Source: an uncultured Bacteroidales bacterium (GTDB lineage: Bacteria; Bacteroidota; Bacteroidia; Bacteroidales; Bacteroidaceae). From it: a DNA stretch of 62,240 nucleotides. The DNA is taken from assembly GCA_902796835.1 (NCBI GenBank), contig CADBQP010000002.1:1-62240 (forward strand). The letters are read 5' to 3'. The notes under the pieces were generated by a model. That model ran no database searches. It was not told the origin of the DNA and was given only the letters and a program-made list of their open reading frames with translations. Each line of letters opens with the position of its first letter. Position 1 is the first letter of the stretch. The translations under genes were made by a program, and so were the position numbers. Below are positions 1 through 62,240 of this stretch, piece after piece.

Positions 1-81
1 GCCAATTCGTAACCCAGTTTTTCCTCAATCCTCCAGACTGCCTTTATACAAAGAAATTCTGCGATTTCTTACAAAGTTACG

Positions 82-129
82 AAAAATCCCCGTCTGCGAA
101 CGTACGTGCGTTTGCGGGCGGGGATTTTT
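82..129. terminator. Symmetric hairpin with A/T-flanked stem (likely terminator)
   Basis: AAAAATCCCCG (82-92) pairs with CGGGGATTTTT (119-129) around a GC-rich inner stem. The A-run on one side and T-run on the other would allow termination in both directions. A very similar hairpin lies near the other end of the window (61945-61988). No gene is seen in 1-398; the stretch holds this hairpin, a 21-bp repeat locus and a promoter. Confidence 0.6.
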
Positions 130-158
130 GTATGTTTGCATAAAGCAGGCGCCGGAAC

Positions 159-214
159 TATCGGCTCGATAGTTTAAAGAGTTGGCTCGACGGTTTTTTC
201 TGTCGAGCCAACTC
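159..214 (+). repeat. 21-bp-period intergenic repeat, locus A (2 direct units + inverted half)
   Basis: Unit 1 (159-179, TATCGGCTCGATAG...) and unit 2 (180-200, AGTTGGCTCGACGG...) are 21 bp each. They are followed by an inverted arm GTCGAGCCAACTC (202-214). Unit 2 with the inverted arm forms a perfect 13-bp stem (179-191/202-214) followed by eight T (215-222), so this copy could terminate transcription coming from the left. CTATCG-GCT-CGATAG in unit 1 is itself a small hairpin. Confidence 0.8.
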
Positions 215-325
215 TTTTTTTTGCAGCGCACCCAGTTTTGCAAAGAAAACGAGCTCACACTTTGTGAGCACATTCCTCCCTCTTCGCAAGAAAAGAAGCG
301 GCTGCGAATAAATTTGCTACAAAGT

Positions 326-356
326 TTTGACGGGTGTTGTTATTTCGCTACTTTTG
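326..356 (+). promoter_or_regulatory. Bacteroidales-type promoter for the barrel protein
   Basis: TTTG at 326-329, a 19-bp spacer, then TACTTTTG at 349-356. This matches the Bacteroidetes TTTG-N19-21-TAnnTTTG arrangement and lies 42 nt upstream of the ATG at 399. Confidence 0.75.
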
Positions 357-398
357 CGCAGTAAAATACTGACAACAAATCATAAAACTCATACCATT

Positions 399-875
399 AT
401 GAAAAGAATTCTTACTACTGCTTTACTGCTTGTGATGTTCGTAGCCTCTTATGCTCAGTTTGAGAAAGGTAAAAAATATGTGGGCGCCTATACTACGGGT
501 CTGGGGCTCTCCTATAGCTCTGGCGACAAGCTTCGCTTCAGCCTGGGAGCCGAGGGCGGATATTTCATTGCCGACAACTTTATGGTCAAGGCCAATGCCG
601 GATATGAGCACACGCGCCATGCCGACGACTTTAGCTTCGGGCTGGGCGGACGATACTATTTTCAGCAAAACGGTATCTTTCTTGGTGCCGGTGGTGAATA
701 CGTTCATCACGACCCCTCGAACAACGACGTGCTGATTCCCGTAGAAGTGGGATATGCCTTCTTCCTAAACCGCTACGTAACGATTCAGCCCGCTCTCTAC
801 TACAAGATGAGCATCAACGACTTCAGCGACGGTTCGACCGTGGGACTGAAGATAGGACTGGGCTTCTATTTCTAA
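399..875 (+). CDS. Small outer-membrane beta-barrel protein
   Basis: A 158-residue protein with a clear signal peptide (MKRILTTALLLVMFVASYAQ) followed by alternating polar/hydrophobic strands, many Gly/Tyr residues, and an aromatic end (LGFYF) typical of outer-membrane barrels of the OmpW/OmpX size class. An upstream in-frame ATG exists at 327, but 399 is preferred because it starts the signal peptide and sits 42 nt after a good promoter. It appears monocistronic, with a GC-rich hairpin following at 901-938. No specific ligand or function can be read from the sequence; the family call rests on composition and topology. Confidence 0.75.
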   Translation: MKRILTTALLLVMFVASYAQFEKGKKYVGAYTTGLGLSYSSGDKLRFSLGAEGGYFIADNFMVKANAGYEHTRHADDFSFGLGGRYYFQQNGIFLGAGGEYVHHDPSNNDVLIPVEVGYAFFLNRYVTIQPALYYKMSINDFSDGSTVGLKIGLGFYF

Positions 876-900
876 AGACATCAAACGCACGATTATCTTG

Positions 901-938
901 GGGCAGCGAGCACGAAAACAGAATCAGGCTCGCTGCCC
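901..938 (+). terminator. GC-rich hairpin after the barrel gene
   Basis: GGGCAGCGAGC (901-911) pairs perfectly with GCTCGCTGCCC (928-938). There is no T-run after it, so it may be a weak terminator or an RNA-stabilising structure between the barrel gene and thiL. Confidence 0.45.
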
Positions 939-966
939 TAAATGGCAATAACTGTATTTTTAACAT

Positions 967-2016
967 ATGACACCTATCTCTGAACTTGGCGAATTCGGAC
1001 TCATTCGCCGTCTCACTGAAGGATTCTCTCCCAAAAATGCTTCGACGCTGCTGGGCCCGGGCGACGACTGCGCCGTGCTGCAATGCGAAGAAAACTCCGC
1101 CCGCCGCCTGCTCCTGACGAGCGACATGCTGATGGAAGGCATACACTTTGACCTAGTTTATTCGCCCCTGAAGCATTTGGGATACAAGGCGGCTATGGTG
1201 AACTTCAGCGATGTATATGCCATGAACGGCATGCCGCGCCAGCTGCTCGTGAACATTGCCGTGGGTCGCAAAATGGGGGTGGAACACCTCGACGAGCTCT
1301 ATAGCGGACTGCGACTGGCCTGCGACCACCATGGAGTAGACCTTGTGGGAGGCGACACCTCGAGTTCGCTCACCGGACTGGCCCTGAGCCTCACCTGCAT
1401 TGGCGAATGCAGCGAGGAAAGCATTGCCTACCGCAGCGGAGCCAAGGAGACCGACCTCATCTGTGTGAGCGGCAATCTGGGCGCTGCCTACATGGGACTG
1501 CAACTCTTGGAACGCGAAAAGCAAATTTTTGCCAGCCAGCCCGAAAACGATGTGGCAGCACAGCCCGACTTCAGCGGCAAGGAATACCTGCTCGAACGCT
1601 TCTTGAAACCCGAGGCACGCCGCGACATTATTGAAGCTCTGAAGAAAGCGGGCATCAAGCCCACAGCTATGATCGACGTGAGCGACGGGCTGTCGTCGGA
1701 GCTGCTGCACCTTTGCCAGCAATCGGGTTGCGGTGTGCGCATATACGAAGAACGCTTGCCGCTCGACTATCAGACAGCCGTTACGGCCGAAGAGCTGAAC
1801 ATGAACGTAACCACCTGCGCCCTCAATGGCGGAGAAGACTATGAGTTGCTCTTCACCGTGCCGCTTTCGATGCACGACCGCATTGCCGCCATCGACGACG
1901 TGCGCGAAATAGGCTACGTGACGCGCAGCGAGCTGGGAGCCTGCCTCATTGCTCGCGGAAGCGGTGAGGAAATTGAACTCAAAGCGCAGGGCTGGCAAGC
2001 CTTCGGCAAAAAATAG
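967..2016 (+). CDS. thiL: Thiamine-monophosphate kinase
   Basis: Phosphorylates thiamine monophosphate to thiamine diphosphate with ATP, the last step of vitamin B1 cofactor synthesis, in the cytosol. The 349-residue length fits ThiL. The PurM-like fold motifs are in order: PGDDCAV (residues 31-37), TSDM (51-54), SDVYAMNG (81-88) and LVGGDTSSS (126-134), whose acidic residues bind Mg-ATP in the family; IDVSDGLSSEL and GGEDYELLFT follow in the C-terminal half. It opens a tight same-strand run: the CotH gene starts 20 nt downstream. No thiamine riboswitch was recognised in the 91-nt gap upstream and no other thi gene is in the window. Confidence 0.93.
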   Translation: MTPISELGEFGLIRRLTEGFSPKNASTLLGPGDDCAVLQCEENSARRLLLTSDMLMEGIHFDLVYSPLKHLGYKAAMVNFSDVYAMNGMPRQLLVNIAVGRKMGVEHLDELYSGLRLACDHHGVDLVGGDTSSSLTGLALSLTCIGECSEESIAYRSGAKETDLICVSGNLGAAYMGLQLLEREKQIFASQPENDVAAQPDFSGKEYLLERFLKPEARRDIIEALKKAGIKPTAMIDVSDGLSSELLHLCQQSGCGVRIYEERLPLDYQTAVTAEELNMNVTTCALNGGEDYELLFTVPLSMHDRIAAIDDVREIGYVTRSELGACLIARGSGEEIELKAQGWQAFGKK

Positions 2017-2036
2017 AGATAACACAAAGATTCCAC

Positions 2037-3764
2037 ATGAGAAGACTACTCAAGATAGCCGTCTTATTCTTTAGCTTCAGCCAAACCTGCAACTGGGCCC
2101 TCGCACAAGCGCCCAGCTTGCTGGTGAACGGCATCGCCACTGTGGCCGACGAACAAAACCACACGCTCTATGCGGCCATTGCTCCAACCGAGCAAGAACG
2201 AGTTGCATATAGCCTTGAATCGGCCGACGGGCGGACCTACGTACTCAATGGCAGCACAAGAATTGGCCATCTTGAGAAAAACCTGGCTTGGAAAATCCCC
2301 CATAAACTGCAGGCTGAAGGCGACACCACCACATGGAAACTGGTGTTTACCACCCTGCCGGTTATCGATCTCAGAGTGCCCGAAATTGAAAAGGTGAGCA
2401 AAGACATCTCGCGTCAGGCAGAAATGCGCATCATGGCCCCAGGGCGCATTGTCGAGGGCAAGGCCACTGCCACGCTACGAGCTTCGGTTCACTATCGAGG
2501 CTCCACGGCAGCAAAATTTCCGAAGAAAAGCTTTTCCGTAAAATTCATTGACGACACGGGCAATGAGAAAGAGGTCAGTATCTTTGGAATCAACACCACA
2601 GACAAATGGATTCTCGACGCCATGGGCATCGACTTCTCGCGCCTCCGCAACAGAGTGTGTTTCGACATATGGAACAGCTTTAACCGCCTTCCGTCCGACT
2701 ACACGAAAGCCCGTCGCAACGGCACCATGGGCGAACACGTGGAAGTGGTGCTTAATGGTGTATATCATGGACTCTATTGCCTGAGCGACAGAATTTCGCG
2801 CTCACTCCTGGGACTGAAGAAAGCCACAACTCAGGCAGACGGAACGCCGCTCATACGAGGTGTGCTCTACAAATGCGGAGGAGCCGACTTCTCCACACGT
2901 TTTCTGCTGATGCCCAGCGAGGAAGAAATCAATGAAAGAGGCGATTTCAACAAGCCAAACTGGTTTGACTGGGAGCTGTCCTATCCTGAAGACTACCCCT
3001 CGCGCAAGGCCTGGTCGCCGCTCACCGACGCAATGGAATATGCTGCCCAGGCAGCTCAGGACTCAGCCTACGCCACGGAAGAATTCAGCCAATACTTCGA
3101 CCTCGACAATGCCGTAGACTTCTGCCTCTTCATTCACGTGATGATGCTCTACGACAACATGATGCACAACGTTTACCTTTCGGCCAACGATATCATCAAG
3201 AACAGCCGACTGGCTTTCACGCCGTGGGACCTCGACGGCGGCATGGGGCGCGACGGATGGGCTAAAAGAGTGGAATGGTATTCGTTTCCCGAAAATTCTT
3301 TTCAGCAGACGCAACCCTTCAGAACCTTATTCGACAACAAGAACAGTTTCTTCTTCAAAGCCATGGCCCATCGATGGGCAGAACTGCGGCTCCGGCAACT
3401 TTCGGTCGACTCGGTGAAGCAACGCATCAATGCCTATGCCCACAAATTGGAGCACAGCGGAGCCTGGGAAAGAGAGCGGAGGCGATGGAACGACAGCATA
3501 ATATCGCCTTTGGGATTTAGTGTAAACCTGACGACCGACATCCACGAAGAAACCGACTACATGATTGAGTGGTACCGCAAAAATTTCATACACATTGAAC
3601 GCACATTCTCATCGGTAGTGCCAATGACGGGGATTAGTGTCCCCGTTCCTTCCGGCAGTTTCAGAAACGAAATGGACGGGACATACGACCTGACAGGACG
3701 TTTTGTGACCAAGCCGAAACGTGGCATTTACATAAAAAACGGAAGAAAATATATTAAGAACTAA
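2037..3764 (+). CDS. Secreted CotH-family protein with C-terminal sorting tail
   Basis: A 575-residue protein with an N-terminal signal peptide (about residues 1-24, ending near ALAQA). The middle has CotH kinase-family hallmarks: HYRGSTAAKFPKKSF, SRLRNRVCFDIW, GVYHGLYCLSDRI and FTPWDLDGGMGRDG. The aspartates of the last block correspond to the metal-binding active site of the protein kinase-like CotH fold. The C-terminus (YDLTGR...KRGIYIKNGRKYIK) resembles the short type IX secretion-like tail seen in five other proteins here, so cell-surface or secreted location is inferred. The gene lies 20 nt after thiL and 23 nt before the metallophosphoesterase gene. The substrate is unknown; CotH proteins in spore-formers phosphorylate coat proteins, but that role cannot apply here. 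Confidence 0.82.
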   Translation: MRRLLKIAVLFFSFSQTCNWALAQAPSLLVNGIATVADEQNHTLYAAIAPTEQERVAYSLESADGRTYVLNGSTRIGHLEKNLAWKIPHKLQAEGDTTTWKLVFTTLPVIDLRVPEIEKVSKDISRQAEMRIMAPGRIVEGKATATLRASVHYRGSTAAKFPKKSFSVKFIDDTGNEKEVSIFGINTTDKWILDAMGIDFSRLRNRVCFDIWNSFNRLPSDYTKARRNGTMGEHVEVVLNGVYHGLYCLSDRISRSLLGLKKATTQADGTPLIRGVLYKCGGADFSTRFLLMPSEEEINERGDFNKPNWFDWELSYPEDYPSRKAWSPLTDAMEYAAQAAQDSAYATEEFSQYFDLDNAVDFCLFIHVMMLYDNMMHNVYLSANDIIKNSRLAFTPWDLDGGMGRDGWAKRVEWYSFPENSFQQTQPFRTLFDNKNSFFFKAMAHRWAELRLRQLSVDSVKQRINAYAHKLEHSGAWERERRRWNDSIISPLGFSVNLTTDIHEETDYMIEWYRKNFIHIERTFSSVVPMTGISVPVPSGSFRNEMDGTYDLTGRFVTKPKRGIYIKNGRKYIKN

Positions 3765-3787
3765 ATATATCACACACACGCTCATCA

Positions 3788-4906
3788 ATGAAAGCATCCC
3801 TACCCCTTCTATTGCTGCCCCTGCTTGGAGGATTGTATATTGTATATATTCTATGGCACGTATGGCAGATATTGCCCCTTCCCGTATGGGCAAAGTGGGG
3901 CATAGTGTTTCTCATGCTCCTCTGCTTTGCGCTGCTGGTGCCGGCCGTGCTGCCCACAGTGGACCACATGCCCATGTGGCTGGCTCAGGGGGTATATGCC
4001 GTGGGTACCTCGTCACTCATCATTTCGCTCTATCTGTTCATGGGCTTTCTGCTGCTCGATATAGGGAGGCTCTGCCGCTTGGTTCCAGCCTCATTCCTGC
4101 ACAACAGCAAAGCTGGCTCGCTGACGGTGTTCATTGCACTCACGGCTATCTTTGTGGCTGGCAACATACACTATCACCACAAGCAGCGACAGACTCTGAG
4201 CCTTCAAACAGAGAAAGCGCTCAAAAAGCCACTGCGCATGGTGATGCTGAGCGACCTGCACCTGGGTTACCACAACCATCGCGCCGACCTGGCAAAATGG
4301 ATTGACCTGATTAATGCCGAAAAGCCCGATGTCGTGCTCATAGCCGGCGACATTGTAGACCGCTCCATACGCCCACTGGCCGAGGAGAATATGGCGCAGG
4401 AGTTTCGCCGCATCAAGGTGCCTATCATTGCCTGCCTCGGAAACCACGAATACTACACTGGCGAGCCCGACTCGGAACAGTTCTATCGCGAGGCGGGCAT
4501 CTCTCTCTTGCGCGACAAGGCCATCGACCTCGACGGCATTACCATCGTTGGTCGTGACGACCGCACCAACATGCGGCGGCAGAGTGTAGAAATGCTCACC
4601 GACACTATATCAAAGGCGCAATACACCATCCTGCTCGACCACCAGCCATATAATCTCGAAGCCACCGAACAAGCCGGCATCGACTTCCAACTGAGTGGCC
4701 ACACACACTATGGACAAGTTTGGCCCATTTCATGGGTTACGCGTTTGCTTTTTGAATGCGCCTACGGCCATCACCAACGTGGAGGTACACAATACTACGT
4801 GAGCAGTGGCATCGGCATCTGGGGCGGAAAATTCCGCATAGGCACCTGCTCAGAATACGTGGTGGCCGATCTCACTTCGACCACACAAAGCAAGCCCAAG
4901 CCATGA
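3788..4906 (+). CDS. Membrane-anchored metallophosphoesterase
   Basis: A 372-residue protein. The first ~125 residues hold about four hydrophobic segments. The rest is a calcineurin-like phosphoesterase domain with all dinuclear-metal motifs: MLSDLHLG (D156, H158), AGDIVD (near 187-191), CLGNHEY (218-221), LLDHQP, and SGHTHYGQVWP. This architecture resembles the YkuE-like group; members hydrolyse phosphoesters, in some cases lipid-linked ones, but the substrate here cannot be read. The stop codon overlaps the start of the next gene (ATGA at 4903-4906), which implies translational coupling. Confidence 0.88.
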   Translation: MKASLPLLLLPLLGGLYIVYILWHVWQILPLPVWAKWGIVFLMLLCFALLVPAVLPTVDHMPMWLAQGVYAVGTSSLIISLYLFMGFLLLDIGRLCRLVPASFLHNSKAGSLTVFIALTAIFVAGNIHYHHKQRQTLSLQTEKALKKPLRMVMLSDLHLGYHNHRADLAKWIDLINAEKPDVVLIAGDIVDRSIRPLAEENMAQEFRRIKVPIIACLGNHEYYTGEPDSEQFYREAGISLLRDKAIDLDGITIVGRDDRTNMRRQSVEMLTDTISKAQYTILLDHQPYNLEATEQAGIDFQLSGHTHYGQVWPISWVTRLLFECAYGHHQRGGTQYYVSSGIGIWGGKFRIGTCSEYVVADLTSTTQSKPKP

Positions 4907-5943
4907 CACATCAGACACAAGCCGCACCCACACCCCTGCCCAAACGGCGCAATTCGGGGCTCGATGCCATGCGAGCCTTGGCTGCCCTCCTGGTGGTTGC
5001 CATCCACTTTGGCGGAACCCGCATCGGAACCGATGCTGAAAGTTTGACATCACTCATTGTGAATGCCGAGGTACGTGTGGCAGTGCCCCTGTTTTTCATG
5101 TTCACAGGATACTACTACGAGAGCATGGTAGCGAGGGGTTGTTTCGGGCACCATTTGCGAAAATTGCTCACCATGGCTGTAGGAGCCACACTGCTCTATT
5201 TCTTCTACGAACTGGCACTGAGCTGGCACAACGGCAGTTTGAACAGTTTCTTGGGCGAACTGCTTTCTGTCGACTCCTGGACAAACTGGCTCATCTTCAA
5301 TAATGTGTGGTTTGCCTCCCACCTGTGGTTTTTCTATGCCGCGGTCTATGCGTTGTTTGTGATGCGGTTTTTCGACATCATCAAACTGCAACGCTGGCTT
5401 CCCGCTTTAGCCGCCATGTTACTTGCCGTTATGTGGGTGAGCATCGACGTGCCACAAAACTACTACACACGAAATTTTCTATTCTTCGCCCTACCCTACA
5501 TGGTTCTGGGACGCTGGCTTCAGTCAGCAAAGATGCGTCAAAGGCTCAACAGCTTCTCTAGGCGCAAACTTCTGGCGATGCTGACAGTGGGATTACTCTT
5601 AGTGGCCGGCGAAACAATATGGATGGCACTGAGCAGACAGCCTCTGTCTCCAATGCGCGAAACTTTTGCAGGCACCCTTATCTGCGCCATTTGCCTGTTC
5701 GAATTATTTGTCCGCTGCCCAAACGAATCGGGCCGATTATGGCACTTCTCGCAGCTCGTGGGCCGAAAGTATTCGGCGTATATCTACATCCTTCACATCA
5801 TTGTGGGCCACCGCATTGCCGGATTTTTTGGCACTGATTCACTATGCGTGGCAATTTTCATAAGCGTGCCCGTTATTTTCATAATCTCACTTTTCCTTTC
5901 ATACCTCTATGTTGACTGGATGAAACCACGGTTGAAGCACTGA
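4903..5943 (+). CDS. Acyltransferase 3 family integral membrane protein
   Basis: The ATG at 4903 overlaps the stop of the metallophosphoesterase gene, giving 346 residues. An upstream in-frame start at 4756 would lie inside the previous gene and is not favoured. The N-terminal block GLDAMRALAALLVVAIHFGG contains the conserved Arg and His of the OafA/WecH acyltransferase-3 family, followed by about ten hydrophobic segments and a late YIYILHIIVGH motif. Family members transfer acetyl or other acyl groups to surface sugars, peptides or lipids. It ends the thiL operon; a bidirectional terminator follows. Confidence 0.85.
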   Translation: MTHQTQAAPTPLPKRRNSGLDAMRALAALLVVAIHFGGTRIGTDAESLTSLIVNAEVRVAVPLFFMFTGYYYESMVARGCFGHHLRKLLTMAVGATLLYFFYELALSWHNGSLNSFLGELLSVDSWTNWLIFNNVWFASHLWFFYAAVYALFVMRFFDIIKLQRWLPALAAMLLAVMWVSIDVPQNYYTRNFLFFALPYMVLGRWLQSAKMRQRLNSFSRRKLLAMLTVGLLLVAGETIWMALSRQPLSPMRETFAGTLICAICLFELFVRCPNESGRLWHFSQLVGRKYSAYIYILHIIVGHRIAGFFGTDSLCVAIFISVPVIFIISLFLSYLYVDWMKPRLKH

Positions 5944-5956
5944 GCAGGAATGAACA

Positions 5957-6001
5957 CAAAAAAACAGGCCCCACACCATGATGTGCAGGGCCTGATTTTT
6001 G
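5957..6001. terminator. Bidirectional terminator between convergent genes
   Basis: An A-run, CAGGCCC (5965-5971), a small CACA/TGTG inner stem, GGGCCTG (5988-5994) and a T-run. It sits between the ends of the acyltransferase gene (+) and icd (-) and can serve both strands. Confidence 0.8.
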
Positions 6002-6029
6002 TAAATTGGCAAAAATGTTTGCTATCGCT

Positions 6030-7241
6030 CTATACCTCAAGGCGCCTTTCGAGCCGAGTGCGAATGGCAGCGAGGAAGTCGGCAGAGTTGACAGCCTGCG
6101 GGGCCACACCTTCCATGAGGCCGGCAAGGTCTTTGGTCACAATGCCCTCGCCAAGCGTGTCAAAGCAGGCAGCCTCGAGTTCGTTGGCAAAGCGCACCAG
6201 TTCGGGCAGTTTGTCGAGTTCGCCGCGCTTGCGCAGTGCACCGCTCCATGCAAAGATTGTTGCCATGGGGTTGGTCGAGGTTTCCTCGCCCTTCAGGTAC
6301 TTATAATAATGACGTGTCACTGTGCCATGAGCAGCCTCGTACTCATATTTTCCGTCGGGGCTCACGAGCACACTGGTCATCATGGCCAACGATCCAAAAG
6401 CAGTGCTCACCATGTCACTCATTACGTCGCCGTCGTAGTTTTTGCAGGCCCAGATATAGCCACCTTCGCTGCGAATGACGCGAGCCACGGCATCGTCGAT
6501 GAGCGTATAGAAATAGGTGAGACCTAACTCTTCGAACTTAGCCTTGTATTCCTCATACACTTCGTCGAAGATAACGCGGAACTGAGCGTCATATTTCTTC
6601 GAGATCGTATCTTTGGTGGAGAACCAAAGGTCCTGCTTTGTATCTATGGCAAACTTAAAACAGGAGTGTGCAAACGAGCGAATGGACTTATCTGTGTTGT
6701 GCATGCCCTGCAACACACCTTCACCCTTGAATTCGTGCACAAGCACCTCTTCACGCTTGCCGTCGGCTCCCTCATAAACGAGAGTTGCTTTGCCCGGTCC
6801 TGGCACACGGATTTCCACACTCTTATACACGTCGCCATAGGCATGACGGGCAATGGTGATGGGTTTCTTCCAGTTTTTCACAGCCGGTTTGATGCTGGGA
6901 ATGGTAATGGGTGTGCGGAACACTGTACCATCGAGTATGGAACGTATGGTACCATTTGGCGACTTCCACATTTCGTGCAGATTGTATTCCGTCATGCGCT
7001 GTGCATTGGGAGTAATGGTTGCACACTTCACAGCCACGCCCAGACGCTTAGTAGCCTCTGCCGCCTCAGTGGTGATAGCATCACGCGTTTCGTCGCGCTT
7101 CACGAGTCCCAGGTCGTAGTATTCAGTTTTCAGTTCTACAAATGGGAGAATGAGTTCATCCTTAATCATTTTCCATAGGATGCGTGTCATTTCATCGCCA
7201 TCCATTTCGACGACGGGAGTCGTCATCATAATTTTCTTCAT
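6030..7241 (-). CDS. icd: NADP-dependent isocitrate dehydrogenase (eukaryote-type dimer)
   Basis: Oxidatively decarboxylates isocitrate to 2-oxoglutarate with NADP+. The 403-residue sequence begins VVEMDGDEMTRILWKMIKDE and includes IDDAVARVIRSEGGYIWACKN and YEAAHGTVTRHY, the hallmarks of the homodimeric eukaryote-type (subfamily II) NADP-IDH common in Bacteroidetes rather than the E. coli Icd type. It is the last gene of the minus-strand citrate locus, 13 nt after aconitase, so it is almost certainly cotranscribed. With citrate lyase upstream, it joins acetate plus oxaloacetate to 2-oxoglutarate, in either direction. Confidence 0.95.
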   Translation of the reverse strand: MKKIMMTTPVVEMDGDEMTRILWKMIKDELILPFVELKTEYYDLGLVKRDETRDAITTEAAEATKRLGVAVKCATITPNAQRMTEYNLHEMWKSPNGTIRSILDGTVFRTPITIPSIKPAVKNWKKPITIARHAYGDVYKSVEIRVPGPGKATLVYEGADGKREEVLVHEFKGEGVLQGMHNTDKSIRSFAHSCFKFAIDTKQDLWFSTKDTISKKYDAQFRVIFDEVYEEYKAKFEELGLTYFYTLIDDAVARVIRSEGGYIWACKNYDGDVMSDMVSTAFGSLAMMTSVLVSPDGKYEYEAAHGTVTRHYYKYLKGEETSTNPMATIFAWSGALRKRGELDKLPELVRFANELEAACFDTLGEGIVTKDLAGLMEGVAPQAVNSADFLAAIRTRLERRLEV

Positions 7242-7254
7242 GGTATGCAGTTTT

Positions 7255-9495
7255 TTATTTGCGTTCTTTGTAGTAATTCATCAAGCAGCCCTCGGCCAGA
7301 ATTTCGCGCTCTGCTTGTGTAAGGTTTTGGAAATAGAGATGCAGGTCGTGCACTCCCTTTTTAGAAATCACCTTGGCATCGATTTCTTCTTTTCCGCCCA
7401 AAATGGCATCGCGGATGCCTGGCACAAAGATGTAATCGCCAGGTTCATAGTCGAAAGGAGTATCCTTATCTATGGTAAATGGCACAATGCCCCAATTGAT
7501 ACAGTTGCTGCGATAGCGCTTGGTGGCATATTCATAGCAGATATTAGCATCGCCTCCAAGCACTTTTTGGCAGCTGGCTGCCTGCTCGCGTGCAGAGCCG
7601 TCGCCGGGACGATTGGCAAACACGCACGAGCCCAAAGATGTTTCGCTGGCATCGGCGCCCACCTGAGCCAGAGCCTGTGTCACCGCCACTGGCGTTTGAC
7701 CTTGGCGGCGAGCAAGGTCGTCGGCCTGAATTCGCTTCGAGAGGCCTACGTATTCGGGCACACGACGACTCAACGCGAACTCTGAGAGCTTGAGCGGATT
7801 GGAACGATAGCTCGAAGTCTCGCCCGAGGGAATGAGCTCATCGGTAGTAGTGACGGGGTCGTGGATTACGGCTGCCAGCTCGAGCAGCATATTCGTCTGC
7901 ATAGGATACATGGTGGGCCAATCCTTGATGTTGGGGCCGTAGCGCAGTTCCTGCGAAAGGTCGGCATGGCCAAATCCGTTGAAGACACGACGCTCATAGA
8001 TACGAGCATCAAATTCGTAGGGCTTGTGAGTGTCTTCATAATCGACATCAGTAGCCGCGGTAAGCACACCGCCGTTTGCCGCCGTTGCAGCAATGGAACG
8101 GGCATCCATCAGGGCCACAAGCGAAATCTGGCCTTGTCCGGGTTTAGAGCCCTCACGGTTGGGGAAGTTGCGAGTCGTGTGGCGAATGGACAGTCCATTG
8201 TTAGAGGGCACATCGCCAGCTCCAAAGCAAGGTCCGCAGAAGGCAGGCTTAATAACCACACCGGCCTCGAGCAGCTCTTCTGCTATGCCACTGCGAGTGG
8301 TGGCCATATAGACTGGCGTGGACTGCGGATAGGCCGAAATAGTGAAATAGTCGTTGCCCACTGATTTGTCTTTCAATATGGCCGCCGCAGCACTCAGGTT
8401 GTCGTATGTTCCGCCTGAGCAACCGGCAATTATACCCTGATCGGCCATCACCTTGCCGTCCTTAATCTTACTCACGAGGTCTACGCTCACCTTTTCGCCA
8501 AACCTGCGACGTGTGTCTTCTTCCACCTCGCGAAGAATCTTTACGGGGTTGGCCTGCAGTTCGTGAATGGTATAGGCATTCGATGGATGGAAAGGCAGGG
8601 CAATCATGCTTTCCTGTTTCGAAAGGTCTATGCGAATCATGGCATCGTAGTAGGCCACTGCTCCGGGCTGAAGCACTCGGAAGGCCTCGGGGCGACGATG
8701 AATTTCGTAGTGATGCTTCACCTCATCGTCGGTAATCCAAATGCTGCTCAAGCAGGTGGTTTCGGTGGTCATAATATCTATGCCGTTGCGGAAGTCGATG
8801 GGCAGGTTTTTCACGCCAGGCCCTGCAAATTCGAGCACTTTGTTTTTCACAAAGCCGCTCTCGAAGACGGCCTTGACCAACGATATGGCCACATCGTGCG
8901 GACCGATGCCTTTGCGCGGACAGCCCTCCAGCCACACAAGCACCACCTCGGGAGCATTTATATCCCAGGTGTTGCTGAGCAGTTGCTTCACGAGTTCGCC
9001 GCCTCCTTCACCTACGCCCATATTGCCAAGCGAACCGTAACGAGTGTGGCTGTCGGAGCCCAAAATCATATTACCGCAGGCCACCATGGCTTCGCGAGCA
9101 TATTGATGAATGACAGCCTGGTTAGCCGGTACGTAGATGCCACCATATTTTTTGGCTGCGGAGAGTCCAAACACGTGGTCGTCTTCGTTGATTGTGCCTC
9201 CCACTGCGCAAAGTGAGTTGTGGCAGTTGGTCATGGCATAGGGGATTGGGAATTTTTCCAAGCCGCTGGCACGGGCTGTCTGGATGATGCCTACATAGGT
9301 TATATCGTGCGACATCATGGCATCGAACTTGATGCGCATTTTTTTGCCACCCGAATGGTCCACGTCGTGTGCCCGGAGTATCTGATAAGCGATGGTATGT
9401 TCGCGTGCCTCGTCGGGCGAGGGAAGACCTGACTGATTGTTCTGCAACTGCGAACCATTGAGCAGATAAACTCCATGTTCAAAAATTTCTACCAT
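7255..9495 (-). CDS. acn: Aconitate hydratase (mitochondrial-type)
   Basis: Isomerises citrate and isocitrate through a [4Fe-4S] cluster. The 746 residues match the mitochondrial-type aconitase length. Visible cluster and active-site regions include GSDSHTRYGSLG, TTETTCLSSIW, GIIAGCSGGTYDN and KPAFCGPCFGAGD (the last carrying the paired Cys of the family signature), plus PGDGSAREQAA near the C-terminal swivel domain. It is preceded by the citC-citG fusion with a 33-nt gap and followed by icd. No separate citrate synthase gene is present in the window. Confidence 0.94.
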   Translation of the reverse strand: MVEIFEHGVYLLNGSQLQNNQSGLPSPDEAREHTIAYQILRAHDVDHSGGKKMRIKFDAMMSHDITYVGIIQTARASGLEKFPIPYAMTNCHNSLCAVGGTINEDDHVFGLSAAKKYGGIYVPANQAVIHQYAREAMVACGNMILGSDSHTRYGSLGNMGVGEGGGELVKQLLSNTWDINAPEVVLVWLEGCPRKGIGPHDVAISLVKAVFESGFVKNKVLEFAGPGVKNLPIDFRNGIDIMTTETTCLSSIWITDDEVKHHYEIHRRPEAFRVLQPGAVAYYDAMIRIDLSKQESMIALPFHPSNAYTIHELQANPVKILREVEEDTRRRFGEKVSVDLVSKIKDGKVMADQGIIAGCSGGTYDNLSAAAAILKDKSVGNDYFTISAYPQSTPVYMATTRSGIAEELLEAGVVIKPAFCGPCFGAGDVPSNNGLSIRHTTRNFPNREGSKPGQGQISLVALMDARSIAATAANGGVLTAATDVDYEDTHKPYEFDARIYERRVFNGFGHADLSQELRYGPNIKDWPTMYPMQTNMLLELAAVIHDPVTTTDELIPSGETSSYRSNPLKLSEFALSRRVPEYVGLSKRIQADDLARRQGQTPVAVTQALAQVGADASETSLGSCVFANRPGDGSAREQAASCQKVLGGDANICYEYATKRYRSNCINWGIVPFTIDKDTPFDYEPGDYIFVPGIRDAILGGKEEIDAKVISKKGVHDLHLYFQNLTQAEREILAEGCLMNYYKERK

Positions 9496-9528
9496 AGTTG
9501 ATTTAGAAATAAAGTTAATAGGTTATAA

Positions 9529-11277
9529 TTATAAGGTCAAACTGTCTATAAACAAGGTGAGCGCCAGCATGTCGGCCGCACCGCCAGGCGACACTCGGGC
9601 CGATGTCCATTGCTGATTGAGTCGCGCCAGCGCTTCTTCAAGTTGTTCATTTGGCAAATGTAGTAATTCTTTAGCTTCCGCCCTTGTTTTCAAGGCAATA
9701 TCTTTACCACACCTATGCCACACGTTGGTGTCGTCGAGTTCTGAAATGATTTCGAGCAACAGCCGCAGGGGCGAATGATGTGTTCGATAGGACGGCAGCC
9801 AATGGTCGAAAAGCATCCGATAGCCTGTTTGTGCGTTATAGAGAGCCCCGCCCACAGCATGTTTTTTCACTACGTTGGCTCCATGGGTATCTCTGGGGGC
9901 TTCTATTGCGCGGGCCAGACGGCCTATTACTTCGCTCAGCGACTTTTCTGACACTTTATGTTCGCAAAAAAGCAGATGGCTACTTCCCACTACGGCCAAC
10001 CCCAAAGAGAAGAGGGCTCCTCGGTGGGTGTTCACTCCAAGAGTAGCCTCAAACATGGCATGCTCGGCCTTCAATCCTATCTCACGAAGTTTCTCCGTAC
10101 TGAGCAGCGTTCCGGAATAGGCACAGCAGGCTAATTCTGAGAATGTCGGGAACAAGGCATCGATACTTCGCTTCATCAGGCGATAGTCCATGTCGCTATG
10201 AGCTCCATTGTCGTGTTGGTCCACCAATCCTGGTTTAGGAGTTAAGTCAAGTTCGGTTTGAAGGGCCCACTTGGCGGCATGTGCTATGAGATGGGGAAGT
10301 GTGCATGGCGGAACGAGACTGAAGGCTCGGGCCACGGTGCCGTCTGTCAGAAATTTTCTCACAGCCGAAGCACTCACCGCCTGTCCGTCCAGGGTGAGGC
10401 GTGGAATTTCAGCCACCTTGATGCCTGCCTGCTGCAGCACTTGGCGCATCATAATATTATATTGTGCGGTCAGTTCGTCGGACTTTTCGCTTCCGACAAA
10501 CCTTACCGATGCTTGCAGGCTCGGCGCAATGTGACGACAAAAGAGGTCGAGGTCGAGCCTCATTTGCACCTGAGCGGCGCTACTTGGCTCCTTTAGGAAA
10601 TAGGATGGGAATGTGGCCGCCGAAATGGCATAACAGCCCGACTCCACTATTCTCACGTTCTCATATGCTGATACACACTGTTGCAGCATGGCCCGCCGCT
10701 CGGCAAGGGTGAATTCCGAAACGTCCTCGCTCACAAGCACGACTACCATGCTGTCTACTTTCTTAGCAGCCTGCTTAATCAAGTATTCGTGGCCGCGGGT
10801 CAGGGGGTTACAGTTCATCACAGCCACGCCCACGCTGCCTTTCTCGTCGGTCTGACTAACGGCTCCCCGAAGCGATGCCTTGAAGTGGCGCAGACTGTTG
10901 GGGTTGCTTTCGAGCAGCACGGCCTCATCTGTCTCGGCCACATGGCAGAAAGAGAGCGCCTCAAAGATTTTTCGGTTTTCGGGCTTGGTGAACACCATGA
11001 CATTTTCATAGCCTCTACTGCGCGCCTCGGTGAGCAGGTAGCTTATAAGGCTACTTGTCAGTCCGTCGCTGCGTGCTTCGGCCTCGACAGCCACTCCCTT
11101 AATCACATTTCGGTGCAATCCTGCTCCGCCCACGAGCCGTCCGTCGGAGGTGAAAACACCCACATAATAGTCCAGCTGAGGCATGTCCAGCGAGCATCGC
11201 TGCATGAGTGTGGCCACTTTCTTGCGAACTTCGGGCAAGGAGAGTGGCATTTGCTGCAAGGTGTATTCGCTAAGCAT
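9529..11277 (-). CDS. citC-citG: Fused citrate lyase ligase (CitC) and triphosphoribosyl-dephospho-CoA synthase (CitG)
   Basis: A 582-residue fusion of two citrate lyase maturation enzymes. Residues 1-~125 are GNAT-like (GVFTSDGRLVGGAGLHRNVIKG). Residues ~145-320 form the CitC nucleotidyltransferase part with NPLTRGHEYL and the late VSASAVRKFL motif; CitC acetylates the lyase prosthetic group using acetate and ATP. From about residue 330 CitG begins (ELDLTPKPGLVDQHDNGAHSDMDY, then GVNTHRGALFSLGL and ARVSPGGAADMLALTLF), which makes the prosthetic-group precursor from ATP and dephospho-CoA. CitG is more often separate or fused to CitX. The start overlaps the citX stop by 8 nt. No frameshift is visible and both halves look complete. 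Confidence 0.9.
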   Translation of the reverse strand: MLSEYTLQQMPLSLPEVRKKVATLMQRCSLDMPQLDYYVGVFTSDGRLVGGAGLHRNVIKGVAVEAEARSDGLTSSLISYLLTEARSRGYENVMVFTKPENRKIFEALSFCHVAETDEAVLLESNPNSLRHFKASLRGAVSQTDEKGSVGVAVMNCNPLTRGHEYLIKQAAKKVDSMVVVLVSEDVSEFTLAERRAMLQQCVSAYENVRIVESGCYAISAATFPSYFLKEPSSAAQVQMRLDLDLFCRHIAPSLQASVRFVGSEKSDELTAQYNIMMRQVLQQAGIKVAEIPRLTLDGQAVSASAVRKFLTDGTVARAFSLVPPCTLPHLIAHAAKWALQTELDLTPKPGLVDQHDNGAHSDMDYRLMKRSIDALFPTFSELACCAYSGTLLSTEKLREIGLKAEHAMFEATLGVNTHRGALFSLGLAVVGSSHLLFCEHKVSEKSLSEVIGRLARAIEAPRDTHGANVVKKHAVGGALYNAQTGYRMLFDHWLPSYRTHHSPLRLLLEIISELDDTNVWHRCGKDIALKTRAEAKELLHLPNEQLEEALARLNQQWTSARVSPGGAADMLALTLFIDSLTL

Positions 11278-11773
11278 ATTGGGCTACTAATCTTCTTATT
11301 TCATTGAGGAGCTCTTGTTGCGAGTGTGTTTTGTTGCGCATGCAATAGCGAGCCTCCTGATGGCAGAGCAAACATGTGCGACCTTTTCGTCCTACGTCGC
11401 TGCGCGAAATGGGTGATCCCGTTTTTCGGGAAATAACATCAAGGTCGAACAGGCGCCCTAACGGATGAATGTCCTCTATGTCACAGACTCGTCTTTTTGC
11501 TTCCATTTCCTCGACCTTTACCAATGCATAGGCTTCAAATCCTGTTTCGAGATCGCGCTCCATAAAATGCTCCGTCTCGGCATGGAAGGCATGTCGGAGC
11601 GCCTCGGTGGCTGCTCGGGCTATGGTCAGCGACAAATCATTACGCTTGACACTGCCGGGCATGACCACCGTCAGACACACCAAAGTGGATTCGGAATACA
11701 TACCGAGCAACTTTTCTTGCATGGCCTTACGGGCGTCACGACTTGCCAGCAATCTGTCAAGCGTAATGTTCAT
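11270..11773 (-). CDS. citX: Apo-citrate lyase phosphoribosyl-dephospho-CoA transferase
   Basis: Attaches the phosphoribosyl-dephospho-CoA prosthetic group to a serine of CitD. The 167-residue protein has the family blocks IEDIHPLGRLFDLDV and SRSDVGRKGRTCLLCHQEA. It lies between citF (28-nt gap) and the citC-citG fusion (8-nt overlap), in keeping with the usual citrate lyase maturation cluster. Confidence 0.9.
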   Translation of the reverse strand: MNITLDRLLASRDARKAMQEKLLGMYSESTLVCLTVVMPGSVKRNDLSLTIARAATEALRHAFHAETEHFMERDLETGFEAYALVKVEEMEAKRRVCDIEDIHPLGRLFDLDVISRKTGSPISRSDVGRKGRTCLLCHQEARYCMRNKTHSQQELLNEIRRLVAQYA

Positions 11774-11800
11774 TGGTGTCGGGCTTTCAATCGTGTGACA

Positions 11801-13336
11801 CTATTCTTCTATGTTTTTAATCACGTCCATCACACTGCCGTCGCGGTTCATGACGATGCCCACCACCTTGTTGCCGAATGGCAGGGGCGCTGCGTCGCCA
11901 ATCACTCGCTTGGCGCGCTGTGCCAGTTCGTGGATGTCGACCACCTTCAGTCCGGCCTTTGCGAGGCGCACCGCCAACTCCGGACGACGTGGGTTCACGG
12001 CAATTCCATATTCGGTTACCACCACATCGACTGTTGAACCTGGGGTGATGAGGGTGGTCACCTCGTCAACCACACAGGGAATTCGTCCTCTCAAGAGGGG
12101 GCACACGATGATGCTTAGCGCCGAGTCGGCAGCGGTGTCGGGATGGCCGCCAATGGCTCCGCGTATGATGCCGTCGCTGCCCACAAGCACGTTTACGTTA
12201 AACTGCGTGTCCACTTCAAGGGCCGAGAGTATGACTATATCCAGATAGTGAACGGCCGAGCCGGGCTCGTCGGCACTGGCATATTCGTTGGACGACACTT
12301 CCTGATGCTTCGGATCGTCTTTCAGCGACTCGGCAGCCACTTTGTCGAACGACTGCACATCAATGAGCCTATCGATGAGCCCCTCTTCGTGCATCTTCAC
12401 CATGTGAGCCGTGATGCCTCCCAGGGCAAACGAGGCTTTTATGCCGCGCTCTATCATGCTCTCGCGAATAAACTTTACGGCAGCGAGCGAGGCTCCGCCC
12501 GACCCTGTCTGTATGGAGAAACCATCGTTGAAATATCCGCTGTTGATGATTACCTTGGCGGCTTGCTCGGCCAGCAGGATGTCGCGCGGATTTTTGGTGT
12601 CGCGAATAGCACCGCTTGCTATTTTCGACGAGTCGCCCACGCTTTCGACCTCGACCACATAGTCTACGTAGCGTTCCGAAATGCTGCAGGGGGTGTTGGG
12701 ATAGTCCACGATGTCGTCGGTCAGGATGACCACCTTGTCGGCATATTGCGCGTCGGGAAGGGCATAGCCCAACGAGCCGCAGATGCTCTTGGCATTTTCG
12801 GAGCGCGAATATCCGCAGGCATTGCCCAGCGCGTCGGCCGACGAAGCACCAATAAAGGCCACATCGATGTGAAGCTCGCCGCTGGCAATGGCCGAGCCGC
12901 GGGCTCCGTGCGAGCGAAACACCACGGGCTCTTCCATCAGTCCGTGCGAAATGGCCTTAGCCAGCTCGCCACGCAAACCGCTGGTCGAGATTTTGGTGAT
13001 GACTCCGTTCTTGATGTGTTCAATCAGCGGCTCGTGAACATCGATGAGGCTCGACGAAGCCAGATGGAGGTTTCGGTAGCCCATTTCGGATAGTTTGGCC
13101 ACGACCATGTTGATTACCTTGTCGCCACCGCGAAAATGATGGTGAAAGGAGATGGTCATGCCGTTGCAGAGCCCGCTGCCCTTGATGGCTTCTTCGAGCG
13201 AGGCGAGTTTCGGGCTTTGCCTTTGCAACTGCATGCGTGGAGTGTCCACCTTTTGCGTTTCTCCTCCATATGTGAGTTTGCCCATCTTGGCAGCAGCTGC
13301 CCTGATGAGTTCTTTTCTTTCTTCCATAGTGTTCAT
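11801..13336 (-). CDS. citF: Citrate lyase alpha subunit (citrate:acetyl-ACP transferase)
   Basis: Exchanges citrate for acetate on the CitD prosthetic group, forming citryl-ACP. The 511-residue length fits CitF. Recognisable stretches are SGLCNGMTISFHHHFRGGD near residue 60, GSGGASLAAVKFI, the VIGAI-like glycine-rich block around GSDGIIRGAIGGHPDTA, and VVTEYGIAVNPRRPEL at the C-terminal side. Its start codon overlaps the citE stop (ATGA at 13333-13336), showing translational coupling of the two catalytic subunits. Confidence 0.95.
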   Translation of the reverse strand: MNTMEERKELIRAAAAKMGKLTYGGETQKVDTPRMQLQRQSPKLASLEEAIKGSGLCNGMTISFHHHFRGGDKVINMVVAKLSEMGYRNLHLASSSLIDVHEPLIEHIKNGVITKISTSGLRGELAKAISHGLMEEPVVFRSHGARGSAIASGELHIDVAFIGASSADALGNACGYSRSENAKSICGSLGYALPDAQYADKVVILTDDIVDYPNTPCSISERYVDYVVEVESVGDSSKIASGAIRDTKNPRDILLAEQAAKVIINSGYFNDGFSIQTGSGGASLAAVKFIRESMIERGIKASFALGGITAHMVKMHEEGLIDRLIDVQSFDKVAAESLKDDPKHQEVSSNEYASADEPGSAVHYLDIVILSALEVDTQFNVNVLVGSDGIIRGAIGGHPDTAADSALSIIVCPLLRGRIPCVVDEVTTLITPGSTVDVVVTEYGIAVNPRRPELAVRLAKAGLKVVDIHELAQRAKRVIGDAAPLPFGNKVVGIVMNRDGSVMDVIKNIEE

Positions 13337-14223
13337 AGTACGTCTTCTTTAGAAATTACACCTGAGGCAATGGCCAAGTCGATGGTGCGCTGGGCGCGTA
13401 TGACCACGGGGCGGTCTACCATCTTTCCGTTGAGCGACACCACGCCGCTTCCCCGAGCCTCGGCCTCCTTGATGGCGGCAATGATGGCACGGGCTTTCTC
13501 AATGGCTTTGGCCGTGGGGGCAAACACTTCGTTGACCACCTGTATTTGGCGCGGATTAATGATTGACTTTCCGTCGAAGCCAAGTGTTTTGATGAGTTCC
13601 ACTTCCTTGCGGAAGGTTTCCATGTCGTTCAGGTTCGAATATACCGTGTCGAGCGCATCGATGCCGGCAGCCCTGGCAGCCACCACAATGGTTTGGCGCG
13701 CCAGCAGCAGTTCCATTCCCTCGGGCGAGCGCTGCGTCTTTAGGTTGGCACAATAGTCTTCAGCGCCCAGGGCTATGCCCATCATGCGGGGCGAGGCCGT
13801 GGCTATGGCATAGGCATTCACTACACCAAGGGCGCTCTCTATGGCGGCCATAATCTTTGTGCGGCCCACACATCCCAGCTCGGCCTCCACGCGCTCTATT
13901 TCGCGCTCCACCTCGTGCACCTCCTCGGCCGTCTCGGTCTTGGGCATTCTTACCACGTGGACACCGGCTTTCACTACGGCTTCCACGTCCTTCTTGCCAT
14001 AGGGTGTGCTGAGCGGATTGATGCGCACCACCATTTCGGTGTCGCCATAGTCCACCGTACGCAGGGCATTATATACCAGCAGCCGGGCGGCGTCTTTCTC
14101 GGCCATGGCCACCGAGTCTTCAAGGTCGAGCATAATGCTGTCGGGGCCATAGATAAAAGCATCTTGCATCATGGCGGGATTATTTCCCGGCACGAACATC
14201 ATCGTTCTTCTTAGTCGTGACAT
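13333..14223 (-). CDS. citE: Citrate lyase beta subunit (citryl-ACP lyase)
   Basis: Cleaves citryl-ACP to oxaloacetate and acetyl-ACP. The 296-residue HpcH/HpaI-type TIM barrel begins LRRTMMFVPGNNPAMMQDA, then DSIMLDLEDSVAMAEKDAAR (Mg-binding acidic residues), MVVRINPL (substrate-binding Arg) and KIMAAIESALGVVNAYAIA (metal-binding Glu). It lies 67 nt after citD and overlaps citF by 4 nt. Confidence 0.95.
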   Translation of the reverse strand: MSRLRRTMMFVPGNNPAMMQDAFIYGPDSIMLDLEDSVAMAEKDAARLLVYNALRTVDYGDTEMVVRINPLSTPYGKKDVEAVVKAGVHVVRMPKTETAEEVHEVEREIERVEAELGCVGRTKIMAAIESALGVVNAYAIATASPRMMGIALGAEDYCANLKTQRSPEGMELLLARQTIVVAARAAGIDALDTVYSNLNDMETFRKEVELIKTLGFDGKSIINPRQIQVVNEVFAPTAKAIEKARAIIAAIKEAEARGSGVVSLNGKMVDRPVVIRAQRTIDLAIASGVISKEDVL

Positions 14224-14290
14224 GATATAGATTTAAGAGAGTTTTTCTGGTTAGTTTTTTCCGATAGTTCAGGCTTATGTGCGTGGAGGG

Positions 14291-14572
14291 CTAATCCTTC
14301 CACACGTCTTTGCCCGTTGCCCTCACGGCCGCAGCCGTCACTCGGGCCCTGATGGTGCAGTCGAGGGCGCCTTTGTCCACCAGGCGCACATGGGCGTTGG
14401 TCAGTCCAAAATCCGTTAATGCCTCAGTGGCTACTTGCCTGATTTGTTCACCAAACTGCAGGGCCACGGTGCTCTCGAGTTCAATGTGCAAGCCTTCGCC
14501 TTCGGCCGGCGAAATTTGCACCATTACGTCGCCCGACTCCAGCGTGCCCGCCGTAGCTGTCTTGATTTCCAT
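14291..14572 (-). CDS. citD: Citrate lyase acyl carrier protein (gamma subunit)
   Basis: A 93-residue carrier protein of the citrate lyase complex. The motif AGTLESGDVMVQISP contains Ser13, aligned with the known attachment serine (Ser14 in other CitD) for the phosphoribosyl-dephospho-CoA group added by CitX. It is the first gene of the minus-strand operon citD-citE-citF-citX-citCG-acn-icd, with a TACTTTTG box just upstream. Confidence 0.93.
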   Translation of the reverse strand: MEIKTATAGTLESGDVMVQISPAEGEGLHIELESTVALQFGEQIRQVATEALTDFGLTNAHVRLVDKGALDCTIRARVTAAAVRATGKDVWKD

Positions 14573-14587
14573 AAAAAATTTAATTTA

Positions 14588-14595
14588 CAAAAGTA
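14588..14595 (-). promoter_or_regulatory. -7 promoter box for the citrate lyase operon
   Basis: On the minus strand TACTTTTG matches TAnnTTTG, 16 nt before the citD ATG. No clear TTTG -33 box was found and the implied leader would be very short, so the true start could lie elsewhere in 14600-14770, a GT- and CT-rich stretch with no gene. Confidence 0.45.
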
Positions 14596-14772
14596 AGTAA
14601 GTGTGTGTGTTTTTCTTCTTCATCGGTCTGCACTGCAGCGGTCGAAAGGCCCGCAGCAGCAGTCAGGCCCATGCAGTGCACAAAAATAAACACACTTTTC
14701 AAATATCCAAAATCTCAGCGCACTATTTTTTTGTTTTTTCACTCCACACACACTCTCTCCCCGCGCCGGCCC

Positions 14773-15504
14773 TCAAAGTGTGCGCGCCAGCAGCCCAATC
14801 AGCGCCATGTGGGCAGGATAGTAATAATAGAAAAACCTGCCCAGCCACCGCCAGCGGCCGCGCTGTCCGTTATACATAGCCAGCAGCGGCACGGCCAGCC
14901 AGCAAGCCAGGTGCACCATGCCGTAGGTGGGGCTGTGGAAAATGAAGAATGCCACGGCATAGGCCGAAATAATCAGCATGAGCCACAACATCTGCCTGCT
15001 GAAGTTGCCCCTGCTTCGTCCCATCAAGGGGATGGCCAGCGTTGGGACGCAACTCCAGTCGGACGTGAACGTGAGCAGACAGGCCACGAGCGAGATGCCC
15101 ACTTTCTGCCAAAGCTGCAGGCACTCCGTGTCCCACACCTTGAGCAGCAGTAGTCCACACAGAAGCGGCCATGCTATGCTCGTGGCATTGAACAACAAAT
15201 TGTCGAAGGGGTTGAAGCCCGACATATTGAAGTAGCAAAAGGCAAAATGGCTCACCACGGCCAACATCAGCAGCCTCCGGGCATAGTGCCAGAAGTTGTG
15301 CGTATGATAATAGCCCTCGGCCACAAAAAATATCATGATGGGCGCCGTGAGTCGGCCAATAACATGAAGGATGATTTGCTTCGGCGTTTCGGCCTGAGCA
15401 TAGGTTTCAATGCCCACCCACGCCAGGTGGTCAATCGTCATGGTAACGATGGCTATGAGCTTCAGTGCGTTGCCGCTCAAACCTCTCTCGATGATTTTCA
15501 GCAT
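14773..15504 (-). CDS. TraX-like integral membrane protein
   Basis: A 243-residue polytopic protein with about seven hydrophobic segments. The start SGNALKLIAIVTMTIDHLAW, the block HVIGRLTAPIMIFFVAEGYYHT and the end FFYYYYPAHMALIGLLA match the TraX family (first known as F-pilin N-acetylase). Chromosomal TraX-like proteins are widespread and most have no assigned substrate; a membrane acyltransferase role is an inference from the family. It stands alone, about 200 nt from citD, with its own promoter box. Confidence 0.78.
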   Translation of the reverse strand: MLKIIERGLSGNALKLIAIVTMTIDHLAWVGIETYAQAETPKQIILHVIGRLTAPIMIFFVAEGYYHTHNFWHYARRLLMLAVVSHFAFCYFNMSGFNPFDNLLFNATSIAWPLLCGLLLLKVWDTECLQLWQKVGISLVACLLTFTSDWSCVPTLAIPLMGRSRGNFSRQMLWLMLIISAYAVAFFIFHSPTYGMVHLACWLAVPLLAMYNGQRGRWRWLGRFFYYYYPAHMALIGLLARTL

Positions 15505-15561
15505 ACGAACAACAATATAAATAATATACCTATATTAAATTGCATGGCTCGGGGCGATTTC

Positions 15562-15569
15562 CAAAAGTA
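15562..15569 (-). promoter_or_regulatory. -7 promoter box for the TraX-like gene
   Basis: Minus-strand TACTTTTG (TAnnTTTG), 58 nt upstream of the start at 15504. No matching -33 TTTG at the usual distance. A second identical box lies at 15741-15748. Confidence 0.5.
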
Positions 15570-15623
15570 GCCGTAGGAGAATCCCCCCGGGGGTTGCCTT
15601 TCCTTTTAAGCCGATAGTAAAAA

Positions 15624-15678
15624 CAGTTGGCTCAACTCTTTAAACAGTTGGCTCAACTCATTAAATTGTCGAGCCAAC
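15624..15678 (+). repeat. 21-bp-period intergenic repeat, locus B (2 direct units + inverted half)
   Basis: CAGTTGGCTCAACTCTTTAA... is followed 21 bp later by a second copy with ATTAAA, then the inverted arm GTCGAGCCAAC (to 15678). It lies in the 367-nt gap between the divergent TraX-like and symporter genes, so it cannot be a terminator shared by gene ends. Confidence 0.8.
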
Positions 15679-15843
15679 AGAGCATTCTCTTTACCCTCCG
15701 AATTCATTGCCCCGTAGAGCAAAATCAAAAAAAGGCGGTTCAAAAGTAGTCAAAGCGCCGCAAACCACAGGCTTTCGGCAGTAAAAAAAAGCGAGATTGC
15801 AAGAAAGTAGCAAGTTTGCCCACCGTTTTCAACCAATAATTAT

Positions 15844-15851
15844 TAGATTTG
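15844..15851 (+). promoter_or_regulatory. -7 promoter box for the carboxylate symporter
   Basis: TAGATTTG (TAnnTTTG) 20 nt upstream of the ATG at 15872. A TTTG lies at 15815-15818, but the 25-bp spacing is longer than usual. Confidence 0.5.
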
Positions 15852-15871
15852 CACATCCTAACACTACGTCC

Positions 15872-17038
15872 ATGAAGAAAATACGCATTCCCCTACTCCC
15901 GCGCATCATCATAGCCATTGCGCTCGGTGTGCTTTTAGGAAAGTTCATGCCCGAATCCATTGTGCGCATTTTTGCCACATTCAACGATATTTTCGGTCAG
16001 TTTCTGGGCTTTCTCATTCCACTTATCATCATTGGACTGGTCACACCTGCCATAGCCGAAATCGGCAAGGGAGCCGGCAAACTACTCATAGCAACCGCCG
16101 CGCTGGCCTATTTCGACACCGTGCTGGCCGGACTTCTCACTTATGGCACCGGACGCGCCCTCTTTCCCGGCTTGATAGAGAGCGCTGCAGGGCTTGAGGC
16201 CGTGTCGAAACCCGAAAGCCTACAGCCCTATTTCAGCATACAAATTCCCGCCGCCATCGACGTAATGGGCGCATTGGTGCTCTCGTTCATCCTGGGAATT
16301 TGCATAGCCCAAGGCGGAGCACCCACCATGAAAAAGTTCTTCGCCGAGTTTCGCGACATCATAAGCCTCGTCATAGCCAAAACCATTGTGCCCCTTCTGC
16401 CGCTCTATATCTTCGGCATCTTCCTGAGCATGACCATGAGCGGACAAGTTTGGCACATACTCTCCGTGTTCGCCATGATCATAGTTGTCATCTTTGCGCT
16501 CCACATTTTCGTGCTCCTATACGAATTTGCTGCAGCCGGCTTGCTGACACACCGCAACCCACTGCGTCTCCTGGCCCGCATGATGCCCGCCTACTTCACC
16601 GCCCTGGGCACAGCCTCGTCGGCAGCAACGATTCCCGTCACACTGAAGCAGACCAAGGAAAACGGAGTGTCAGACGAAATCGCGGCATTTACCATCCCAT
16701 TATGCTCCACCATCCACATGTCGGGTTCCACATTAAAAATCACCGCCTGCGCCCTTACCATCTGCATGATCCAAAACATGCCCTACGACTTCCCGCTTTT
16801 CCTAAACTTCATCCTCATGCTCGGAATCTGCATGGTGGCCGCACCAGGCGTGCCCGGAGGCAGCATCATGGCCGCTCTGGCACCGCTCTCCAGCATACTG
16901 GGATTCGGTGCCGAGGCACAAGCCCTAATGATAGCCCTCTACATTGCCATGGACTCCTTTGGCACAGCCTGCAACGTGACGGGCGACGGAGCCATAGCTC
17001 TCATCGTCGACAAATGGTTTAGAAAGAAGGAAGCCTAA
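15872..17038 (+). CDS. Dicarboxylate/amino acid:cation symporter (DAACS family)
   Basis: A 388-residue secondary transporter. The start at 15872 (MKKIRIPLLPRIIIAIALGV) follows a promoter box; an in-frame upstream ATG at 15797 would add 25 residues and lies before that box. It has about eight hydrophobic segments, the serine-rich hairpin region (TALGTASSAATIPVTLKQ) and the late AAPGVPGGSIMAALAPLSSILGFG and MDSFGTACNVTGDGA blocks that bind substrate and cations in the GltPh/DctA/SstT group. Substrate could be C4-dicarboxylates, acidic amino acids, or Ser/Thr. It is divergent from the citrate locus; a role in feeding it is possible but not shown. Confidence 0.88.
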   Translation: MKKIRIPLLPRIIIAIALGVLLGKFMPESIVRIFATFNDIFGQFLGFLIPLIIIGLVTPAIAEIGKGAGKLLIATAALAYFDTVLAGLLTYGTGRALFPGLIESAAGLEAVSKPESLQPYFSIQIPAAIDVMGALVLSFILGICIAQGGAPTMKKFFAEFRDIISLVIAKTIVPLLPLYIFGIFLSMTMSGQVWHILSVFAMIIVVIFALHIFVLLYEFAAAGLLTHRNPLRLLARMMPAYFTALGTASSAATIPVTLKQTKENGVSDEIAAFTIPLCSTIHMSGSTLKITACALTICMIQNMPYDFPLFLNFILMLGICMVAAPGVPGGSIMAALAPLSSILGFGAEAQALMIALYIAMDSFGTACNVTGDGAIALIVDKWFRKKEA

Positions 17039-17196
17039 AAAGAAAACAACAAAAGCTTCACACACTCCAAATGGCGAGAACAACCTACAAAGAAAAAAAA
17101 CCACGCAGAAGATGGAAAAGGAAACAAAAGATGCCCTGAAATTATCTTTAAACTGAAAAAAGATGAAGCCAAACCTTAAAAAAACAAATAAAATAC

Positions 17197-17204
17197 TATC
17201 TTTG
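17197..17204 (+). promoter_or_regulatory. -7 promoter box
   Basis: TATCTTTG (TAnnTTTG), 43 nt upstream of the preferred start at 17248. No clear -33 TTTG in the A-rich region before it. Confidence 0.55.
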
Positions 17205-17247
17205 CATGGCGCATTATGCTTTTTATGATTTTGCAACCCTTCGGCCA

Positions 17248-17931
17248 ATGAAAACATCCACTGCGCATTCGACAACCAAAATAGTGTTGCTCTGCCTGAT
17301 AGTATGGGCAAGAGCGGCAATGGGTTTTGCGCAAACTGACGATGCCACACTAATACACACACAAAACACCGACAGCGCCATTGCGGAGCACAATATGGCC
17401 ATCAAGGAGGCTCCCATGCTGTCTGTTCCTACCGCAGGTTATGCGATACCGCTCTTTGGCAGTTATCTCGGATGGGAACTTCACAAGGGCTTGAATGCCG
17501 AGCTTGGCATGAGCCTCACCACAGGATTAGGGCAAGGGCGGATGAAGGGCGTGGGCTTTGGCCAACACGTAGCTTTGGCCTACGCCATGCCGCTATCCAG
17601 AAAACTTTCCGCTGCAGCCGGACTCTATGCAAGCCATCTGCAATGGGGAAGCCACCAGATTACCAACGTAGGGCTCGCCGCCATTGTAGCCTATGAATGG
17701 AGCGAACGTTGCACATTGTATGCGTATGCCACCCACCAGTTGAACAAGCCCCGGCCCGGACGCCCGGTTCACCCCATGGCTTTCGATTGGGGCCAAAGCA
17801 GCTTAGGAGCGGGGCTCGACCTTAAACTTTCAGACCACGTAAACATAGGTTTTGAAATAAGCATCTCGGACGGAACGCCATGGCGCGACCACATAATCCA
17901 CCGCAGGCACATGAAACCTTACGGTTGGTAA
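17248..17931 (+). CDS. Predicted outer-membrane barrel, unknown function
   Basis: I do not recognise a named family. Starting at 17248 gives 227 residues with a signal peptide (hydrophobic IVLLCLIVWARAAMGFAQ); an earlier in-frame ATG at 17206 lies right on the promoter box and is unlikely. The mature part is rich in Gly, Tyr and alternating strands (GWELHKGLNAELGMSLTTG, GQHVALAYAMPLS, AAGLYASHLQWG), consistent with a small beta-barrel. The C-terminus RRHMKPYGW is not a typical barrel end. Followed 45 nt later by the helicase gene on the same strand. Confidence 0.65.
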   Translation: MKTSTAHSTTKIVLLCLIVWARAAMGFAQTDDATLIHTQNTDSAIAEHNMAIKEAPMLSVPTAGYAIPLFGSYLGWELHKGLNAELGMSLTTGLGQGRMKGVGFGQHVALAYAMPLSRKLSAAAGLYASHLQWGSHQITNVGLAAIVAYEWSERCTLYAYATHQLNKPRPGRPVHPMAFDWGQSSLGAGLDLKLSDHVNIGFEISISDGTPWRDHIIHRRHMKPYGW

Positions 17932-17976
17932 GCATCCGCGCCTTGACTATACACACAAACAACGCCAGCAACCACA

Positions 17977-19851
17977 ATGCCCAACCTCGACGAGCAGCGA
18001 CGATTGTTGCAGATAGAATACGAGTACGAAAAGGCTGAGTTTAAGCAAGAAAACGAAGCCATGAGCCTCGATCGAAAGGTAAAGTGCGGCGATTGCTGGT
18101 ATCCCGTAACGGCGGGACGCAGTTATTATAATTCGCTAGGCAGACACGTAATCGAAATCACCAGAACCGACGATACCGACATCACCCACAACTTTGAATA
18201 TGGGCGAACCGTGGTGTTCTTTGAATGCGATGCCAGCGGCGGACTTCACTACAGGCCATACAACTGCACCGTGAGCTATGTGGAAGAAAACCGCATGGTG
18301 GTGTGTCTGCCCGACGAAACAGCAGCCCAGGTCCTACAACGAGCCGACCGCATAGGCATACAAATGGGATTTGACGAGACAACCTATCGGCTTATGTTCG
18401 ACGCCCTGGCACGTGTGAGTGCCGCCAAAGACGGCAGGCTGGCCGAGCTGAGACAGATATTTCATGGTTCAAGGGCTCCCGCCTTTGCAGAATATAACGC
18501 TCAGATAAGTTTGCCTTGGCTCAATAAGGCACAAGAAGCAGCCGTGAACGATGTGATAAGGGCAAAAGACGTGATGGTGGTCCATGGTCCTCCCGGAACT
18601 GGCAAAACCACCACCCTCGTAGAAGCCGTGAGCGAAGTGCTGCGTCGCGAACCGCAGGTGATGGTATGCGCTCAAAGCAACACTGCAGTAGACTGGATAG
18701 CCGAACAACTGACAGACCGCGGTATCAGTGTGTTAAGGATAGGCAATCCCACACGCGTCACCGACAAAATGTTGTCGTCAACCTACGAACGTCGCTTTGC
18801 CGACCATCCCGACTATCCGGAGTTGTGGAGCATACGTCGCACTCTGAGACAGATGCAAGGCACACCGCGAAGAGGACGCACGGAAAATTTCCATCAAAAG
18901 ACGGCCCGACTGCGCGAACGCCAAAGTGAAATAGAAACTCGCATTCACCAATCGCTCTTTGACAACAGTCGCGTGATAGCCAGCACTCTGGCTGGCGCTG
19001 GAGGCACTCTGCTATCGGGATGGCGATGCCATACGCTCTTTATCGACGAGGCAGCACAGGCACTGGAGGCAGCTTGCTGGATAGCCTTACAGCGCGCCCA
19101 TCGCGTAGTGTTGGCAGGCGACCATCAGCAACTACCGCCCACCATAAAAAGCACAGCCGCGCTGCGCGGCGGACTGGGGCACACCCTGATGGAACAAATT
19201 GTGGAACAATGGCCGCAAAGTGTGCGCATGCTAACAGTACAATATCGCATGAACGAAACTTTGATGCACTTCTCGTCAGAATGGTTCTATGGAGGAATGC
19301 TAACTGCTGCCAGCGAAGTGAAACACCGCAGCATCATTGACGACCTCGACTCCCCCCTCGTGTGGGTAGATACCGATACAAAGGGCGATGAAGAGGAAAG
19401 CGGCGAAGAGTTTGTGGGCAACGGATATGGACGCATCAACCGCAAAGAGGCAGCCCTCACCGTCAACACCTTGTGCCATTATGCACAACTCATCGGAACG
19501 GAACGCCTTCTTGAAGAGCGCATTGATTTTGGCATCATTTCGCCCTACAGGGCACAGGTGCAACACTTGCGCCGACTAATTAAAAGCACACGAGCTTTGC
19601 GCCCACTGCATAGACTAATAACGGTGAACACCATAGATGCCTTTCAGGGGCAAGAGCGCGATGTAATCATAGTTAGCCTTGTGAGAGCTAACGAACATGG
19701 CAACATAGGATTTCTGCGCGATCTGAGACGCATGAACGTAGCCATGACCCGCGCCCGAATGAAACTCATCATACTGGGCAATAGTAGCACTCTGGGCCAA
19801 CACCCATTCTACAAGAAACTTTACGAACACTGCAAGAAACTCAAAACATAA
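17977..19851 (+). CDS. Superfamily 1 (UPF1/IGHMBP2-like) helicase
   Basis: A 624-residue DNA/RNA helicase. An N-terminal ~180-residue beta-rich region is followed by helicase motifs in order: NKAQEAAV (Q-like), GPPGTGKT (204-211, Walker A), CAQSNTAVDWIAEQL (Ia), FIDEAAQALE (II, DEAA form), AGDHQQLPPT (III), VQYRMNETLMHF (IV region), ISPYRAQVQ, TVNTIDAFQGQERDVIIVSLVR (V) and RRMNVAMTRAR (VI). The order and the DEAA box place it with UPF1/SMUBP-2-like 5'-3' helicases. No nuclease domain is seen. The fucosidase gene starts 23 nt downstream but is functionally unrelated. Confidence 0.9.
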   Translation: MPNLDEQRRLLQIEYEYEKAEFKQENEAMSLDRKVKCGDCWYPVTAGRSYYNSLGRHVIEITRTDDTDITHNFEYGRTVVFFECDASGGLHYRPYNCTVSYVEENRMVVCLPDETAAQVLQRADRIGIQMGFDETTYRLMFDALARVSAAKDGRLAELRQIFHGSRAPAFAEYNAQISLPWLNKAQEAAVNDVIRAKDVMVVHGPPGTGKTTTLVEAVSEVLRREPQVMVCAQSNTAVDWIAEQLTDRGISVLRIGNPTRVTDKMLSSTYERRFADHPDYPELWSIRRTLRQMQGTPRRGRTENFHQKTARLRERQSEIETRIHQSLFDNSRVIASTLAGAGGTLLSGWRCHTLFIDEAAQALEAACWIALQRAHRVVLAGDHQQLPPTIKSTAALRGGLGHTLMEQIVEQWPQSVRMLTVQYRMNETLMHFSSEWFYGGMLTAASEVKHRSIIDDLDSPLVWVDTDTKGDEEESGEEFVGNGYGRINRKEAALTVNTLCHYAQLIGTERLLEERIDFGIISPYRAQVQHLRRLIKSTRALRPLHRLITVNTIDAFQGQERDVIIVSLVRANEHGNIGFLRDLRRMNVAMTRARMKLIILGNSSTLGQHPFYKKLYEHCKKLKT

Positions 19852-19874
19852 TACCAATCACAAAACTAACCATC

Positions 19875-21377
19875 ATGAAACACCTTCGAACTACTTTCAT
19901 TACTGCAGGCATGGCAATAGCCTCTGCCGTAATGGCACAAGGAGGCTTCGTGCCCGTTGTGGAAACCTACAACTATCCTGACAACGAGCCGGCACCGGTT
20001 CATCCCGTGCCAAGCCACCGTCAACTATTGTGGCAAGAAACCGAATTTTATGCCTTCTTCCACTTTGGAATGAACACTTTTACGAACGCTGAATGGGGCA
20101 ATGGAAGCGAAGCGGAATCTAGATTTGCTCCCACCAAGCTCCCCAACCCGCGGCAGTGGCTCACGGCAGTGAAGGCTGCCGGCATGAAGGGCGGCATTGC
20201 CGTGGTGAAACATCACGACGGATTCTGTCTTTGGCCCACAGCCACCACGACACACAGCATCGTAAATGCCGGCAATGCCAACGGACGCAACACCAACATA
20301 CCTGAAGCTTTTGCAGAGGCTGCACGCGACCTCGACATGAAATATGGATTCTATGTTTCGCCCTGGGACCTCAACAACAAATATTGGGGCGACGGCACGA
20401 GCCGTTACGTCGATTCGGTGTTCCTGCCACAATGCCTGGAACTGGCAAAGTATGGGAGCGACCAGTTTGAAATGTGGTTCGATGGTGCCACGGGCAGCGA
20501 CCACGCCGGATATTACGGCGGGGCGAACACGAAGCGCACCATTAGCAATGCTGCCACATATTATGACATTCCGAACCTGCGCGACACAGTGCATAAAATT
20601 GCGCCCAACTGCGTGATGTGGGGCGTGGGCGACGAAGCGCGCTGGATTGGCAATGAAGCTGGATGGGCCGGAGAGACGAACTGGTCGATGGGAAGCGGCG
20701 AGAGCGGCAATCCAAATGCGTGGAAATGGAAGGCCGGCGAAAGCGATGCCAAAGCCACAAACAAGGGATGGTTCTGGCATGCAGGCGAAAGTCCTAAATC
20801 GGCCAATGAACTCTTCAAAATTTATCTTGAAACGGTGGGGCGCAACGCAACCCTGATTCTCAACTTTCCTCCCGACCAAAGCGGAGAATTGCCCGAGGCC
20901 GACGTCAACGTGCTGCAGCAACTGGGCACGCTCATCAACAACCGCCTCACCAATGACAAGGCGAAGACTGCCAAAAGAGTAGAGGCCTCGGTCACACGCA
21001 GTGCAGGGACTCACCGCAACTATGACGTGAGCAACCTTACAGACAACGACAAAGATACCTATTGGGCCGCCAACGACGGCGACCTACAGGCCACGATTAC
21101 TATGGAATGGGATACGGAGCAATCGCTCTACTATGTGATGCTGATGGAATACATCAAGTTGGGACAACGCGTAAAGAGTTTTACTATCGAAACCAGCACC
21201 GACGGCAACTCATGGACAAAACGCGCATCGGGCTCCACAACGACTATTGGATACAAGCGCATTGTACCGCTGGGTGGCAGTACGAGCAACTACAGTTCGG
21301 TGAAGGCAAAATACCTGCGCATCACCATCAACGATGCCAAGGGATGCCCCACACTGCACACGCTTTCGGTGTTCTAA
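19875..21377 (+). CDS. Alpha-L-fucosidase (GH29) with discoidin-type domain
   Basis: A 500-residue secreted enzyme with a signal peptide (to about residue 21). The catalytic part has FFHFGMNTFTNAEWG (61-75), VVKHHDGFCLWPT (110-122) and FEMWFDGATG (199-207), where Asp203 is the expected GH29 nucleophile. The C-terminal ~140 residues (NYDVSNLTDNDKDTYWAAND onward) look like an F5/8 type C carbohydrate-binding domain. Unlike its two downstream neighbours it has no sorting tail and ends LHTLSVF. Likely removes terminal fucose from glycans; linkage specificity cannot be read, though the short FHFGMNTF form resembles the GH29-B group. Confidence 0.88.
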   Translation: MKHLRTTFITAGMAIASAVMAQGGFVPVVETYNYPDNEPAPVHPVPSHRQLLWQETEFYAFFHFGMNTFTNAEWGNGSEAESRFAPTKLPNPRQWLTAVKAAGMKGGIAVVKHHDGFCLWPTATTTHSIVNAGNANGRNTNIPEAFAEAARDLDMKYGFYVSPWDLNNKYWGDGTSRYVDSVFLPQCLELAKYGSDQFEMWFDGATGSDHAGYYGGANTKRTISNAATYYDIPNLRDTVHKIAPNCVMWGVGDEARWIGNEAGWAGETNWSMGSGESGNPNAWKWKAGESDAKATNKGWFWHAGESPKSANELFKIYLETVGRNATLILNFPPDQSGELPEADVNVLQQLGTLINNRLTNDKAKTAKRVEASVTRSAGTHRNYDVSNLTDNDKDTYWAANDGDLQATITMEWDTEQSLYYVMLMEYIKLGQRVKSFTIETSTDGNSWTKRASGSTTTIGYKRIVPLGGSTSNYSSVKAKYLRITINDAKGCPTLHTLSVF

Positions 21378-21438
21378 AAGGACACAAATAACCCTAAAAC
21401 GTTTATATCCACTATCACATATTTATTATACCATTATT

Positions 21439-23079
21439 ATGAAAACTTTTAGAACCATCATAGCGCTCGCCACTTTGGCAACCTGCTTGCCCGCCGCAGC
21501 GCAAAACATTGACTTTGAGAGCCAGAATGGGTTTCGCGCCATCGGGGTATACGACACTTGGGAAGAGTCGCCCTTCCGCAACGGAACCATTTCGGACCCT
21601 TCGGCCTATGCAAAAATTGTGGAAAATCCCGACATAGTTGTCAATGCAGAAACGGGAATAGCCCCCAATCCCAGCCAGAAAGTGCTGGCTGTGCAGCGTT
21701 CGCGCTTCGGTAGCAATACCTTCGGTGCACGCATAGACCTTACGGACACGCTGCGCCTTGGCACCGCCACACGCTACGTACACGTGATGATTCACAAACC
21801 AGCAGGCGAAACGGCCAGCGTCATGGTCATAGGCCTCGGAAAACGCAGGAACTGGGTCGCCCAAAGCCCCGAAACCGAGCAGTTTTGGGTAAACTCCACG
21901 TCAACCATCCAGGAAGATTCATGGACCGACCTCGTTTTTCCCATCACCACAAATGAATATGTAGACATTCACAGTCTTGTCGTGGTGCCCGACCTGGCAT
22001 CGCCCCACCAGCGTAGCAGCGATTTCGTGGCCTACATCGACAACATTGCCATTGACGACAGCCCCCTGCCGCGCTTCCGTTCTCAGAACTACCCAGTGAA
22101 TTTTGAAATGGAGCAGAGCCCCACACGTTCAGACCGACAGCTCTCTGCTGCCACTATCACTGCCACTGGCGAGACATCGCAAAGTGTTACGGTAGACAAG
22201 TCGAGGGTGTATAACAACCAAGTGGAAACGAAGTTCATCAAGGCTCGCCCGAACAGCACCATCACCGTGAAGTATAACTACTCGGGCACATGGATGAGCG
22301 GCTACGTATACGTAGACTGGGACAACGACGGCCAGTTCGTTCCACAGCTGGCTGAAAACAAGCCCACCGAAGCGAGCGAGCTCGTTAGCTACACCCACCT
22401 GAATGGCTACAACAGCCTGGGCCAAGAAGCTACGGGCAACAACGTGTCGGGAGGCGTCATAACCTGCCCAGCGTTCAAGGTGCCTCAAGGCACGCCCTAC
22501 GGTATTTACCGCATGCGCTTTAAGGTAGACTGGAACAGTGCTGATCCCGGAGGAAACGCCAACGCAGGCAATTTGCTGGTGGACAACGGAGGAAGCATTG
22601 TCGACCTGTTGCTCAACATACATCCCGACAGCGTAGACATCTCTGCCAATCAGCTCAATGGCGACGTGCTATCGGCCGCCACGCTCGAAGCGCTTAGTAA
22701 CAACCGCATCCGATTTGGCCGCACCTGCAAGGTAAAGGCTGCACCGGCACCTGGGTTTACATATACCGGCATCGTCATCACCCACGGATACAATCTTGAC
22801 GGCGAGCAATACATTCGCGGAAACAAGCAATTCGATGTAGACACCATTCCGGCCACATCGTTCAATGCGAACAACGAATACACCATTCCCTCGGCCATGG
22901 TCAACGGAGAAGTGCGCATCGAAGGCCTCTTCACCCCCGACCTCACCGCCATTAAGCCCATTGCCACCGAGGCAACGACAGCAGCGAGTAGTGTCATTTA
23001 CACGGCCGACGGGAAAAAATCCATTGCGCCACCAGAGAAAGGTGTATACATTGTAGGACGCAAAAAGTATATGAAATAA
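21439..23079 (+). CDS. Secreted GEVED-like domain protein with sorting tail
   Basis: The start at 21439 gives 546 residues with a signal peptide (MKTFRTIIALATLATCLPAAAQ). The N-terminal half looks like a beta-sandwich (IGVYDTWEESPFRNG...). The middle has GYVYVDWDNDGQF and YGIYRMRFKVDWN, typical of GEVED modules found in secreted Bacteroidetes proteins. The C-terminus VIYTADGKK...EKGVYIVGRKKYMK is the short sorting tail. The stop codon (TAA, 23077-23079) directly abuts the ATG of the GH16 gene, so both are translationally coupled. No catalytic residues were recognised; a binding or scaffold role is inferred. Confidence 0.75.
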   Translation: MKTFRTIIALATLATCLPAAAQNIDFESQNGFRAIGVYDTWEESPFRNGTISDPSAYAKIVENPDIVVNAETGIAPNPSQKVLAVQRSRFGSNTFGARIDLTDTLRLGTATRYVHVMIHKPAGETASVMVIGLGKRRNWVAQSPETEQFWVNSTSTIQEDSWTDLVFPITTNEYVDIHSLVVVPDLASPHQRSSDFVAYIDNIAIDDSPLPRFRSQNYPVNFEMEQSPTRSDRQLSAATITATGETSQSVTVDKSRVYNNQVETKFIKARPNSTITVKYNYSGTWMSGYVYVDWDNDGQFVPQLAENKPTEASELVSYTHLNGYNSLGQEATGNNVSGGVITCPAFKVPQGTPYGIYRMRFKVDWNSADPGGNANAGNLLVDNGGSIVDLLLNIHPDSVDISANQLNGDVLSAATLEALSNNRIRFGRTCKVKAAPAPGFTYTGIVITHGYNLDGEQYIRGNKQFDVDTIPATSFNANNEYTIPSAMVNGEVRIEGLFTPDLTAIKPIATEATTAASSVIYTADGKKSIAPPEKGVYIVGRKKYMK

Positions 23080-24345
23080 ATGCGCAACACACTCAGAAAG
23101 ACACTGTTGTCACTGGCCGCCGCTATCAGCCTGGCGGCCAGTGGCCAGATTAGCCCCGACGCAGACAGCGCCTATGTGAGTGCAATAAGGAACGAAAAGG
23201 GCAGCATAAAACTTTTTGACGGCACCTCGCTCATAAAGGGCATCAGCCTGCCATCGGCGAGCGAGGTCACTATCGTGAGCGAACCTGCCGACGGCTACAG
23301 GCTCAGTCAAATCGTGCTGCACCATGGGAAAGGGGTTTACTCCGTAGTTGGCGCAAACGACTTCAACCTGAATCTTTATACAATCCCAGCCAATGAGGTC
23401 TACGATTCGCTCATCATCGAACCCACATTCAGCGAAATAGGTTATGGCGAGGAAACTAACTCCGAGAAATGGGAACTGAAATGGCACGATGAGTTCAACC
23501 AACCCGATGACGCCCCACCCCTCTCAAGCAACTGGACATGCCCGAATAAGGCTAAATCCGCATGGAATCGCTTCATATCGAACAGTCCCGAAGTGGCACA
23601 CATTCGCGGCGGTGCCCTGCGCACTCTTTGCATTGCCAACAACAACATCGACCCTGAGGGCGGAGAAATGATTTCGGGAGCCATGCAGTCGAAGGGAAAG
23701 TATGCCTTCAAGTATGGGAGGATTGAATGCCGGCTCAAAACAAAGAAACACAAGGGAAACTTCCCCGCGTTCTGGCTCATGCCGCAAGACAACACGGGAG
23801 GGTGGCCCACCTGCGGCGAAATAGACATCTTCGAAACGATCGACGCCCAAGACCGTTCATGGCATACGGTGCACTCCAACTGGACATACAACCTGAAGAA
23901 GACCGGCAATCCCACCTCGAGCAAAAACATTAGTGTGAGTGTAGAAGACTGGCACATCTACAGTCTGGAATGGACCGACTCGGAACTGAGATGGTTCGTA
24001 GACGGCAAGCAGGTGTTCAAGTATTCTAAAAAAACGGACGACGCCCAAGCGCTCGAACAAGGTCAATGGCCCTTCGACAAGAAATTCTACATCATACTGA
24101 ATCAGAGTGTGGGCAACGGGTCGTGGGCCTCTAACTACGACAAAGACTTTGAGTATGAAACGCTGTTCGATTGGGTGAGAGTTTACCAGAAAGTAGGAAC
24201 AACTACAGGCGTGAGCAATCATTTCAGGTTCGAAAGCCTAAGCCCGGCCGAAGCCCCAGTGGCTTTTGACCTGCAGGGACGCCGCGTGGCCCGGCCTGAA
24301 CGAGGCTTCTATATTATTAACGGCAAAAAGAGAATGCTGAAATAA
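23080..24345 (+). CDS. Secreted GH16 beta-glucanase (laminarinase-like) with sorting tail
   Basis: A 421-residue protein with a signal peptide, then ~100 residues of beta-rich sequence, then a GH16 domain. WELKWHDEFNQPD opens it; WPTCGEIDIFE (242-252) carries the catalytic E247-x-D249-x-x-E252 set; GSWASNYDKDFEYETLFDWVRVYQK closes it, as in endo-beta-1,3-glucanases. The tail FDLQGRR...ERGFYIINGKK predicts cell-surface export. Its start abuts the previous stop. Together with the fucosidase and GEVED protein it forms a small glycan-degrading cluster without SusC/SusD partners. Confidence 0.9.
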   Translation: MRNTLRKTLLSLAAAISLAASGQISPDADSAYVSAIRNEKGSIKLFDGTSLIKGISLPSASEVTIVSEPADGYRLSQIVLHHGKGVYSVVGANDFNLNLYTIPANEVYDSLIIEPTFSEIGYGEETNSEKWELKWHDEFNQPDDAPPLSSNWTCPNKAKSAWNRFISNSPEVAHIRGGALRTLCIANNNIDPEGGEMISGAMQSKGKYAFKYGRIECRLKTKKHKGNFPAFWLMPQDNTGGWPTCGEIDIFETIDAQDRSWHTVHSNWTYNLKKTGNPTSSKNISVSVEDWHIYSLEWTDSELRWFVDGKQVFKYSKKTDDAQALEQGQWPFDKKFYIILNQSVGNGSWASNYDKDFEYETLFDWVRVYQKVGTTTGVSNHFRFESLSPAEAPVAFDLQGRRVARPERGFYIINGKKRMLK

Positions 24346-24386
24346 CTTGACTTCCCGAGGATTATCCTCGTTTCCTACAGAATAGC

Positions 24387-24425
24387 AAAATCGCTTGGCG
24401 AATGTATTCTTCGCCAAGCGATTTT
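24387..24425. terminator. Bidirectional terminator
   Basis: AAAATCGCTTGGCGAA (24387-24402) pairs perfectly with TTCGCCAAGCGATTTT (24410-24425) between the convergent GH16 (+) and lpxB (-) genes. Confidence 0.9.
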
Positions 24426-24483
24426 CTATTATTCTGTCATGTCGCACCGACTCCGTGGAGCGGTTCACTTGATTATCCCGGGT

Positions 24484-25671
24484 TCATTCGTCATCGGTGG
24501 ATTCCTCCCACGTTCCGCGAAGGCGGCCCACCATTTCCCGGGCTGCACGATCGGGGGCTCCAGCCTCTCCCAGACGATCGCAGAGATTGCGATAGTCCAT
24601 CAGCATTTGCTCGCGCTGCTCGCCACCGGGAAGAATGCGCTGCAGGTGGCGGCGCACGTTTTCAACCGTCATGGCGCCAGCCACCAATTCGGGCACCACT
24701 TCGCGACCGCAAATGAGGTTGACAAGCGACACATAGGGCACCTTTAACACCAAACGGCGCAAAATGCCGACGAACCAGCCAGCCGAGAGATAGTAGCACA
24801 CCACTTGGGGCACTCGGAACAGTGCTGTTTCAAGCGTGGCAGTGCCGCTGGTGACGAGAGCCGCCTTTGAATGGGAGAGAATGTCATACGTACGGTCCAT
24901 CAGCACATGAGGACGCGCCACGTGGGCAGGCATTCCTTGGAGCACCTTTTCATAGTATTCCATTGTGATGGAAGGGGCTCCGGCCAGCACGAGCTGATAA
25001 CCCTGCCCCACCATTGGAGTGGCAGCCTGGCACATGCGCTGCAGGTTGTCCTTAATCTCCTGCTTGCGACTACCGGCAAGCAACGCTATGATGGGCCGGC
25101 CCACTTCGAGGCCTGCCGAACGAGCAAATTCCGGAAGGGGCGAAAAATGAGTGGTGCGATATTGCCCCACCTCGTCCACGGTGGGGTTGCCCACATAGGA
25201 GATGGGATAATGATGCTTCTTCTCAAAAAACTCGACCTCGAAGGGAAGAATGGAAAACAGGCGGTCTACATACCGTCGAATGCTGTGAATGCGATGCTCT
25301 TTCCACGCCCATATCTTGGGAGAGATATAATAGAAAACGGGGCATATGGCCTGGCTATGCACAAACTTGGCAATGCTAAGGTTGAAGCCGGGATAGTCTA
25401 CCAGGATGACGCAATCGGGTCGCCACTGCGCAATAAATTTCTTGCAACGCCGCATGCCCCCGATAATTTGAGGCAAATGCATTAAAACGGGAACAATGCC
25501 CATATAAGCCAGCTTGCTGTAATGCACCTCGGGACTACCTCCCACGGCGGCCATTTGGTCGCCGCCGTAGAATCGGAACTGTGCCTGGTCGTCGTATGTT
25601 TGGATGGCCTGCATCAGATGGGCTGCATGCAGGTCGCCGCTGGCTTCGCCGGCAATGAGGAAGTATTTCAT
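24484..25671 (-). CDS. lpxB: Lipid-A-disaccharide synthase
   Basis: Condenses UDP-2,3-diacylglucosamine with lipid X to make the lipid A disaccharide at the inner face of the inner membrane. The 395-residue GT19 enzyme has KYFLIAGEASGDLHAAHL at the start, DCVILVDYPGFNLSIAK, FYYISPKIWAWKEHRI, LPFEVEFFEK, YVGNPTVDEV, and LLAGSRKQEIKDNL, all family blocks. The start overlaps the surE stop by one base (25671), so the pair is coupled. Confidence 0.95.
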   Translation of the reverse strand: MKYFLIAGEASGDLHAAHLMQAIQTYDDQAQFRFYGGDQMAAVGGSPEVHYSKLAYMGIVPVLMHLPQIIGGMRRCKKFIAQWRPDCVILVDYPGFNLSIAKFVHSQAICPVFYYISPKIWAWKEHRIHSIRRYVDRLFSILPFEVEFFEKKHHYPISYVGNPTVDEVGQYRTTHFSPLPEFARSAGLEVGRPIIALLAGSRKQEIKDNLQRMCQAATPMVGQGYQLVLAGAPSITMEYYEKVLQGMPAHVARPHVLMDRTYDILSHSKAALVTSGTATLETALFRVPQVVCYYLSAGWFVGILRRLVLKVPYVSLVNLICGREVVPELVAGAMTVENVRRHLQRILPGGEQREQMLMDYRNLCDRLGEAGAPDRAAREMVGRLRGTWEESTDDE

Positions 25672-26438
25672 TACATCAGCTTCTTGAGCACATCGATGAG
25701 TTCATAGGCCGTATTGTCGACCGTAGTGGGAGTAATGGCCACATAGCCATGACTGAGAGCCCAGGCATCGGTGTCGTCGGCCTCAGGCTCCAAATCCACC
25801 CGCTCGCCCGTGAGCCAAAAGACGGGTTGCTTCGTCAAAGGCCTTCGCGCCCGGGCAATCTCGTTGACCCACTGCGTGGAGCCCATTCTGCACACTCGCA
25901 CTCCCTTGAAATTGTCGGCCTTCGGAAAATTTATGTTCAAGCACGTGTTGCGCGGCATGCCCATCGTAATCGATTTAAACACCAAATCGATGATATAGTC
26001 GTGCATCGGCCTGAAATCGGCATCGGGATTGTGGTCGCAAATCGAGAATGCCACCGATGGAATGCCATGGAGCACTCCCTCGAAGGCGGCCCCCATAGTG
26101 CCACTGTAGTGGGCGTTGATTGAGGAATTGTCGCCGTGGTTAATGCCCGACACCACAAGGTCGGGCTGACGATTGCCCACAAGCTGGAAGAGGGCCAGCT
26201 TCACACAGTCGGCCGGAGTGCCCGTGCAAGAATACACCTTCAGCCCGCGTTCGGAGCGAACAGGCTGAATGGTGAGCGGAACGTTGGTGGTGATGGCACA
26301 TCCGTAGCCCGATCGGGCTGAATCGGGAGCCACTACCAAGAGGTCGGCCACGGGGTGAAGGGTTTCTATGAGATAGTTAATGCCCTTGGCAGCCACACCA
26401 TCGTCGTTTGAAATGAGTATATAGGGTTTTTGTGTCAT
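25671..26438 (-). CDS. surE: 5'/3'-nucleotidase SurE
   Basis: A divalent-metal nucleoside monophosphate phosphatase. Starting at 26438 gives 255 residues (MTQKPYILISNDDGV); an in-frame ATG seven codons earlier exists but places extra residues before the conserved N-terminus. The metal-binding NDD, APDSARSGYG, GTPADCVKLAL and VVSGINHGDNSSINAHYSGTMGAAFEG motifs are intact. It precedes lpxB with a one-base overlap, a common arrangement in Bacteroidales. Confidence 0.94.
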   Translation of the reverse strand: MTQKPYILISNDDGVAAKGINYLIETLHPVADLLVVAPDSARSGYGCAITTNVPLTIQPVRSERGLKVYSCTGTPADCVKLALFQLVGNRQPDLVVSGINHGDNSSINAHYSGTMGAAFEGVLHGIPSVAFSICDHNPDADFRPMHDYIIDLVFKSITMGMPRNTCLNINFPKADNFKGVRVCRMGSTQWVNEIARARRPLTKQPVFWLTGERVDLEPEADDTDAWALSHGYVAITPTTVDNTAYELIDVLKKLM

Positions 26439-26524
26439 ATAATTCGCTGATTGTTCCAAGGAGCGCTACTGCTGTACATGCCAGGAGGTCGGCCACATTC
26501 ATTAACCTGCACTGCCGAAAAAAC

Positions 26525-26587
26525 TATCGGCTCGGGAGCATTGCGAGTTGGCTCAACTGTTTAAAGAGTTGGCTCAACTGTTAGAAC
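26525..26587 (+). repeat. 21-bp-period intergenic repeat, locus C (3 direct units)
   Basis: Three consecutive 21-bp units: 26525-26545 (TATCGGCTCGGGAG, degenerate), 26546-26566 (AGTTGGCTCAACTGTTTAAA) and 26567-26587 (same with TTAGAA). It lies in the 411-nt gap between divergent surE and parA. The rest of the gap holds the parA promoter box and no gene. Confidence 0.8.
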
Positions 26588-26751
26588 ATGAACGGGACAT
26601 GTCACAGAGAACTGCAGGGCAAAACAAAAAAAGAAGCCGTTCGACATGATTTGCCATCCCCACCTGTACAAAACAACGTGTAAAGAGCGCTCATAAGTGT
26701 GCCAAAAGTACTAAAAAAACTTTAATTACCCTCAGTTCGGAAAGATTTTAT

Positions 26752-26759
26752 TACTTTTG
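26752..26759 (+). promoter_or_regulatory. -7 promoter box for parA
   Basis: TACTTTTG (TAnnTTTG), 91 nt upstream of the parA start, leaving a moderate leader. The -33 region is AT-rich without an exact TTTG. Confidence 0.55.
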
Positions 26760-26850
26760 CTTCCTAATAGTGTGCTCCGCTTTCGCACGTCCCTTTGAAC
26801 GAGGGGCCGAAAGAGGCCACATACCCGTATACTCAGACTAAGACAAAAAC

Positions 26851-27615
26851 ATGGGCAAAATCATTACTTTAGCCAATCAGAAAGGCGGTGTGGGAAAAAC
26901 CACAACTACCATCAACCTCGCAGCCTCGCTTGCCACACTCGAAAAGAAAGTGCTCATCATCGATGCCGACCCCCAGGCCAATGCCTCATCGGGTCTGGGC
27001 GTCGACATTAGCAAGATAGACTGCAGCATATACGACTGCCTCATCAATCAGGCCGACATTCGCGAAGCCATCTACACCACAGACATCGAAAACCTCGACA
27101 TCATTCCCTCGCACATCGACCTCGTAGGCGCCGAAATAGAAATGCTCAACTTCGACCACCGCGAATTCATCATAAAAAACCTTCTGGCCACTATCAAAGA
27201 TGAATATGACTTCGTTTTCATTGACTGCTCGCCTTCGCTTGGCCTCATCACAGTCAATGCACTCACGGCGGCCGACTCGATTATCATACCCGTACAATGC
27301 GAATACTTTGCGCTCGAGGGCATCGGAAAACTGCTGAGCACCATTAAGCTCATCAAGAAAAAACTGAACCCCTCGCTCGAAATAGAAGGATTCCTACTCA
27401 CCATGTACGACAAACGACTCAAACTGGCCAACCAGATATACGACGAAGTGAAGCGCCACTTCCAAGACCTCGTCTTCAAAACCGTCATTCTGCGCAACGT
27501 AAAGCTCGGTGAAGCTCCAAGTCACGGGCTGCCCGTCATCCTATACAATGCCGATTCGCGCGGCTCGAAAGACCACTTGTCGCTGGCCAAGGAAATCATT
27601 AAGAAAAACGCATAG
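26851..27615 (+). CDS. parA: Chromosome partitioning ATPase ParA/Soj
   Basis: A 254-residue deviant Walker A ATPase that segregates the chromosome origin with ParB. It begins GKIITLANQKGGVGKTTTTINLA, with the signature Lys in KGGVGKTT (11-18), then VLIIDADPQANASSGLG (Walker A'), and YDFVFIDCSPSLGLITVNAL (Walker B). The length matches chromosomal Soj rather than longer plasmid ParA with an N-terminal HTH. parB follows after 18 nt. Confidence 0.95.
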   Translation: MGKIITLANQKGGVGKTTTTINLAASLATLEKKVLIIDADPQANASSGLGVDISKIDCSIYDCLINQADIREAIYTTDIENLDIIPSHIDLVGAEIEMLNFDHREFIIKNLLATIKDEYDFVFIDCSPSLGLITVNALTAADSIIIPVQCEYFALEGIGKLLSTIKLIKKKLNPSLEIEGFLLTMYDKRLKLANQIYDEVKRHFQDLVFKTVILRNVKLGEAPSHGLPVILYNADSRGSKDHLSLAKEIIKKNA

Positions 27616-27633
27616 AAAAGACAATCAATCCAC

Positions 27634-28530
27634 ATGGCTATCAAGAAAAAATATCCCGCACTGGGCCGCGGCCTCGACGCCCTTATCAAGACCGAAGAAG
27701 AAATTCACACCTCGGGCAGCTCGAGCATCCACGAAGTGCCCATTGACAAAATAAAAGCCAACCCCAATCAGCCACGCCGCGAATTTGAACCCACGGCCCT
27801 CGCTGAGCTCGGCCAAAGCATCAAGGAATTTGGCATCATACAACCCATCACCCTGCGCCAGCACGATGACGGCACCTATGAAATCATATCGGGCGAACGC
27901 CGCTGGAGGGCATCGCAGCAAATAGGACTGCGCACCATTCCTGCCTACATCCGCACGGCCGACGACGAAAACATGATGGAGATGGCCCTCGTCGAAAACA
28001 TTCAGCGGCAAGACCTCAATCCCATCGAAATAGCGCTGGCCTATCAGAAACTCATTGAGCAATACCACCTCACACAAGACCAGCTCTCAGACAAAGTAGG
28101 GAAAAACCGCACCACCATAGCCAACTTCCTGAGACTGCTCAAGCTGGCAGCGCCCGTACAACTCGGGCTGCAAAACAAAATGATAGACCAAGGACACGCA
28201 CGCGCCCTGCTCGCACTGAACGACCCGCAGATGCAAACACGACTGTTCAAAGAAATACACGAGCAAGGATACTCCGTCAGACAGGTGGAAGAAATGGTGA
28301 AAAAGCTCAATGCAGGCGAAACAATCAAAAGCGGTTCCCACCAACTCACCAAGCGTGGTGCGCGGCTACCCGAAGAATACAACCTGCTGAAAGAGCGACT
28401 TTCGAAAATGTTCCGCTCAAAGGTGCAAATGACTTGCTCCACTGCCGGACGCGGACGCATCAGCATACCATTCAACTCGGAAGACGAACTGGAACACATC
28501 ATCTCGCTCTTCGACAAGATGAAAGGATGA
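27634..28530 (+). CDS. parB: Chromosome partitioning protein ParB
   Basis: A 298-residue centromere-binding CTPase. Visible blocks: ALGRGLDALI at the N-terminus, NPNQPRREFE, ELGQSIKEFGIIQPITLR, YEIISGERRWRASQQIGL (the GERRxRA CTP-binding motif), ALVENIQRQDLNPIEIALAYQKLI and the HTH around SDKVGKNRTTIANFLRLL. A C-terminal dimerisation segment follows. The stop overlaps the DUF5683 gene start (ATGA, 28527-28530). No perfect parS (TGTTTCACGTGAAACA) was spotted in the window. Confidence 0.95.
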   Translation: MAIKKKYPALGRGLDALIKTEEEIHTSGSSSIHEVPIDKIKANPNQPRREFEPTALAELGQSIKEFGIIQPITLRQHDDGTYEIISGERRWRASQQIGLRTIPAYIRTADDENMMEMALVENIQRQDLNPIEIALAYQKLIEQYHLTQDQLSDKVGKNRTTIANFLRLLKLAAPVQLGLQNKMIDQGHARALLALNDPQMQTRLFKEIHEQGYSVRQVEEMVKKLNAGETIKSGSHQLTKRGARLPEEYNLLKERLSKMFRSKVQMTCSTAGRGRISIPFNSEDELEHIISLFDKMKG

Positions 28531-29255
28531 AAAGCGCCCGAAGATACATATTGACACTGCTTGCCATCGCACTGGCACTCTGCGCCCCCGTGTCGGCCCA
28601 GGTTGACACGACGGGCCTGCCCGCACCAACTCGACCCGACAGCATCGCCCTTGACAGCACCGCCATGCAAGCCAATGGCGACAGCATCGTGGTTACCACC
28701 GACGGACTTGCCACGCTCACGGGAAAAGAAATCAAGAACCTCACCAAGCCCAGGTTTATCCCCGACCCCAAACGTGCACTTTGGCTCGCCCTCGTCATTC
28801 CAGGCGCCGGACAGATATATAACCGAAAATACTGGAAGCTGCCCATCTTCTACGGCGGTTTCTTAGGATGCACCTACGCCTTTCTATGGAACCAACAAAT
28901 GTACATGGACTATTCGCAGGCATTTCTCGACATTAGCGACGACGATCCAAATACGAAAAGCTACATGGACATGCTCCCGCCGAACTACGACATCAGCGGC
29001 AAGGAAGAGCGTTTTAAGACCATCTTCAAAAATCGAAAAGACCGATATCGCCGCTGGCGCGACCTTAGCGCTTTTTGTTTTGTGGGGGTATACATACTCT
29101 CCGTCATCGATGCCTACGTAGACGCCGAACTCTCCGTCTTTGACATCTCGCCCGACCTGAGCATGCGAGTAGGGCCTGCAGTAATCAACCAAAACAACCC
29201 ACTCACACAACGCAGTCAGAGTTCCTTTGGCATTGGTTGCAGCTTCAGGTTTTAA
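28527..29255 (+). CDS. DUF5683 membrane-associated protein
   Basis: The ATG at 28527 overlaps the parB stop and gives 242 residues with a signal peptide (RRYILTLLAIALALCAPVSAQ). The core block PDPKRALWLALVIPGAGQIYNRKYWKLPIFYGGFLGCTYAFLW is the DUF5683 signature, with a second hydrophobic stretch (FCFVGVYILSVIDAYVDAEL). Function is unknown. Its fixed place between parB and a lytic transglycosylase in Bacteroidales suggests an envelope-linked role, but that is inference. Confidence 0.82.
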   Translation: MKSARRYILTLLAIALALCAPVSAQVDTTGLPAPTRPDSIALDSTAMQANGDSIVVTTDGLATLTGKEIKNLTKPRFIPDPKRALWLALVIPGAGQIYNRKYWKLPIFYGGFLGCTYAFLWNQQMYMDYSQAFLDISDDDPNTKSYMDMLPPNYDISGKEERFKTIFKNRKDRYRRWRDLSAFCFVGVYILSVIDAYVDAELSVFDISPDLSMRVGPAVINQNNPLTQRSQSSFGIGCSFRF

Positions 29256-29334
29256 GGCTCGCCCACAACCACACTCCCTGCCAAGATGCAGAACATACTT
29301 AAAAAAAAAAAAGAACATCCACATATACCATCGT

Positions 29335-30558
29335 ATGAACCACATCAAATATATTCTCACAACACTAGCTCTCACATTTAGTTCCCTGTCGGCCCAAGTA
29401 GTAAACGTCACCGATGACAGAACAGGCGAAGACACCGAAATAGAATTGCCCGTAGGCATGACTATTGCAGAAGATTCGCTACTGAACGAATGGCACGTAA
29501 AGGCATACCTCTATGACGACACCCAGGAAGCGCAATCGGGCGAAAACCCCGTATTTGAGCCCGAAGTATACAAGGAGCGGCTGCGCCGGCTGCCCTGCGT
29601 CATGGAAATGCCCTACAACAACATAGTACAGAAGTTTATCGACCAATATACCGGACGCCTGCGCCACAATGTTTCGGTCATGCTGGCTGCGGGAAACTTC
29701 TACATGCCCATTTTCGAAGAAGCCCTCGACCTCTACGGACTGCCTCTCGAACTGAAATACCTGCCCGTCATTGAATCAGGGCTCGACCCTAATGCTGTAA
29801 GCAAGGCGGGTGCGACGGGCCTATGGCAGTTTATGCTTGCCACAGGTCAGCGCTACGGACTGAAGGTCAACAGCCTCATTGACGAGCGTCGCGACCCCAT
29901 CAAAGCCACTCAGGCAGCAGCAAAATATCTGAAAGACCTTTACAGCATCTATAACGACTGGACCCTCGTTATAGCCGCATATAATTGCGGTCCAGCAAAG
30001 GTAAACCAAGCCATACACCGCGCCGAAGGTTCGCGCGACTATTGGGAAATTTATCCTTATCTGCCCAAGGAAACACGCGGATACCTTCCGGCTTTCATAG
30101 CCGCCAACTACGTTATGAACTACTATTGCGAGCACAACATTCGCCCCATGAAAACACGTATGCCTATCGGCACAGATACCATTCAGGTGGCGCGCGACTT
30201 GCACTTCAGGCAGATAGCCGACCTCTGCCAAATAGACATCGAAATCGTCAGGGCCCTCAACCCGCAATATCGCACCGACGTAGTACCAGGCTATTGGCAA
30301 ATGAGCACCTTGAGGCTGCCCAACGAGAAGCTCAACACTCTCATCGACTACAAAGACTCCATATATAACTATCGCGCCGACGAACTATTTCGCCGCCGGA
30401 GCGAAGTGTTAGTGCGCGAAATCAAAGAGCCGGCTCGACCGAAAGCGAGCAGCAAACGCGCAAAAGCACACAGAAGCAAGGCTTCAAGAAAGGGAAAAGC
30501 TACTAAAAGAAAAGCTAAGAAAACTTCGTCGAAACGAAGAAAGTCGCGCAGAAGATAA
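29335..30558 (+). CDS. Membrane-bound lytic transglycosylase (MltD-like) with basic tail
   Basis: A 407-residue periplasmic peptidoglycan lyase. The start at 29335 gives a signal peptide (MNHIKYILTTLALTFSSLSAQ). The SLT domain spans ~115-265: LKYLPVIESGLDPNAVSKAGATGLWQFM with catalytic Glu147, AAAKYLKDLY, WTLVIAAYNCGPAKV. A degenerate LysM-like segment follows (LHFRQIADLCQIDIEIVRALNP). The last ~40 residues are a Lys/Arg/Ser/Ala tail that could bind anionic polymers. A 12-A run at 29301-29312 lies between DUF5683 and this gene. Confidence 0.88.
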   Translation: MNHIKYILTTLALTFSSLSAQVVNVTDDRTGEDTEIELPVGMTIAEDSLLNEWHVKAYLYDDTQEAQSGENPVFEPEVYKERLRRLPCVMEMPYNNIVQKFIDQYTGRLRHNVSVMLAAGNFYMPIFEEALDLYGLPLELKYLPVIESGLDPNAVSKAGATGLWQFMLATGQRYGLKVNSLIDERRDPIKATQAAAKYLKDLYSIYNDWTLVIAAYNCGPAKVNQAIHRAEGSRDYWEIYPYLPKETRGYLPAFIAANYVMNYYCEHNIRPMKTRMPIGTDTIQVARDLHFRQIADLCQIDIEIVRALNPQYRTDVVPGYWQMSTLRLPNEKLNTLIDYKDSIYNYRADELFRRRSEVLVREIKEPARPKASSKRAKAHRSKASRKGKATKRKAKKTSSKRRKSRRR

Positions 30559-30640
30559 AACGTGCTCCCTCGCCACCATAAACAGGTCATGACAAACCAT
30601 CTTCAGCCCACATATGTTTTGAAATAATACACACAAAGTT

Positions 30641-32902
30641 ATGCCAGAAGAATTGAAGCCAACCTCCAGCGCCGCCTCGCGTGAACAACAGGACGAGGAA
30701 CTGATTCAAGCAGCCTTCCAAAAGTTGCTCAACACATATTTGGCCAGTAACCATAGGCGCAAAGTAGACGTAATCACCAAGGCATTTAACTTTGCCAAGC
30801 AGGCACACAAAGGTGTGCGCCGCCTCTCGGGCGAGCCCTATATCCTGCATCCCATTGCCGTGGCACAAATAGCATGCGAAGAAATCGGGCTCGGATCCAC
30901 CTCCATTTGTGCCGCCCTGCTCCACGACGTGGAAGAAGACACCGACTATAGCAACGAAGACATCTCAAACCTATTCGGTCCGCGCGTGGCAAACATCGTG
31001 GAGGGCGTCACAAAAATTTCGGGCACCGTGTTTGGCGAGCGCACTTCGCAGCAGGCAGAAACAATCAAAAAACTGCTGCTCACCATGAGCGACGACATTC
31101 GCGTCATACTCATCAAGATCAGCGACCGCCTGCACAACATGCGCACCCTCGAAAGCATGAGGCCCAGCAAACAATACAAGATAGCAGGCGAAACACTCTT
31201 TATCTACGCGCCCATTGCCGACAGGTTGGGACTGAACAAGATTAAGTCGGAACTCGAGAACCTCAGTTTCAAATACGAGCATCGCGAGGAGCACGACCGC
31301 ATTCTGCAGATGCTCGAAGAAACACAGCCCGAACGCGACAAGGTGTTCGAAGAATTCACACCTCCCATCTGCGAAGCCCTCGACAAGATGGGTCTGAAAT
31401 ACCATATCAAGGCACGTATCAAAACGCCCTACTCCATTTGGCAGAAGATGCAAAACAAGCAAGTGGATTTTACCGAGATTTTCGACATCTTGGCCATCAG
31501 GATTATATTCACTCCCCGCAACCGCGACCAAGAAACCGAAGAAACTTTTGCCATATACGGAGCTATAGCCAAAATCTACACCCCTCATCCTAAGCGACTG
31601 CGCGACTGGGTGAGCAAGCCTAAAGCCAACGGATACCAAGCCCTGCACGGCACGTTTATGGGACGAGACGGAAGATGGATTGAGGTGCAGATTCGATCAG
31701 ACCGTATGGACGACATGGCTGAAGAAGGATTTGCCGCCCACTGGAAATATAAAGACAACTTCTCAACATACGACGAAAACGGCCTCGACCGATGGCTGAA
31801 CAGCATCAAGGAAATTCTTGATGACCCTCAACCCGACACGCTCGACTTTCTCGACACCATTAAGCTAAACCTCTTTGGCAGTGAAATCTTGGTTTTCACT
31901 CCTAAAGGAGAACTCAAAACCATGCCAAAGGGTTCCACCGTGCTCGACTTTGCCTTCTCCATCCACTCAGCACTAGGCACTCATTGTTTTGCCGCGAAGG
32001 TGAACCACCACACTGAGTCGCCAGGCTATGTTCTCAAGAGCGGCGACCAGGTAGAAATCCTCACCTCTGCCGACATACGCATAAAGCCCGAATGGCTGTC
32101 GTATGCCTACACTGCAAAGGCAAGGGGCAAGATACAAGCCATACTGCGACGCGAAGACCGACGTATGCAACGCGAAGGAGAAGTGGCACTACACGAATTC
32201 TTACGCTCCAAAGATTTCGAGCCAACCACTCCCACCATTGACCGACTGACACGGTTCCACGGATTCAGATCGCACGAAGCCTATTTTTTGTCTATTGGCA
32301 AAGGCCAGCTAACCCCCAATGACGAAGATATTGACTTCCTGCGAGGCAAACGTCACTACAAAGGATGGAAACGTTTCGTGCCATTTATTCATGACAAATC
32401 GTTCAAAACACCCCTCGAAGCTCCAATCAGCGATGATTTCGCAAGCAAAATTGACAAGAAAAAGATTTTTCAACTCACCGATGAAGTAATTGAAAAATGC
32501 CATATAGCAACTTGTTGCCACCCGATCCCCGGCGACGATGCATTGGGCTACATCACTCCCGACCGCAAACTCGAACTGCACAAGCGAAGCTGTAAACGAG
32601 CCACCGAACTCAAAATGCGCGATGGTAACAACATTATTGCCACCGATTGGAAAACCAATCGCAAGCACCTCTACGAAACTCGCATCTATATTACCGGAGT
32701 TGACAGTTCAGGGGTGCTCTATGCCATTGCAGATGTATTCAACAAACTCAACCAATTCCCCATTCATCGAATTACACTCGATACTAAAGACGGACTTTTC
32801 GAAGGACATATCGATATCAGTGTTCACGATACAAACGATGTGGCCGAAGTTTGCAAAAAGCTCAACAAAATAGAAAACATTTCGAAAGCCTACCGAGGAT
32901 AG
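30641..32902 (+). CDS. Bifunctional (p)ppGpp synthetase/hydrolase (Rsh)
   Basis: A 753-residue stringent-response enzyme. The HD hydrolase domain (~50-200) has GEPYILHPIAVAQI and AALLHDVEEDTDYS (the HDxxED motif, so hydrolase-competent). The synthetase domain (~245-370) has YHIKARIKTPYSIWQKM, DILAIRIIF, KANGYQALHGTFMG and EVQIRSDRMDDMAEEG. TGS is at ~405-465 (ILVFTPKGELKTMPKGSTVLDFAF); a zinc-finger-like CHIATCCHPIPGDDALGYI and an ACT domain (LYETRIYITGVDSSGVLYAIADVF) close it. It ends a five-gene same-strand run starting at parA. Confidence 0.95.
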   Translation: MPEELKPTSSAASREQQDEELIQAAFQKLLNTYLASNHRRKVDVITKAFNFAKQAHKGVRRLSGEPYILHPIAVAQIACEEIGLGSTSICAALLHDVEEDTDYSNEDISNLFGPRVANIVEGVTKISGTVFGERTSQQAETIKKLLLTMSDDIRVILIKISDRLHNMRTLESMRPSKQYKIAGETLFIYAPIADRLGLNKIKSELENLSFKYEHREEHDRILQMLEETQPERDKVFEEFTPPICEALDKMGLKYHIKARIKTPYSIWQKMQNKQVDFTEIFDILAIRIIFTPRNRDQETEETFAIYGAIAKIYTPHPKRLRDWVSKPKANGYQALHGTFMGRDGRWIEVQIRSDRMDDMAEEGFAAHWKYKDNFSTYDENGLDRWLNSIKEILDDPQPDTLDFLDTIKLNLFGSEILVFTPKGELKTMPKGSTVLDFAFSIHSALGTHCFAAKVNHHTESPGYVLKSGDQVEILTSADIRIKPEWLSYAYTAKARGKIQAILRREDRRMQREGEVALHEFLRSKDFEPTTPTIDRLTRFHGFRSHEAYFLSIGKGQLTPNDEDIDFLRGKRHYKGWKRFVPFIHDKSFKTPLEAPISDDFASKIDKKKIFQLTDEVIEKCHIATCCHPIPGDDALGYITPDRKLELHKRSCKRATELKMRDGNNIIATDWKTNRKHLYETRIYITGVDSSGVLYAIADVFNKLNQFPIHRITLDTKDGLFEGHIDISVHDTNDVAEVCKKLNKIENISKAYRG

Positions 32903-32974
32903 GTTCTACTCTTAATTCACTCTAATTAAGCCTGATTGCGTTACCTATAAATTGAACAATAGCAAACAAGCTTT

Positions 32975-33022
32975 TAATAACTTAGGGGGAGCATCGATCA
33001 TGACGCTCCCCCTAAGTTATTA
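32975..33022. terminator. Perfect 18-bp-stem bidirectional terminator
   Basis: TAATAACTTAGGGGGAGC (32975-32992) pairs with GCTCCCCCTAAGTTATTA (33005-33022) between convergent rsh and the cysteine protease gene. Confidence 0.9.
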
Positions 33023-33025
33023 TAA

Positions 33026-33052
33026 TGTGGCGAAGGTTTGCACTTCGCCACA
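33026..33052. terminator. Second hairpin of the tandem terminator
   Basis: TGTGGCGAAG (33026-33035) pairs with CTTCGCCACA (33043-33052), right after the stop of the minus-strand protease gene. Confidence 0.7.
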
Positions 33053-33056
33053 CGCT

Positions 33057-36000
33057 TTACTTCACGAAAATCTTCTTTCCATCTACGATGTAGATGCCTC
33101 CCTTGACAGTCTTAGCTACACGGCGGCCCTGAAGGTCGTATGCTCCTTCAGTAGGCTGACGATTGATAAGAATAGAACCGTCGTCAATACCTGCTGCTAT
33201 GAGACCACCATAGAAGTAAATCTCGTTAAGGGCAAGGTAAGAGCCATAGCCAGTCTTGAAGGTCAGACGGATGTAACTCTCAGTGATGGGTTTAAGCAAG
33301 ACTACACCAGGACGTTCTTCGTTAGCCAGTGCAAGGTCGTCCTCGCAAGTTTTCCAGTTTTCTCCATCGGCCGACTGTTCCACCAAGAGCGAAGCAGCAC
33401 GGTAGTTCTGCGCACGGCTATAATAGAGCATGATGCTCTCAATGTCTGTATTGTCGGTACGCTGGATGGTGATACTGTGAGGATAAGACGTAGCAGTGCT
33501 ATACATTGAATGCCAGAAGGTGGATTCGCTATAGTCCAAAGCTTTGCTGGCTTGCGCATTCTCACTTGAGGTTTCTTCGTCAGAGCAACCGATGACGGTG
33601 TATCCGCTACGGGTGTTGATACGGCTGCCGAGAGGAGTGAAAGCTGCGCTGCTACCGCTGAAGTTGAGTGCAAACACGCCTTTCGAGTCTTGCCAAGCAT
33701 CGCCATCGGGGCCAAAACCGCTGCGAACACCTGTATTTCCGTTACCTGAATTGTCGGCCGCATTGCCGCTATCCTGATTGAAATCATAATAGATTTGAAG
33801 ATAAGGACGGTCGGTCGTCGAAACCACATCGGTTACGGGAGCCACGGCATAGCGACGAATGGCGGAGGTTGTTACTTGCTTGCTGAAGAGACGGAACTCA
33901 TCCATCATACCTTTGGTGGGATGCTCACTTCCTCCGATTTGGAGACCATTCCACACTGATGAGAAATCGGTCTGCTGAATAGTAGCCGATCCGAGTTGAT
34001 CGCCATCGCGCAGGAAGCGGAGTGTACCGTTGTTAAAGCTAACAGCATAGTGATGCCAATCGCCAGCCAGAATAAATCCTGAAGGAGAAGTGGCGGTTTC
34101 GCTACCAAGCGTAAAATTAAGAGCTCCATCATCGCCTGTACGCAGAACGAAACCATTGGCACCGCTGTTGAGACCCAAGGTCGATGCATCTACCACGTCG
34201 GCCGGACGGAACCAGAAGTCGATTGTCCAGGCCGTGGTGATGCCAGTGGGCGCAGTTGTAGCTGTAAGTTTCTGATTGTCACCTCCGAAGTTGAGTCCCT
34301 GCTTAGAATCTGCATTGCAGACAACCAATGCACGAGATGCTTCTATCTCGTCGTAACCATATTCATTGGCAACCTTATACTTCAAACTATAAGTACCGGC
34401 CGACTTGGGTACCACGTTGGTAAAGAGTCCGAAGCTACTGAGTTGGGCCTGCTTGCTGGTGAATATCCATTTGGCTGAAGTGGGAGCATAGGAACTATTG
34501 TCACGCAGACGGACCGTATCGCCTACCACAACGATATTCGTAGGTATCTCAAAGTTTGCCACCGGCGAAGCGGGCAACACTTCGAATTGCTTGCTGCTTG
34601 AGAGCTGCTGACCTGCGGGCGTAGTCACTGTAAGTTTCACGGTGTAAGTGCCAACAGCATTATATTTTGCCGAGGCATTGGCCGTGGTTGCCGTTTCCAC
34701 TTCGGCTCCAGGCATTTCCCAAAGATATGAACAACCAATGGCTCTGTTTTGGCTCAGGAAGCTGATACGGTCGCTGCCGCTCACGGCTTCGGTGCTCAAT
34801 TCAAAGTCGGCTGTGGCTGTTTCACCTGCTTCTACGGTAAGCGTACGGGTAGCTTCGGCTGATGCGCCGTCGGGATTGAAAACAGTGAGCTTTACTTCCT
34901 TCTCACCAGGCTCGTTGAATACCACTACGGGTGAGGCACTTGTGTAGGTTTTTCCATCGACCTGCCACTCACGGCGCACTACGTCCGGAGTGCTTTGGTC
35001 GGTCAGTGTAACAGCCTCGCCCACAGTTATTGTTCCGGGGTTTATAATGCTGGCCGCAAGCGACACCGATGCACGCAGGCCAGTGGCTGACACCTTTTTC
35101 GAGGATGCTGTACCTTGCATAGCTGCGTGGTGTCCACCCACACAGTCGCGGAATTTCGTTACGCCATCCTCCACGATGGTGTCCATTTTATAATATGCCA
35201 GAAGCTTACCATACTGAGTAGGATTGAAGAGGGGGTAATTATAGGCTCGGCTCACCTGGCCACGAGCACGGGCCTCGCCCCAAATGCGGATTTCGTCTAT
35301 CTGACCGAAAAGGCCGTTATTCGCAGCAATGTGCGAACCAAATTCGAGGTCGCCAAAGCCGCCAAGGCCGCTTCCGCTACCATTAAAGGTTCCCTTTTGC
35401 TGTCCATTTACATAGAGCGTCATCGTGCTGCCATCTACTACAACTGCACAGTGAGTCCAAGAGCCTGCGCGCAAGACATTGGCCACTTCATTACGATTGC
35501 TGCCTGTGTCCCACCCATACACAAAGGCGCCAGCGCTTGTGGAGTGAATGAGGAAGGAGCCCCAGTTCGGACCAATCTGCTGGTTCCAGTTTGCAAGGGA
35601 CGACGGCTTGATGCGGAATTCTATTGTAGCTTGCGACAGGTTCTGTGAGAAGATGTCGGGAATTATTAAGCCGCCATTCTCAAATTCGCCTACAATACTA
35701 TCAACCACATTAAGTGACTCGTTGGGTACCGACACCGATGCACTGGCATCAGAGGTAAAGGTGCGTCCGTCTATATTGTAGACTGCCTTCACCGTATAGC
35801 GGTCGCCTGCATTCGCGCTTGCGATGTTAAACTCACAAGCAGTGGCAGTGCCTACCAAGACGTTGTTGCAATACACTTCGTATTTCTCGGGCTGACGTGC
35901 TGAGCCGGCAGGTGCCTCCCAAATGAGTTTGCTTCCGTTGAGCGAGAGGTTTACGGGCACTTTGATGCCTTCTCCATTTACGATGACGGAGATGATTGTT

Positions 36001-37490
36001 TGCTTACCGCCATTTTGAATGGTTACACTGTCAAGCTCTATTTTAAATGGTGTCTCCACACCTTCTTCATTAATGGTGTAGTCCATAATCGAAGCAGCAT
36101 GTATGCCACCTGCGCCCTGGGCGTTCGACTTGCTTGTGATGATGAAGAAATACTTCAGCGGACGACTTTGGTCAAAACCTGCCGAGAGATCTGTAAGGTC
36201 GTAGCCCATTTCCATAGGCTCGTAGTGTTTTTGGCCGTCAGCCCACTGTCCGAGCATTGGCATCATAGCATCGCCTTCAACTTTGTCGGCATCGCCCTGA
36301 TAGTTGAAGTGATGGAACGTAACGGTCTTTTCGGGCTTGAGGGCAGTGAGGTCGGTCGAAATGCCAGCGCTCAGGCTGATGGCTGAACGCTGTGTATAGC
36401 TCAGTTTTGCCTTTATAGTGCGCTTGGGCACGTAGTCCTTGCGGATTTTATAGATTTCGGGAGTCCAATAACCGCCCTTTGCCTTATAGGCCTTCTTTCC
36501 GTTGGCTGTAACCTCCTCCGAAACGGGTGTTGCCAAGGGATAGGGCACATAAATGAAGCCACCGTTGGCCCATCCGCCCCATGAGTTTACGATGATCCAG
36601 GCACCCGTCTCGTTTTGTCCGAGCGAGTTGTTTGATTCGCCGTAGGTACCATTATTATCGAGGTCGAACTCTATACGGTCGTCCCAACCCACGAGGGTTA
36701 TAGCATGGTCCACGCCAGGGCCAAAGTTGGTAAGATATTTCATTCCGTTCACGCCGGCAGCCCGGTTGGCTGCTGTTGAACTGATGGTGCCCTGCCCCAT
36801 GCCGTTAGCAGCACAACCCAATCCGACAATACCTCCAGTCTTGAAGCTCTCGTCGCCATTGTGATTATAGAGCCAGCGCTTGACGGCCTGGCGTCCTTCT
36901 TCCGAACCTACCGATACGGGGAAATTTGAGGTAGAAGCCAGGCGGTTATACATGGCATGGTGCCATTTTTCGTATCCTTGCATCCATCCTCCATAACTTT
37001 GGTCAGCCTCGCAAAAACCATATATAGAACTATAGGGGAAACCGCCATAAACCTTCATGCTGGGCACACCTGTAGCGATGGCCAGCTGGTCTTTTGAGGA
37101 ACCGTTGTAGCTGAAGGGATACACGAAGTTGGGCGGCAGACGGTTTTCGGCAAGCGAGGCATCGGTACCGCGATAGGCATTGAGCTCATGGGTCAACATA
37201 TAGCCGATTCGGCTCGATGGGCCACACGATCCTCCTGCCTGGTTGAACACAGGCGGAAAGTATTTCGTTTCCGCATTGTTCCAGTGGTCGGGAAGTTCTG
37301 TAGCCTCTTTCATACCCTTGCGGGCAAGTCCGTTTTCCATGAGCGACCAATCGGGGGTGCCCACAGGATCGTAGTCGGGGAACTTGGAGCGATCGACGGG
37401 CACACCGTTGACAATCTCGAAGTTCGATTGCGCCAACGCAGAGAAGGCGAAACCCGTCAACATCAAAAGTGTAAAGATTTTTTTCTTCAT
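33057..37490 (-). CDS. Giant secreted papain-like cysteine protease with LamG, PKD and discoidin-like modules
   Basis: A 1477-residue surface protein. Signal peptide 1-21. A papain-fold (C1-like) domain follows, with the catalytic set Gln84/Cys89 (FNQAGGSCGPSS), His262 (DHAITLVGWDD) and Asn302 (WIIVNSWGGWANGGF). Then come a fibronectin-like region, LamG module 1 (~600-760: ATIEFRIKPS...GQIDEIRIWGEA), several PKD-like repeats (~810-1080), LamG module 2 (~1090-1260), an F5/8C-like region (QASKALDYSESTFWHSMY...), and a sorting tail (YDLQGRRVAK...GIYIVDGKKIFVK). No obvious prodomain of the usual C1 type is seen. It probably degrades extracellular protein while bound to glycans. A lipoprotein gene is transcribed divergently. 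Confidence 0.87.
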   Translation of the reverse strand: MKKKIFTLLMLTGFAFSALAQSNFEIVNGVPVDRSKFPDYDPVGTPDWSLMENGLARKGMKEATELPDHWNNAETKYFPPVFNQAGGSCGPSSRIGYMLTHELNAYRGTDASLAENRLPPNFVYPFSYNGSSKDQLAIATGVPSMKVYGGFPYSSIYGFCEADQSYGGWMQGYEKWHHAMYNRLASTSNFPVSVGSEEGRQAVKRWLYNHNGDESFKTGGIVGLGCAANGMGQGTISSTAANRAAGVNGMKYLTNFGPGVDHAITLVGWDDRIEFDLDNNGTYGESNNSLGQNETGAWIIVNSWGGWANGGFIYVPYPLATPVSEEVTANGKKAYKAKGGYWTPEIYKIRKDYVPKRTIKAKLSYTQRSAISLSAGISTDLTALKPEKTVTFHHFNYQGDADKVEGDAMMPMLGQWADGQKHYEPMEMGYDLTDLSAGFDQSRPLKYFFIITSKSNAQGAGGIHAASIMDYTINEEGVETPFKIELDSVTIQNGGKQTIISVIVNGEGIKVPVNLSLNGSKLIWEAPAGSARQPEKYEVYCNNVLVGTATACEFNIASANAGDRYTVKAVYNIDGRTFTSDASASVSVPNESLNVVDSIVGEFENGGLIIPDIFSQNLSQATIEFRIKPSSLANWNQQIGPNWGSFLIHSTSAGAFVYGWDTGSNRNEVANVLRAGSWTHCAVVVDGSTMTLYVNGQQKGTFNGSGSGLGGFGDLEFGSHIAANNGLFGQIDEIRIWGEARARGQVSRAYNYPLFNPTQYGKLLAYYKMDTIVEDGVTKFRDCVGGHHAAMQGTASSKKVSATGLRASVSLAASIINPGTITVGEAVTLTDQSTPDVVRREWQVDGKTYTSASPVVVFNEPGEKEVKLTVFNPDGASAEATRTLTVEAGETATADFELSTEAVSGSDRISFLSQNRAIGCSYLWEMPGAEVETATTANASAKYNAVGTYTVKLTVTTPAGQQLSSSKQFEVLPASPVANFEIPTNIVVVGDTVRLRDNSSYAPTSAKWIFTSKQAQLSSFGLFTNVVPKSAGTYSLKYKVANEYGYDEIEASRALVVCNADSKQGLNFGGDNQKLTATTAPTGITTAWTIDFWFRPADVVDASTLGLNSGANGFVLRTGDDGALNFTLGSETATSPSGFILAGDWHHYAVSFNNGTLRFLRDGDQLGSATIQQTDFSSVWNGLQIGGSEHPTKGMMDEFRLFSKQVTTSAIRRYAVAPVTDVVSTTDRPYLQIYYDFNQDSGNAADNSGNGNTGVRSGFGPDGDAWQDSKGVFALNFSGSSAAFTPLGSRINTRSGYTVIGCSDEETSSENAQASKALDYSESTFWHSMYSTATSYPHSITIQRTDNTDIESIMLYYSRAQNYRAASLLVEQSADGENWKTCEDDLALANEERPGVVLLKPITESYIRLTFKTGYGSYLALNEIYFYGGLIAAGIDDGSILINRQPTEGAYDLQGRRVAKTVKGGIYIVDGKKIFVK

Positions 37491-37612
37491 GGTAATAAAT
37501 ATTTTTGTACTGGTATTTTTCTTCGTCAGATAAGGTTTTCAACCTCGGGCCTACGCACAGCAACATAGTCATGCCTACGTGCCTTACGATTAGGTTATAG
37601 TATTAAACTTGG

Positions 37613-37643
37613 CAAATATACAGAAATATTGCGGGCAGCCAAA
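37613..37643 (-). promoter_or_regulatory. Promoter for the cysteine protease gene
   Basis: On the minus strand: TTTG (37643-37640), 19-bp spacer, TATATTTG (37620-37613). It lies 123 nt upstream of the ATG at 37490. Confidence 0.75.
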
Positions 37644-37716
37644 CAAATCTACACCTTTTAACTCTAAAACGAATGTTTTAACGCTCGTTTTGCCAAGCCA
37701 TACAAAGCAAAAGACT

Positions 37717-37724
37717 TATCTTTG
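37717..37724 (+). promoter_or_regulatory. -7 promoter box for the small lipoprotein
   Basis: TATCTTTG (TAnnTTTG), 65 nt upstream of the start at 37789. TTTG at 37689-37692 is 24 bp away, slightly long. Confidence 0.55.
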
Positions 37725-37788
37725 TACTCGCACAATGTGCCAAAGCTTATTCTGCATAGAATTCCCTCGTAAATTTTCCTTTGCATCT

Positions 37789-38235
37789 ATGAAAATCAGA
37801 ATCCTTCTTCTGCTTGCCATCGCGGCATTCTCGGCCTGCACAGCCTCACGAGAGCCTTTATTGCAAAACACTCCCGTAAAGTTTACGGAGGCTCATAACT
37901 ACTTTTTGCGCCAGGGGCAGTCTCTGCCGCAACTTTCGAAAATCACGTCGTCTGAGAGCTTCGGGCAAACCTTTGGCGCCGCCACCACCATGGGCGAAGA
38001 GGGACGCCCCACTCCTATTGACTTCGACAGGCTATTTGCTCTCTGCATAGTGTTGCCCGCCACAGACCGAGAAACGCGCATCATTCCGCACGAGATCTTC
38101 GATTCCAGTCAGCAACTCTGCATAAAATACCATGTCGAAATGGGCGAACGACAAAGCTACACCATGCAACCTCTATGCATTCTCTTAGTTGATAAAAAAT
38201 ATGAGAGAAGAGAAGTTGTTCTCATCAAAAATTAG
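37789..38235 (+). CDS. Small lipoprotein, unknown function
   Basis: The start at 37789 gives 148 residues with a lipoprotein signal (MKIRILLLLAIAAFSAC, lipid-attachment Cys17). The longer in-frame form from 37609 has no sensible N-terminus and spans the promoter. The mature part (FDRLFALCIVLPATDRETRIIPHEIF...CIKYHVEMGERQSYTMQPLCILLVDKK) is beta-rich and faintly recalls PrcB-type protease-associated domains, but this is weak. Its divergent position next to a secreted cysteine protease makes an inhibitor or accessory role worth testing. Confidence 0.65.
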   Translation: MKIRILLLLAIAAFSACTASREPLLQNTPVKFTEAHNYFLRQGQSLPQLSKITSSESFGQTFGAATTMGEEGRPTPIDFDRLFALCIVLPATDRETRIIPHEIFDSSQQLCIKYHVEMGERQSYTMQPLCILLVDKKYERREVVLIKN

Positions 38236-38284
38236 CCATTTCATCGGGATATTTCAGTCACGCAACAAAGCCAGCCGCCCACTT

Positions 38285-38626
38285 TTAGTGCGAGAGCGGC
38301 TGGTTTTCATTTTGCTCGAGCGTTTCGAGCATGGCGGCTTTCAGGGCATCGAAGCGTTCAAGGAGGTTCCACAGCCCGTCTTGTGACAAAACTCCGCGCC
38401 TCAGTTTGGCAGATATCAAACCTTGTTCATCGGCTTCGTAGTCGGCCTGCCACTGTCCGCTCTCCATGTATTCGGCCAGCGCCGCCACTTGCGGAGCCAC
38501 GGCTGCGCTCCGATCCACATACTGCTCCATGACTTGCACCAATGATTCCAATTCCTCGAAGGCGCGCTCCATTTGAGCCACTCGCCGCTCTGTTTCTTCT
38601 GTGTGAGGTTTTATTTTTTCCATCAT
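38285..38626 (-). CDS. DUF4298 helical protein
   Basis: A 113-residue cytosolic protein that is mostly helical. RRVAQMERAFEELESLVQVMEQYVDRS at the N-terminus is coiled-coil-like, followed by MESGQWQADYEADEQGLI and GVLSQDGLWNLLERFDALK, as in DUF4298. Function unknown. The repeat loci D1 and D2 lie directly upstream. Confidence 0.75.
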   Translation of the reverse strand: MMEKIKPHTEETERRVAQMERAFEELESLVQVMEQYVDRSAAVAPQVAALAEYMESGQWQADYEADEQGLISAKLRRGVLSQDGLWNLLERFDALKAAMLETLEQNENQPLSH

Positions 38627-38645
38627 ATTTTTGTTTAAAAACTAG

Positions 38646-38694
38646 CTCGGAGATATTTTAAACGATCGCGGAGATATTTTAAATTATCTCCGAG
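38646..38694 (+). repeat. Variant 21-bp-period repeat, locus D1 (different stem, same layout)
   Basis: CGGAGATATTTTAAA occurs at 38648-38662 and again exactly 21 bp later at 38669-38683, followed by the inverted arm ATCTCCGAG (38686-38694). The layout (direct, direct, inverted, with TTTAAA spacers) matches the GGCTCAAC family although the stem sequence is different. Confidence 0.7.
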
Positions 38695-38704
38695 TTTATT
38701 AAAA

Positions 38705-38740
38705 CTGCTGGCTCAACTGTTAATCTTGTTGAGCCAGCAG
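38705..38740 (+). repeat. 21-bp repeat family, locus D2 (single hairpin form)
   Basis: CTGCTGGCTCAAC (38705-38717) pairs perfectly with GTTGAGCCAGCAG (38728-38740). It contains the GGCTCAAC core as one unit plus one inverted arm. It lies about 45 bp downstream of the end of the Oar-type receptor gene (38786, minus strand). Confidence 0.75.
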
Positions 38741-38785
38741 TCCGTATTTGATTAGGTTTGCCCTTGCAAACTCCAGATGCGCAGT

Positions 38786-41700
38786 CTAGAAAGTATAGCG
38801 CAGACCCACCTGCATGTGCCAGCGGCTAAAGACGTCGGAGGGATAGGGCGACGAGTTGGTGTTGTAGTAGAACGCAGCGTTCTTGTTACCCGTATCGTTG
38901 CCTGCGCCGTCGAGCACTTTGTCGAGTTTGGTTACACCAAGCGGCGAAAGGTTATAAACATTTCCATAGCTGGCTCCCCACTTGCGGTTCAGCAAGTTGG
39001 CAAAGTTGATGATATCGAGCGTAACTTGGAGCTTGCCGAATTTCTTTGGCAGGAAGATGTTTTCTTCGAAGTGCACATTCACCTCATGCTCCCAAGGAGT
39101 GAGACACGAGTTGCGCTCGGCAAACTGTCCGCGGTGATTCTTAGCATAGCTGTTTCCGTTGATCCATTCTGCAAACTTCTGACGCGATTCATCGGCGCTG
39201 ACAAAGTTTGCGCTACCGGGGGTGCCGCGGTCTACAAAGTTCATCTGTGCCAGTTCGGCGTCGGTAGGAATATAGAGAAGGTTATTGCCGCGCCAGTTAT
39301 CGTTGTTATAGTCGGCACTCTCGTTCATCGTCAGACTATAGCGTCCTCCGTTCGAACCGTTATAGGTCACTGCAATCGTCGTTCCGAGCCATCCGTTCAG
39401 ATAGCGTGGAGTGGTGTAAGAAGCCGTCACCATGACGCGGTGAGGAATGTCGAACTTGGCATATCCGAGCTCGCCCTTAGAGTTGGTGCGCACGCTATAG
39501 TTATATTGCCAGCAACTCGAGGCTACGCTCGAAGTGGCATCGTTCACCGACTTGGAGTGGCCAAACGTATAGCTGGCTTTCAGGTCGAGACCAAAGTCAA
39601 AAGTCTTTTCGAGGATGGCCGTAATGCTGTAGGAGTAGCCCTTATGTGTATTCTTCGTGTTGATGATGCTGGCATAGTTGCCGAAGTTTTTGGCATAATA
39701 GGTGGTGGCCGAACGCTCAAGTCCGGGCACGGCATAAACAAGGTTGCCCAAGTCTCTTAGGGCCAGGTTCTCAAAGAACACGGCATTCATATTTTTCGAA
39801 TAAAGTCCTTCAACGGTCAGTTTCACGTCGCCGGGGAAGGTATGTTCTACAGCCAGGTTGGCACGGAACACTTGCGGATACTTGAAGTCCTTGTCCACAG
39901 TAACAATGTCGGGGTAGGCCACATTTCCACCCGTGGCAGCCGCCAGAGGATCGTTGGCATATTGTGTGAGCGTGGGTATGTCGCCACTGTTGACAGTGGT
40001 GCTCTTCAGCTGCACACCGGTATTGGTGAAAGCGTTAGACATCCACACGAAAGGCACGCGGCCCGTGAAGATTCCCACGCCACCTCGCACAAGCGTCTTG
40101 CGGCTCTGGTCAGTGAACCAGCGGAAACCCAAACGGGGCGAGAAGAGCACGTTGCCGCTGGGCATATGCCCCACATAAGGAAAACCGTTCTGGGCTGCAA
40201 AAGCGTTGTATTTTGCATTAGAGAACGGACGATTGAAAAGCACAGGCACGTCGAAACGCAAGCCATAAGTCACTTCGAGATTGTCGAGAATGTTCCACTT
40301 ATCCTGAGCATAGAGTCCGAATTGGGCGGCATGCATCACCGGAGCATAGCGCAGGTCACCGTTCGTATAGTCGCCGTCGGTGTATTTGTAGCGGAACTCG
40401 GTGGGAGCATCCTGAATGAAGGCTGCGAGACCATCGTATATCCATTCGCCATTAGAATACTGAATAAAGCCGTTACGCATGCGATAGATTTCGTTGTGCG
40501 TACCGATAGTAATCGTGTGGTTTCCCTTGTAGATAGAAAGGTTGTCTTCTATGTTATAGATATCCTGATCAAGATAGTTTAGGCCGCTCGAATAGTCCGT
40601 ACCAATGTTCACGGTGGCAGTAGCCGACGTGTCGTTGGTGGTACCCGTTACTTCGCCTGTCACGGCATCATAGGTAAAATCTCCTTTGATGGGAATGTTG
40701 CGGAGATAACCTGTAGGTCCTTGATAGGGAACGCTGCGGTGGTCGCGCACGAAGGTGGCACTGCCGCGGAACTCATTGTAGTAGGAGTCGCCCAACCTGG
40801 AGTTGAGCTCGGCCACAAATGAGTTGGTTTTATTGCTGAAGCGATATCCACTGTTAACGAAGGTATAAGTTCCGCGCGATGCACTGTAGGAGTCGTCGTA
40901 GGCATTTTGATGCTGATAGCGCAGGGCCAGCTTGTGATTATCGTCGATGTTCCAGTCGATACGGGCCAGAATGCCAAGAGTGCGCTGGTCTACGTCGCGC
41001 TGATGGAAGAGGTCGCGAATGCCCGTACGCTTATAGTAGAGATCGCTGATGAGCTGAGCGTAGGGAACGGAGAGGGCCGAAGCATTATAGCCGGGATAGA
41101 AGCTCGAAGGATAGCTTTCTTTCTTCAGATCGACGCTTCCAAAGAAGAAGAGTTTGTCCTTGACGATTGGTCCGCCCAATGTAGCACCGAGCGTATATTC
41201 ATGCTGTTTTGAAAGGGGGGCTTTTACATCGTCTTGCATGCGGTAGCGGCCATACATGTCTTGGTTGTTATAGTAAGCATAGGCCGATCCGTGAAATTCG
41301 TTGGTTCCTTGTTTAGTAATGGCGTTGATGGCTCCACCGGTAAATCCGCTCTGCCGCACATCGAAGGGGGCCACGACCACTTGGATTTCCTGAATGGCGT
41401 CCATCGAAATGGGGTTGGCGCTGGCCTGCCCGCCGTTGGTGCCACTCGAAGCCAGACCGAAGACGTCGTTGCTAACGGTTCCGTCGATTTGGAACGAGTT
41501 GTAGCGATTGTTCTGTCCGGCAATGGTGATACCACCAGCCTTGTTGCGAGCCACGAGCGGCATGGTTTTCACCACGTCGTAGATGTTTCGGTCGATTGTG
41601 GGGATTTCGGCGATGTGGCGCAGCGAGAAGTTTTGAGAAGCTCCTGCATGGGCGCGGTTTTCACCCTTGACAACGGCTTCGCCAAGCTCTGTGACGTTGT

Positions 41701-42031
41701 CGGAAAGGCGCACATTGTTTATTTCTTCCACACCGAGGCCCAGATAGATGTTGTCGGTCTGTTTCGTCTTGTATCCCACATACGAGGTTTCCACCTTGTA
41801 GGGGCCTCCCGTACGCATACCCTGAATGGTGTAGCGTCCGTCCTTGTTGGTTACGGCTACATACTTAGTACCCGATGGTTGGTGTGTGGCCCTTACTATG
41901 GCACCCTGAAGATGGGCTCCCGTGGGGTCTTCCACCTTTCCGCTCATCGAGGCCGTGGTGACCTGAGCGTGAAGACTGGCTGCCATGACGAAGGCAAGCG
42001 CTGCGAAGAGAAACTTTTTGAAGTTTGTCAT
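38786..42031 (-). CDS. Oar-type TonB-dependent outer-membrane receptor
   Basis: A 1081-residue protein with a signal peptide (to HAQ, ~23). An N-terminal carboxypeptidase regulatory-like/CarboxypepD_reg domain (TASMSGKVEDPTGAHLQGAIVRATH) is followed by a plug domain (AEIPTIDRNIYDVVKTMPLVA...FQIDGTVSNDVFGL...IQEIQVVVAPFDVRQSGFTGGAINAITK) and a large barrel ending MQVGLRYTF. This is the Oar-like group rather than SusC: no SusD gene follows. It lies 60 nt downstream of the nucleotide pyrophosphatase-like gene on the same strand and may be cotranscribed with it. Substrate unknown; the family includes exporters and importers of proteins or peptides. Confidence 0.9.
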   Translation of the reverse strand: MTNFKKFLFAALAFVMAASLHAQVTTASMSGKVEDPTGAHLQGAIVRATHQPSGTKYVAVTNKDGRYTIQGMRTGGPYKVETSYVGYKTKQTDNIYLGLGVEEINNVRLSDNVTELGEAVVKGENRAHAGASQNFSLRHIAEIPTIDRNIYDVVKTMPLVARNKAGGITIAGQNNRYNSFQIDGTVSNDVFGLASSGTNGGQASANPISMDAIQEIQVVVAPFDVRQSGFTGGAINAITKQGTNEFHGSAYAYYNNQDMYGRYRMQDDVKAPLSKQHEYTLGATLGGPIVKDKLFFFGSVDLKKESYPSSFYPGYNASALSVPYAQLISDLYYKRTGIRDLFHQRDVDQRTLGILARIDWNIDDNHKLALRYQHQNAYDDSYSASRGTYTFVNSGYRFSNKTNSFVAELNSRLGDSYYNEFRGSATFVRDHRSVPYQGPTGYLRNIPIKGDFTYDAVTGEVTGTTNDTSATATVNIGTDYSSGLNYLDQDIYNIEDNLSIYKGNHTITIGTHNEIYRMRNGFIQYSNGEWIYDGLAAFIQDAPTEFRYKYTDGDYTNGDLRYAPVMHAAQFGLYAQDKWNILDNLEVTYGLRFDVPVLFNRPFSNAKYNAFAAQNGFPYVGHMPSGNVLFSPRLGFRWFTDQSRKTLVRGGVGIFTGRVPFVWMSNAFTNTGVQLKSTTVNSGDIPTLTQYANDPLAAATGGNVAYPDIVTVDKDFKYPQVFRANLAVEHTFPGDVKLTVEGLYSKNMNAVFFENLALRDLGNLVYAVPGLERSATTYYAKNFGNYASIINTKNTHKGYSYSITAILEKTFDFGLDLKASYTFGHSKSVNDATSSVASSCWQYNYSVRTNSKGELGYAKFDIPHRVMVTASYTTPRYLNGWLGTTIAVTYNGSNGGRYSLTMNESADYNNDNWRGNNLLYIPTDAELAQMNFVDRGTPGSANFVSADESRQKFAEWINGNSYAKNHRGQFAERNSCLTPWEHEVNVHFEENIFLPKKFGKLQVTLDIINFANLLNRKWGASYGNVYNLSPLGVTKLDKVLDGAGNDTGNKNAAFYYNTNSSPYPSDVFSRWHMQVGLRYTF

Positions 42032-42090
42032 AAAAAAGAGTGGTTTAAGCTGTGAGATAATTTATTGGATTTCAGTTTGTTTTCTTCCTC

Positions 42091-43332
42091 TTATTGTGGG
42101 GTGTCGCGCAGCAAATCGAGAGGTATGTCGGCACCTCCGTCATTGGTGGCCGGCTCTATGCCGAGTAGTTGGCACAGGAGGCCGTAAACTCCCACGTTTG
42201 CAAAGGCCGAGCTACGGCGATAGCCTTTTCGGAAGTCGGGACCTATGGCCACAAAGGGCACGAGCATGTCGGAATAGGCAGGGTCGTAACCGTGGGTGCC
42301 CACGAGTTTGAGCTTGCCGGGCGAGCCGTCGCGATTGGGGCGCAATATGCTCCATCCCAGGTCGGGCAACAACACCACGTCTCCAATGTTAGTATTGGTG
42401 CCGTAGTGCAAATATTCGGGCACGTCGCTCTTTCTCCACACGCGCAGGTGGGGCACGTCTTTAAGGGCGTCTATCACTTTTTGCTCGCCGCCCTTTTTGA
42501 CGAACACCTGGGTGGGTATGTCATACCAGATGCGCTCATACATTCTCTTGGGCAGGTATTTGTCAAGCTCTATGATGCGGTCGGCCGAGAGGGTGGTCAT
42601 TCCGTGGTCGGAGGTGACTATGAAATTGATGCTGTCGCGAATGGGCAGGCACATAAGCTGGATGTAGAGCGCAGCCACTATCGAGTCCATGGCTTCGAAG
42701 GCGCTTCGGGCCTCGGCCGAGGCGGGGCCGTAGGAATGGCCCATGTGGTCGGGTTCCTCAAAGTAGGCAAAGACAAGGCGGGGTCGCTCGTCGTATGGCA
42801 GACTGAGCAGGCGCTTGACTTCGGCCACGCGCTCGCCAAATTCGAGCAGGGGTGGTTGGTCGTAGTCGCGGTAGTAGGTGGGATAGGGACGCGGAGTCTG
42901 GCCCAGGTTAATGGGCACGTCGGAACCGGGCCAATATACGCAACCCATCCGAACTCCCTGCCGGGCGGCAGTCTGCCAGATGGGTTCACCTTTCCAAAAG
43001 CGCGGGTCTTTTTTTGTCGACTTGTTACCTAACGAGAAGTACAAGCCGGTTTCCTTATCCACGAAAGAGTTTGAGATAATGCCGTGATGGTCGGGATAAA
43101 GACCTGTGGCCAGCGTGTAGTGGTTGGGAAATGTTTTCGAGGGGAAAGAGGGCTGCATCATGGCCAGCACTCCTTTTTTGGCAAGCTGGTTCAAGTAGAT
43201 AGCATTGTACATCTGAGGGTAATCCCAACGGCAACCGTCAAGCGAAACAAGCACCGTGTAATTCTGAGCCGTCCCCACCATTGAGATGAGCCACAGAGAG
43301 AAACACAGTGCCGATATGAATGATTTTTTCAT
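42091..43332 (-). CDS. Nucleotide pyrophosphatase/phosphodiesterase-like protein (alkaline phosphatase superfamily)
   Basis: A 413-residue exported enzyme with a signal peptide (KSFISALCFSLWLISMVGTAQ). It has the NPP core: VLVSLDGCRWDY (metal-binding Asp32), PSFPSKTFPNHYTLATGLYPDHHGI (nucleophile Thr67), YFEEPDHMGHSYG, FIVTSDHGMTTL and VGTHGYDPAYSDM, whose Asp/His residues bind two zinc ions in the family. Likely substrates are nucleotide or phospholipid-type phosphodiesters in the periplasm. It is the first gene of a minus-strand pair with the Oar-type receptor. Confidence 0.9.
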   Translation of the reverse strand: MKKSFISALCFSLWLISMVGTAQNYTVLVSLDGCRWDYPQMYNAIYLNQLAKKGVLAMMQPSFPSKTFPNHYTLATGLYPDHHGIISNSFVDKETGLYFSLGNKSTKKDPRFWKGEPIWQTAARQGVRMGCVYWPGSDVPINLGQTPRPYPTYYRDYDQPPLLEFGERVAEVKRLLSLPYDERPRLVFAYFEEPDHMGHSYGPASAEARSAFEAMDSIVAALYIQLMCLPIRDSINFIVTSDHGMTTLSADRIIELDKYLPKRMYERIWYDIPTQVFVKKGGEQKVIDALKDVPHLRVWRKSDVPEYLHYGTNTNIGDVVLLPDLGWSILRPNRDGSPGKLKLVGTHGYDPAYSDMLVPFVAIGPDFRKGYRRSSAFANVGVYGLLCQLLGIEPATNDGGADIPLDLLRDTPQ

Positions 43333-43390
43333 AAGGGGAAAAACTAAAGATATGGAAGCCTTACAGCGCCATGGCGCGCCTATGACTGCA

Positions 43391-43398
43391 CAAATATA
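43391..43398 (-). promoter_or_regulatory. -7 promoter box for the NPP-like gene
   Basis: Minus-strand TATATTTG (TAnnTTTG), 59 nt upstream of the ATG at 43332. No -33 TTTG at the standard spacing. Confidence 0.5.
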
Positions 43399-43498
43399 CT
43401 ACATATTTTTAAATGGGCATGCTTTCCCGTCATTTAAACTCAAACTTTATTGTGTTAATAACTCTTGCTTAAGATTACGCATCAGCATCCCTTTTGCG

Positions 43499-43615
43499 AG
43501 TTGGCCCGACTCTTTAAACTATCGGCTCAACTCTTTAAACTATCGGCTCAACTGTTTAAACTATCGGCTCAGCTGTTTAAACTATCGGCTCAGCTGTTTA
43601 AACTGTCGGCCCGAC
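43499..43615 (+). repeat. 21-bp tandem repeat, locus E (5 full units + partial)
   Basis: Five head-to-tail 21-bp units (43499-43519, 43520-43540, 43541-43561, 43562-43582, 43583-43603) and a 12-bp sixth (43604-43615). Units carry TCGGCTCAACT(G/C)TTTAAAC with A/G and C/G exchanges; the first and last use GGCCCGAC. It lies in the 484-nt gap between the divergent NPP-like and feoB genes, which otherwise holds only promoter-like boxes. No spacers are present, so it is not CRISPR. Confidence 0.9.
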
Positions 43616-43756
43616 ATTGGCGAGGAAGGAAGGGAACCTGAAACTCGTCTTGCCTCAGGGTGAATGCTCTGTGCCAGGGAATAAAAATAACCACAAAAAC
43701 TACATTTCATCAAAAAATCATCGTTTCAGGGTATTGGCCATACTAACAATTAGCCG

Positions 43757-43764
43757 TAATTTCG
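43757..43764 (+). promoter_or_regulatory. Possible -7 box for feoB
   Basis: TAATTTCG, one mismatch from TAnnTTTG, 52 nt upstream of the feoB ATG. No recognised Fur box was found. Confidence 0.3.
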
Positions 43765-43816
43765 CGCCGAAATTAATAATTTAGGTATAGAATAACTCTT
43801 AAAATTATATAAGCTA

Positions 43817-46105
43817 ATGACCTTAGCCGACCTACATAATGGAGAATGCGGTTTCGTAAAGAGCATTCAAAGCAGCATGGCGCTGCGCACGCACCTTGAG
43901 GAAATGGGTTTTGTGGAGGGGCAGCGCGTTTTTCGCACCTATGCCTCGCCCACAGGCAGCCCTGTGGTCTATGCAGTGATGGGCTCGCGCATTGCGTTGC
44001 GAGAAGAAGAGGCCCGGTGCATCGAAATCAGCGAATGTGCCCTGCCCTGCCCCGCTCCGAAGAGCCGCCACGAAGATGCTGCAGAAAGGCACCAAGCCAT
44101 GACGGCCGAAAACTGCCACGATGCCGCCGAGGCACGCGAATCGGGCAACACGGCCTGCCCCGACTGCGGAAACTCCATGAGCTGCCCCAACTGTGCGCCC
44201 AAACGCGAATTCACACCAAAGAAGGAGGGCGATATCGTCATGGCCCTCGTGGGCAATCCCAACTGCGGAAAAACGGCCTTCTTCAATGCGGCCTGCGGCG
44301 GACACGAGCGCACAGGAAACTATGCGGGAGTGACCGTAACAAGCGTGAAAGGCGACACCGACTTTGAAGGGGAACACATTCACATCATCGACCTGCCCGG
44401 CACGTATTCACTGCGAGCCTTCAGCCCCGACGAAGGCTATGTGGCCCACGAGCTGGAGCGCGGCGAAATTGACGTCATCATCAACGTGCTCGACACCAAC
44501 AACCTGGAGCGCAACCTGCTGCTCACCTTGCAGCTTCAGGAAACGGGCATTCCCGTGGTAGGGGCGCTCAATATGTTCGACGAATTCCGCCAAAGCGGCA
44601 GCCACATCGACATACCTCAGCTCAAAGGCCGGCTGGGCATGGAGCTTTTCCCCACCGTGGCCTACCGCGGCACAGGCATCAAGGAAGTGCTGCGCGCAGC
44701 CGTAGAAGCTGCCAAGAAACCGCGCATGGAAGCCCAGCCAGTTCAGACACCGGCCAGCCAGGAAACCACCGCACAGCTGAACGCCAACATACGGGCGTTG
44801 CTACACGGCGTTTACGGACTGGAAGAGGGGCGCCTTGCCAAATCAGTAGGTCGCTGGGACCGCTGGCTGCTATCGCGCCCCGTGGCCTACGCCTTTTTCT
44901 TCCTCATCATGTGGCTCATATTCCAGGCCACTTTCACCCTGGGCCAGTTTCCCATGGACTGGATCGACGCCGGAGTGGCCTGGCTTCAGGAAGTCTGCGA
45001 CCGCACGTTGGCTCCAGGCTGGCTCCACGACTTGCTGGTACAAGGCGTGCTGGGCGGAGTGGGCTCGGTCATCGTCTTCCTACCCAACATTCTCATTCTC
45101 TACTTTCTCATTTCCCTGCTCGAAGACTCAGGCTACCTGGCCCGCGCCGCCACCCTGGCCGACCCTCTCCTGAAAAAAGCCGGATTGCATGGCAAGTCGT
45201 TCATACCCATGCTCATGGGCTTCGGTTGCAACGTGCCGGCCGTCATGGCTACGCGCACCATTGAAAGTCGCAAGAGCAGATTGGTCACCATGCTCGTCAT
45301 CCCCTTCATGTCGTGCTCGGCGCGCATACCCATCTACCTCATTTTTGCCGGCGCCTTCTTCCCCGACCACGCCGGCACCGTAATGTTCCTGCTCTATGCA
45401 GGCGGCATCGTGGTAGCCTTTCTTTCGGCCATCGCTATCAGCAAAATGCTCAGCAAGCAGGGCGACAGCCACTTCGTCATGGAAATTCCGCCCTATCGCT
45501 GGCCCATGCTCAAGAGCGTGGTGAGCCACACTTGGGAACGCGGACGCGAATACCTGCGCAAAATGTCGCACGTCATTCTCATTGCCAGTGTCGTGATTTG
45601 GGTGTTGCAATACTTCCCGCGCACCAACAACATGCCCGACGGCATTGAAGCTGCCGAGCCCACCACGGCGCAGAGCCAGCAAGAGAACTCCTATCTGGCC
45701 CAAATCGGCAAGGCCATCACTCCCGTTTTTGAGCCCCTGGGCTACAACTGGCAAATGACCACCGGCATACTCACCGGAGTGAGCGCCAAGGAGCTGATGG
45801 TGAGCACACTGGGTGTGCTCTACAGCCTTCCTACCGAAGAGGCCGACGAAGCAGCCAACGTAAGCTCGGCCGACGAAGCCAAAGGCTCACGACTGGCCGA
45901 ACTTATACGCGCCGAAGGCACCACATCGGCCGCCGCCCTCTCGTTTCTGGTGTTTGCTCTGCTCTACATACCCTGCATCGCTACCGTGGCAGCCCTCAAA
46001 AACGAGAGCGGACATTGGCGATATGCCCTCTTCGGCTCGTTCTATACGTTTGCCGTGGCCTATGCCTTGGCCTTTGCGGCCTACCGCATCGCACTCATGT
46101 GCTGA
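43817..46105 (+). CDS. feoB: Ferrous iron transporter, FeoA-FeoB fusion
   Basis: A 762-residue inner-membrane Fe(II) importer. FeoA SH3-like domain at 1-~72 (LHNGECGFVKSIQSS...GSRIALREEEARCIEI). A Cys-rich linker follows with C114-x2-C117-x5-C123-x2-C126 (CPDCGNSMSCPNC), probably a small metal-binding knuckle. The FeoB G domain has GNPNCGKT (146-153), the switch region GNYAGVTV, IIDLPGTYSL and NVLDTNNLERN. The membrane part has two Gate-like halves (GFGCNVPAVMATRTIESRKSRLVTMLVIPFMSCSARIPIY). A complete gene; no feoC follows. Confidence 0.95.
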   Translation: MTLADLHNGECGFVKSIQSSMALRTHLEEMGFVEGQRVFRTYASPTGSPVVYAVMGSRIALREEEARCIEISECALPCPAPKSRHEDAAERHQAMTAENCHDAAEARESGNTACPDCGNSMSCPNCAPKREFTPKKEGDIVMALVGNPNCGKTAFFNAACGGHERTGNYAGVTVTSVKGDTDFEGEHIHIIDLPGTYSLRAFSPDEGYVAHELERGEIDVIINVLDTNNLERNLLLTLQLQETGIPVVGALNMFDEFRQSGSHIDIPQLKGRLGMELFPTVAYRGTGIKEVLRAAVEAAKKPRMEAQPVQTPASQETTAQLNANIRALLHGVYGLEEGRLAKSVGRWDRWLLSRPVAYAFFFLIMWLIFQATFTLGQFPMDWIDAGVAWLQEVCDRTLAPGWLHDLLVQGVLGGVGSVIVFLPNILILYFLISLLEDSGYLARAATLADPLLKKAGLHGKSFIPMLMGFGCNVPAVMATRTIESRKSRLVTMLVIPFMSCSARIPIYLIFAGAFFPDHAGTVMFLLYAGGIVVAFLSAIAISKMLSKQGDSHFVMEIPPYRWPMLKSVVSHTWERGREYLRKMSHVILIASVVIWVLQYFPRTNNMPDGIEAAEPTTAQSQQENSYLAQIGKAITPVFEPLGYNWQMTTGILTGVSAKELMVSTLGVLYSLPTEEADEAANVSSADEAKGSRLAELIRAEGTTSAAALSFLVFALLYIPCIATVAALKNESGHWRYALFGSFYTFAVAYALAFAAYRIALMC

Positions 46106-46130
46106 CAGCCATACCGAAACCGCCACCACG

Positions 46131-46198
46131 AAAACTATCGAAGCCCGCGTCTTGCTGCAAAGCGAGCACCGACCGTCAGGGCCTCGATAGTTTTTTTT
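46131..46198 (+). terminator. Terminator after feoB
   Basis: AAAACTATCGAAGCCC (46131-46146) pairs (one mismatch) with GGGCCTCGATAGTTTT (46179-46194), followed by further T. Confidence 0.8.
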
Positions 46199-46275
46199 GA
46201 GTATACACCATATATATATTATAATAAAAGAACATTCCCCATCCAGCAAACACATTTATCCTTACAAATAGGGAT

Positions 46276-46304
46276 TTTGCAAAAAATAATGTTTCGTAAC
46301 TTTG
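46276..46304 (+). promoter_or_regulatory. Promoter for the TonB receptor gene
   Basis: TTTG (46276-46279), 17-bp spacer, TAACTTTG (46297-46304), 34 nt upstream of the ATG at 46339. Confidence 0.7.
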
Positions 46305-46338
46305 CCGCCGAAATCATAAGAATATAAACTACATAAAT

Positions 46339-48744
46339 ATGAACAAAAACGTTCTCACCGCCCTACTCTGCTTCATGGGCCTCTCATTTCCCACAATGGC
46401 CGGCAATACATTGCCCGTAGAAACCGATACCACCCGCGTCATAAACCTCGAAGAGGCCATCGTGGTGAGCTCGCCAAAGGAGAACATTCCCCTGCGGCGC
46501 CAACCCGTCATGGCCACCATCGTTGGCAAAGAAGACATAGCTGCTCTTGGAGCCGGCTCTCTTAAAGAGGCCGCCGTGGTTGTTCCCTCCCTCTATATGC
46601 CTCAATATGGTTCGCGCCTCACTTCGGCTACCTACATTCGCGGCATCGGGTCGCGCAGCGGAATGCCGGCCGTCGGCATGTATGTAGACAATATGCCCTA
46701 TCTCGAAAAATCGGCCTTCGATTTCAAATTTCTCGACGTGGAGCGCATCGACGTGATGCGCGGTCCACAAAACACCCTCTACGGCCGCAACACCGTGGGC
46801 GGACTGGTGCGCATTGCCACAGCCGACCCGCTCAAAAATCGCGGCACCGACATGCTGCTCTCCGCCTCAGGACGAGGAGGCAAGCGGCTGGCACAATTCA
46901 ACACCTACTTGCACGGCAGCGAAACCTGGGCTACCCAATTAGGAGCCTTCTATGAAGGAAAGCAGGGATTCTTCAGAAACGCCACCACCGGAGAGCGCGC
47001 CGACCGAAGCCGGGCAACCGGAGCTAAGCTCCACAGCGCATGGAAGCCCTCCAGCCAACTGCGATTCGACCTCAACGCCACCTATGAATACAGCGACGAG
47101 CATAGCAACCCATACATGCTCCTGGCCGACACCATCAGCCACGCAGCCACAGGGCAGATTGCGCAAAACCGACAGAGCACCTATCGCCGCAACCTGCTCA
47201 CCACGGGCCTCGGCATCGGCTATGCTGCCCAGAATTTCACATTCAACTCGCAAACTACCTGGCAGTACCTCGAAGACCGCCTGACCATGGACCAGGACTT
47301 CATGGCCATCGACCTCTTCACTCTGGCACAACGCCAACGCTTGAACAGCCTCACACAAGAATTCACCATCAAGAGCAAAGAAACCGCCAAGTGGCAATGG
47401 ACCACCGGACTCTTTGGAAACTACAGTTGGATGCGCACCTCGTGTCCTGTTAACTTCTGGACCGACGGCATGGCCTACCTGAACCAGCAGTTTGCCAACG
47501 TATTCAGAGGAGTGCCCCATGCCATGTCGCTCGAAATCACAGACCCCAACATGGGATTCGACGCCAGTTTTAAGACACCTACAGCCAACGTCGCCATCTT
47601 TCACCAGTCCACTTTCCGCGACATCCTCACCAGTGGCCTCTCGCTCACTATAGGCCTGCGCCTCGACTACGACTACCAAAGCCTCTGCCTGAACAGCGGA
47701 GTCATTGCGCCCATCAACTACGCCTACTCCATGCCTGCCTACCGCGTGAATGCCAACCTATCGGCTTCGCCCGAAATGCAAGGCAGCGAGAGCGACCACA
47801 CCTGGCAACTGCTTCCCAAAATAGCCCTGCAATACGACTTCGAAAACAACCTTGGCAACGTATACATTCTCGCTTCGAAGGGCTATCGCAGCGGCGGATA
47901 CAACATTCAAACCTATTCCGACCTGAGCCAAACCATGTTGCGACGCGACATGATGATGGGCATCAGTAACTACCTTGGCCAACTCTTCGACAACCTGCCC
48001 TTGCCGCCAGCCATGAGAGAACAGCACAAACAAATGGTGCAAGGCTACATCACCCCTTACATTCCCGAAGCCCCCGCCACCAGTTCCCTGCACTATGACG
48101 CTGAAACTTCATGGAACTTCGAACTGGGCACCCACCTCAACCTTTTCGACAACCGCGTGCAAATCGACGCAGCCACCTATTTCATTCGCACCCAAAACCA
48201 ACAACTCTCACGCTTCGCCGCCACCGGAATGGGCCGCGAACTCGTCAATGCAGGCAAGAGCCATAGCTGCGGCGGCGAAATCAGTGTACGCAGTGCCTGG
48301 TTCAACAACCGCTTGCTTCTCACCACGGGCTACGGTTTTACGCACGCCATTTTCAAAAACTACGACTTGGGCCAGCGAAACGGACAGGTGGTGGACTACA
48401 CCGACAACCGAGTGCCTTTCGTGCCTCGCCACACTTTCGTTGCCATGGCCGATTTCCGCCAGCCTCTGAGCAACAGCTTTCTCAAGGCCATCACTGCCAA
48501 CGTGAGCGCCCATGGTGCCGGCAAAATCTATTGGGACGAGGCCAACACCATGAGCCAACCCTTCAACGCTCAGCTTTCTGCACGCATTGGAGCCGAAATA
48601 GGCAATCATCTGAACATTGAATTCTGGGGAAAGAACCTCACTGGAAACAATTTCTACACCTTCCAGTTTGCCAACATGCAACGCACCTTTGCCCAGCAGT
48701 GCGAGCCTCGCCACTTCGGCGTAGACATTCGCCTGAAGTTCTAA
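46339..48744 (+). CDS. TonB-dependent receptor
   Basis: An 801-residue outer-membrane transporter with a signal peptide (to about AMAG, 22). The plug contains VINLEEAIVVSSPKEN (TonB-box-like region), VVVPSLYMPQYG, YIRGIGSRSGMPAVGMYVDNMPY and DVERIDVMRGPQNTLYGRNTVGGLVRI, the standard receptor signature. The barrel ends FGVDIRLKF. It lacks the CarboxypepD_reg extension of SusC or Oar types and has no SusD partner, which suggests siderophore, haem or cofactor uptake; its place after feoB hints at iron, but it has its own promoter and no direct evidence of substrate. Confidence 0.9.
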   Translation: MNKNVLTALLCFMGLSFPTMAGNTLPVETDTTRVINLEEAIVVSSPKENIPLRRQPVMATIVGKEDIAALGAGSLKEAAVVVPSLYMPQYGSRLTSATYIRGIGSRSGMPAVGMYVDNMPYLEKSAFDFKFLDVERIDVMRGPQNTLYGRNTVGGLVRIATADPLKNRGTDMLLSASGRGGKRLAQFNTYLHGSETWATQLGAFYEGKQGFFRNATTGERADRSRATGAKLHSAWKPSSQLRFDLNATYEYSDEHSNPYMLLADTISHAATGQIAQNRQSTYRRNLLTTGLGIGYAAQNFTFNSQTTWQYLEDRLTMDQDFMAIDLFTLAQRQRLNSLTQEFTIKSKETAKWQWTTGLFGNYSWMRTSCPVNFWTDGMAYLNQQFANVFRGVPHAMSLEITDPNMGFDASFKTPTANVAIFHQSTFRDILTSGLSLTIGLRLDYDYQSLCLNSGVIAPINYAYSMPAYRVNANLSASPEMQGSESDHTWQLLPKIALQYDFENNLGNVYILASKGYRSGGYNIQTYSDLSQTMLRRDMMMGISNYLGQLFDNLPLPPAMREQHKQMVQGYITPYIPEAPATSSLHYDAETSWNFELGTHLNLFDNRVQIDAATYFIRTQNQQLSRFAATGMGRELVNAGKSHSCGGEISVRSAWFNNRLLLTTGYGFTHAIFKNYDLGQRNGQVVDYTDNRVPFVPRHTFVAMADFRQPLSNSFLKAITANVSAHGAGKIYWDEANTMSQPFNAQLSARIGAEIGNHLNIEFWGKNLTGNNFYTFQFANMQRTFAQQCEPRHFGVDIRLKF

Positions 48745-48771
48745 ACCCGCAAAACAGTTAACCCAATAAAT

Positions 48772-48811
48772 AAGCGCGGCAACACGTGATTGAGTCACAT
48801 GTTGCCGCGCT
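48772..48811. terminator. Bidirectional terminator
   Basis: AGCGCGGCAACA (from 48773) pairs with the GTTGCCGCGCT arm (48801-48811) between the convergent TonB receptor and FKBP genes. Confidence 0.8.
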
Positions 48812-48844
48812 AACTTCAATTATCCGGGCAGGACCGCAAAGAAA

Positions 48845-49537
48845 TTATTTCCAGCTTCCTGCTACTGTTCCCTTACGATAGTATGCCTTTAGTTCCACCG
48901 TAAAGTGGAGCACGGAATGGGCCGGTATAGACGTGAGTGTTTGTTCACCGTAGGCAAGGTCGGGGTGAATATAAAGTTGCCAACGGTCGCCAACGTGCAT
49001 TTTCTGGATGGCAGTGGCAAAACCTGCCACGCTGCCACCTGCCTGCATCAGCGAAGGAGTGCAGAGGCTCTTATCGAAAATGATATCTTCCTCGGCCGAG
49101 GTGCCGCTGTGGTCGAACACGTAGCCCTTCGGATGAAGAGTCGTTGGAATGAGGCGGCCTATGTAGTTCACATGCACACTGTCGGAATAGATGGGACAGC
49201 CAGGCCCCACACCCGTATTCTCAACATACACCACCACGGTGTCGCTACTTTCAATTGTGGCGCCAACAGGCTTTTGCCAGTTCGTGAAGAGTCGCCAAGG
49301 GGTGAATTCTTGCCAGTTGTCGCCATGCAGGGCACGTGCTTCTACCACGGCGGCACGCGCCTGACCAAGCACGGCAGCAAAGGCCGAGTCGTTGCGGGCC
49401 GTCCAGTTGGCATACTCGTTGAGCGAATCGTCGTCGTTTTCGCTGCAACTGGCCAAAGCGGCAGTGCACATCAGCACGAGTGCCACCGCCGAGAACCATC
49501 CCCGGGTGAGCATTGCGAATTTTGAAGTCTTTTCCAT
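48845..49537 (-). CDS. FKBP-type peptidyl-prolyl isomerase lipoprotein
   Basis: A 230-residue lipoprotein (hydrophobic stretch then ALASC, lipid Cys near residue 31). The C-terminal FKBP domain shows VHVNYIGRL, GYVFDHSGT, GFATAIQKMHVGDRWQLYIHPDLAYG and HSVLHFTVELKAY, the core isomerase blocks. The N-terminal ~100 residues are less conserved. It likely assists protein folding at the outer membrane. It is 33 nt downstream of glyS on the same strand. Confidence 0.85.
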   Translation of the reverse strand: MEKTSKFAMLTRGWFSAVALVLMCTAALASCSENDDDSLNEYANWTARNDSAFAAVLGQARAAVVEARALHGDNWQEFTPWRLFTNWQKPVGATIESSDTVVVYVENTGVGPGCPIYSDSVHVNYIGRLIPTTLHPKGYVFDHSGTSAEEDIIFDKSLCTPSLMQAGGSVAGFATAIQKMHVGDRWQLYIHPDLAYGEQTLTSIPAHSVLHFTVELKAYYRKGTVAGSWK

Positions 49538-49570
49538 GATGGATGTGAATGTAGAGAAAAGGATTTGTTC

Positions 49571-51109
49571 TTATACTAATTTTTTAAGCAGGCTTGTAAG
49601 GCTCACTTTCTCTTCAATGAGACTGCGTAGCTGCTCTATGCTCACGCGCTGCTGTTCCATGGTGTCGCGGTCGCGCAGGGTCACGGTGCCGTCGCTCAGC
49701 GTGTCGTGGTCCACGGTTATGCAATAGGGTGTGCCCACCGCGTCTTGCCTACGATAGCGCTTGCCGATGGTGTCTTTTTCTTCATACTTACAATTGAAGT
49801 GGAACTTGAGTTCGTCCATTATCTCACGGGCCTTCTCGGGCAGTCCGTCCTTGCGCACCAGCGGCAGGATGGCCAACTTGGTGGGAGCCAAGGCTGCAGG
49901 CAGCTTCAGCACCACGCGGGTGTCGCCGCCTTCGAGCTGCTCTTCGGTATAGGCATGACACATAATTGAGAGGAACATGCGGTCCACACCGATACTGGTT
50001 TCTATGTCATAGGGCGTATAGCTTTCGTTGGTCTCGGGGTCGAAATACTTAATGCTGCGACCCGAGAACTTTTCGTGCTGCTTCAGGTCGAAGTCAGTGC
50101 GAGAGTGTATGCCTTCCACCTCTTTGAAACCAAACGGCATGTGGAATTCTATGTCGGTAGCGGCATTGGCATAGTGGGCCAGCTTTTCGTGGTCGTGGAA
50201 ACGGTAGTTCTCAGCTCCGAAGCCCAGGGCCTGGTGCCACTTCATGCGCAGTTCCTTCCATTTGTTGAACCATTCCATTTCTGTGCCCGGTTTTACGAAG
50301 AACTGCATCTCCATCTGCTCAAACTCTCGCATGCGGAAAATGAATTGGCGAGCCACAATTTCATTGCGGAAGGCCTTGCCGATTTGCGCAATACCAAAGG
50401 GTATTTTCATGCGGCCAGTCTTCTGCACGTTCAGGTAGTTTACGAAAATGCCCTGTGCCGTTTCGGGACGCAAATAGATGGTCGAAGCGCCTTCGGCCGT
50501 TGAGCCCATTTCTGTTTTGAACATCAGGTTGAACTGGCGCACGTCGGTCCAGTTGCGAGTGCCGCTGATGGGGCAAACTATTTCTTCGTCGATGATGATT
50601 TGCTTGAGTTCGGCCAGGTCGCCAGCGTTCATGGCCGCAGCAAAACGCTCATGCAGGGCATCACGTTTCTTGATGTGTTCCTGCACTCTGGGATTTGTTT
50701 GGCAGAACATGGCCTCGTCGAAGGCCTCGCCGAAGCGTTTGCGCGCCTTGGCCACTTCTTTCTGAATCTTTTCATCATATTTGGCCAGTTGGTCTTCAAT
50801 GAGCACGTCGGCACGGTAGCGTTTCTTCGAATCGCGGTTGTCGATGAGCGGGTCGTTGAAGGCATCCACATGGCCGCTGGCCTTCCAAATGGTGGGGTGC
50901 ATAAAGATGGCGCTGTCTATGCCCACAATGTTGTCGTGGAGCAACACCATCGACTGCCACCAATACTGCTTGATATTGTTTTTGAGCTCCACACCGTTCT
51001 GTCCGTAGTCATAGACAGCGCCCAGACCGTCGTAGATATCGCTGCTGGGGAACACAAAACCGTATTCCTTACAGTGCGAAATAATTTTCTTGAAAACGTC
51101 TTCTGCCAT
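49571..51109 (-). CDS. glyS: Glycyl-tRNA synthetase (single-subunit alpha2 type)
   Basis: Charges tRNA-Gly. The 512-residue class II enzyme is of the homodimeric type, not the alpha/beta type: CKEYGFVFPSSDIYDGLGAVYDYG at the N-terminus, TIYLRPETAQGIFVNYLNV, GIAQIGKAFRNEIVARQFIFRMREFEQMEMQFF (motif 2), and DRMFLSIMCHAYTEEQ then VVLKLPAALAPTKLAILPL (motif 3 and anticodon-binding domain). A typical insertion (residues ~100-190) is present. Confidence 0.95.
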   Translation of the reverse strand: MAEDVFKKIISHCKEYGFVFPSSDIYDGLGAVYDYGQNGVELKNNIKQYWWQSMVLLHDNIVGIDSAIFMHPTIWKASGHVDAFNDPLIDNRDSKKRYRADVLIEDQLAKYDEKIQKEVAKARKRFGEAFDEAMFCQTNPRVQEHIKKRDALHERFAAAMNAGDLAELKQIIIDEEIVCPISGTRNWTDVRQFNLMFKTEMGSTAEGASTIYLRPETAQGIFVNYLNVQKTGRMKIPFGIAQIGKAFRNEIVARQFIFRMREFEQMEMQFFVKPGTEMEWFNKWKELRMKWHQALGFGAENYRFHDHEKLAHYANAATDIEFHMPFGFKEVEGIHSRTDFDLKQHEKFSGRSIKYFDPETNESYTPYDIETSIGVDRMFLSIMCHAYTEEQLEGGDTRVVLKLPAALAPTKLAILPLVRKDGLPEKAREIMDELKFHFNCKYEEKDTIGKRYRRQDAVGTPYCITVDHDTLSDGTVTLRDRDTMEQQRVSIEQLRSLIEEKVSLTSLLKKLV

Positions 51110-51140
51110 ATTCTGTTTTTATATTGTTTTTTTCAGCGCA

Positions 51141-51148
51141 CAAAATTA
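51141..51148 (-). promoter_or_regulatory. -7 promoter box for glyS
   Basis: Minus-strand TAATTTTG (TAnnTTTG), 32 nt upstream of the glyS start. The -33 region is only a partial match. Confidence 0.45.
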
Positions 51149-51182
51149 AGTCAAACCTCTCAATCGGCGAAACCCAAGGCAC

Positions 51183-51225
51183 AAAAAAAGCATCGACGGC
51201 TAATCTTCATAGCTATCGATGCTTG
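51183..51225 (-). terminator. Terminator after tRNA-Pro
   Basis: On the minus strand GCATCGA...TCGATGC followed by seven T, just 3' of the tRNA. Confidence 0.75.
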
Positions 51226-51232
51226 CAATTGG

Positions 51233-51307
51233 TCGGGGTGACTGGATTCGAACCAGCGACCTCGCGCCCCCCAGACGCACACTCTAACCGGGCTGAGCTA
51301 CACCCCG
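51233..51307 (-). tRNA. tRNA-Pro (anticodon GGG)
   Basis: Read on the minus strand: acceptor CGGGGTG/CACCCCG with the C1-G72 pair and discriminator A that mark bacterial tRNA-Pro; D stem GCTC/GAGT; anticodon loop CTGGGGG giving GGG for codon CCC (and CCU); T stem with loop TTCGAAT. CCA is not encoded. A strong promoter and a terminator flank it, so it is a single-gene unit. Confidence 0.95.
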
Positions 51308-51318
51308 AATTGCGGGTG

Positions 51319-51350
51319 CAAAAGTAAGACGTTTTTTTTATTCCAACAAA
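51319..51350 (-). promoter_or_regulatory. Promoter for tRNA-Pro
   Basis: Minus strand: TTTG (51350-51347), 20-bp spacer, TACTTTTG (51326-51319), 12 nt before the tRNA 5' end. Confidence 0.8.
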
Positions 51351-51407
51351 TTTATGCGGAACTTTTTTTGAAATTTCTTGCCTTTTCAGCCTCTTCCGAG
51401 TTCAAGA

Positions 51408-52286
51408 CTAAGGGATTTCTATGGTATAGCCGCCTTCCCACATGCGCCGGCTGCCGAGTCGCTGCACGTAGGGACGCATGTTGAGCGGACCGTCAAATCC
51501 TTCGTAGTCGGGCAGGCCATACCAGGGCTCGAAACACACGTAGGGGCAATGCACGCCCTGCATGGACCATATAAGCCAGCAGGGAGCCGTGGAGTAGACT
51601 GTGGCCACGGGGCGGCGCTGCGTGTCGAGCAAGATGAGGCCCTTGACCTCGGATTTTTCGAGGATGATGGCTTCGTTGGCAAAGGTGGCCACACTCACGG
51701 GCAGCAATCCCTCGCCGTTCAGGGGTACGTCGAAGTGTTCGGGCTGCAGGCAGCCTTGCTCGCGGGCCCGAAGTATGTGGGTGGGCTTGCCAATGAACTT
51801 CACGTAGCCGTTCTCGACTTCGTTTTCGTTGAAGTCGGGCAAATTGAGGGCAGGGTGGCCGCCCATTTGGAAGAACATGGGCTTGTCGCTATAGTTGTCG
51901 ACATAGAACTTGGCGCGCACCTTGCGGTTCCACAGGCTATAGTCTATGGTTACGCGGAAGGGGAAGGGGAACGACTTCATGTCGTCGGCCGTGCTCATGT
52001 ATTCAAAGCGGGCGCGTGCCGGAGTATATTGCGTGCCTTTCCACGTCTTAGCTCTCACAAAGCCGTGCTTGGGCATTTTATAGGTGCGGCCCTCATAGTG
52101 GAACACTCCGTTCCAGAGGCCGCCCACGGCGGGGAACAACACGGGCGAGCGTCCGCCCCAATACTTGGGGTCGCCCTGCCACATGACTTCGCGTTCGCTC
52201 ACTGTGTCGTAAATCGACTGCATCTCGGCGCCCTCGGTGCTGATCGTCACCCGAAGGCTGCGGTTCGTTAAGGTGAAAAGCTCCAT
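51408..52286 (-). CDS. Aldose 1-epimerase family protein (galactose mutarotase-like)
   Basis: A 292-residue cytosolic protein of the LacX-like aldose epimerase group. Family stretches: FTLTNRSLRVTISTEGAEMQSIYD at the start, RSPVLFPAVGGLWNG, MPKHGFVRAKTW (with the conserved His), FQMGGHPALNLP (second His) and YVCFEPWYGLPD (C-terminal acidic region). It likely interconverts anomers of a sugar or sugar phosphate; the true substrate is not evident. It stands between tRNA-Pro and gldH. Confidence 0.85.
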   Translation of the reverse strand: MELFTLTNRSLRVTISTEGAEMQSIYDTVSEREVMWQGDPKYWGGRSPVLFPAVGGLWNGVFHYEGRTYKMPKHGFVRAKTWKGTQYTPARARFEYMSTADDMKSFPFPFRVTIDYSLWNRKVRAKFYVDNYSDKPMFFQMGGHPALNLPDFNENEVENGYVKFIGKPTHILRAREQGCLQPEHFDVPLNGEGLLPVSVATFANEAIILEKSEVKGLILLDTQRRPVATVYSTAPCWLIWSMQGVHCPYVCFEPWYGLPDYEGFDGPLNMRPYVQRLGSRRMWEGGYTIEIP

Positions 52287-52430
52287 AATATTAATATGTA
52301 TTTAAGATTAGGTTCTTGATGTTTGAGAAATTCGGGACGTCTTCCTGCACAGGCCACCCATGCCGGCCAGCAGGCTATGGGCGAAGCCTTTCTGGGCTGC
52401 AGCAAAGGGAGCTGCTCGCCCTCAGGGGCG

Positions 52431-52940
52431 CTATGGCGAATAGATTCTTATGCCCACGTCGGCCACACCGGGCAGCAGGTCGCGCCTCATGATGTGCCTC
52501 ACGCGCAGATACCCCCACGTTCCCCGGCTCAGCCTCAGCGTGTCGAGCCCGTAGCAGAACTGGTGCATGCTGGTACCCTGCCCTTCGCTGTCGCCCATCG
52601 GGTTTGTCATTTTGCAGGCCAGTGTGTCGCAGCGCTGCTCAAGGGCGCCCCCTGGTGTATGCCACACTTGTCTCACCTCAATCCAAAGTGTCTGGAAGGG
52701 ATAGCCCACAGCCTGGCTTGTGCGCACTCCCAGTTCTATGGCATAGTTGTCGGTTTGTGTCAGGGTGTCGACAGTGTAGGTGAGCGTGTCGATCATTTCC
52801 CAACCTTCCACGGGAGTGGCGCAATAGTGGTGATATATGGTGCGCTGGCGGCAGCCAGCCATGAGCAGCAGGGCGATGGTCAAGGCCAGCGCCACCTTTG
52901 CGGCCCCGCGCGGGCTGCTCGCAACACGGAGGCTACCCAC
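52431..52940 (-). CDS. gldH: Gliding motility/T9SS lipoprotein GldH
   Basis: A lipoprotein with hydrophobic stretch VALALTIALLLMAGC followed by RQRTIYHHY. The body (EGWEMIDTLTYTVDTLTQTDNYAIELGVRTSQAVGYPFQTLW...GTWGYLRVRHIMRRDLLPGVADVGIRI) matches GldH. I propose the GTG at 52940, which overlaps the ricT stop (GTGGGTAG) and gives 169 residues; an ATG at 53015 would add 25 residues of Ala/Thr-rich sequence inside ricT. GldH is needed for gliding and linked to type IX secretion in Flavobacterium, consistent with the sorting tails in this window. Confidence 0.82.
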   Translation of the reverse strand: MGSLRVASSPRGAAKVALALTIALLLMAGCRQRTIYHHYCATPVEGWEMIDTLTYTVDTLTQTDNYAIELGVRTSQAVGYPFQTLWIEVRQVWHTPGGALEQRCDTLACKMTNPMGDSEGQGTSMHQFCYGLDTLRLSRGTWGYLRVRHIMRRDLLPGVADVGIRIYSP

Positions 52941-54057
52941 GGCGGTCGCGCTTGTCGCGTTGGCTGCGGCGCCCATTGTGCTTGGCACGGCGGCCTGCGT
53001 TGCGACCATTGTCAAATCGGGTCACACTCTCTTGCTCCAGCAGGTCGTTCGAACGGGGCTCTGCCGTAGCCTCGGCATTCAGCGATTCGGGCTTCAACCC
53101 CTCGCGGTTCATGCGCAACACTTCGAAGGCTCTCTCGGCCGAGATGGTCACAGCATTGGCCAGTATGCGGCGGTCTGAGCTATAAGTCACCTGGCCCGAA
53201 AGGATATCGGCCTTGAAATAATAGTATATGCCGTCGGTTGTCTCGAGCTGTATTTCGCGGCTCGGCAGTCGTTGCTGGGCTTCCATGTATTGGTCTACTT
53301 CGTAGTTGAGGCAGCACTTGAGTTTGGCACACTGCCCTGCCAGTTTTTGCGGATTGGGGGCAATGTCCTGAAAGCGGGCTGCGGCTGTCGACACGCTGTT
53401 GAAGTTTTTCACCCACGTGGCGCAACAGAGCTCACGTCCGCAGGGCCCGATTCCGCCAATGCGTCCGGCCTCCTGACGGGCACCTATCTGCCTCATTTCT
53501 ATGCGCACCCTGAAGGCTTCGGCCAGCACCTTGATGAGCTGGCGAAAGTCCACACGCCCGTCGGCTATGTAGTAGAAGATGGCTTTCTGCCCGTCGCCCT
53601 GATACTCCACGTCGCCTATTTTCATGTTCAGCCCCAGTTCTTTGGCTATTTGGCGCGAGCGTATCATGGTGCCCTGCTCCAGCGCCTTGGCTTCCTCATA
53701 TTTTTCGAGGTCCACCTGCCGCGCCTTACGATAGATGCGGCGTATTTCGGTGCCTGGCTTCAGGCTGGCTTTCTTCATTTGCAGGGCCACGAGCGGCCCC
53801 GTGAGCGACACCACGCCGATGTCGTGGCCCGGACTGGCCTCTACGGCCACCATGTCGCCCTTGGCCAGGTCGAGTCGGTTTTCGTTGCGAAAGTAGCCCT
53901 TGCGCGTGTGCTTAAACTGCACCTCCACCAGGTCGTTTTCGGTGGGTGCGGCAGCCACGTCGGCCATGTAGTCATATGTGTTGAGCTGTCGGTCTTGGCG
54001 CCCCACTCCGCGGCAGCTAAGGCCGCAGGGGTAGTCTCCCGAACAAAAGTCGTTCAT
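52933..54057 (-). CDS. ricT: PSP1-domain protein RicT (YaaT)
   Basis: The ATG at 54057 gives 374 residues; the longer form from 54171 runs through the promoter. The PSP1 domain includes VEVQFKHTRKGYF, DIGVVSLTG, KAIFYYIADGRVDFRQLIKVLAEAFRVRIEMRQIGARQEA, then GGIGPCGRELCCATW and KLKCCLNYEVD, Cys clusters that bind iron-sulfur in the RicAFT complex of Bacillus. A further N-terminal Cys set (C5, C11, C15) is present. The C-terminus is basic and low-complexity. gldH follows with an overlap, an arrangement common in Bacteroidetes. Confidence 0.88.
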   Translation of the reverse strand: MNDFCSGDYPCGLSCRGVGRQDRQLNTYDYMADVAAAPTENDLVEVQFKHTRKGYFRNENRLDLAKGDMVAVEASPGHDIGVVSLTGPLVALQMKKASLKPGTEIRRIYRKARQVDLEKYEEAKALEQGTMIRSRQIAKELGLNMKIGDVEYQGDGQKAIFYYIADGRVDFRQLIKVLAEAFRVRIEMRQIGARQEAGRIGGIGPCGRELCCATWVKNFNSVSTAAARFQDIAPNPQKLAGQCAKLKCCLNYEVDQYMEAQQRLPSREIQLETTDGIYYYFKADILSGQVTYSSDRRILANAVTISAERAFEVLRMNREGLKPESLNAEATAEPRSNDLLEQESVTRFDNGRNAGRRAKHNGRRSQRDKRDRRG

Positions 54058-54140
54058 ATTGCGATATTGTTGTGATATGTTGGTTTCTTTCCTGACGGCA
54101 TCGTGCAGCGCGGTAGTGGCTGGCCGCAAGGTGCCCGCTG

Positions 54141-54172
54141 CAAAGCTACAAAAAAACTCCAAACCGCGCAAA
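54141..54172 (-). promoter_or_regulatory. Promoter for ricT-gldH
   Basis: Minus strand: TTTG (54172-54169), 20-bp spacer, TAGCTTTG (54148-54141), 84 nt before the ATG at 54057. This supports the shorter ricT start. Confidence 0.75.
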
Positions 54173-54218
54173 GGCTCCCCCGTGTTTCATTTTTTTTGGA
54201 ATGGGAGCCCAAAACCTC

Positions 54219-54271
54219 AGCGGCTTGAGAGATTTAAGAGTTGGCTCAACAGTTTAAATTGTTGAGCCAAC
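54219..54271 (+). repeat. 21-bp-period intergenic repeat, locus F (2 direct units + inverted half)
   Basis: Degenerate unit AGCGGCTTGAGAGATTTAAG (54219-54239), then GTTGGCTCAACAGTTTAAAT (54240-54260), then inverted GTTGAGCCAAC (54261-54271). Stem 54240-54250/54261-54271 is perfect. It lies between ricT (start 54057) and the terminator of the small-protein gene. Confidence 0.8.
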
Positions 54272-54360
54272 ACGCAGGCTGCCTTTTTCGTCATTTTCGG
54301 ACATTTTTCTTTTTTGGGGGGCAATCCCTCCGCCGAAATCATTGCCCTTAGGCCACACAC

Positions 54361-54403
54361 AAAAAAAAGCTCCCGCCCTTTCTAAGGGGCAGGAGCCTTT
54401 TTT
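54361..54403 (-). terminator. Terminator after the FSRRRLW small-protein gene (minus copy)
   Basis: GCTCCCGCCC (54369-54378) pairs with GGGCAGGAGC (54387-54396), one mismatch, flanked by A-run and T-run; on the minus strand it ends in eight T. Confidence 0.8.
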
Positions 54404-54422
54404 CGATGGATGAAGAGAGCTT

Positions 54423-54581
54423 TTATTCCTCCTCGTCGTCGCTCCAGAGGCGGCGACGGCTGAATTGGAAGTCGCCCTGATTGCTTTCGTTGATTTCCGT
54501 ATTCACCGAAGCACCAATCATAAGTGTTTCGGGATGCAGTTTGATTACTTTCGCTGCAGGGTTCTGATATGCTTTTTTCAT
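54423..54581 (-). CDS. 52-residue small protein ending FSRRRLWSDDEEE (copy 1)
   Basis: A short gene 24 nt downstream of the large secreted protein gene on the same strand. It begins MKKAYQNPAAKVIKLHPET and ends QFSRRRLWSDDEEE. The second copy (61766-61918) sits in the same position after the paralogous large gene and has an identical 13-residue end, with nearly identical DNA over the last ~42 bases, while the middle differs. The MKKxYxxPxxxVIxLxPE opening is a pattern I associate with small Bacteroidales proteins of unknown role. No signal peptide or known domain. Conservation next to both paralogues argues it is a real gene. Confidence 0.75.
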   Translation of the reverse strand: MKKAYQNPAAKVIKLHPETLMIGASVNTEINESNQGDFQFSRRRLWSDDEEE

Positions 54582-54605
54582 GTTGATATGTGTCGTCGTT
54601 TGTTT

Positions 54606-57600
54606 TTATTTTACCAAAACTTTCTTGCCATTCACAATGTAGAGTCCCTTTTGGGCTTTTTCTACGCGGCGTCCCTGCAGGTCGAATATCTGGCCGTCCT
54701 GCTGTGCCTCGGTCTGTGCGCTTTCAATGCCGGTGAGTCCGCCAAAGTTGAGCGACACGGCCTGCACGCTCGAACCGAAGTAGGTGGAGGGCAGATAGGC
54801 CTTATCGGCGCCAAGGGTGAGGGAGCTCATCTTATAGAACTTCGGAGTTGTTTCGCCACGCTTATAGGCCAAGATGAAGCCATCGACGGGGCTGCTGCCG
54901 TTGCCGGGCACGAGCACATTGCCCGTGAGGGTCTCTGCCGTTGAAGTGGCGAGCAGGGGAATTTCTACGCCATTTTTGGCCTTAACAACCACGCCGGCGC
55001 CACTGGGCACCACTCTGGTGTCAACCTCTGTCATGGTTACTTCGGCAGTGCTGCCGCCAGCTTCCACCTTATATACGGTTACGTCGTCGGGCAACTGCAC
55101 ATCGGCGCCCGTAGCATTGGCGTAGCTCATGTAGACATCGGCTTCGCCCACGGCATTGCTGTTAGCAATAGCGTCGGGGTTGAGCATGGTGAGGGTGGCG
55201 GGGTTCACCACTTCGAAGCGCCACTGGTTGGCATTTTCTGGGCCTTCCCACACTGTCACACCATCGGCAAAGGTACCCGTTTGGGCAGCTTGGTTAAGCA
55301 ACTTGCCGGCAGTGGTGGCCGTTGCCACGGTTTTAAAGTTTAAAGCCGTGGTGGCAGCTATAGCGAGGTTCACTGCTTCGTTGGACATGGCGATAGTGAT
55401 CACCGAGTTGGTTCCGGGAATGCTTACATACTTGCCGTTGGCAAGGTTTTGCAGCGTGAAGTTGTCACCCACCTTCTTGAGTTTCCAATAGGTGTAGGCC
55501 GGATTGGCTGAAATGGCCGTATGCGTGAGTCGGGCACCGTCGGTGGTGGTGGCCAGCTTGGCCGAGTTTCCGCGGGATACAACGAAGTAGGTCTGTCCGT
55601 CCACAAATTCTATGGGGGTTCCTGCCTTGTAAGCAGCAATCAGGGCATCGAGGTTGCTCTCGCTTTGAGCACCGGCATAGGCGTTTATGGCCGTATTGAA
55701 CTCGTCTTGATTGGAGAGTGAACCTACGTTGTTGGCCAGTGCGCCGTAATAGACGTACACTGAATCGAGCTGGAATTCAATAGCATGGAGTGTGCTGCCA
55801 TTATCTGAATCGGTATATGTGGCAAGGCTGTTGGTTCCGTTGTTGTAGTTCAGATATGATGAGCTGCCGCTTGCAGCGTCCTTAATCCAGAAGCAAGGCT
55901 TGCCGTCGGCCGCACTCGAGGGGAAAATGTCAAAAATGGTGGCAGTGGCTGAACCAAGCTGGGCATTGGCTCCGGCAGCCACGCTCAGGGCCTTTCCGTT
56001 GCGGTTGTAGATTTGATAGCCATCCGTCGGGCTTCCAACGAAGCACCACAAGTTGTCGTTGCTGTCGATGTCATAGGTGTCGGCACCGGTCACACCGCCG
56101 GCTCCGTTGTCCTTGAGCCAATAGGTGCCTGCGTCGTGCAGGCGGAAGGCGTACCACGCTGTGCCGGCGGCAAACTCATAGGTGCTTCCGTTGAGTGTGG
56201 GAGCCGGTGATTCCTCGATGCTAGCAGCAAAGGTGGTGGCAGCCGCATTGGTATATTTGAACACGATGGGGTCGCCGTCGGTAACCGAAGAAATGGTCCA
56301 GCCCGAAATGGCAGGAGCGCTCTCGGTGGTAGCCGTAACAAAGGCTGCGCCCGAACGGAGCACCGTGCCGGCGGGAGTCTGACACACGTAGTTCGACTGC
56401 TCTACGGCTGTAAACGTAAAGAGCGAACCGCCGTCGAAACCGGTTTCGCCGTTGTAGAATCCCATGTTGTTAGTGCCGCCACCATGATTGCTGAAGTAGT
56501 AGGTGGTGCCGCTGCCGTTGTCGGCAGTAATATTATAGGTGTTGTTGAGCGTCGAAACCTTCGAAACGGTCCAGGTGCGAGCTTCGGCCTCGGTCGAGGT
56601 TGCGGTCACCTTGGTGTTGCCTTCCACAAACTCCACTTCCTTCCAGAACTTGTTGTCGCCATCTTGTGCGGCCGTAATCTTGTATCCCGCTCCGTCTTTC
56701 TTCACCTTCCAAATCTGGGTGGCATCGCCCGACCATGTCTGGGGGTTCACGTTGTTGCCATTCTGAGTCATGGCCACAATGCCATCTCTTCCGGGCAGGG
56801 CTATGCGGTAGTATTTGCTTTCGCTCAGCTCGTTGCCATCCATGTCGGTCACGGCGGGAGCATCTACAGCCGTCAGAATGGTGGCATACTGAGGCCCGTA
56901 GCCGTCTTGAACCCAGTTTTCGTTGGCTCCGCCGTTAGGATAGGCGGCAATGCGCTGGTTTGTGAGTGTGTAGGTGTCGGTGCTGTTGGCAGCAAGGGCT
57001 GTGGCGAAATAGAGGTAATACACCGTACCGCCCTTGAGGAGCACTGGTTTGTCAAAGAAATAGCGAGTGGCAAGTTGGTCATAAGTACCTGCCTGCATAT
57101 AAGGATTATTTCTTGATACGGCTAAAGCTTCGTTCTTTGTCAAAGAACCAGCAGAAGGCTTTTCGCTTACTATCAGGTAGGCTGCGTTATTGCTGTTATA
57201 GTTGTTATTGTCGCCTCCCGAGCTGGTCCAAAGATCAAAGAAGTCCATTGTGTAGTACTCCTGAGTCGATGGCGTAGTAACCATAACATTGCTATAGTTA
57301 CCTTGAGTTTTATTTACTGTTGGGAAGAGAGTCCAAGCTTCTGTTGTTATGCTCTTGTTTTCAGGTACAACAATTACGCTCATTCCCGTAATACATAGCC
57401 AATTGGGCGTAGCGCTGTTGGCATGAATAGTAAACGTTGTGCTGTTGGCGTTAATACCGTTAGCCGTAAAACCGATATTCTTATCTATTCCAATGGCTTT
57501 TGTGGTTCCATCCACCGTCACGTTGTAAGTGCAGCCAGAGCTATTCGCACGGAAGTTAATGTCGTATGCCACGATGTTGTAGCCCGTGGGGGCCGTAATC

Positions 57601-57872
57601 GTTACATTTTCATCCACATTGCCCGCGCTGGGTTTTACGGTAAGACTATATCCATACCATGCTGCCCTGTCCACTTCGGCTGCAGAAACCGTAAGTCCTT
57701 CCAAACCTGAGGCAGCATTGGAAGTGAACATGGTCTTTCCTGAATTAAGAGCACCATACGTGTCTGGGGTTAGGCGCCCGTCGTTCACCGTGACAGTAAC
57801 AGCCTGTGCCCATGCCCCCACCGAGAACAGGAGTCCCAGAAGGAGCGTAAAAAAAAATGTAGTTTTTCTCAT
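54606..57872 (-). CDS. Large secreted protein with sorting tail (paralogue 1)
   Basis: A 1088-residue protein of unknown function. Signal peptide MRKTTFFFTLLLGLLFSVGAWA. The body is rich in Asn, Thr, Gly, Ala and beta-strand-like repeats with recurring aromatic phrases (TQIWKVKKDGAGYKITAAQDG, AWYAFRLHDAGTYWLKDNGAG, NLWCFVGSPTDGYQIYNRNGKALSV, YTYWKLKKVGDNFTLQNLANGKYVSI) that look like ricin/beta-trefoil-type modules. The C-terminus FDLQGRRVEKAQ plus KGLYIVNGKK is a sorting tail identical to that of the plus-strand paralogue. A surface adhesin or glycan-binding role is inferred only from repeats and export. Confidence 0.8.
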   Translation of the reverse strand: MRKTTFFFTLLLGLLFSVGAWAQAVTVTVNDGRLTPDTYGALNSGKTMFTSNAASGLEGLTVSAAEVDRAAWYGYSLTVKPSAGNVDENVTITAPTGYNIVAYDINFRANSSGCTYNVTVDGTTKAIGIDKNIGFTANGINANSTTFTIHANSATPNWLCITGMSVIVVPENKSITTEAWTLFPTVNKTQGNYSNVMVTTPSTQEYYTMDFFDLWTSSGGDNNNYNSNNAAYLIVSEKPSAGSLTKNEALAVSRNNPYMQAGTYDQLATRYFFDKPVLLKGGTVYYLYFATALAANSTDTYTLTNQRIAAYPNGGANENWVQDGYGPQYATILTAVDAPAVTDMDGNELSESKYYRIALPGRDGIVAMTQNGNNVNPQTWSGDATQIWKVKKDGAGYKITAAQDGDNKFWKEVEFVEGNTKVTATSTEAEARTWTVSKVSTLNNTYNITADNGSGTTYYFSNHGGGTNNMGFYNGETGFDGGSLFTFTAVEQSNYVCQTPAGTVLRSGAAFVTATTESAPAISGWTISSVTDGDPIVFKYTNAAATTFAASIEESPAPTLNGSTYEFAAGTAWYAFRLHDAGTYWLKDNGAGGVTGADTYDIDSNDNLWCFVGSPTDGYQIYNRNGKALSVAAGANAQLGSATATIFDIFPSSAADGKPCFWIKDAASGSSSYLNYNNGTNSLATYTDSDNGSTLHAIEFQLDSVYVYYGALANNVGSLSNQDEFNTAINAYAGAQSESNLDALIAAYKAGTPIEFVDGQTYFVVSRGNSAKLATTTDGARLTHTAISANPAYTYWKLKKVGDNFTLQNLANGKYVSIPGTNSVITIAMSNEAVNLAIAATTALNFKTVATATTAGKLLNQAAQTGTFADGVTVWEGPENANQWRFEVVNPATLTMLNPDAIANSNAVGEADVYMSYANATGADVQLPDDVTVYKVEAGGSTAEVTMTEVDTRVVPSGAGVVVKAKNGVEIPLLATSTAETLTGNVLVPGNGSSPVDGFILAYKRGETTPKFYKMSSLTLGADKAYLPSTYFGSSVQAVSLNFGGLTGIESAQTEAQQDGQIFDLQGRRVEKAQKGLYIVNGKKVLVK

Positions 57873-57945
57873 TGCTAATTAGAATTTATTAATTGTTTGT
57901 TGTCTTCTTGCCAAAGGGAAATGGAACTAAGTACGCGATTTGTCA
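57813..57945 (-). repeat. Inverted repeat arm 1 (leader plus first 60 nt of coding)
   Basis: Covers the 73-nt leader (57873-57945, beginning TGACAAATCGCG on the minus strand) and the first 60 coding bases of paralogue 1. It matches arm 2 at 58367-58500 in inverted orientation; in the 60 coding bases I count three differences. Confidence 0.9.
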
Positions 57946-58116
57946 CAACAATGAACTAATTTTAGGATAACAGATTTGTTTGCTTTGCTCTGATTTGTAG
58001 GATTTCTCGCCGTAGGCGACTAAATGTCTGTGCGCGCATTGTTATATTTTGATTCAATAAGTTCTCCGTTTCTTAAAAAAATCTTTAAAAACTTTTTTTC
58101 TTCAGAAATAACCCCG

Positions 58117-58124
58117 TAAATTTG
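58117..58124 (+). promoter_or_regulatory. Promoter-like box between the inverted repeats, facing paralogue 2
   Basis: TAAATTTG (TAnnTTTG) in the unique 57946-58366 segment, preceded by a T-run at -33. It points toward the 58441 gene with a ~310-nt leader. No equivalent box was found on the minus strand of the segment. Confidence 0.45.
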
Positions 58125-58366
58125 CCGGCAGAAACGAAGAAGAGCCACCGTAAACCAGTGGTCTCGGAAGCGATAAATGCCAGAAACACAGTGACATACG
58201 AACTGCAGAGACACCCTCAGACAAGGTGCTCTGTTGCGCGTTAGTCTTTTGTGCGCCCGTGCGCAGGTGCGTAATAAGTATGCGCAATAACAACAATGGA
58301 GCAAGGGGGTTTGCTCACACAGGCAAAAACCCCTCTGAAAAGTTACAGCGGCTTAGTGCCGAAAGT

Positions 58367-58500
58367 TGACAAATCGCGTTACTTAGTTCCATTTCCCTTC
58401 GGCAAAAAGACAATAAACAACTAATAAATTTTAATTAGCAATGAGAAAAACTACATTTTTGTTAACGCTCCTTCTGGGACTTCTGTTCTCGGTGGGGGCA
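58367..58500 (+). repeat. Inverted repeat arm 2 (leader plus first 60 nt of coding)
   Basis: The 74-nt leader (TGACAAATCGCG...TAATTAGCA) and first 60 coding bases of paralogue 2, the inverted partner of 57813-57945. The leader differs by only a few transitions and one inserted T. Confidence 0.9.
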
Positions 58501-61500
58501 AAGGCTGACAACACGGTGACCGTGACTACCGGAAGTAAGCTTTGGAGCGAGTATGGCTCTTTTACTCAGTACACGTCTGTCAACTGGGGCGGAACATGGA
58601 AATCCACTGACAACAGTGTCTGTGTGCAGAGTGCCACGAATGGTTATATTAACCGTAATGCCAGTCAAATGGCTTATAATGGCACGGGTAACAAAATGTC
58701 GTACACCATTTGGACGCCTGCTGACGATGTAATGATTACTGGCTACACCATTACTTTTACGAGCAATGCTGCAAGCGGCAATTCTGTGATTACAGCTGGC
58801 ACGCAAAGCGTCACTTCTACCGGAAGTGCCAACGAACAAACATTGACAGTATCGGGCATCTTTACTCACTTCACCCAATTCTCGGTGGCTACCAACCATG
58901 CCAACGTAAAAGAGTTCACGATTACCACGACCACCCTTCCAGCCCAGACGGCCGAAGGCTACTATCTGATAAACAACCCTTGGTCAAGTTATAACGGATG
59001 GTTGTATGCCAACTCGAGCGAGCCAACAAAACTTTGGAAGAAACTCCTGACTGGCACTCGCGCCGACTTGCTGACCGATGAGAATAATATTTGGAAGGTG
59101 ACGCAAAACGGTAGTTATTATACTTTCTACAACATTGGTGCCAATCGTTATATATCGAATTTCAGCACAGCAAACTCTGAAAGCCTTTCTAAAAGCGGTT
59201 ATGACGTAAACTTACTCAACGCCACAGCCTCCAGCGACGCCGAAATCTTCGTTTCTGCCGACCGCTCGGCTGTAGCAGCAGGGGCCTTAAGCTTCCGGGC
59301 CATGTCTAAAGCAGCCAACTGCTATCTCGAAACTTATAGTTCGCAAGGTTACGCAGTTAACTACGTAGGTTTCCATAGTAGCAACGACGACGGCAATGCC
59401 TTCGTGCTCTACAGATGCTATAAAGTTACGTTCAGCAATTCGGCTGAAACATTGAAGACCATCTACCACGAATCGGGCTCTTCGACAGGTTTCGACGCCA
59501 GCGAATTTGACGGATGCACCTTCAGCATCGGCGGCGTAGTGAAGACGGCCGACGAAGTGGCTGCCGCCATTCAGGCACAGACCGAAAACGACCTGGAAGT
59601 GGTTGTTGCAAACGCTCTGGCCAACTCTATTACCAGCGCTACCGAAATTGAGACCAACAAGGTGTATACTCTCACCACTGCTCGCGGTTATCTGCAAAGC
59701 CGAAGCGAGAGCAACAGATATGCCGCATGGACTCCCACAGGCACTGCCAACGCAGAAACCCCAGCTAACCAGTGGGCCTTTGTTACGGTGGATGGCGGCG
59801 CCAACTATTATCTCTATAATGTAGGCACAAAGCGCTTCATCGCTTCTCAACTTGGCACTTCCAACATGCTCGACAATACTTATACGGCCCACGCCGTAAC
59901 AGTGAGCACCACTGGCGACGCCACCTATCCCATTAACCTGAAGGATGGAGACTGGACATTCAATTCAAGTAACAACAACCTTCTTATCGATGATTGGAAT
60001 TATGCCGACGATGGCAACAAGTGGAAGGTGCAGGCTGTGAATGGCATTACTTTCGACGCCACCGAAGCCCAGACCATGCTGAATTCGATTCTCAACGCTA
60101 CTCCCTTCGAAGTTTCGACCTCGCTCACTGGCGGCCCCAACCAAACGAAGTGGTACTACATGTCGATGCGTCCTGCCGATGGCAACAACGGATACTTTGC
60201 CTACGTGCCCGACAATTACGACTATAGCAGTCCCACCAATGTGCCTCTCGCCACGACAACAGGTGCTAAAGAACTGACCGACAACTACCTGTGGTGCGTC
60301 ATGGGCGATGCTCAGAATGGCTACCAGCTCTTCAACAAGGCTGCAGGTGCCAGCAAGGTATTCGTCTTCGACGGTGGTGGCAAGATAAAGGACCTTACGG
60401 GCAACGAAACGGCCTCTAAATTCTACCTGGCCCTGGCCAACACAAACCTCGGCAATGGCTCGCCCACCATGGTATTTAAAAACACCACCAACCGCCCCAA
60501 CCGCCAGAGTAATTCCATTGCTTCATGGAATTACTCCGATACGGGCTCGGAATTTCATTTCGAACGCGTAAACTTCCAAACACTGCTGGCCACCTACACT
60601 GAGCCTGCTGCCAACTGCGTGGGCTACGTCAACAGCTTCAATGCTACCGACGGCCCTGCCATCATCACTGCAGCCAGCACGGTGAACGACCCAGCCACCT
60701 ACAATGCAGTTGTTTCGGGCGCCGAGGCTGCTAAGATACAGAAGGTTGAGAATGCCTACTATCACATCGTGAGTGCCTATCCCGAATATGAAAAGAAACA
60801 AGGAGGAGTAAAGAAAGCCCTCTTCTATAACGGCACACGCATAGAATGGAAAACATTCGATGCCAACGACGGAGCCTTCAAGTTCCAACTCAAGAAGAGC
60901 GGAGATAACTGGGGCATTTGGAGCGTGGAAGCTGGAAAATATCTGGTGACAAATGCTGACGATGCCAACAATTTGGGCGACAGCTTCACGGCCTACTCGT
61001 TCAACGATCTTGGCTATGCCCAGTTCAACCTGAGCGACGGCACAGGTTTGCTCCATACCGCAGGACACAACAGCGGCTCGGGCACGAGCGGAAACATCAC
61101 CCGATGGAATGGAGGACTGAATACAGCATCATCATGGTATCTCGTTCCCGTCACCGAGACTCTGAGCATCATTGACCCCGATGCAGTAGGCACTGGTGAA
61201 GACGTTTACCAAACCTTTGCCAATGGCTACGATTGCGAGATTTCGAATGCCGACGTATACTACATCACCGGCCAAAACGCCAATTCAGCCCAGATAGCAC
61301 AAGCCACCGGCAACTATGTGCCTGCCGGCACTGGTGTCATCCTCAAGGGTGCCAAGAGCGCCACAGTGAGCGTAACACCCTACAGCGGCGCAAGCTTCGA
61401 CAGCAACCTGACTTCGAGCAACCTGCTGGTGGCCGGCGACGGCACCACCAACGTGGCTCAGGGCAACTACATGCTGGCCTACAACAGCACCGACACACAA

Positions 61501-61740
61501 GCCCGCTTCTACCCCATCGGCGCAAGCGGATATGTAGTGCCTGCCAACAAGGCCTATCTGCCCTCGGGAGGCAGCAGCACCAACATCCTCTCGCTCACCT
61601 TCGGTTCGCTCACCGGCATCGAAACAGCAACCCAGGCACAGCCCGGGCAGAAAGCAGTATTCGACCTGCAGGGACGCCGCGTAGAAAAAGCCCAAAAGGG
61701 ACTCTACATTGTGAATGGCAAAAAAGTGCTTGTGAAATAA
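58441..61740 (+). CDS. Large secreted protein with sorting tail (paralogue 2)
   Basis: A 1099-residue paralogue of the 54606-57872 protein. Signal peptide MRKTTFLLTLLLGLLFSVGAKA. The body has the same kind of repeats (ENIWKVTQNGSYYTFYNIGANRYIS, NQWAFVTVDGGANYYLYNVGTKRFI, YLWCVMGDAQNGYQLFNKAAGASKV, FKFQLKKSGDNWGIWSVEAGKYLV), likely beta-trefoil or similar binding modules. Late region DVYQTFANGYDCEISNADVYYITGQ and PAGTGVILKGAKSATVS parallels PSGAGVVVKAKNG of the other copy. Tail FDLQGRRVEKAQ plus KGLYIVNGKK is identical. The signal peptide, late region and tail are best conserved while the middle has diverged, as expected for surface proteins under diversification. Confidence 0.8.
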   Translation: MRKTTFLLTLLLGLLFSVGAKADNTVTVTTGSKLWSEYGSFTQYTSVNWGGTWKSTDNSVCVQSATNGYINRNASQMAYNGTGNKMSYTIWTPADDVMITGYTITFTSNAASGNSVITAGTQSVTSTGSANEQTLTVSGIFTHFTQFSVATNHANVKEFTITTTTLPAQTAEGYYLINNPWSSYNGWLYANSSEPTKLWKKLLTGTRADLLTDENNIWKVTQNGSYYTFYNIGANRYISNFSTANSESLSKSGYDVNLLNATASSDAEIFVSADRSAVAAGALSFRAMSKAANCYLETYSSQGYAVNYVGFHSSNDDGNAFVLYRCYKVTFSNSAETLKTIYHESGSSTGFDASEFDGCTFSIGGVVKTADEVAAAIQAQTENDLEVVVANALANSITSATEIETNKVYTLTTARGYLQSRSESNRYAAWTPTGTANAETPANQWAFVTVDGGANYYLYNVGTKRFIASQLGTSNMLDNTYTAHAVTVSTTGDATYPINLKDGDWTFNSSNNNLLIDDWNYADDGNKWKVQAVNGITFDATEAQTMLNSILNATPFEVSTSLTGGPNQTKWYYMSMRPADGNNGYFAYVPDNYDYSSPTNVPLATTTGAKELTDNYLWCVMGDAQNGYQLFNKAAGASKVFVFDGGGKIKDLTGNETASKFYLALANTNLGNGSPTMVFKNTTNRPNRQSNSIASWNYSDTGSEFHFERVNFQTLLATYTEPAANCVGYVNSFNATDGPAIITAASTVNDPATYNAVVSGAEAAKIQKVENAYYHIVSAYPEYEKKQGGVKKALFYNGTRIEWKTFDANDGAFKFQLKKSGDNWGIWSVEAGKYLVTNADDANNLGDSFTAYSFNDLGYAQFNLSDGTGLLHTAGHNSGSGTSGNITRWNGGLNTASSWYLVPVTETLSIIDPDAVGTGEDVYQTFANGYDCEISNADVYYITGQNANSAQIAQATGNYVPAGTGVILKGAKSATVSVTPYSGASFDSNLTSSNLLVAGDGTTNVAQGNYMLAYNSTDTQARFYPIGASGYVVPANKAYLPSGGSSTNILSLTFGSLTGIETATQAQPGQKAVFDLQGRRVEKAQKGLYIVNGKKVLVK

Positions 61741-61765
61741 ATTTTTAAGAAAATACGAAGAAATT

Positions 61766-61918
61766 ATGAAAAAGTATATCCAACCCACTTGTTTGGTTAT
61801 CAACCTTGTTCCCGAGCGCATCATTGCCCAAAGCATTGAAAAGGCTTCCGAGAATTTCAACGAGGGAAGCATGAAGTTCAGCCGTCGCCGCCTCTGGAGC
61901 GATGACGAGGAGGAATAA
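61766..61918 (+). CDS. 50-residue small protein ending FSRRRLWSDDEEE (copy 2)
   Basis: Begins 25 nt after the stop of paralogue 2 (MKKYIQPTCLVINLVPERIIAQS) and ends KFSRRRLWSDDEEE, the same 13-residue end as copy 1. The gap length matches the other side (24 nt). A strong terminator follows 26 nt later, so large gene plus small gene form one transcript. Function unknown; a Arg-rich then acidic end could mediate an electrostatic contact, which is speculation. Confidence 0.75.
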   Translation: MKKYIQPTCLVINLVPERIIAQSIEKASENFNEGSMKFSRRRLWSDDEEE

Positions 61919-61944
61919 AAGCTCTCCTTGCTAATTGACACAAA

Positions 61945-61988
61945 AAAATCCCCGCCCGCAAACGTGCATGTTTGCAGGCGGGGATTTT
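61945..61988 (+). terminator. Strong hairpin terminator after the small-protein gene
   Basis: AAAATCCCCGCC (61945-61956) pairs with GGCGGGGATTTT (61977-61988), with an inner GCAAAC/GTTTGC stem. Closely related to the hairpin at 82-129. The remaining 61989-62240 holds two further small GCTGCC/GGCAGC-type hairpins (about 62010-62032 and 62052-62070) and no gene I can support. Confidence 0.85.
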
Positions 61989-62240
61989 CTTTCATTAACC
62001 CCAGCCCGCTGCCACAATTATAGCGGCAGCTACGAGGAAAGCTCAGAGGGGCGCTGCCACGCGGCAGCGTTTCCTCTTCGCTTTCTTGTGTTTGGATTTA
62101 CGTTTTTTCTGAGGTTTTCTAAGTTTTTGTTGTTTCGTTTAGAATAAGTTTTATTGTAAGCGCGCTTACAGGGTGCTTCTCCGGTCCCTGCGACCTTCGC
62201 TCGAAGAGAGTTCCCGCTCACGATGTTCTCCACCCGCGCC

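Follow-up and report, generated by a model that had tools for sequence, protein, structure and literature searches.

The window, i.e. the whole stretch of 62,240 nucleotides that was analysed, carries six arrays of a short repeat, designated A to F. The original prediction had placed repeat units with a 21-bp period at six loci outside genes, three of them between divergent genes, and in the window this description holds: all six loci are real, and a 16-mer searched with up to three mismatches gave 14 matches, compared with a mean of 0.37 and a maximum of 3 in 100 dinucleotide shuffles. Array A (158..214), near the left end of the contig and upstream of an OMP_b-brl gene (399 or 435 to 875), consists of three 21-bp units, CTATCGGCTCGATAG, GAGTTGGCTCGACGG and CTGTCGAGCCAACTC, followed by T8. 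Array B (15624..15680) has three units and separates a TraX-like gene (14773-15504, minus strand) from a sodium:dicarboxylate symporter gene (15872-17038, plus strand). Array C (26524..26580) comprises a degenerate unit (26524-26538) and two direct units (26545-26580) between surE on the minus strand and a ParA-type ATPase gene on the plus strand. Array D, 45 bp beyond the stop of a minus-strand gene (38786-42031), is longer than proposed: it extends over 38642..38740 and contains five units, since the GCT/AGC inverted pair follows, in frame, two units with a CGG centre and one with a CCG centre. Array E (43498..43617) has six mostly direct units (TRF period 21, 4.9 copies) and lies between a phosphodiesterase gene (42091-43332, minus strand) and a FeoA/FeoB-domain gene (43817-46105, plus strand). 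Finally, array F (54217..54273), upstream of a PSP1-domain gene (52933-54171, minus strand), combines a degenerate in-frame unit (54217-54231) with an inverted pair (54238-54273). The three arrays between divergent genes are B, C and E. The layout read in A, B and F, two direct units and then an inverted one, was correct, but the supposed inverted half-unit is a full in-frame module of 15 nt whose centre is AGC and not GCT.

The unit has the design AAA-6-3-6-TTT, is 21 bp long and often dyad-symmetric, and occurs mostly in intergenic arrays of 2 to 6 units. Its module of 15 nt (6-nt arm, 3-nt centre, 6-nt arm) is joined to the next one by a 6-nt A/T linker, ideally TTTAAA. When we measured the distance from unit to neighbour in the genome of this species, we observed 112 spacings of 21 bp, two of 20 bp, one each of 18, 14 and 13 bp, and none from 22 to 33 bp. 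The linker departs from TTTAAA in 68 of these 112 cases, at three or more of its six positions in 24, and adjacent modules differ on average at 4.1 of 15 positions, the spacing still being 21 bp. In 803 kb of this genome, pairs of exact TTTAAA were found 22 times at 21 bp, 6 times at 42 bp and twice at 63 bp, every other spacing between 12 and 69 bp occurring no more than twice, and TRF reported period 21 in 45 intergenic arrays. The helical spacing is fixed independently of the letters, as in a phased protein-binding array. The arms pair with a mean Watson-Crick fraction of 0.605 over 151 distinct modules, a few of which are probably noise, as modules and arrays were gathered by rules of our own; the shuffles had a mean of 0.472 and a maximum of 0.522 among 2000. 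Module centres vary within this one genome (GCT, CGG and GGC types); where two GCT-type units adjoin, their centres agree in 16 cases and are opposite in 11. Neighbouring modules are identical in 14 of 151 pairs, compared with 1.1% between arrays.

We counted 135 unit matches in the genome of this species, about 135 per 2.0 Mb, and 2 in the control. With 70 forward and 65 reverse matches, the common plus-strand orientation that had been pointed out turns out to be an accident of the window. Among exact cores, 65 of 68 are intergenic, in DNA that is 88% coding. Apart from the window, the DNA of this genome came from 40 stretches (741 kb of 2,016 kb) picked around listed matches, and for that reason the array densities do not represent genome-wide means; gene calls were made with a home-made codon-usage script. 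In such conditions, elements occurred at 0.60 per kb of gap between codirectional genes (28 elements), 0.60 between divergent genes (14) and 0.95 between convergent genes (11). A position just upstream of gene starts, which had also been proposed, is not general: the last 75 bp before starts are avoided; of 45 arrays, 29% fall there, where random placement within those gaps would give 49% (p = 0.007). The prediction nevertheless withstood the refutation test set for it in advance, in that copies are many and not few, their spacing is exact and not loose, and their placement relative to genes is neither random nor genic. The observation is confirmed and is wider than first described, and the earlier interpretation as a whole is partly supported.

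No other genome searched contained arrays with the letters of this species' unit; only single chance-like matches occurred there (one of the letter searches may omit records very near this genome). The 21-bp frame recurs in several relatives, whose arrays are written in other letters. In the DNA fetched from 12 genomes, intergenic tandem periods numbered 119 at 21 bp, 1 at 20, 29 at 22 and 14 at 23; most of these genomes were sampled around arrays or pattern matches, and 45 of the 119 come from this genome and 23 from its relative G184. In 34 stretches from six genomes that were not deliberately placed on array matches, we found 18 arrays at 21 bp, 10 at 22, 9 at 23 and none at 20, although 12 of the 18 belong to a single genome, G128, the contigs were known from match lists, and one stretch of G082 and 5 of the 10 of G128 include a listed pattern match. 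The near relative G082 has a single period-21 array in 100 kb. Arrays of 21 bp are present within one genus and also in one or more further genera of the same family. That several relatives keep the 21-bp length with quite different letters suggests that the relevant feature is the spacing along the helix. Protein identities to seven relatives have medians of 40-59%, which are too low because the best matches, in about 100 kb each, include paralogues.

Array sites themselves were shared between G000 and G184 no more than by chance (table [[20,7],[6,3]], p = 0.69). ParA matches are present in 57 of 58 genomes of the genus, a few of them weak, and the strong ones are 64-87% identical to the ParA encoded next to array C. 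In the gap upstream of parA, this species' core was absent at up to one mismatch from 29 other genomes of the genus, among 56 others with a ParA match; only 12 of these 29 gaps are at least 80 bp long, and all gaps were located by the ParA match alone. By reading, the parA gap of G329 holds other 21-phased units. The 45 unit loci on a 2.76-Mb contig of the relative G212 are spread as if at random, with no clustering. In G184, seven contigs have an end that lies no more than about 65 bp from a listed array match; the arrays seem to break draft assemblies.

The pattern CGGAGA marks G156, G212, G275 and G000 and stays near the control in most other genomes. G347, of genus g20, also scores for CGGAGA; its six fetched loci are all on contig C8, a few bases apart, and were set aside unread. 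The pattern of three TTTAAA linkers was noisy with three mismatches, the reversed control often being higher; with zero mismatches it matched 19 of 399 genomes and the control 16, by our own count, so single pattern matches prove nothing. This zero-mismatch control was itself high in G128, G185 and G139. G333, G263 and G198 were rejected as carriers of the 21-bp design, the three loci read in each having heptamer-like arrays.

Several explanations other than a spacing constraint were weighed. Five of the six arrays fold better than most or all shuffles (A, z -11.2; B, z -2.9; D, z -9.2; E, z -3.8; F, z -4.8), and array C does not (z -1.1). An RNA switch with two equivalent 5' arms in competition for a single 3' arm, one of the readings first proposed, would fit the two-direct-plus-one-inverted layout of A, B and F, also read in two arrays of the relative G251. 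This layout is one among many orders, half of the window arrays lie between divergent genes, the sense strand shows no RNA-type bias (36 G-U against 53 A-C), Rfam at gathering threshold found only a tRNA in the window, and array C folds like its shuffles; such a switch is unsupported as a general role and we regard it as extremely improbable. Bidirectional intrinsic terminators or 3'-end hairpins, made of an A-run, a stem and a T-run, are improbable to a lesser degree. The left edges of the arrays are enriched in A (4.2 of 6 vs 1.75) and the right edges in T (3.2 of 6 vs 1.72), half of this enrichment being the unit's own AAA/TTT; codirectional elements lie at a median of 71 bp past the upstream stop, and 9 of 11 convergent elements score as terminators on at least one strand. 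The scoring criterion is loose, as 25 of 52 element-free divergent gaps score on a given strand (the gaps tested were interior ones of up to 900 nt). In codirectional gaps the antisense strand scores at least as often as the sense strand (12 and 9 of 26), so a strand-specific terminator was rejected as the general role; moreover, divergent gene pairs flank 14 of the 59 elements, array C lacks a better-than-shuffled fold, and termination does not require a constant linker length. Some of the strong hairpins that have A/T at their edges do resemble terminators, and array A qualifies singly, with a terminator-like site at 176-217. A species-specific self-recognition signal, for example a DNA-uptake dialect, would account for private letters in a conserved frame and for inverted pairs located at the ends of certain genes. 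The known uptake signals occur at a many-fold higher density and frequently inside genes. Here the matches are sparser, form arrays and not single short words, and are almost never genic, and we consider this possibility very unlikely.

A stronger rival, which is distinctly possible although we would not call it probable, is that the arrays are dispersed REP- or MITE-like repeats, selfish or neutral and devoid of host function, whose 21-bp frame is a by-product of copying by fixed-length slippage, by template switching in hairpins or by a mobilising enzyme that reads the unit. The private letters, the orthologous gaps without shared sites, the density across gap types, the avoidance of start-proximal DNA and the greater likeness of neighbours than of units from different arrays all fit it, and the first two also fit the mobile REP-like element of the original prediction. 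Like REP sequences, the unit is an extragenic palindrome of 20-40 bp in high copy. However, no match to the Y1 (TnpA-REP/RAYT) transposase PF01797 was found in the genome of this species (94% complete). Across the genus, 28 of 58 genomes match, and presence does not track the arrays: Y1 is absent from G212, G015, G156, G286, G303, G275, G317 and G329 and present in the array-bearing G184, G251 and G128 and also in the array-poor G082. In the 12 nt next to each end of 68 arrays, the REP tags were at chance (GTAG 2, 2.5 expected; CGTC 2, 1.9 expected), and the 27-nt flanks showed no target duplication above chance. On the basis of the missing Y1 match, the tags and the genus distribution, RAYT-REP membership was rejected. 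The IS-type transposase PF01609 gave one match in this genome, below cut-off. At four places in the fetched DNA where arrays are at most two genes apart, the intervening genes appeared ordinary and no mobilising enzyme was recognised among them by eye, the library search having covered two window genes only. Finally, in-frame inverted units are not produced by plain tandem slippage. A viral origin was also rejected: this species' unit occurs in two viral contigs, which have the stretch in common, with a single match per contig that falls inside an ORF. A distant blastn of array E against phages gave no match, and a scan of viral contigs with the G184 word found none.

The closest known system is BrickBuilt of Porphyromonas gingivalis, a MITE/minisatellite with a 23-nt intergenic tandem unit. 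It occupies 19 loci, with as many as 22.8 direct repeats and with insertions and deletions of 0-6% inside an element, and some of the loci include a leader and a tail that bear IS5-like terminal inverted repeats (PMC4596501). Our arrays resemble it in their intergenic position, tandem unit of about two helical turns, species-limited letters, stem-loop potential and Bacteroidales host; they differ in having only 2-6 units, direct and inverted ones mixed, and an almost unchanged frame length, and for the leader and tail the comparison covered 27-nt flanks here. REP, BIME and REPIN elements are likewise extragenic high-copy palindromes whose letters differ between species, and BIMEs have regularly spaced units of alternating orientation (PMC2817692, PMC3116915, PMC3686654). 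Unlike REP/RAYT systems as described there, the 21-bp spacing recurs in other species with other letters, without RAYT and without tags. Palindromic repeats tagged with GTAG or CGTC are 20-40 bp long and of high copy, the CGTC type being reported in Bacteroidetes among other phyla, whereas in our arrays these tags are at chance level; the words 'spacing', 'helical', 'TTTAAA' and 'Prevotella' are absent from the text of that source (PMC3733652). Within the terms searched, we found no description of this 21-bp array family in the literature. Plasmid iterons and operator arrays also have direct repeats of about 20-22 bp that place a protein on one face of the DNA, at one origin or promoter and with their letters kept. 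The arrays described here occur, in contrast, at dozens of chromosomal sites with varying letters.

We tentatively prefer, with somewhat less than even confidence, the explanation that the arrays are intergenic minisatellites which turn over between species and whose helical phase is held via duplex DNA, perhaps by a cooperative DNA-binding protein. Phased protein-binding sites had been among the first suggestions, and they are favoured because the 21-bp frame outlives the letters; the binding protein itself is putative, and we infer its binding from the spacing. The arrays would grow and shrink partly by local copying of units, and new intergenic sites would be seeded by some route. The frame would be kept because the arrays work as double-stranded DNA and present their consecutive dyads on a single face of the helix, and they would most likely serve as a cooperative platform for a putative dimeric, fast co-evolving nucleoid-type DNA-binding protein. 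Several points speak on the other side: the variation of letters within one genome (GCT, CGG, GGC) is unexpected for a single protein that reads sequence, array sites were not conserved between species in the comparisons made, and copying by unit length could hold 21 bp without selection.

A more far-reaching version, rather unlikely in our view, is a family-wide DNA address system, with dyad arrays of two helical turns, a fast-changing putative binding protein, private letters and turnover of sites. If true, it would be a bacterial counterpart of a rapidly co-evolving pair of satellite and binding protein. Intergenic repeats usually lose both their letters and their length as species diverge. 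A length that recurs where the letters do not points to an unrecognised constraint tied to the helix, and if a protein is behind the arrays, a chromosome-organising or regulatory factor would have been found by its spacing, one that motif searches would miss.

The repeats described here form intergenic arrays of dyad-symmetric units, in which the two-turn frame is fixed and the letters are free; their sites were not shared between species above chance. All six arrays of the window, A to F (158-214, 15624-15680, 26524-26580, 38642-38740, 43498-43617 and 54217-54273), were read in frame by a single rule: each 21-bp unit is AAA, a 15-nt module and TTT, so that adjoining units meet at a TTTAAA linker. 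In the module, two 6-nt arms flank a 3-nt centre. The 21-bp repeats first noted at six loci were recovered, and the GGCTCAACTGTTTAAA consensus was matched 14 times at ≤3 mismatches (shuffle mean 0.37). Locus D is indeed an array in this frame, but it exceeds the length first reported and mixes two module types within one frame. Further copies were found elsewhere: the 19-mer form was matched 135 times at ≤3 mismatches in the draft genome (2.016 Mb) and its reversed control twice.

The period was measured in 803 kb of this genome (the window and 40 other stretches). Exact TTTAAA pairs occurred 22 times at 21 bp, six times at 42 and twice at 63; the remaining spacings between 12 and 69 had two at most. 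Twelve stem variants with ≤1 mismatch gave 77 pairs at 21, 35 at 42, 10 at 63 and five at 84, multiples of 21 making up 127 of the 139 pairs ≤90 bp apart. By a looser neighbour criterion, units were spaced by 21 bp in 112 cases, by 20 in two, by 18, 14 and 13 in one each and by 22-33 in none, which bears out the strict period first claimed. Among these 112 neighbours, the linker was an exact TTTAAA in 44 and carried at least three changes in 24; neighbouring modules differed on average at 4.1 of 15 positions. Substitutions have accumulated in the units and length changes have not.

Tandem Repeats Finder was run on the intergenic parts of the DNA fetched from 12 genomes, giving 119 arrays of period 21 (45 from the window's genome and 23 from the related genome G184, both sampled around arrays), one of 20, 29 of 22, 14 of 23 and five of 19. 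For 34 sampling windows not deliberately placed on array matches (680 kb, six genomes), the counts were 18 at 21, none at 20, 10 at 22, nine at 23 and three at 19, 12 of the 18 coming from G128, a genome first noticed for a 21-bp AAATTT signal. G082 had one period-21 array in 100 kb, and periods of 10-14 bp were also common in the fetched DNA. The two-turn peak is clear, in DNA largely sampled around arrays or from few genomes.

Among 301 family genomes, unit matches at ≤2 mismatches occurred in 21, the window's genome having 66 and 20 others having one or two apiece; the 20 other genomes of its genus in this sample had none. A search of 84,980 species genomes for the exact unit gave 11 places with a single match apiece, all in unrelated organisms. 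Arrays of different letters in the same 21-bp frame are present in other genomes. G184 has 83 three-linker places at ≤2 mismatches (control 0), and 20 stretches picked around matches contained 21 arrays, all intergenic, in which a few half-modules are combined round TTTAAA and CGG. Their dyad is centred on the linker, with 4.0 of 6 pairs formed across it vs 2.15 within the module; that of the window's genome lies more in the module (3.8 pairs within vs 3.2 across the linker). G236 (genus g13) gave nine exact three-linker matches, also round CGG, and units of 21-23 bp with other letters were seen in G293 (genus g14), G128 and G251. The intergenic 21-bp families of G128 (L278, L279, L280, L282, L283) are several and unrelated, among them AAATTT-linked pyrimidine-rich units and GAATCGGCTTGTAGGAGTGAC units, and a 23-bp family is present there too. 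Intergenic arrays of heptamer-like period form a separate class, observed in G156 (L117, L119, L121), G333 (L157, L162, L167), G263 (L155, L161, L166) and G198 (L154, L160, L165); by eye they are of TCTAACG and GTTTAAA/GTTTAGA types, and similar ones occur in some genomes outside the genus. Contigs of G184 (L190, L195 and others) start or stop at or near arrays, so the 21-bp repeats probably break short-read assemblies.

Between the window's genome and G184 (55 reciprocal best hits, 36 gene sides), arrays beside orthologues coincided no more than by chance (table [[20,7],[6,3]], p = 0.69). In the gap upstream of parA, the site of array C, the core of the window's genome, at ≤1 mismatch, was found in none of 29 other genomes of the genus, where only 12 gaps reach at least 80 bp; that of G329 (L218) was read as GC-rich GGGCCTTAGGCGCGCATAAAC-type units in 21-bp phase. 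One syntenic divergent gap, a single case, is occupied by arrays in the window's genome (L033) as well as in G015, but their letters differ. The 45 unit loci on the 2.76-Mb contig of G212 show the scatter of random placement.

The arms of the modules pair with each other. In 151 distinct modules from 68 arrays, 60.5% of arm positions paired; the shuffles averaged 47.2%, the highest of 2000 reaching 52.2%, and pairing dropped when the partner was slid. Stretches of the AAA-N15-TTT form in which five or six of the 6 arm pairs match numbered 35 at length 15 vs 2-7 at lengths 13, 14 and 16-24. At positions 3-13 the pair is G-C in 49 modules and A-T in 48, besides mixed forms; at 5-11, C-G occurs in 56 modules, T-A in 40 and the mixed forms T-G and C-A in 23 and 19. 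An RNA switch was among the readings proposed, and stem covariation among the suggested checks. G-U was not favoured over A-C in the sense orientation of codirectional gaps (36 vs 53, p = 0.09), nor was a G-U preference seen in convergent (24 vs 18) or divergent ones (20 vs 22), and the symmetry is therefore better read as a DNA-level feature than as selected RNA pairing.

Of 68 exact cores, 65 lay between genes, the DNA being 88% coding, in agreement with the location initially described. Placement upstream of gene starts did not hold as a general rule, since arrays occupied the 75 bp before start codons in 29% of 45 cases vs 49% for random positions in the same gaps (p = 0.007). Intergenic elements whose core matches at ≤1 mismatch number 59, a set that leaves out array E with its cores two mismatches off; they lie in codirectional (28), divergent (14) and convergent (11) gaps and at edges (6). 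Terminator-like structure was present in 9 of 26 codirectional elements in sense and in 12 of 26 in antisense, and a terminator scan of window positions 1-20000 gave A as the only strong terminator-like site among the arrays there. Folded as single-stranded DNA, five of the six window arrays beat most or all shuffles (z -2.9 to -11.2); array C was no better than its shuffles (z -1.1). Similar GC-rich hairpins with CGTTTGCGGGCGGGGATTTT stand near both contig ends (82-129 and 61938-61991; I12, I20), the former scoring as terminator-like. The window also carries two genes in inverted orientation, each encoding some 1090 aa, at 54606-57872 (-) and 58441-61740 (+). Stretches of 84-126 nt at their ends are 92-94% complementary to each other (inverted repeats I1, I2), and a third repeat, I3, reaches 86%; Pfam gave one weak match, below cut-off, and nothing else.

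The nearest described element is BrickBuilt of P. gingivalis, a species-limited intergenic 23-nt minisatellite inside a MITE (PMC4596501). REP/RAYT systems (PMC2817692, PMC3733652) resemble the arrays in their palindromes, copy number and letters differing by species; a search for the RAYT transposase gave no match in the window's genome, and the tags stood at chance level at array ends. We therefore file the arrays with the intergenic minisatellite or palindromic repeats, outside both of these families.

The strongest rival explanation is a selfish or neutral repeat with a copying machinery that has a 21-nt ruler. Single-strand hairpins and terminators can both do without a linker of fixed length, and a step of two turns brings each dyad to the same face of the helix as the one before, which argues that duplex DNA is what would be read in the arrays. 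We infer that a putative dimeric DNA-binding protein, with cooperative binding and a fast-changing specificity, would account for the frame, the symmetry and the private letters.
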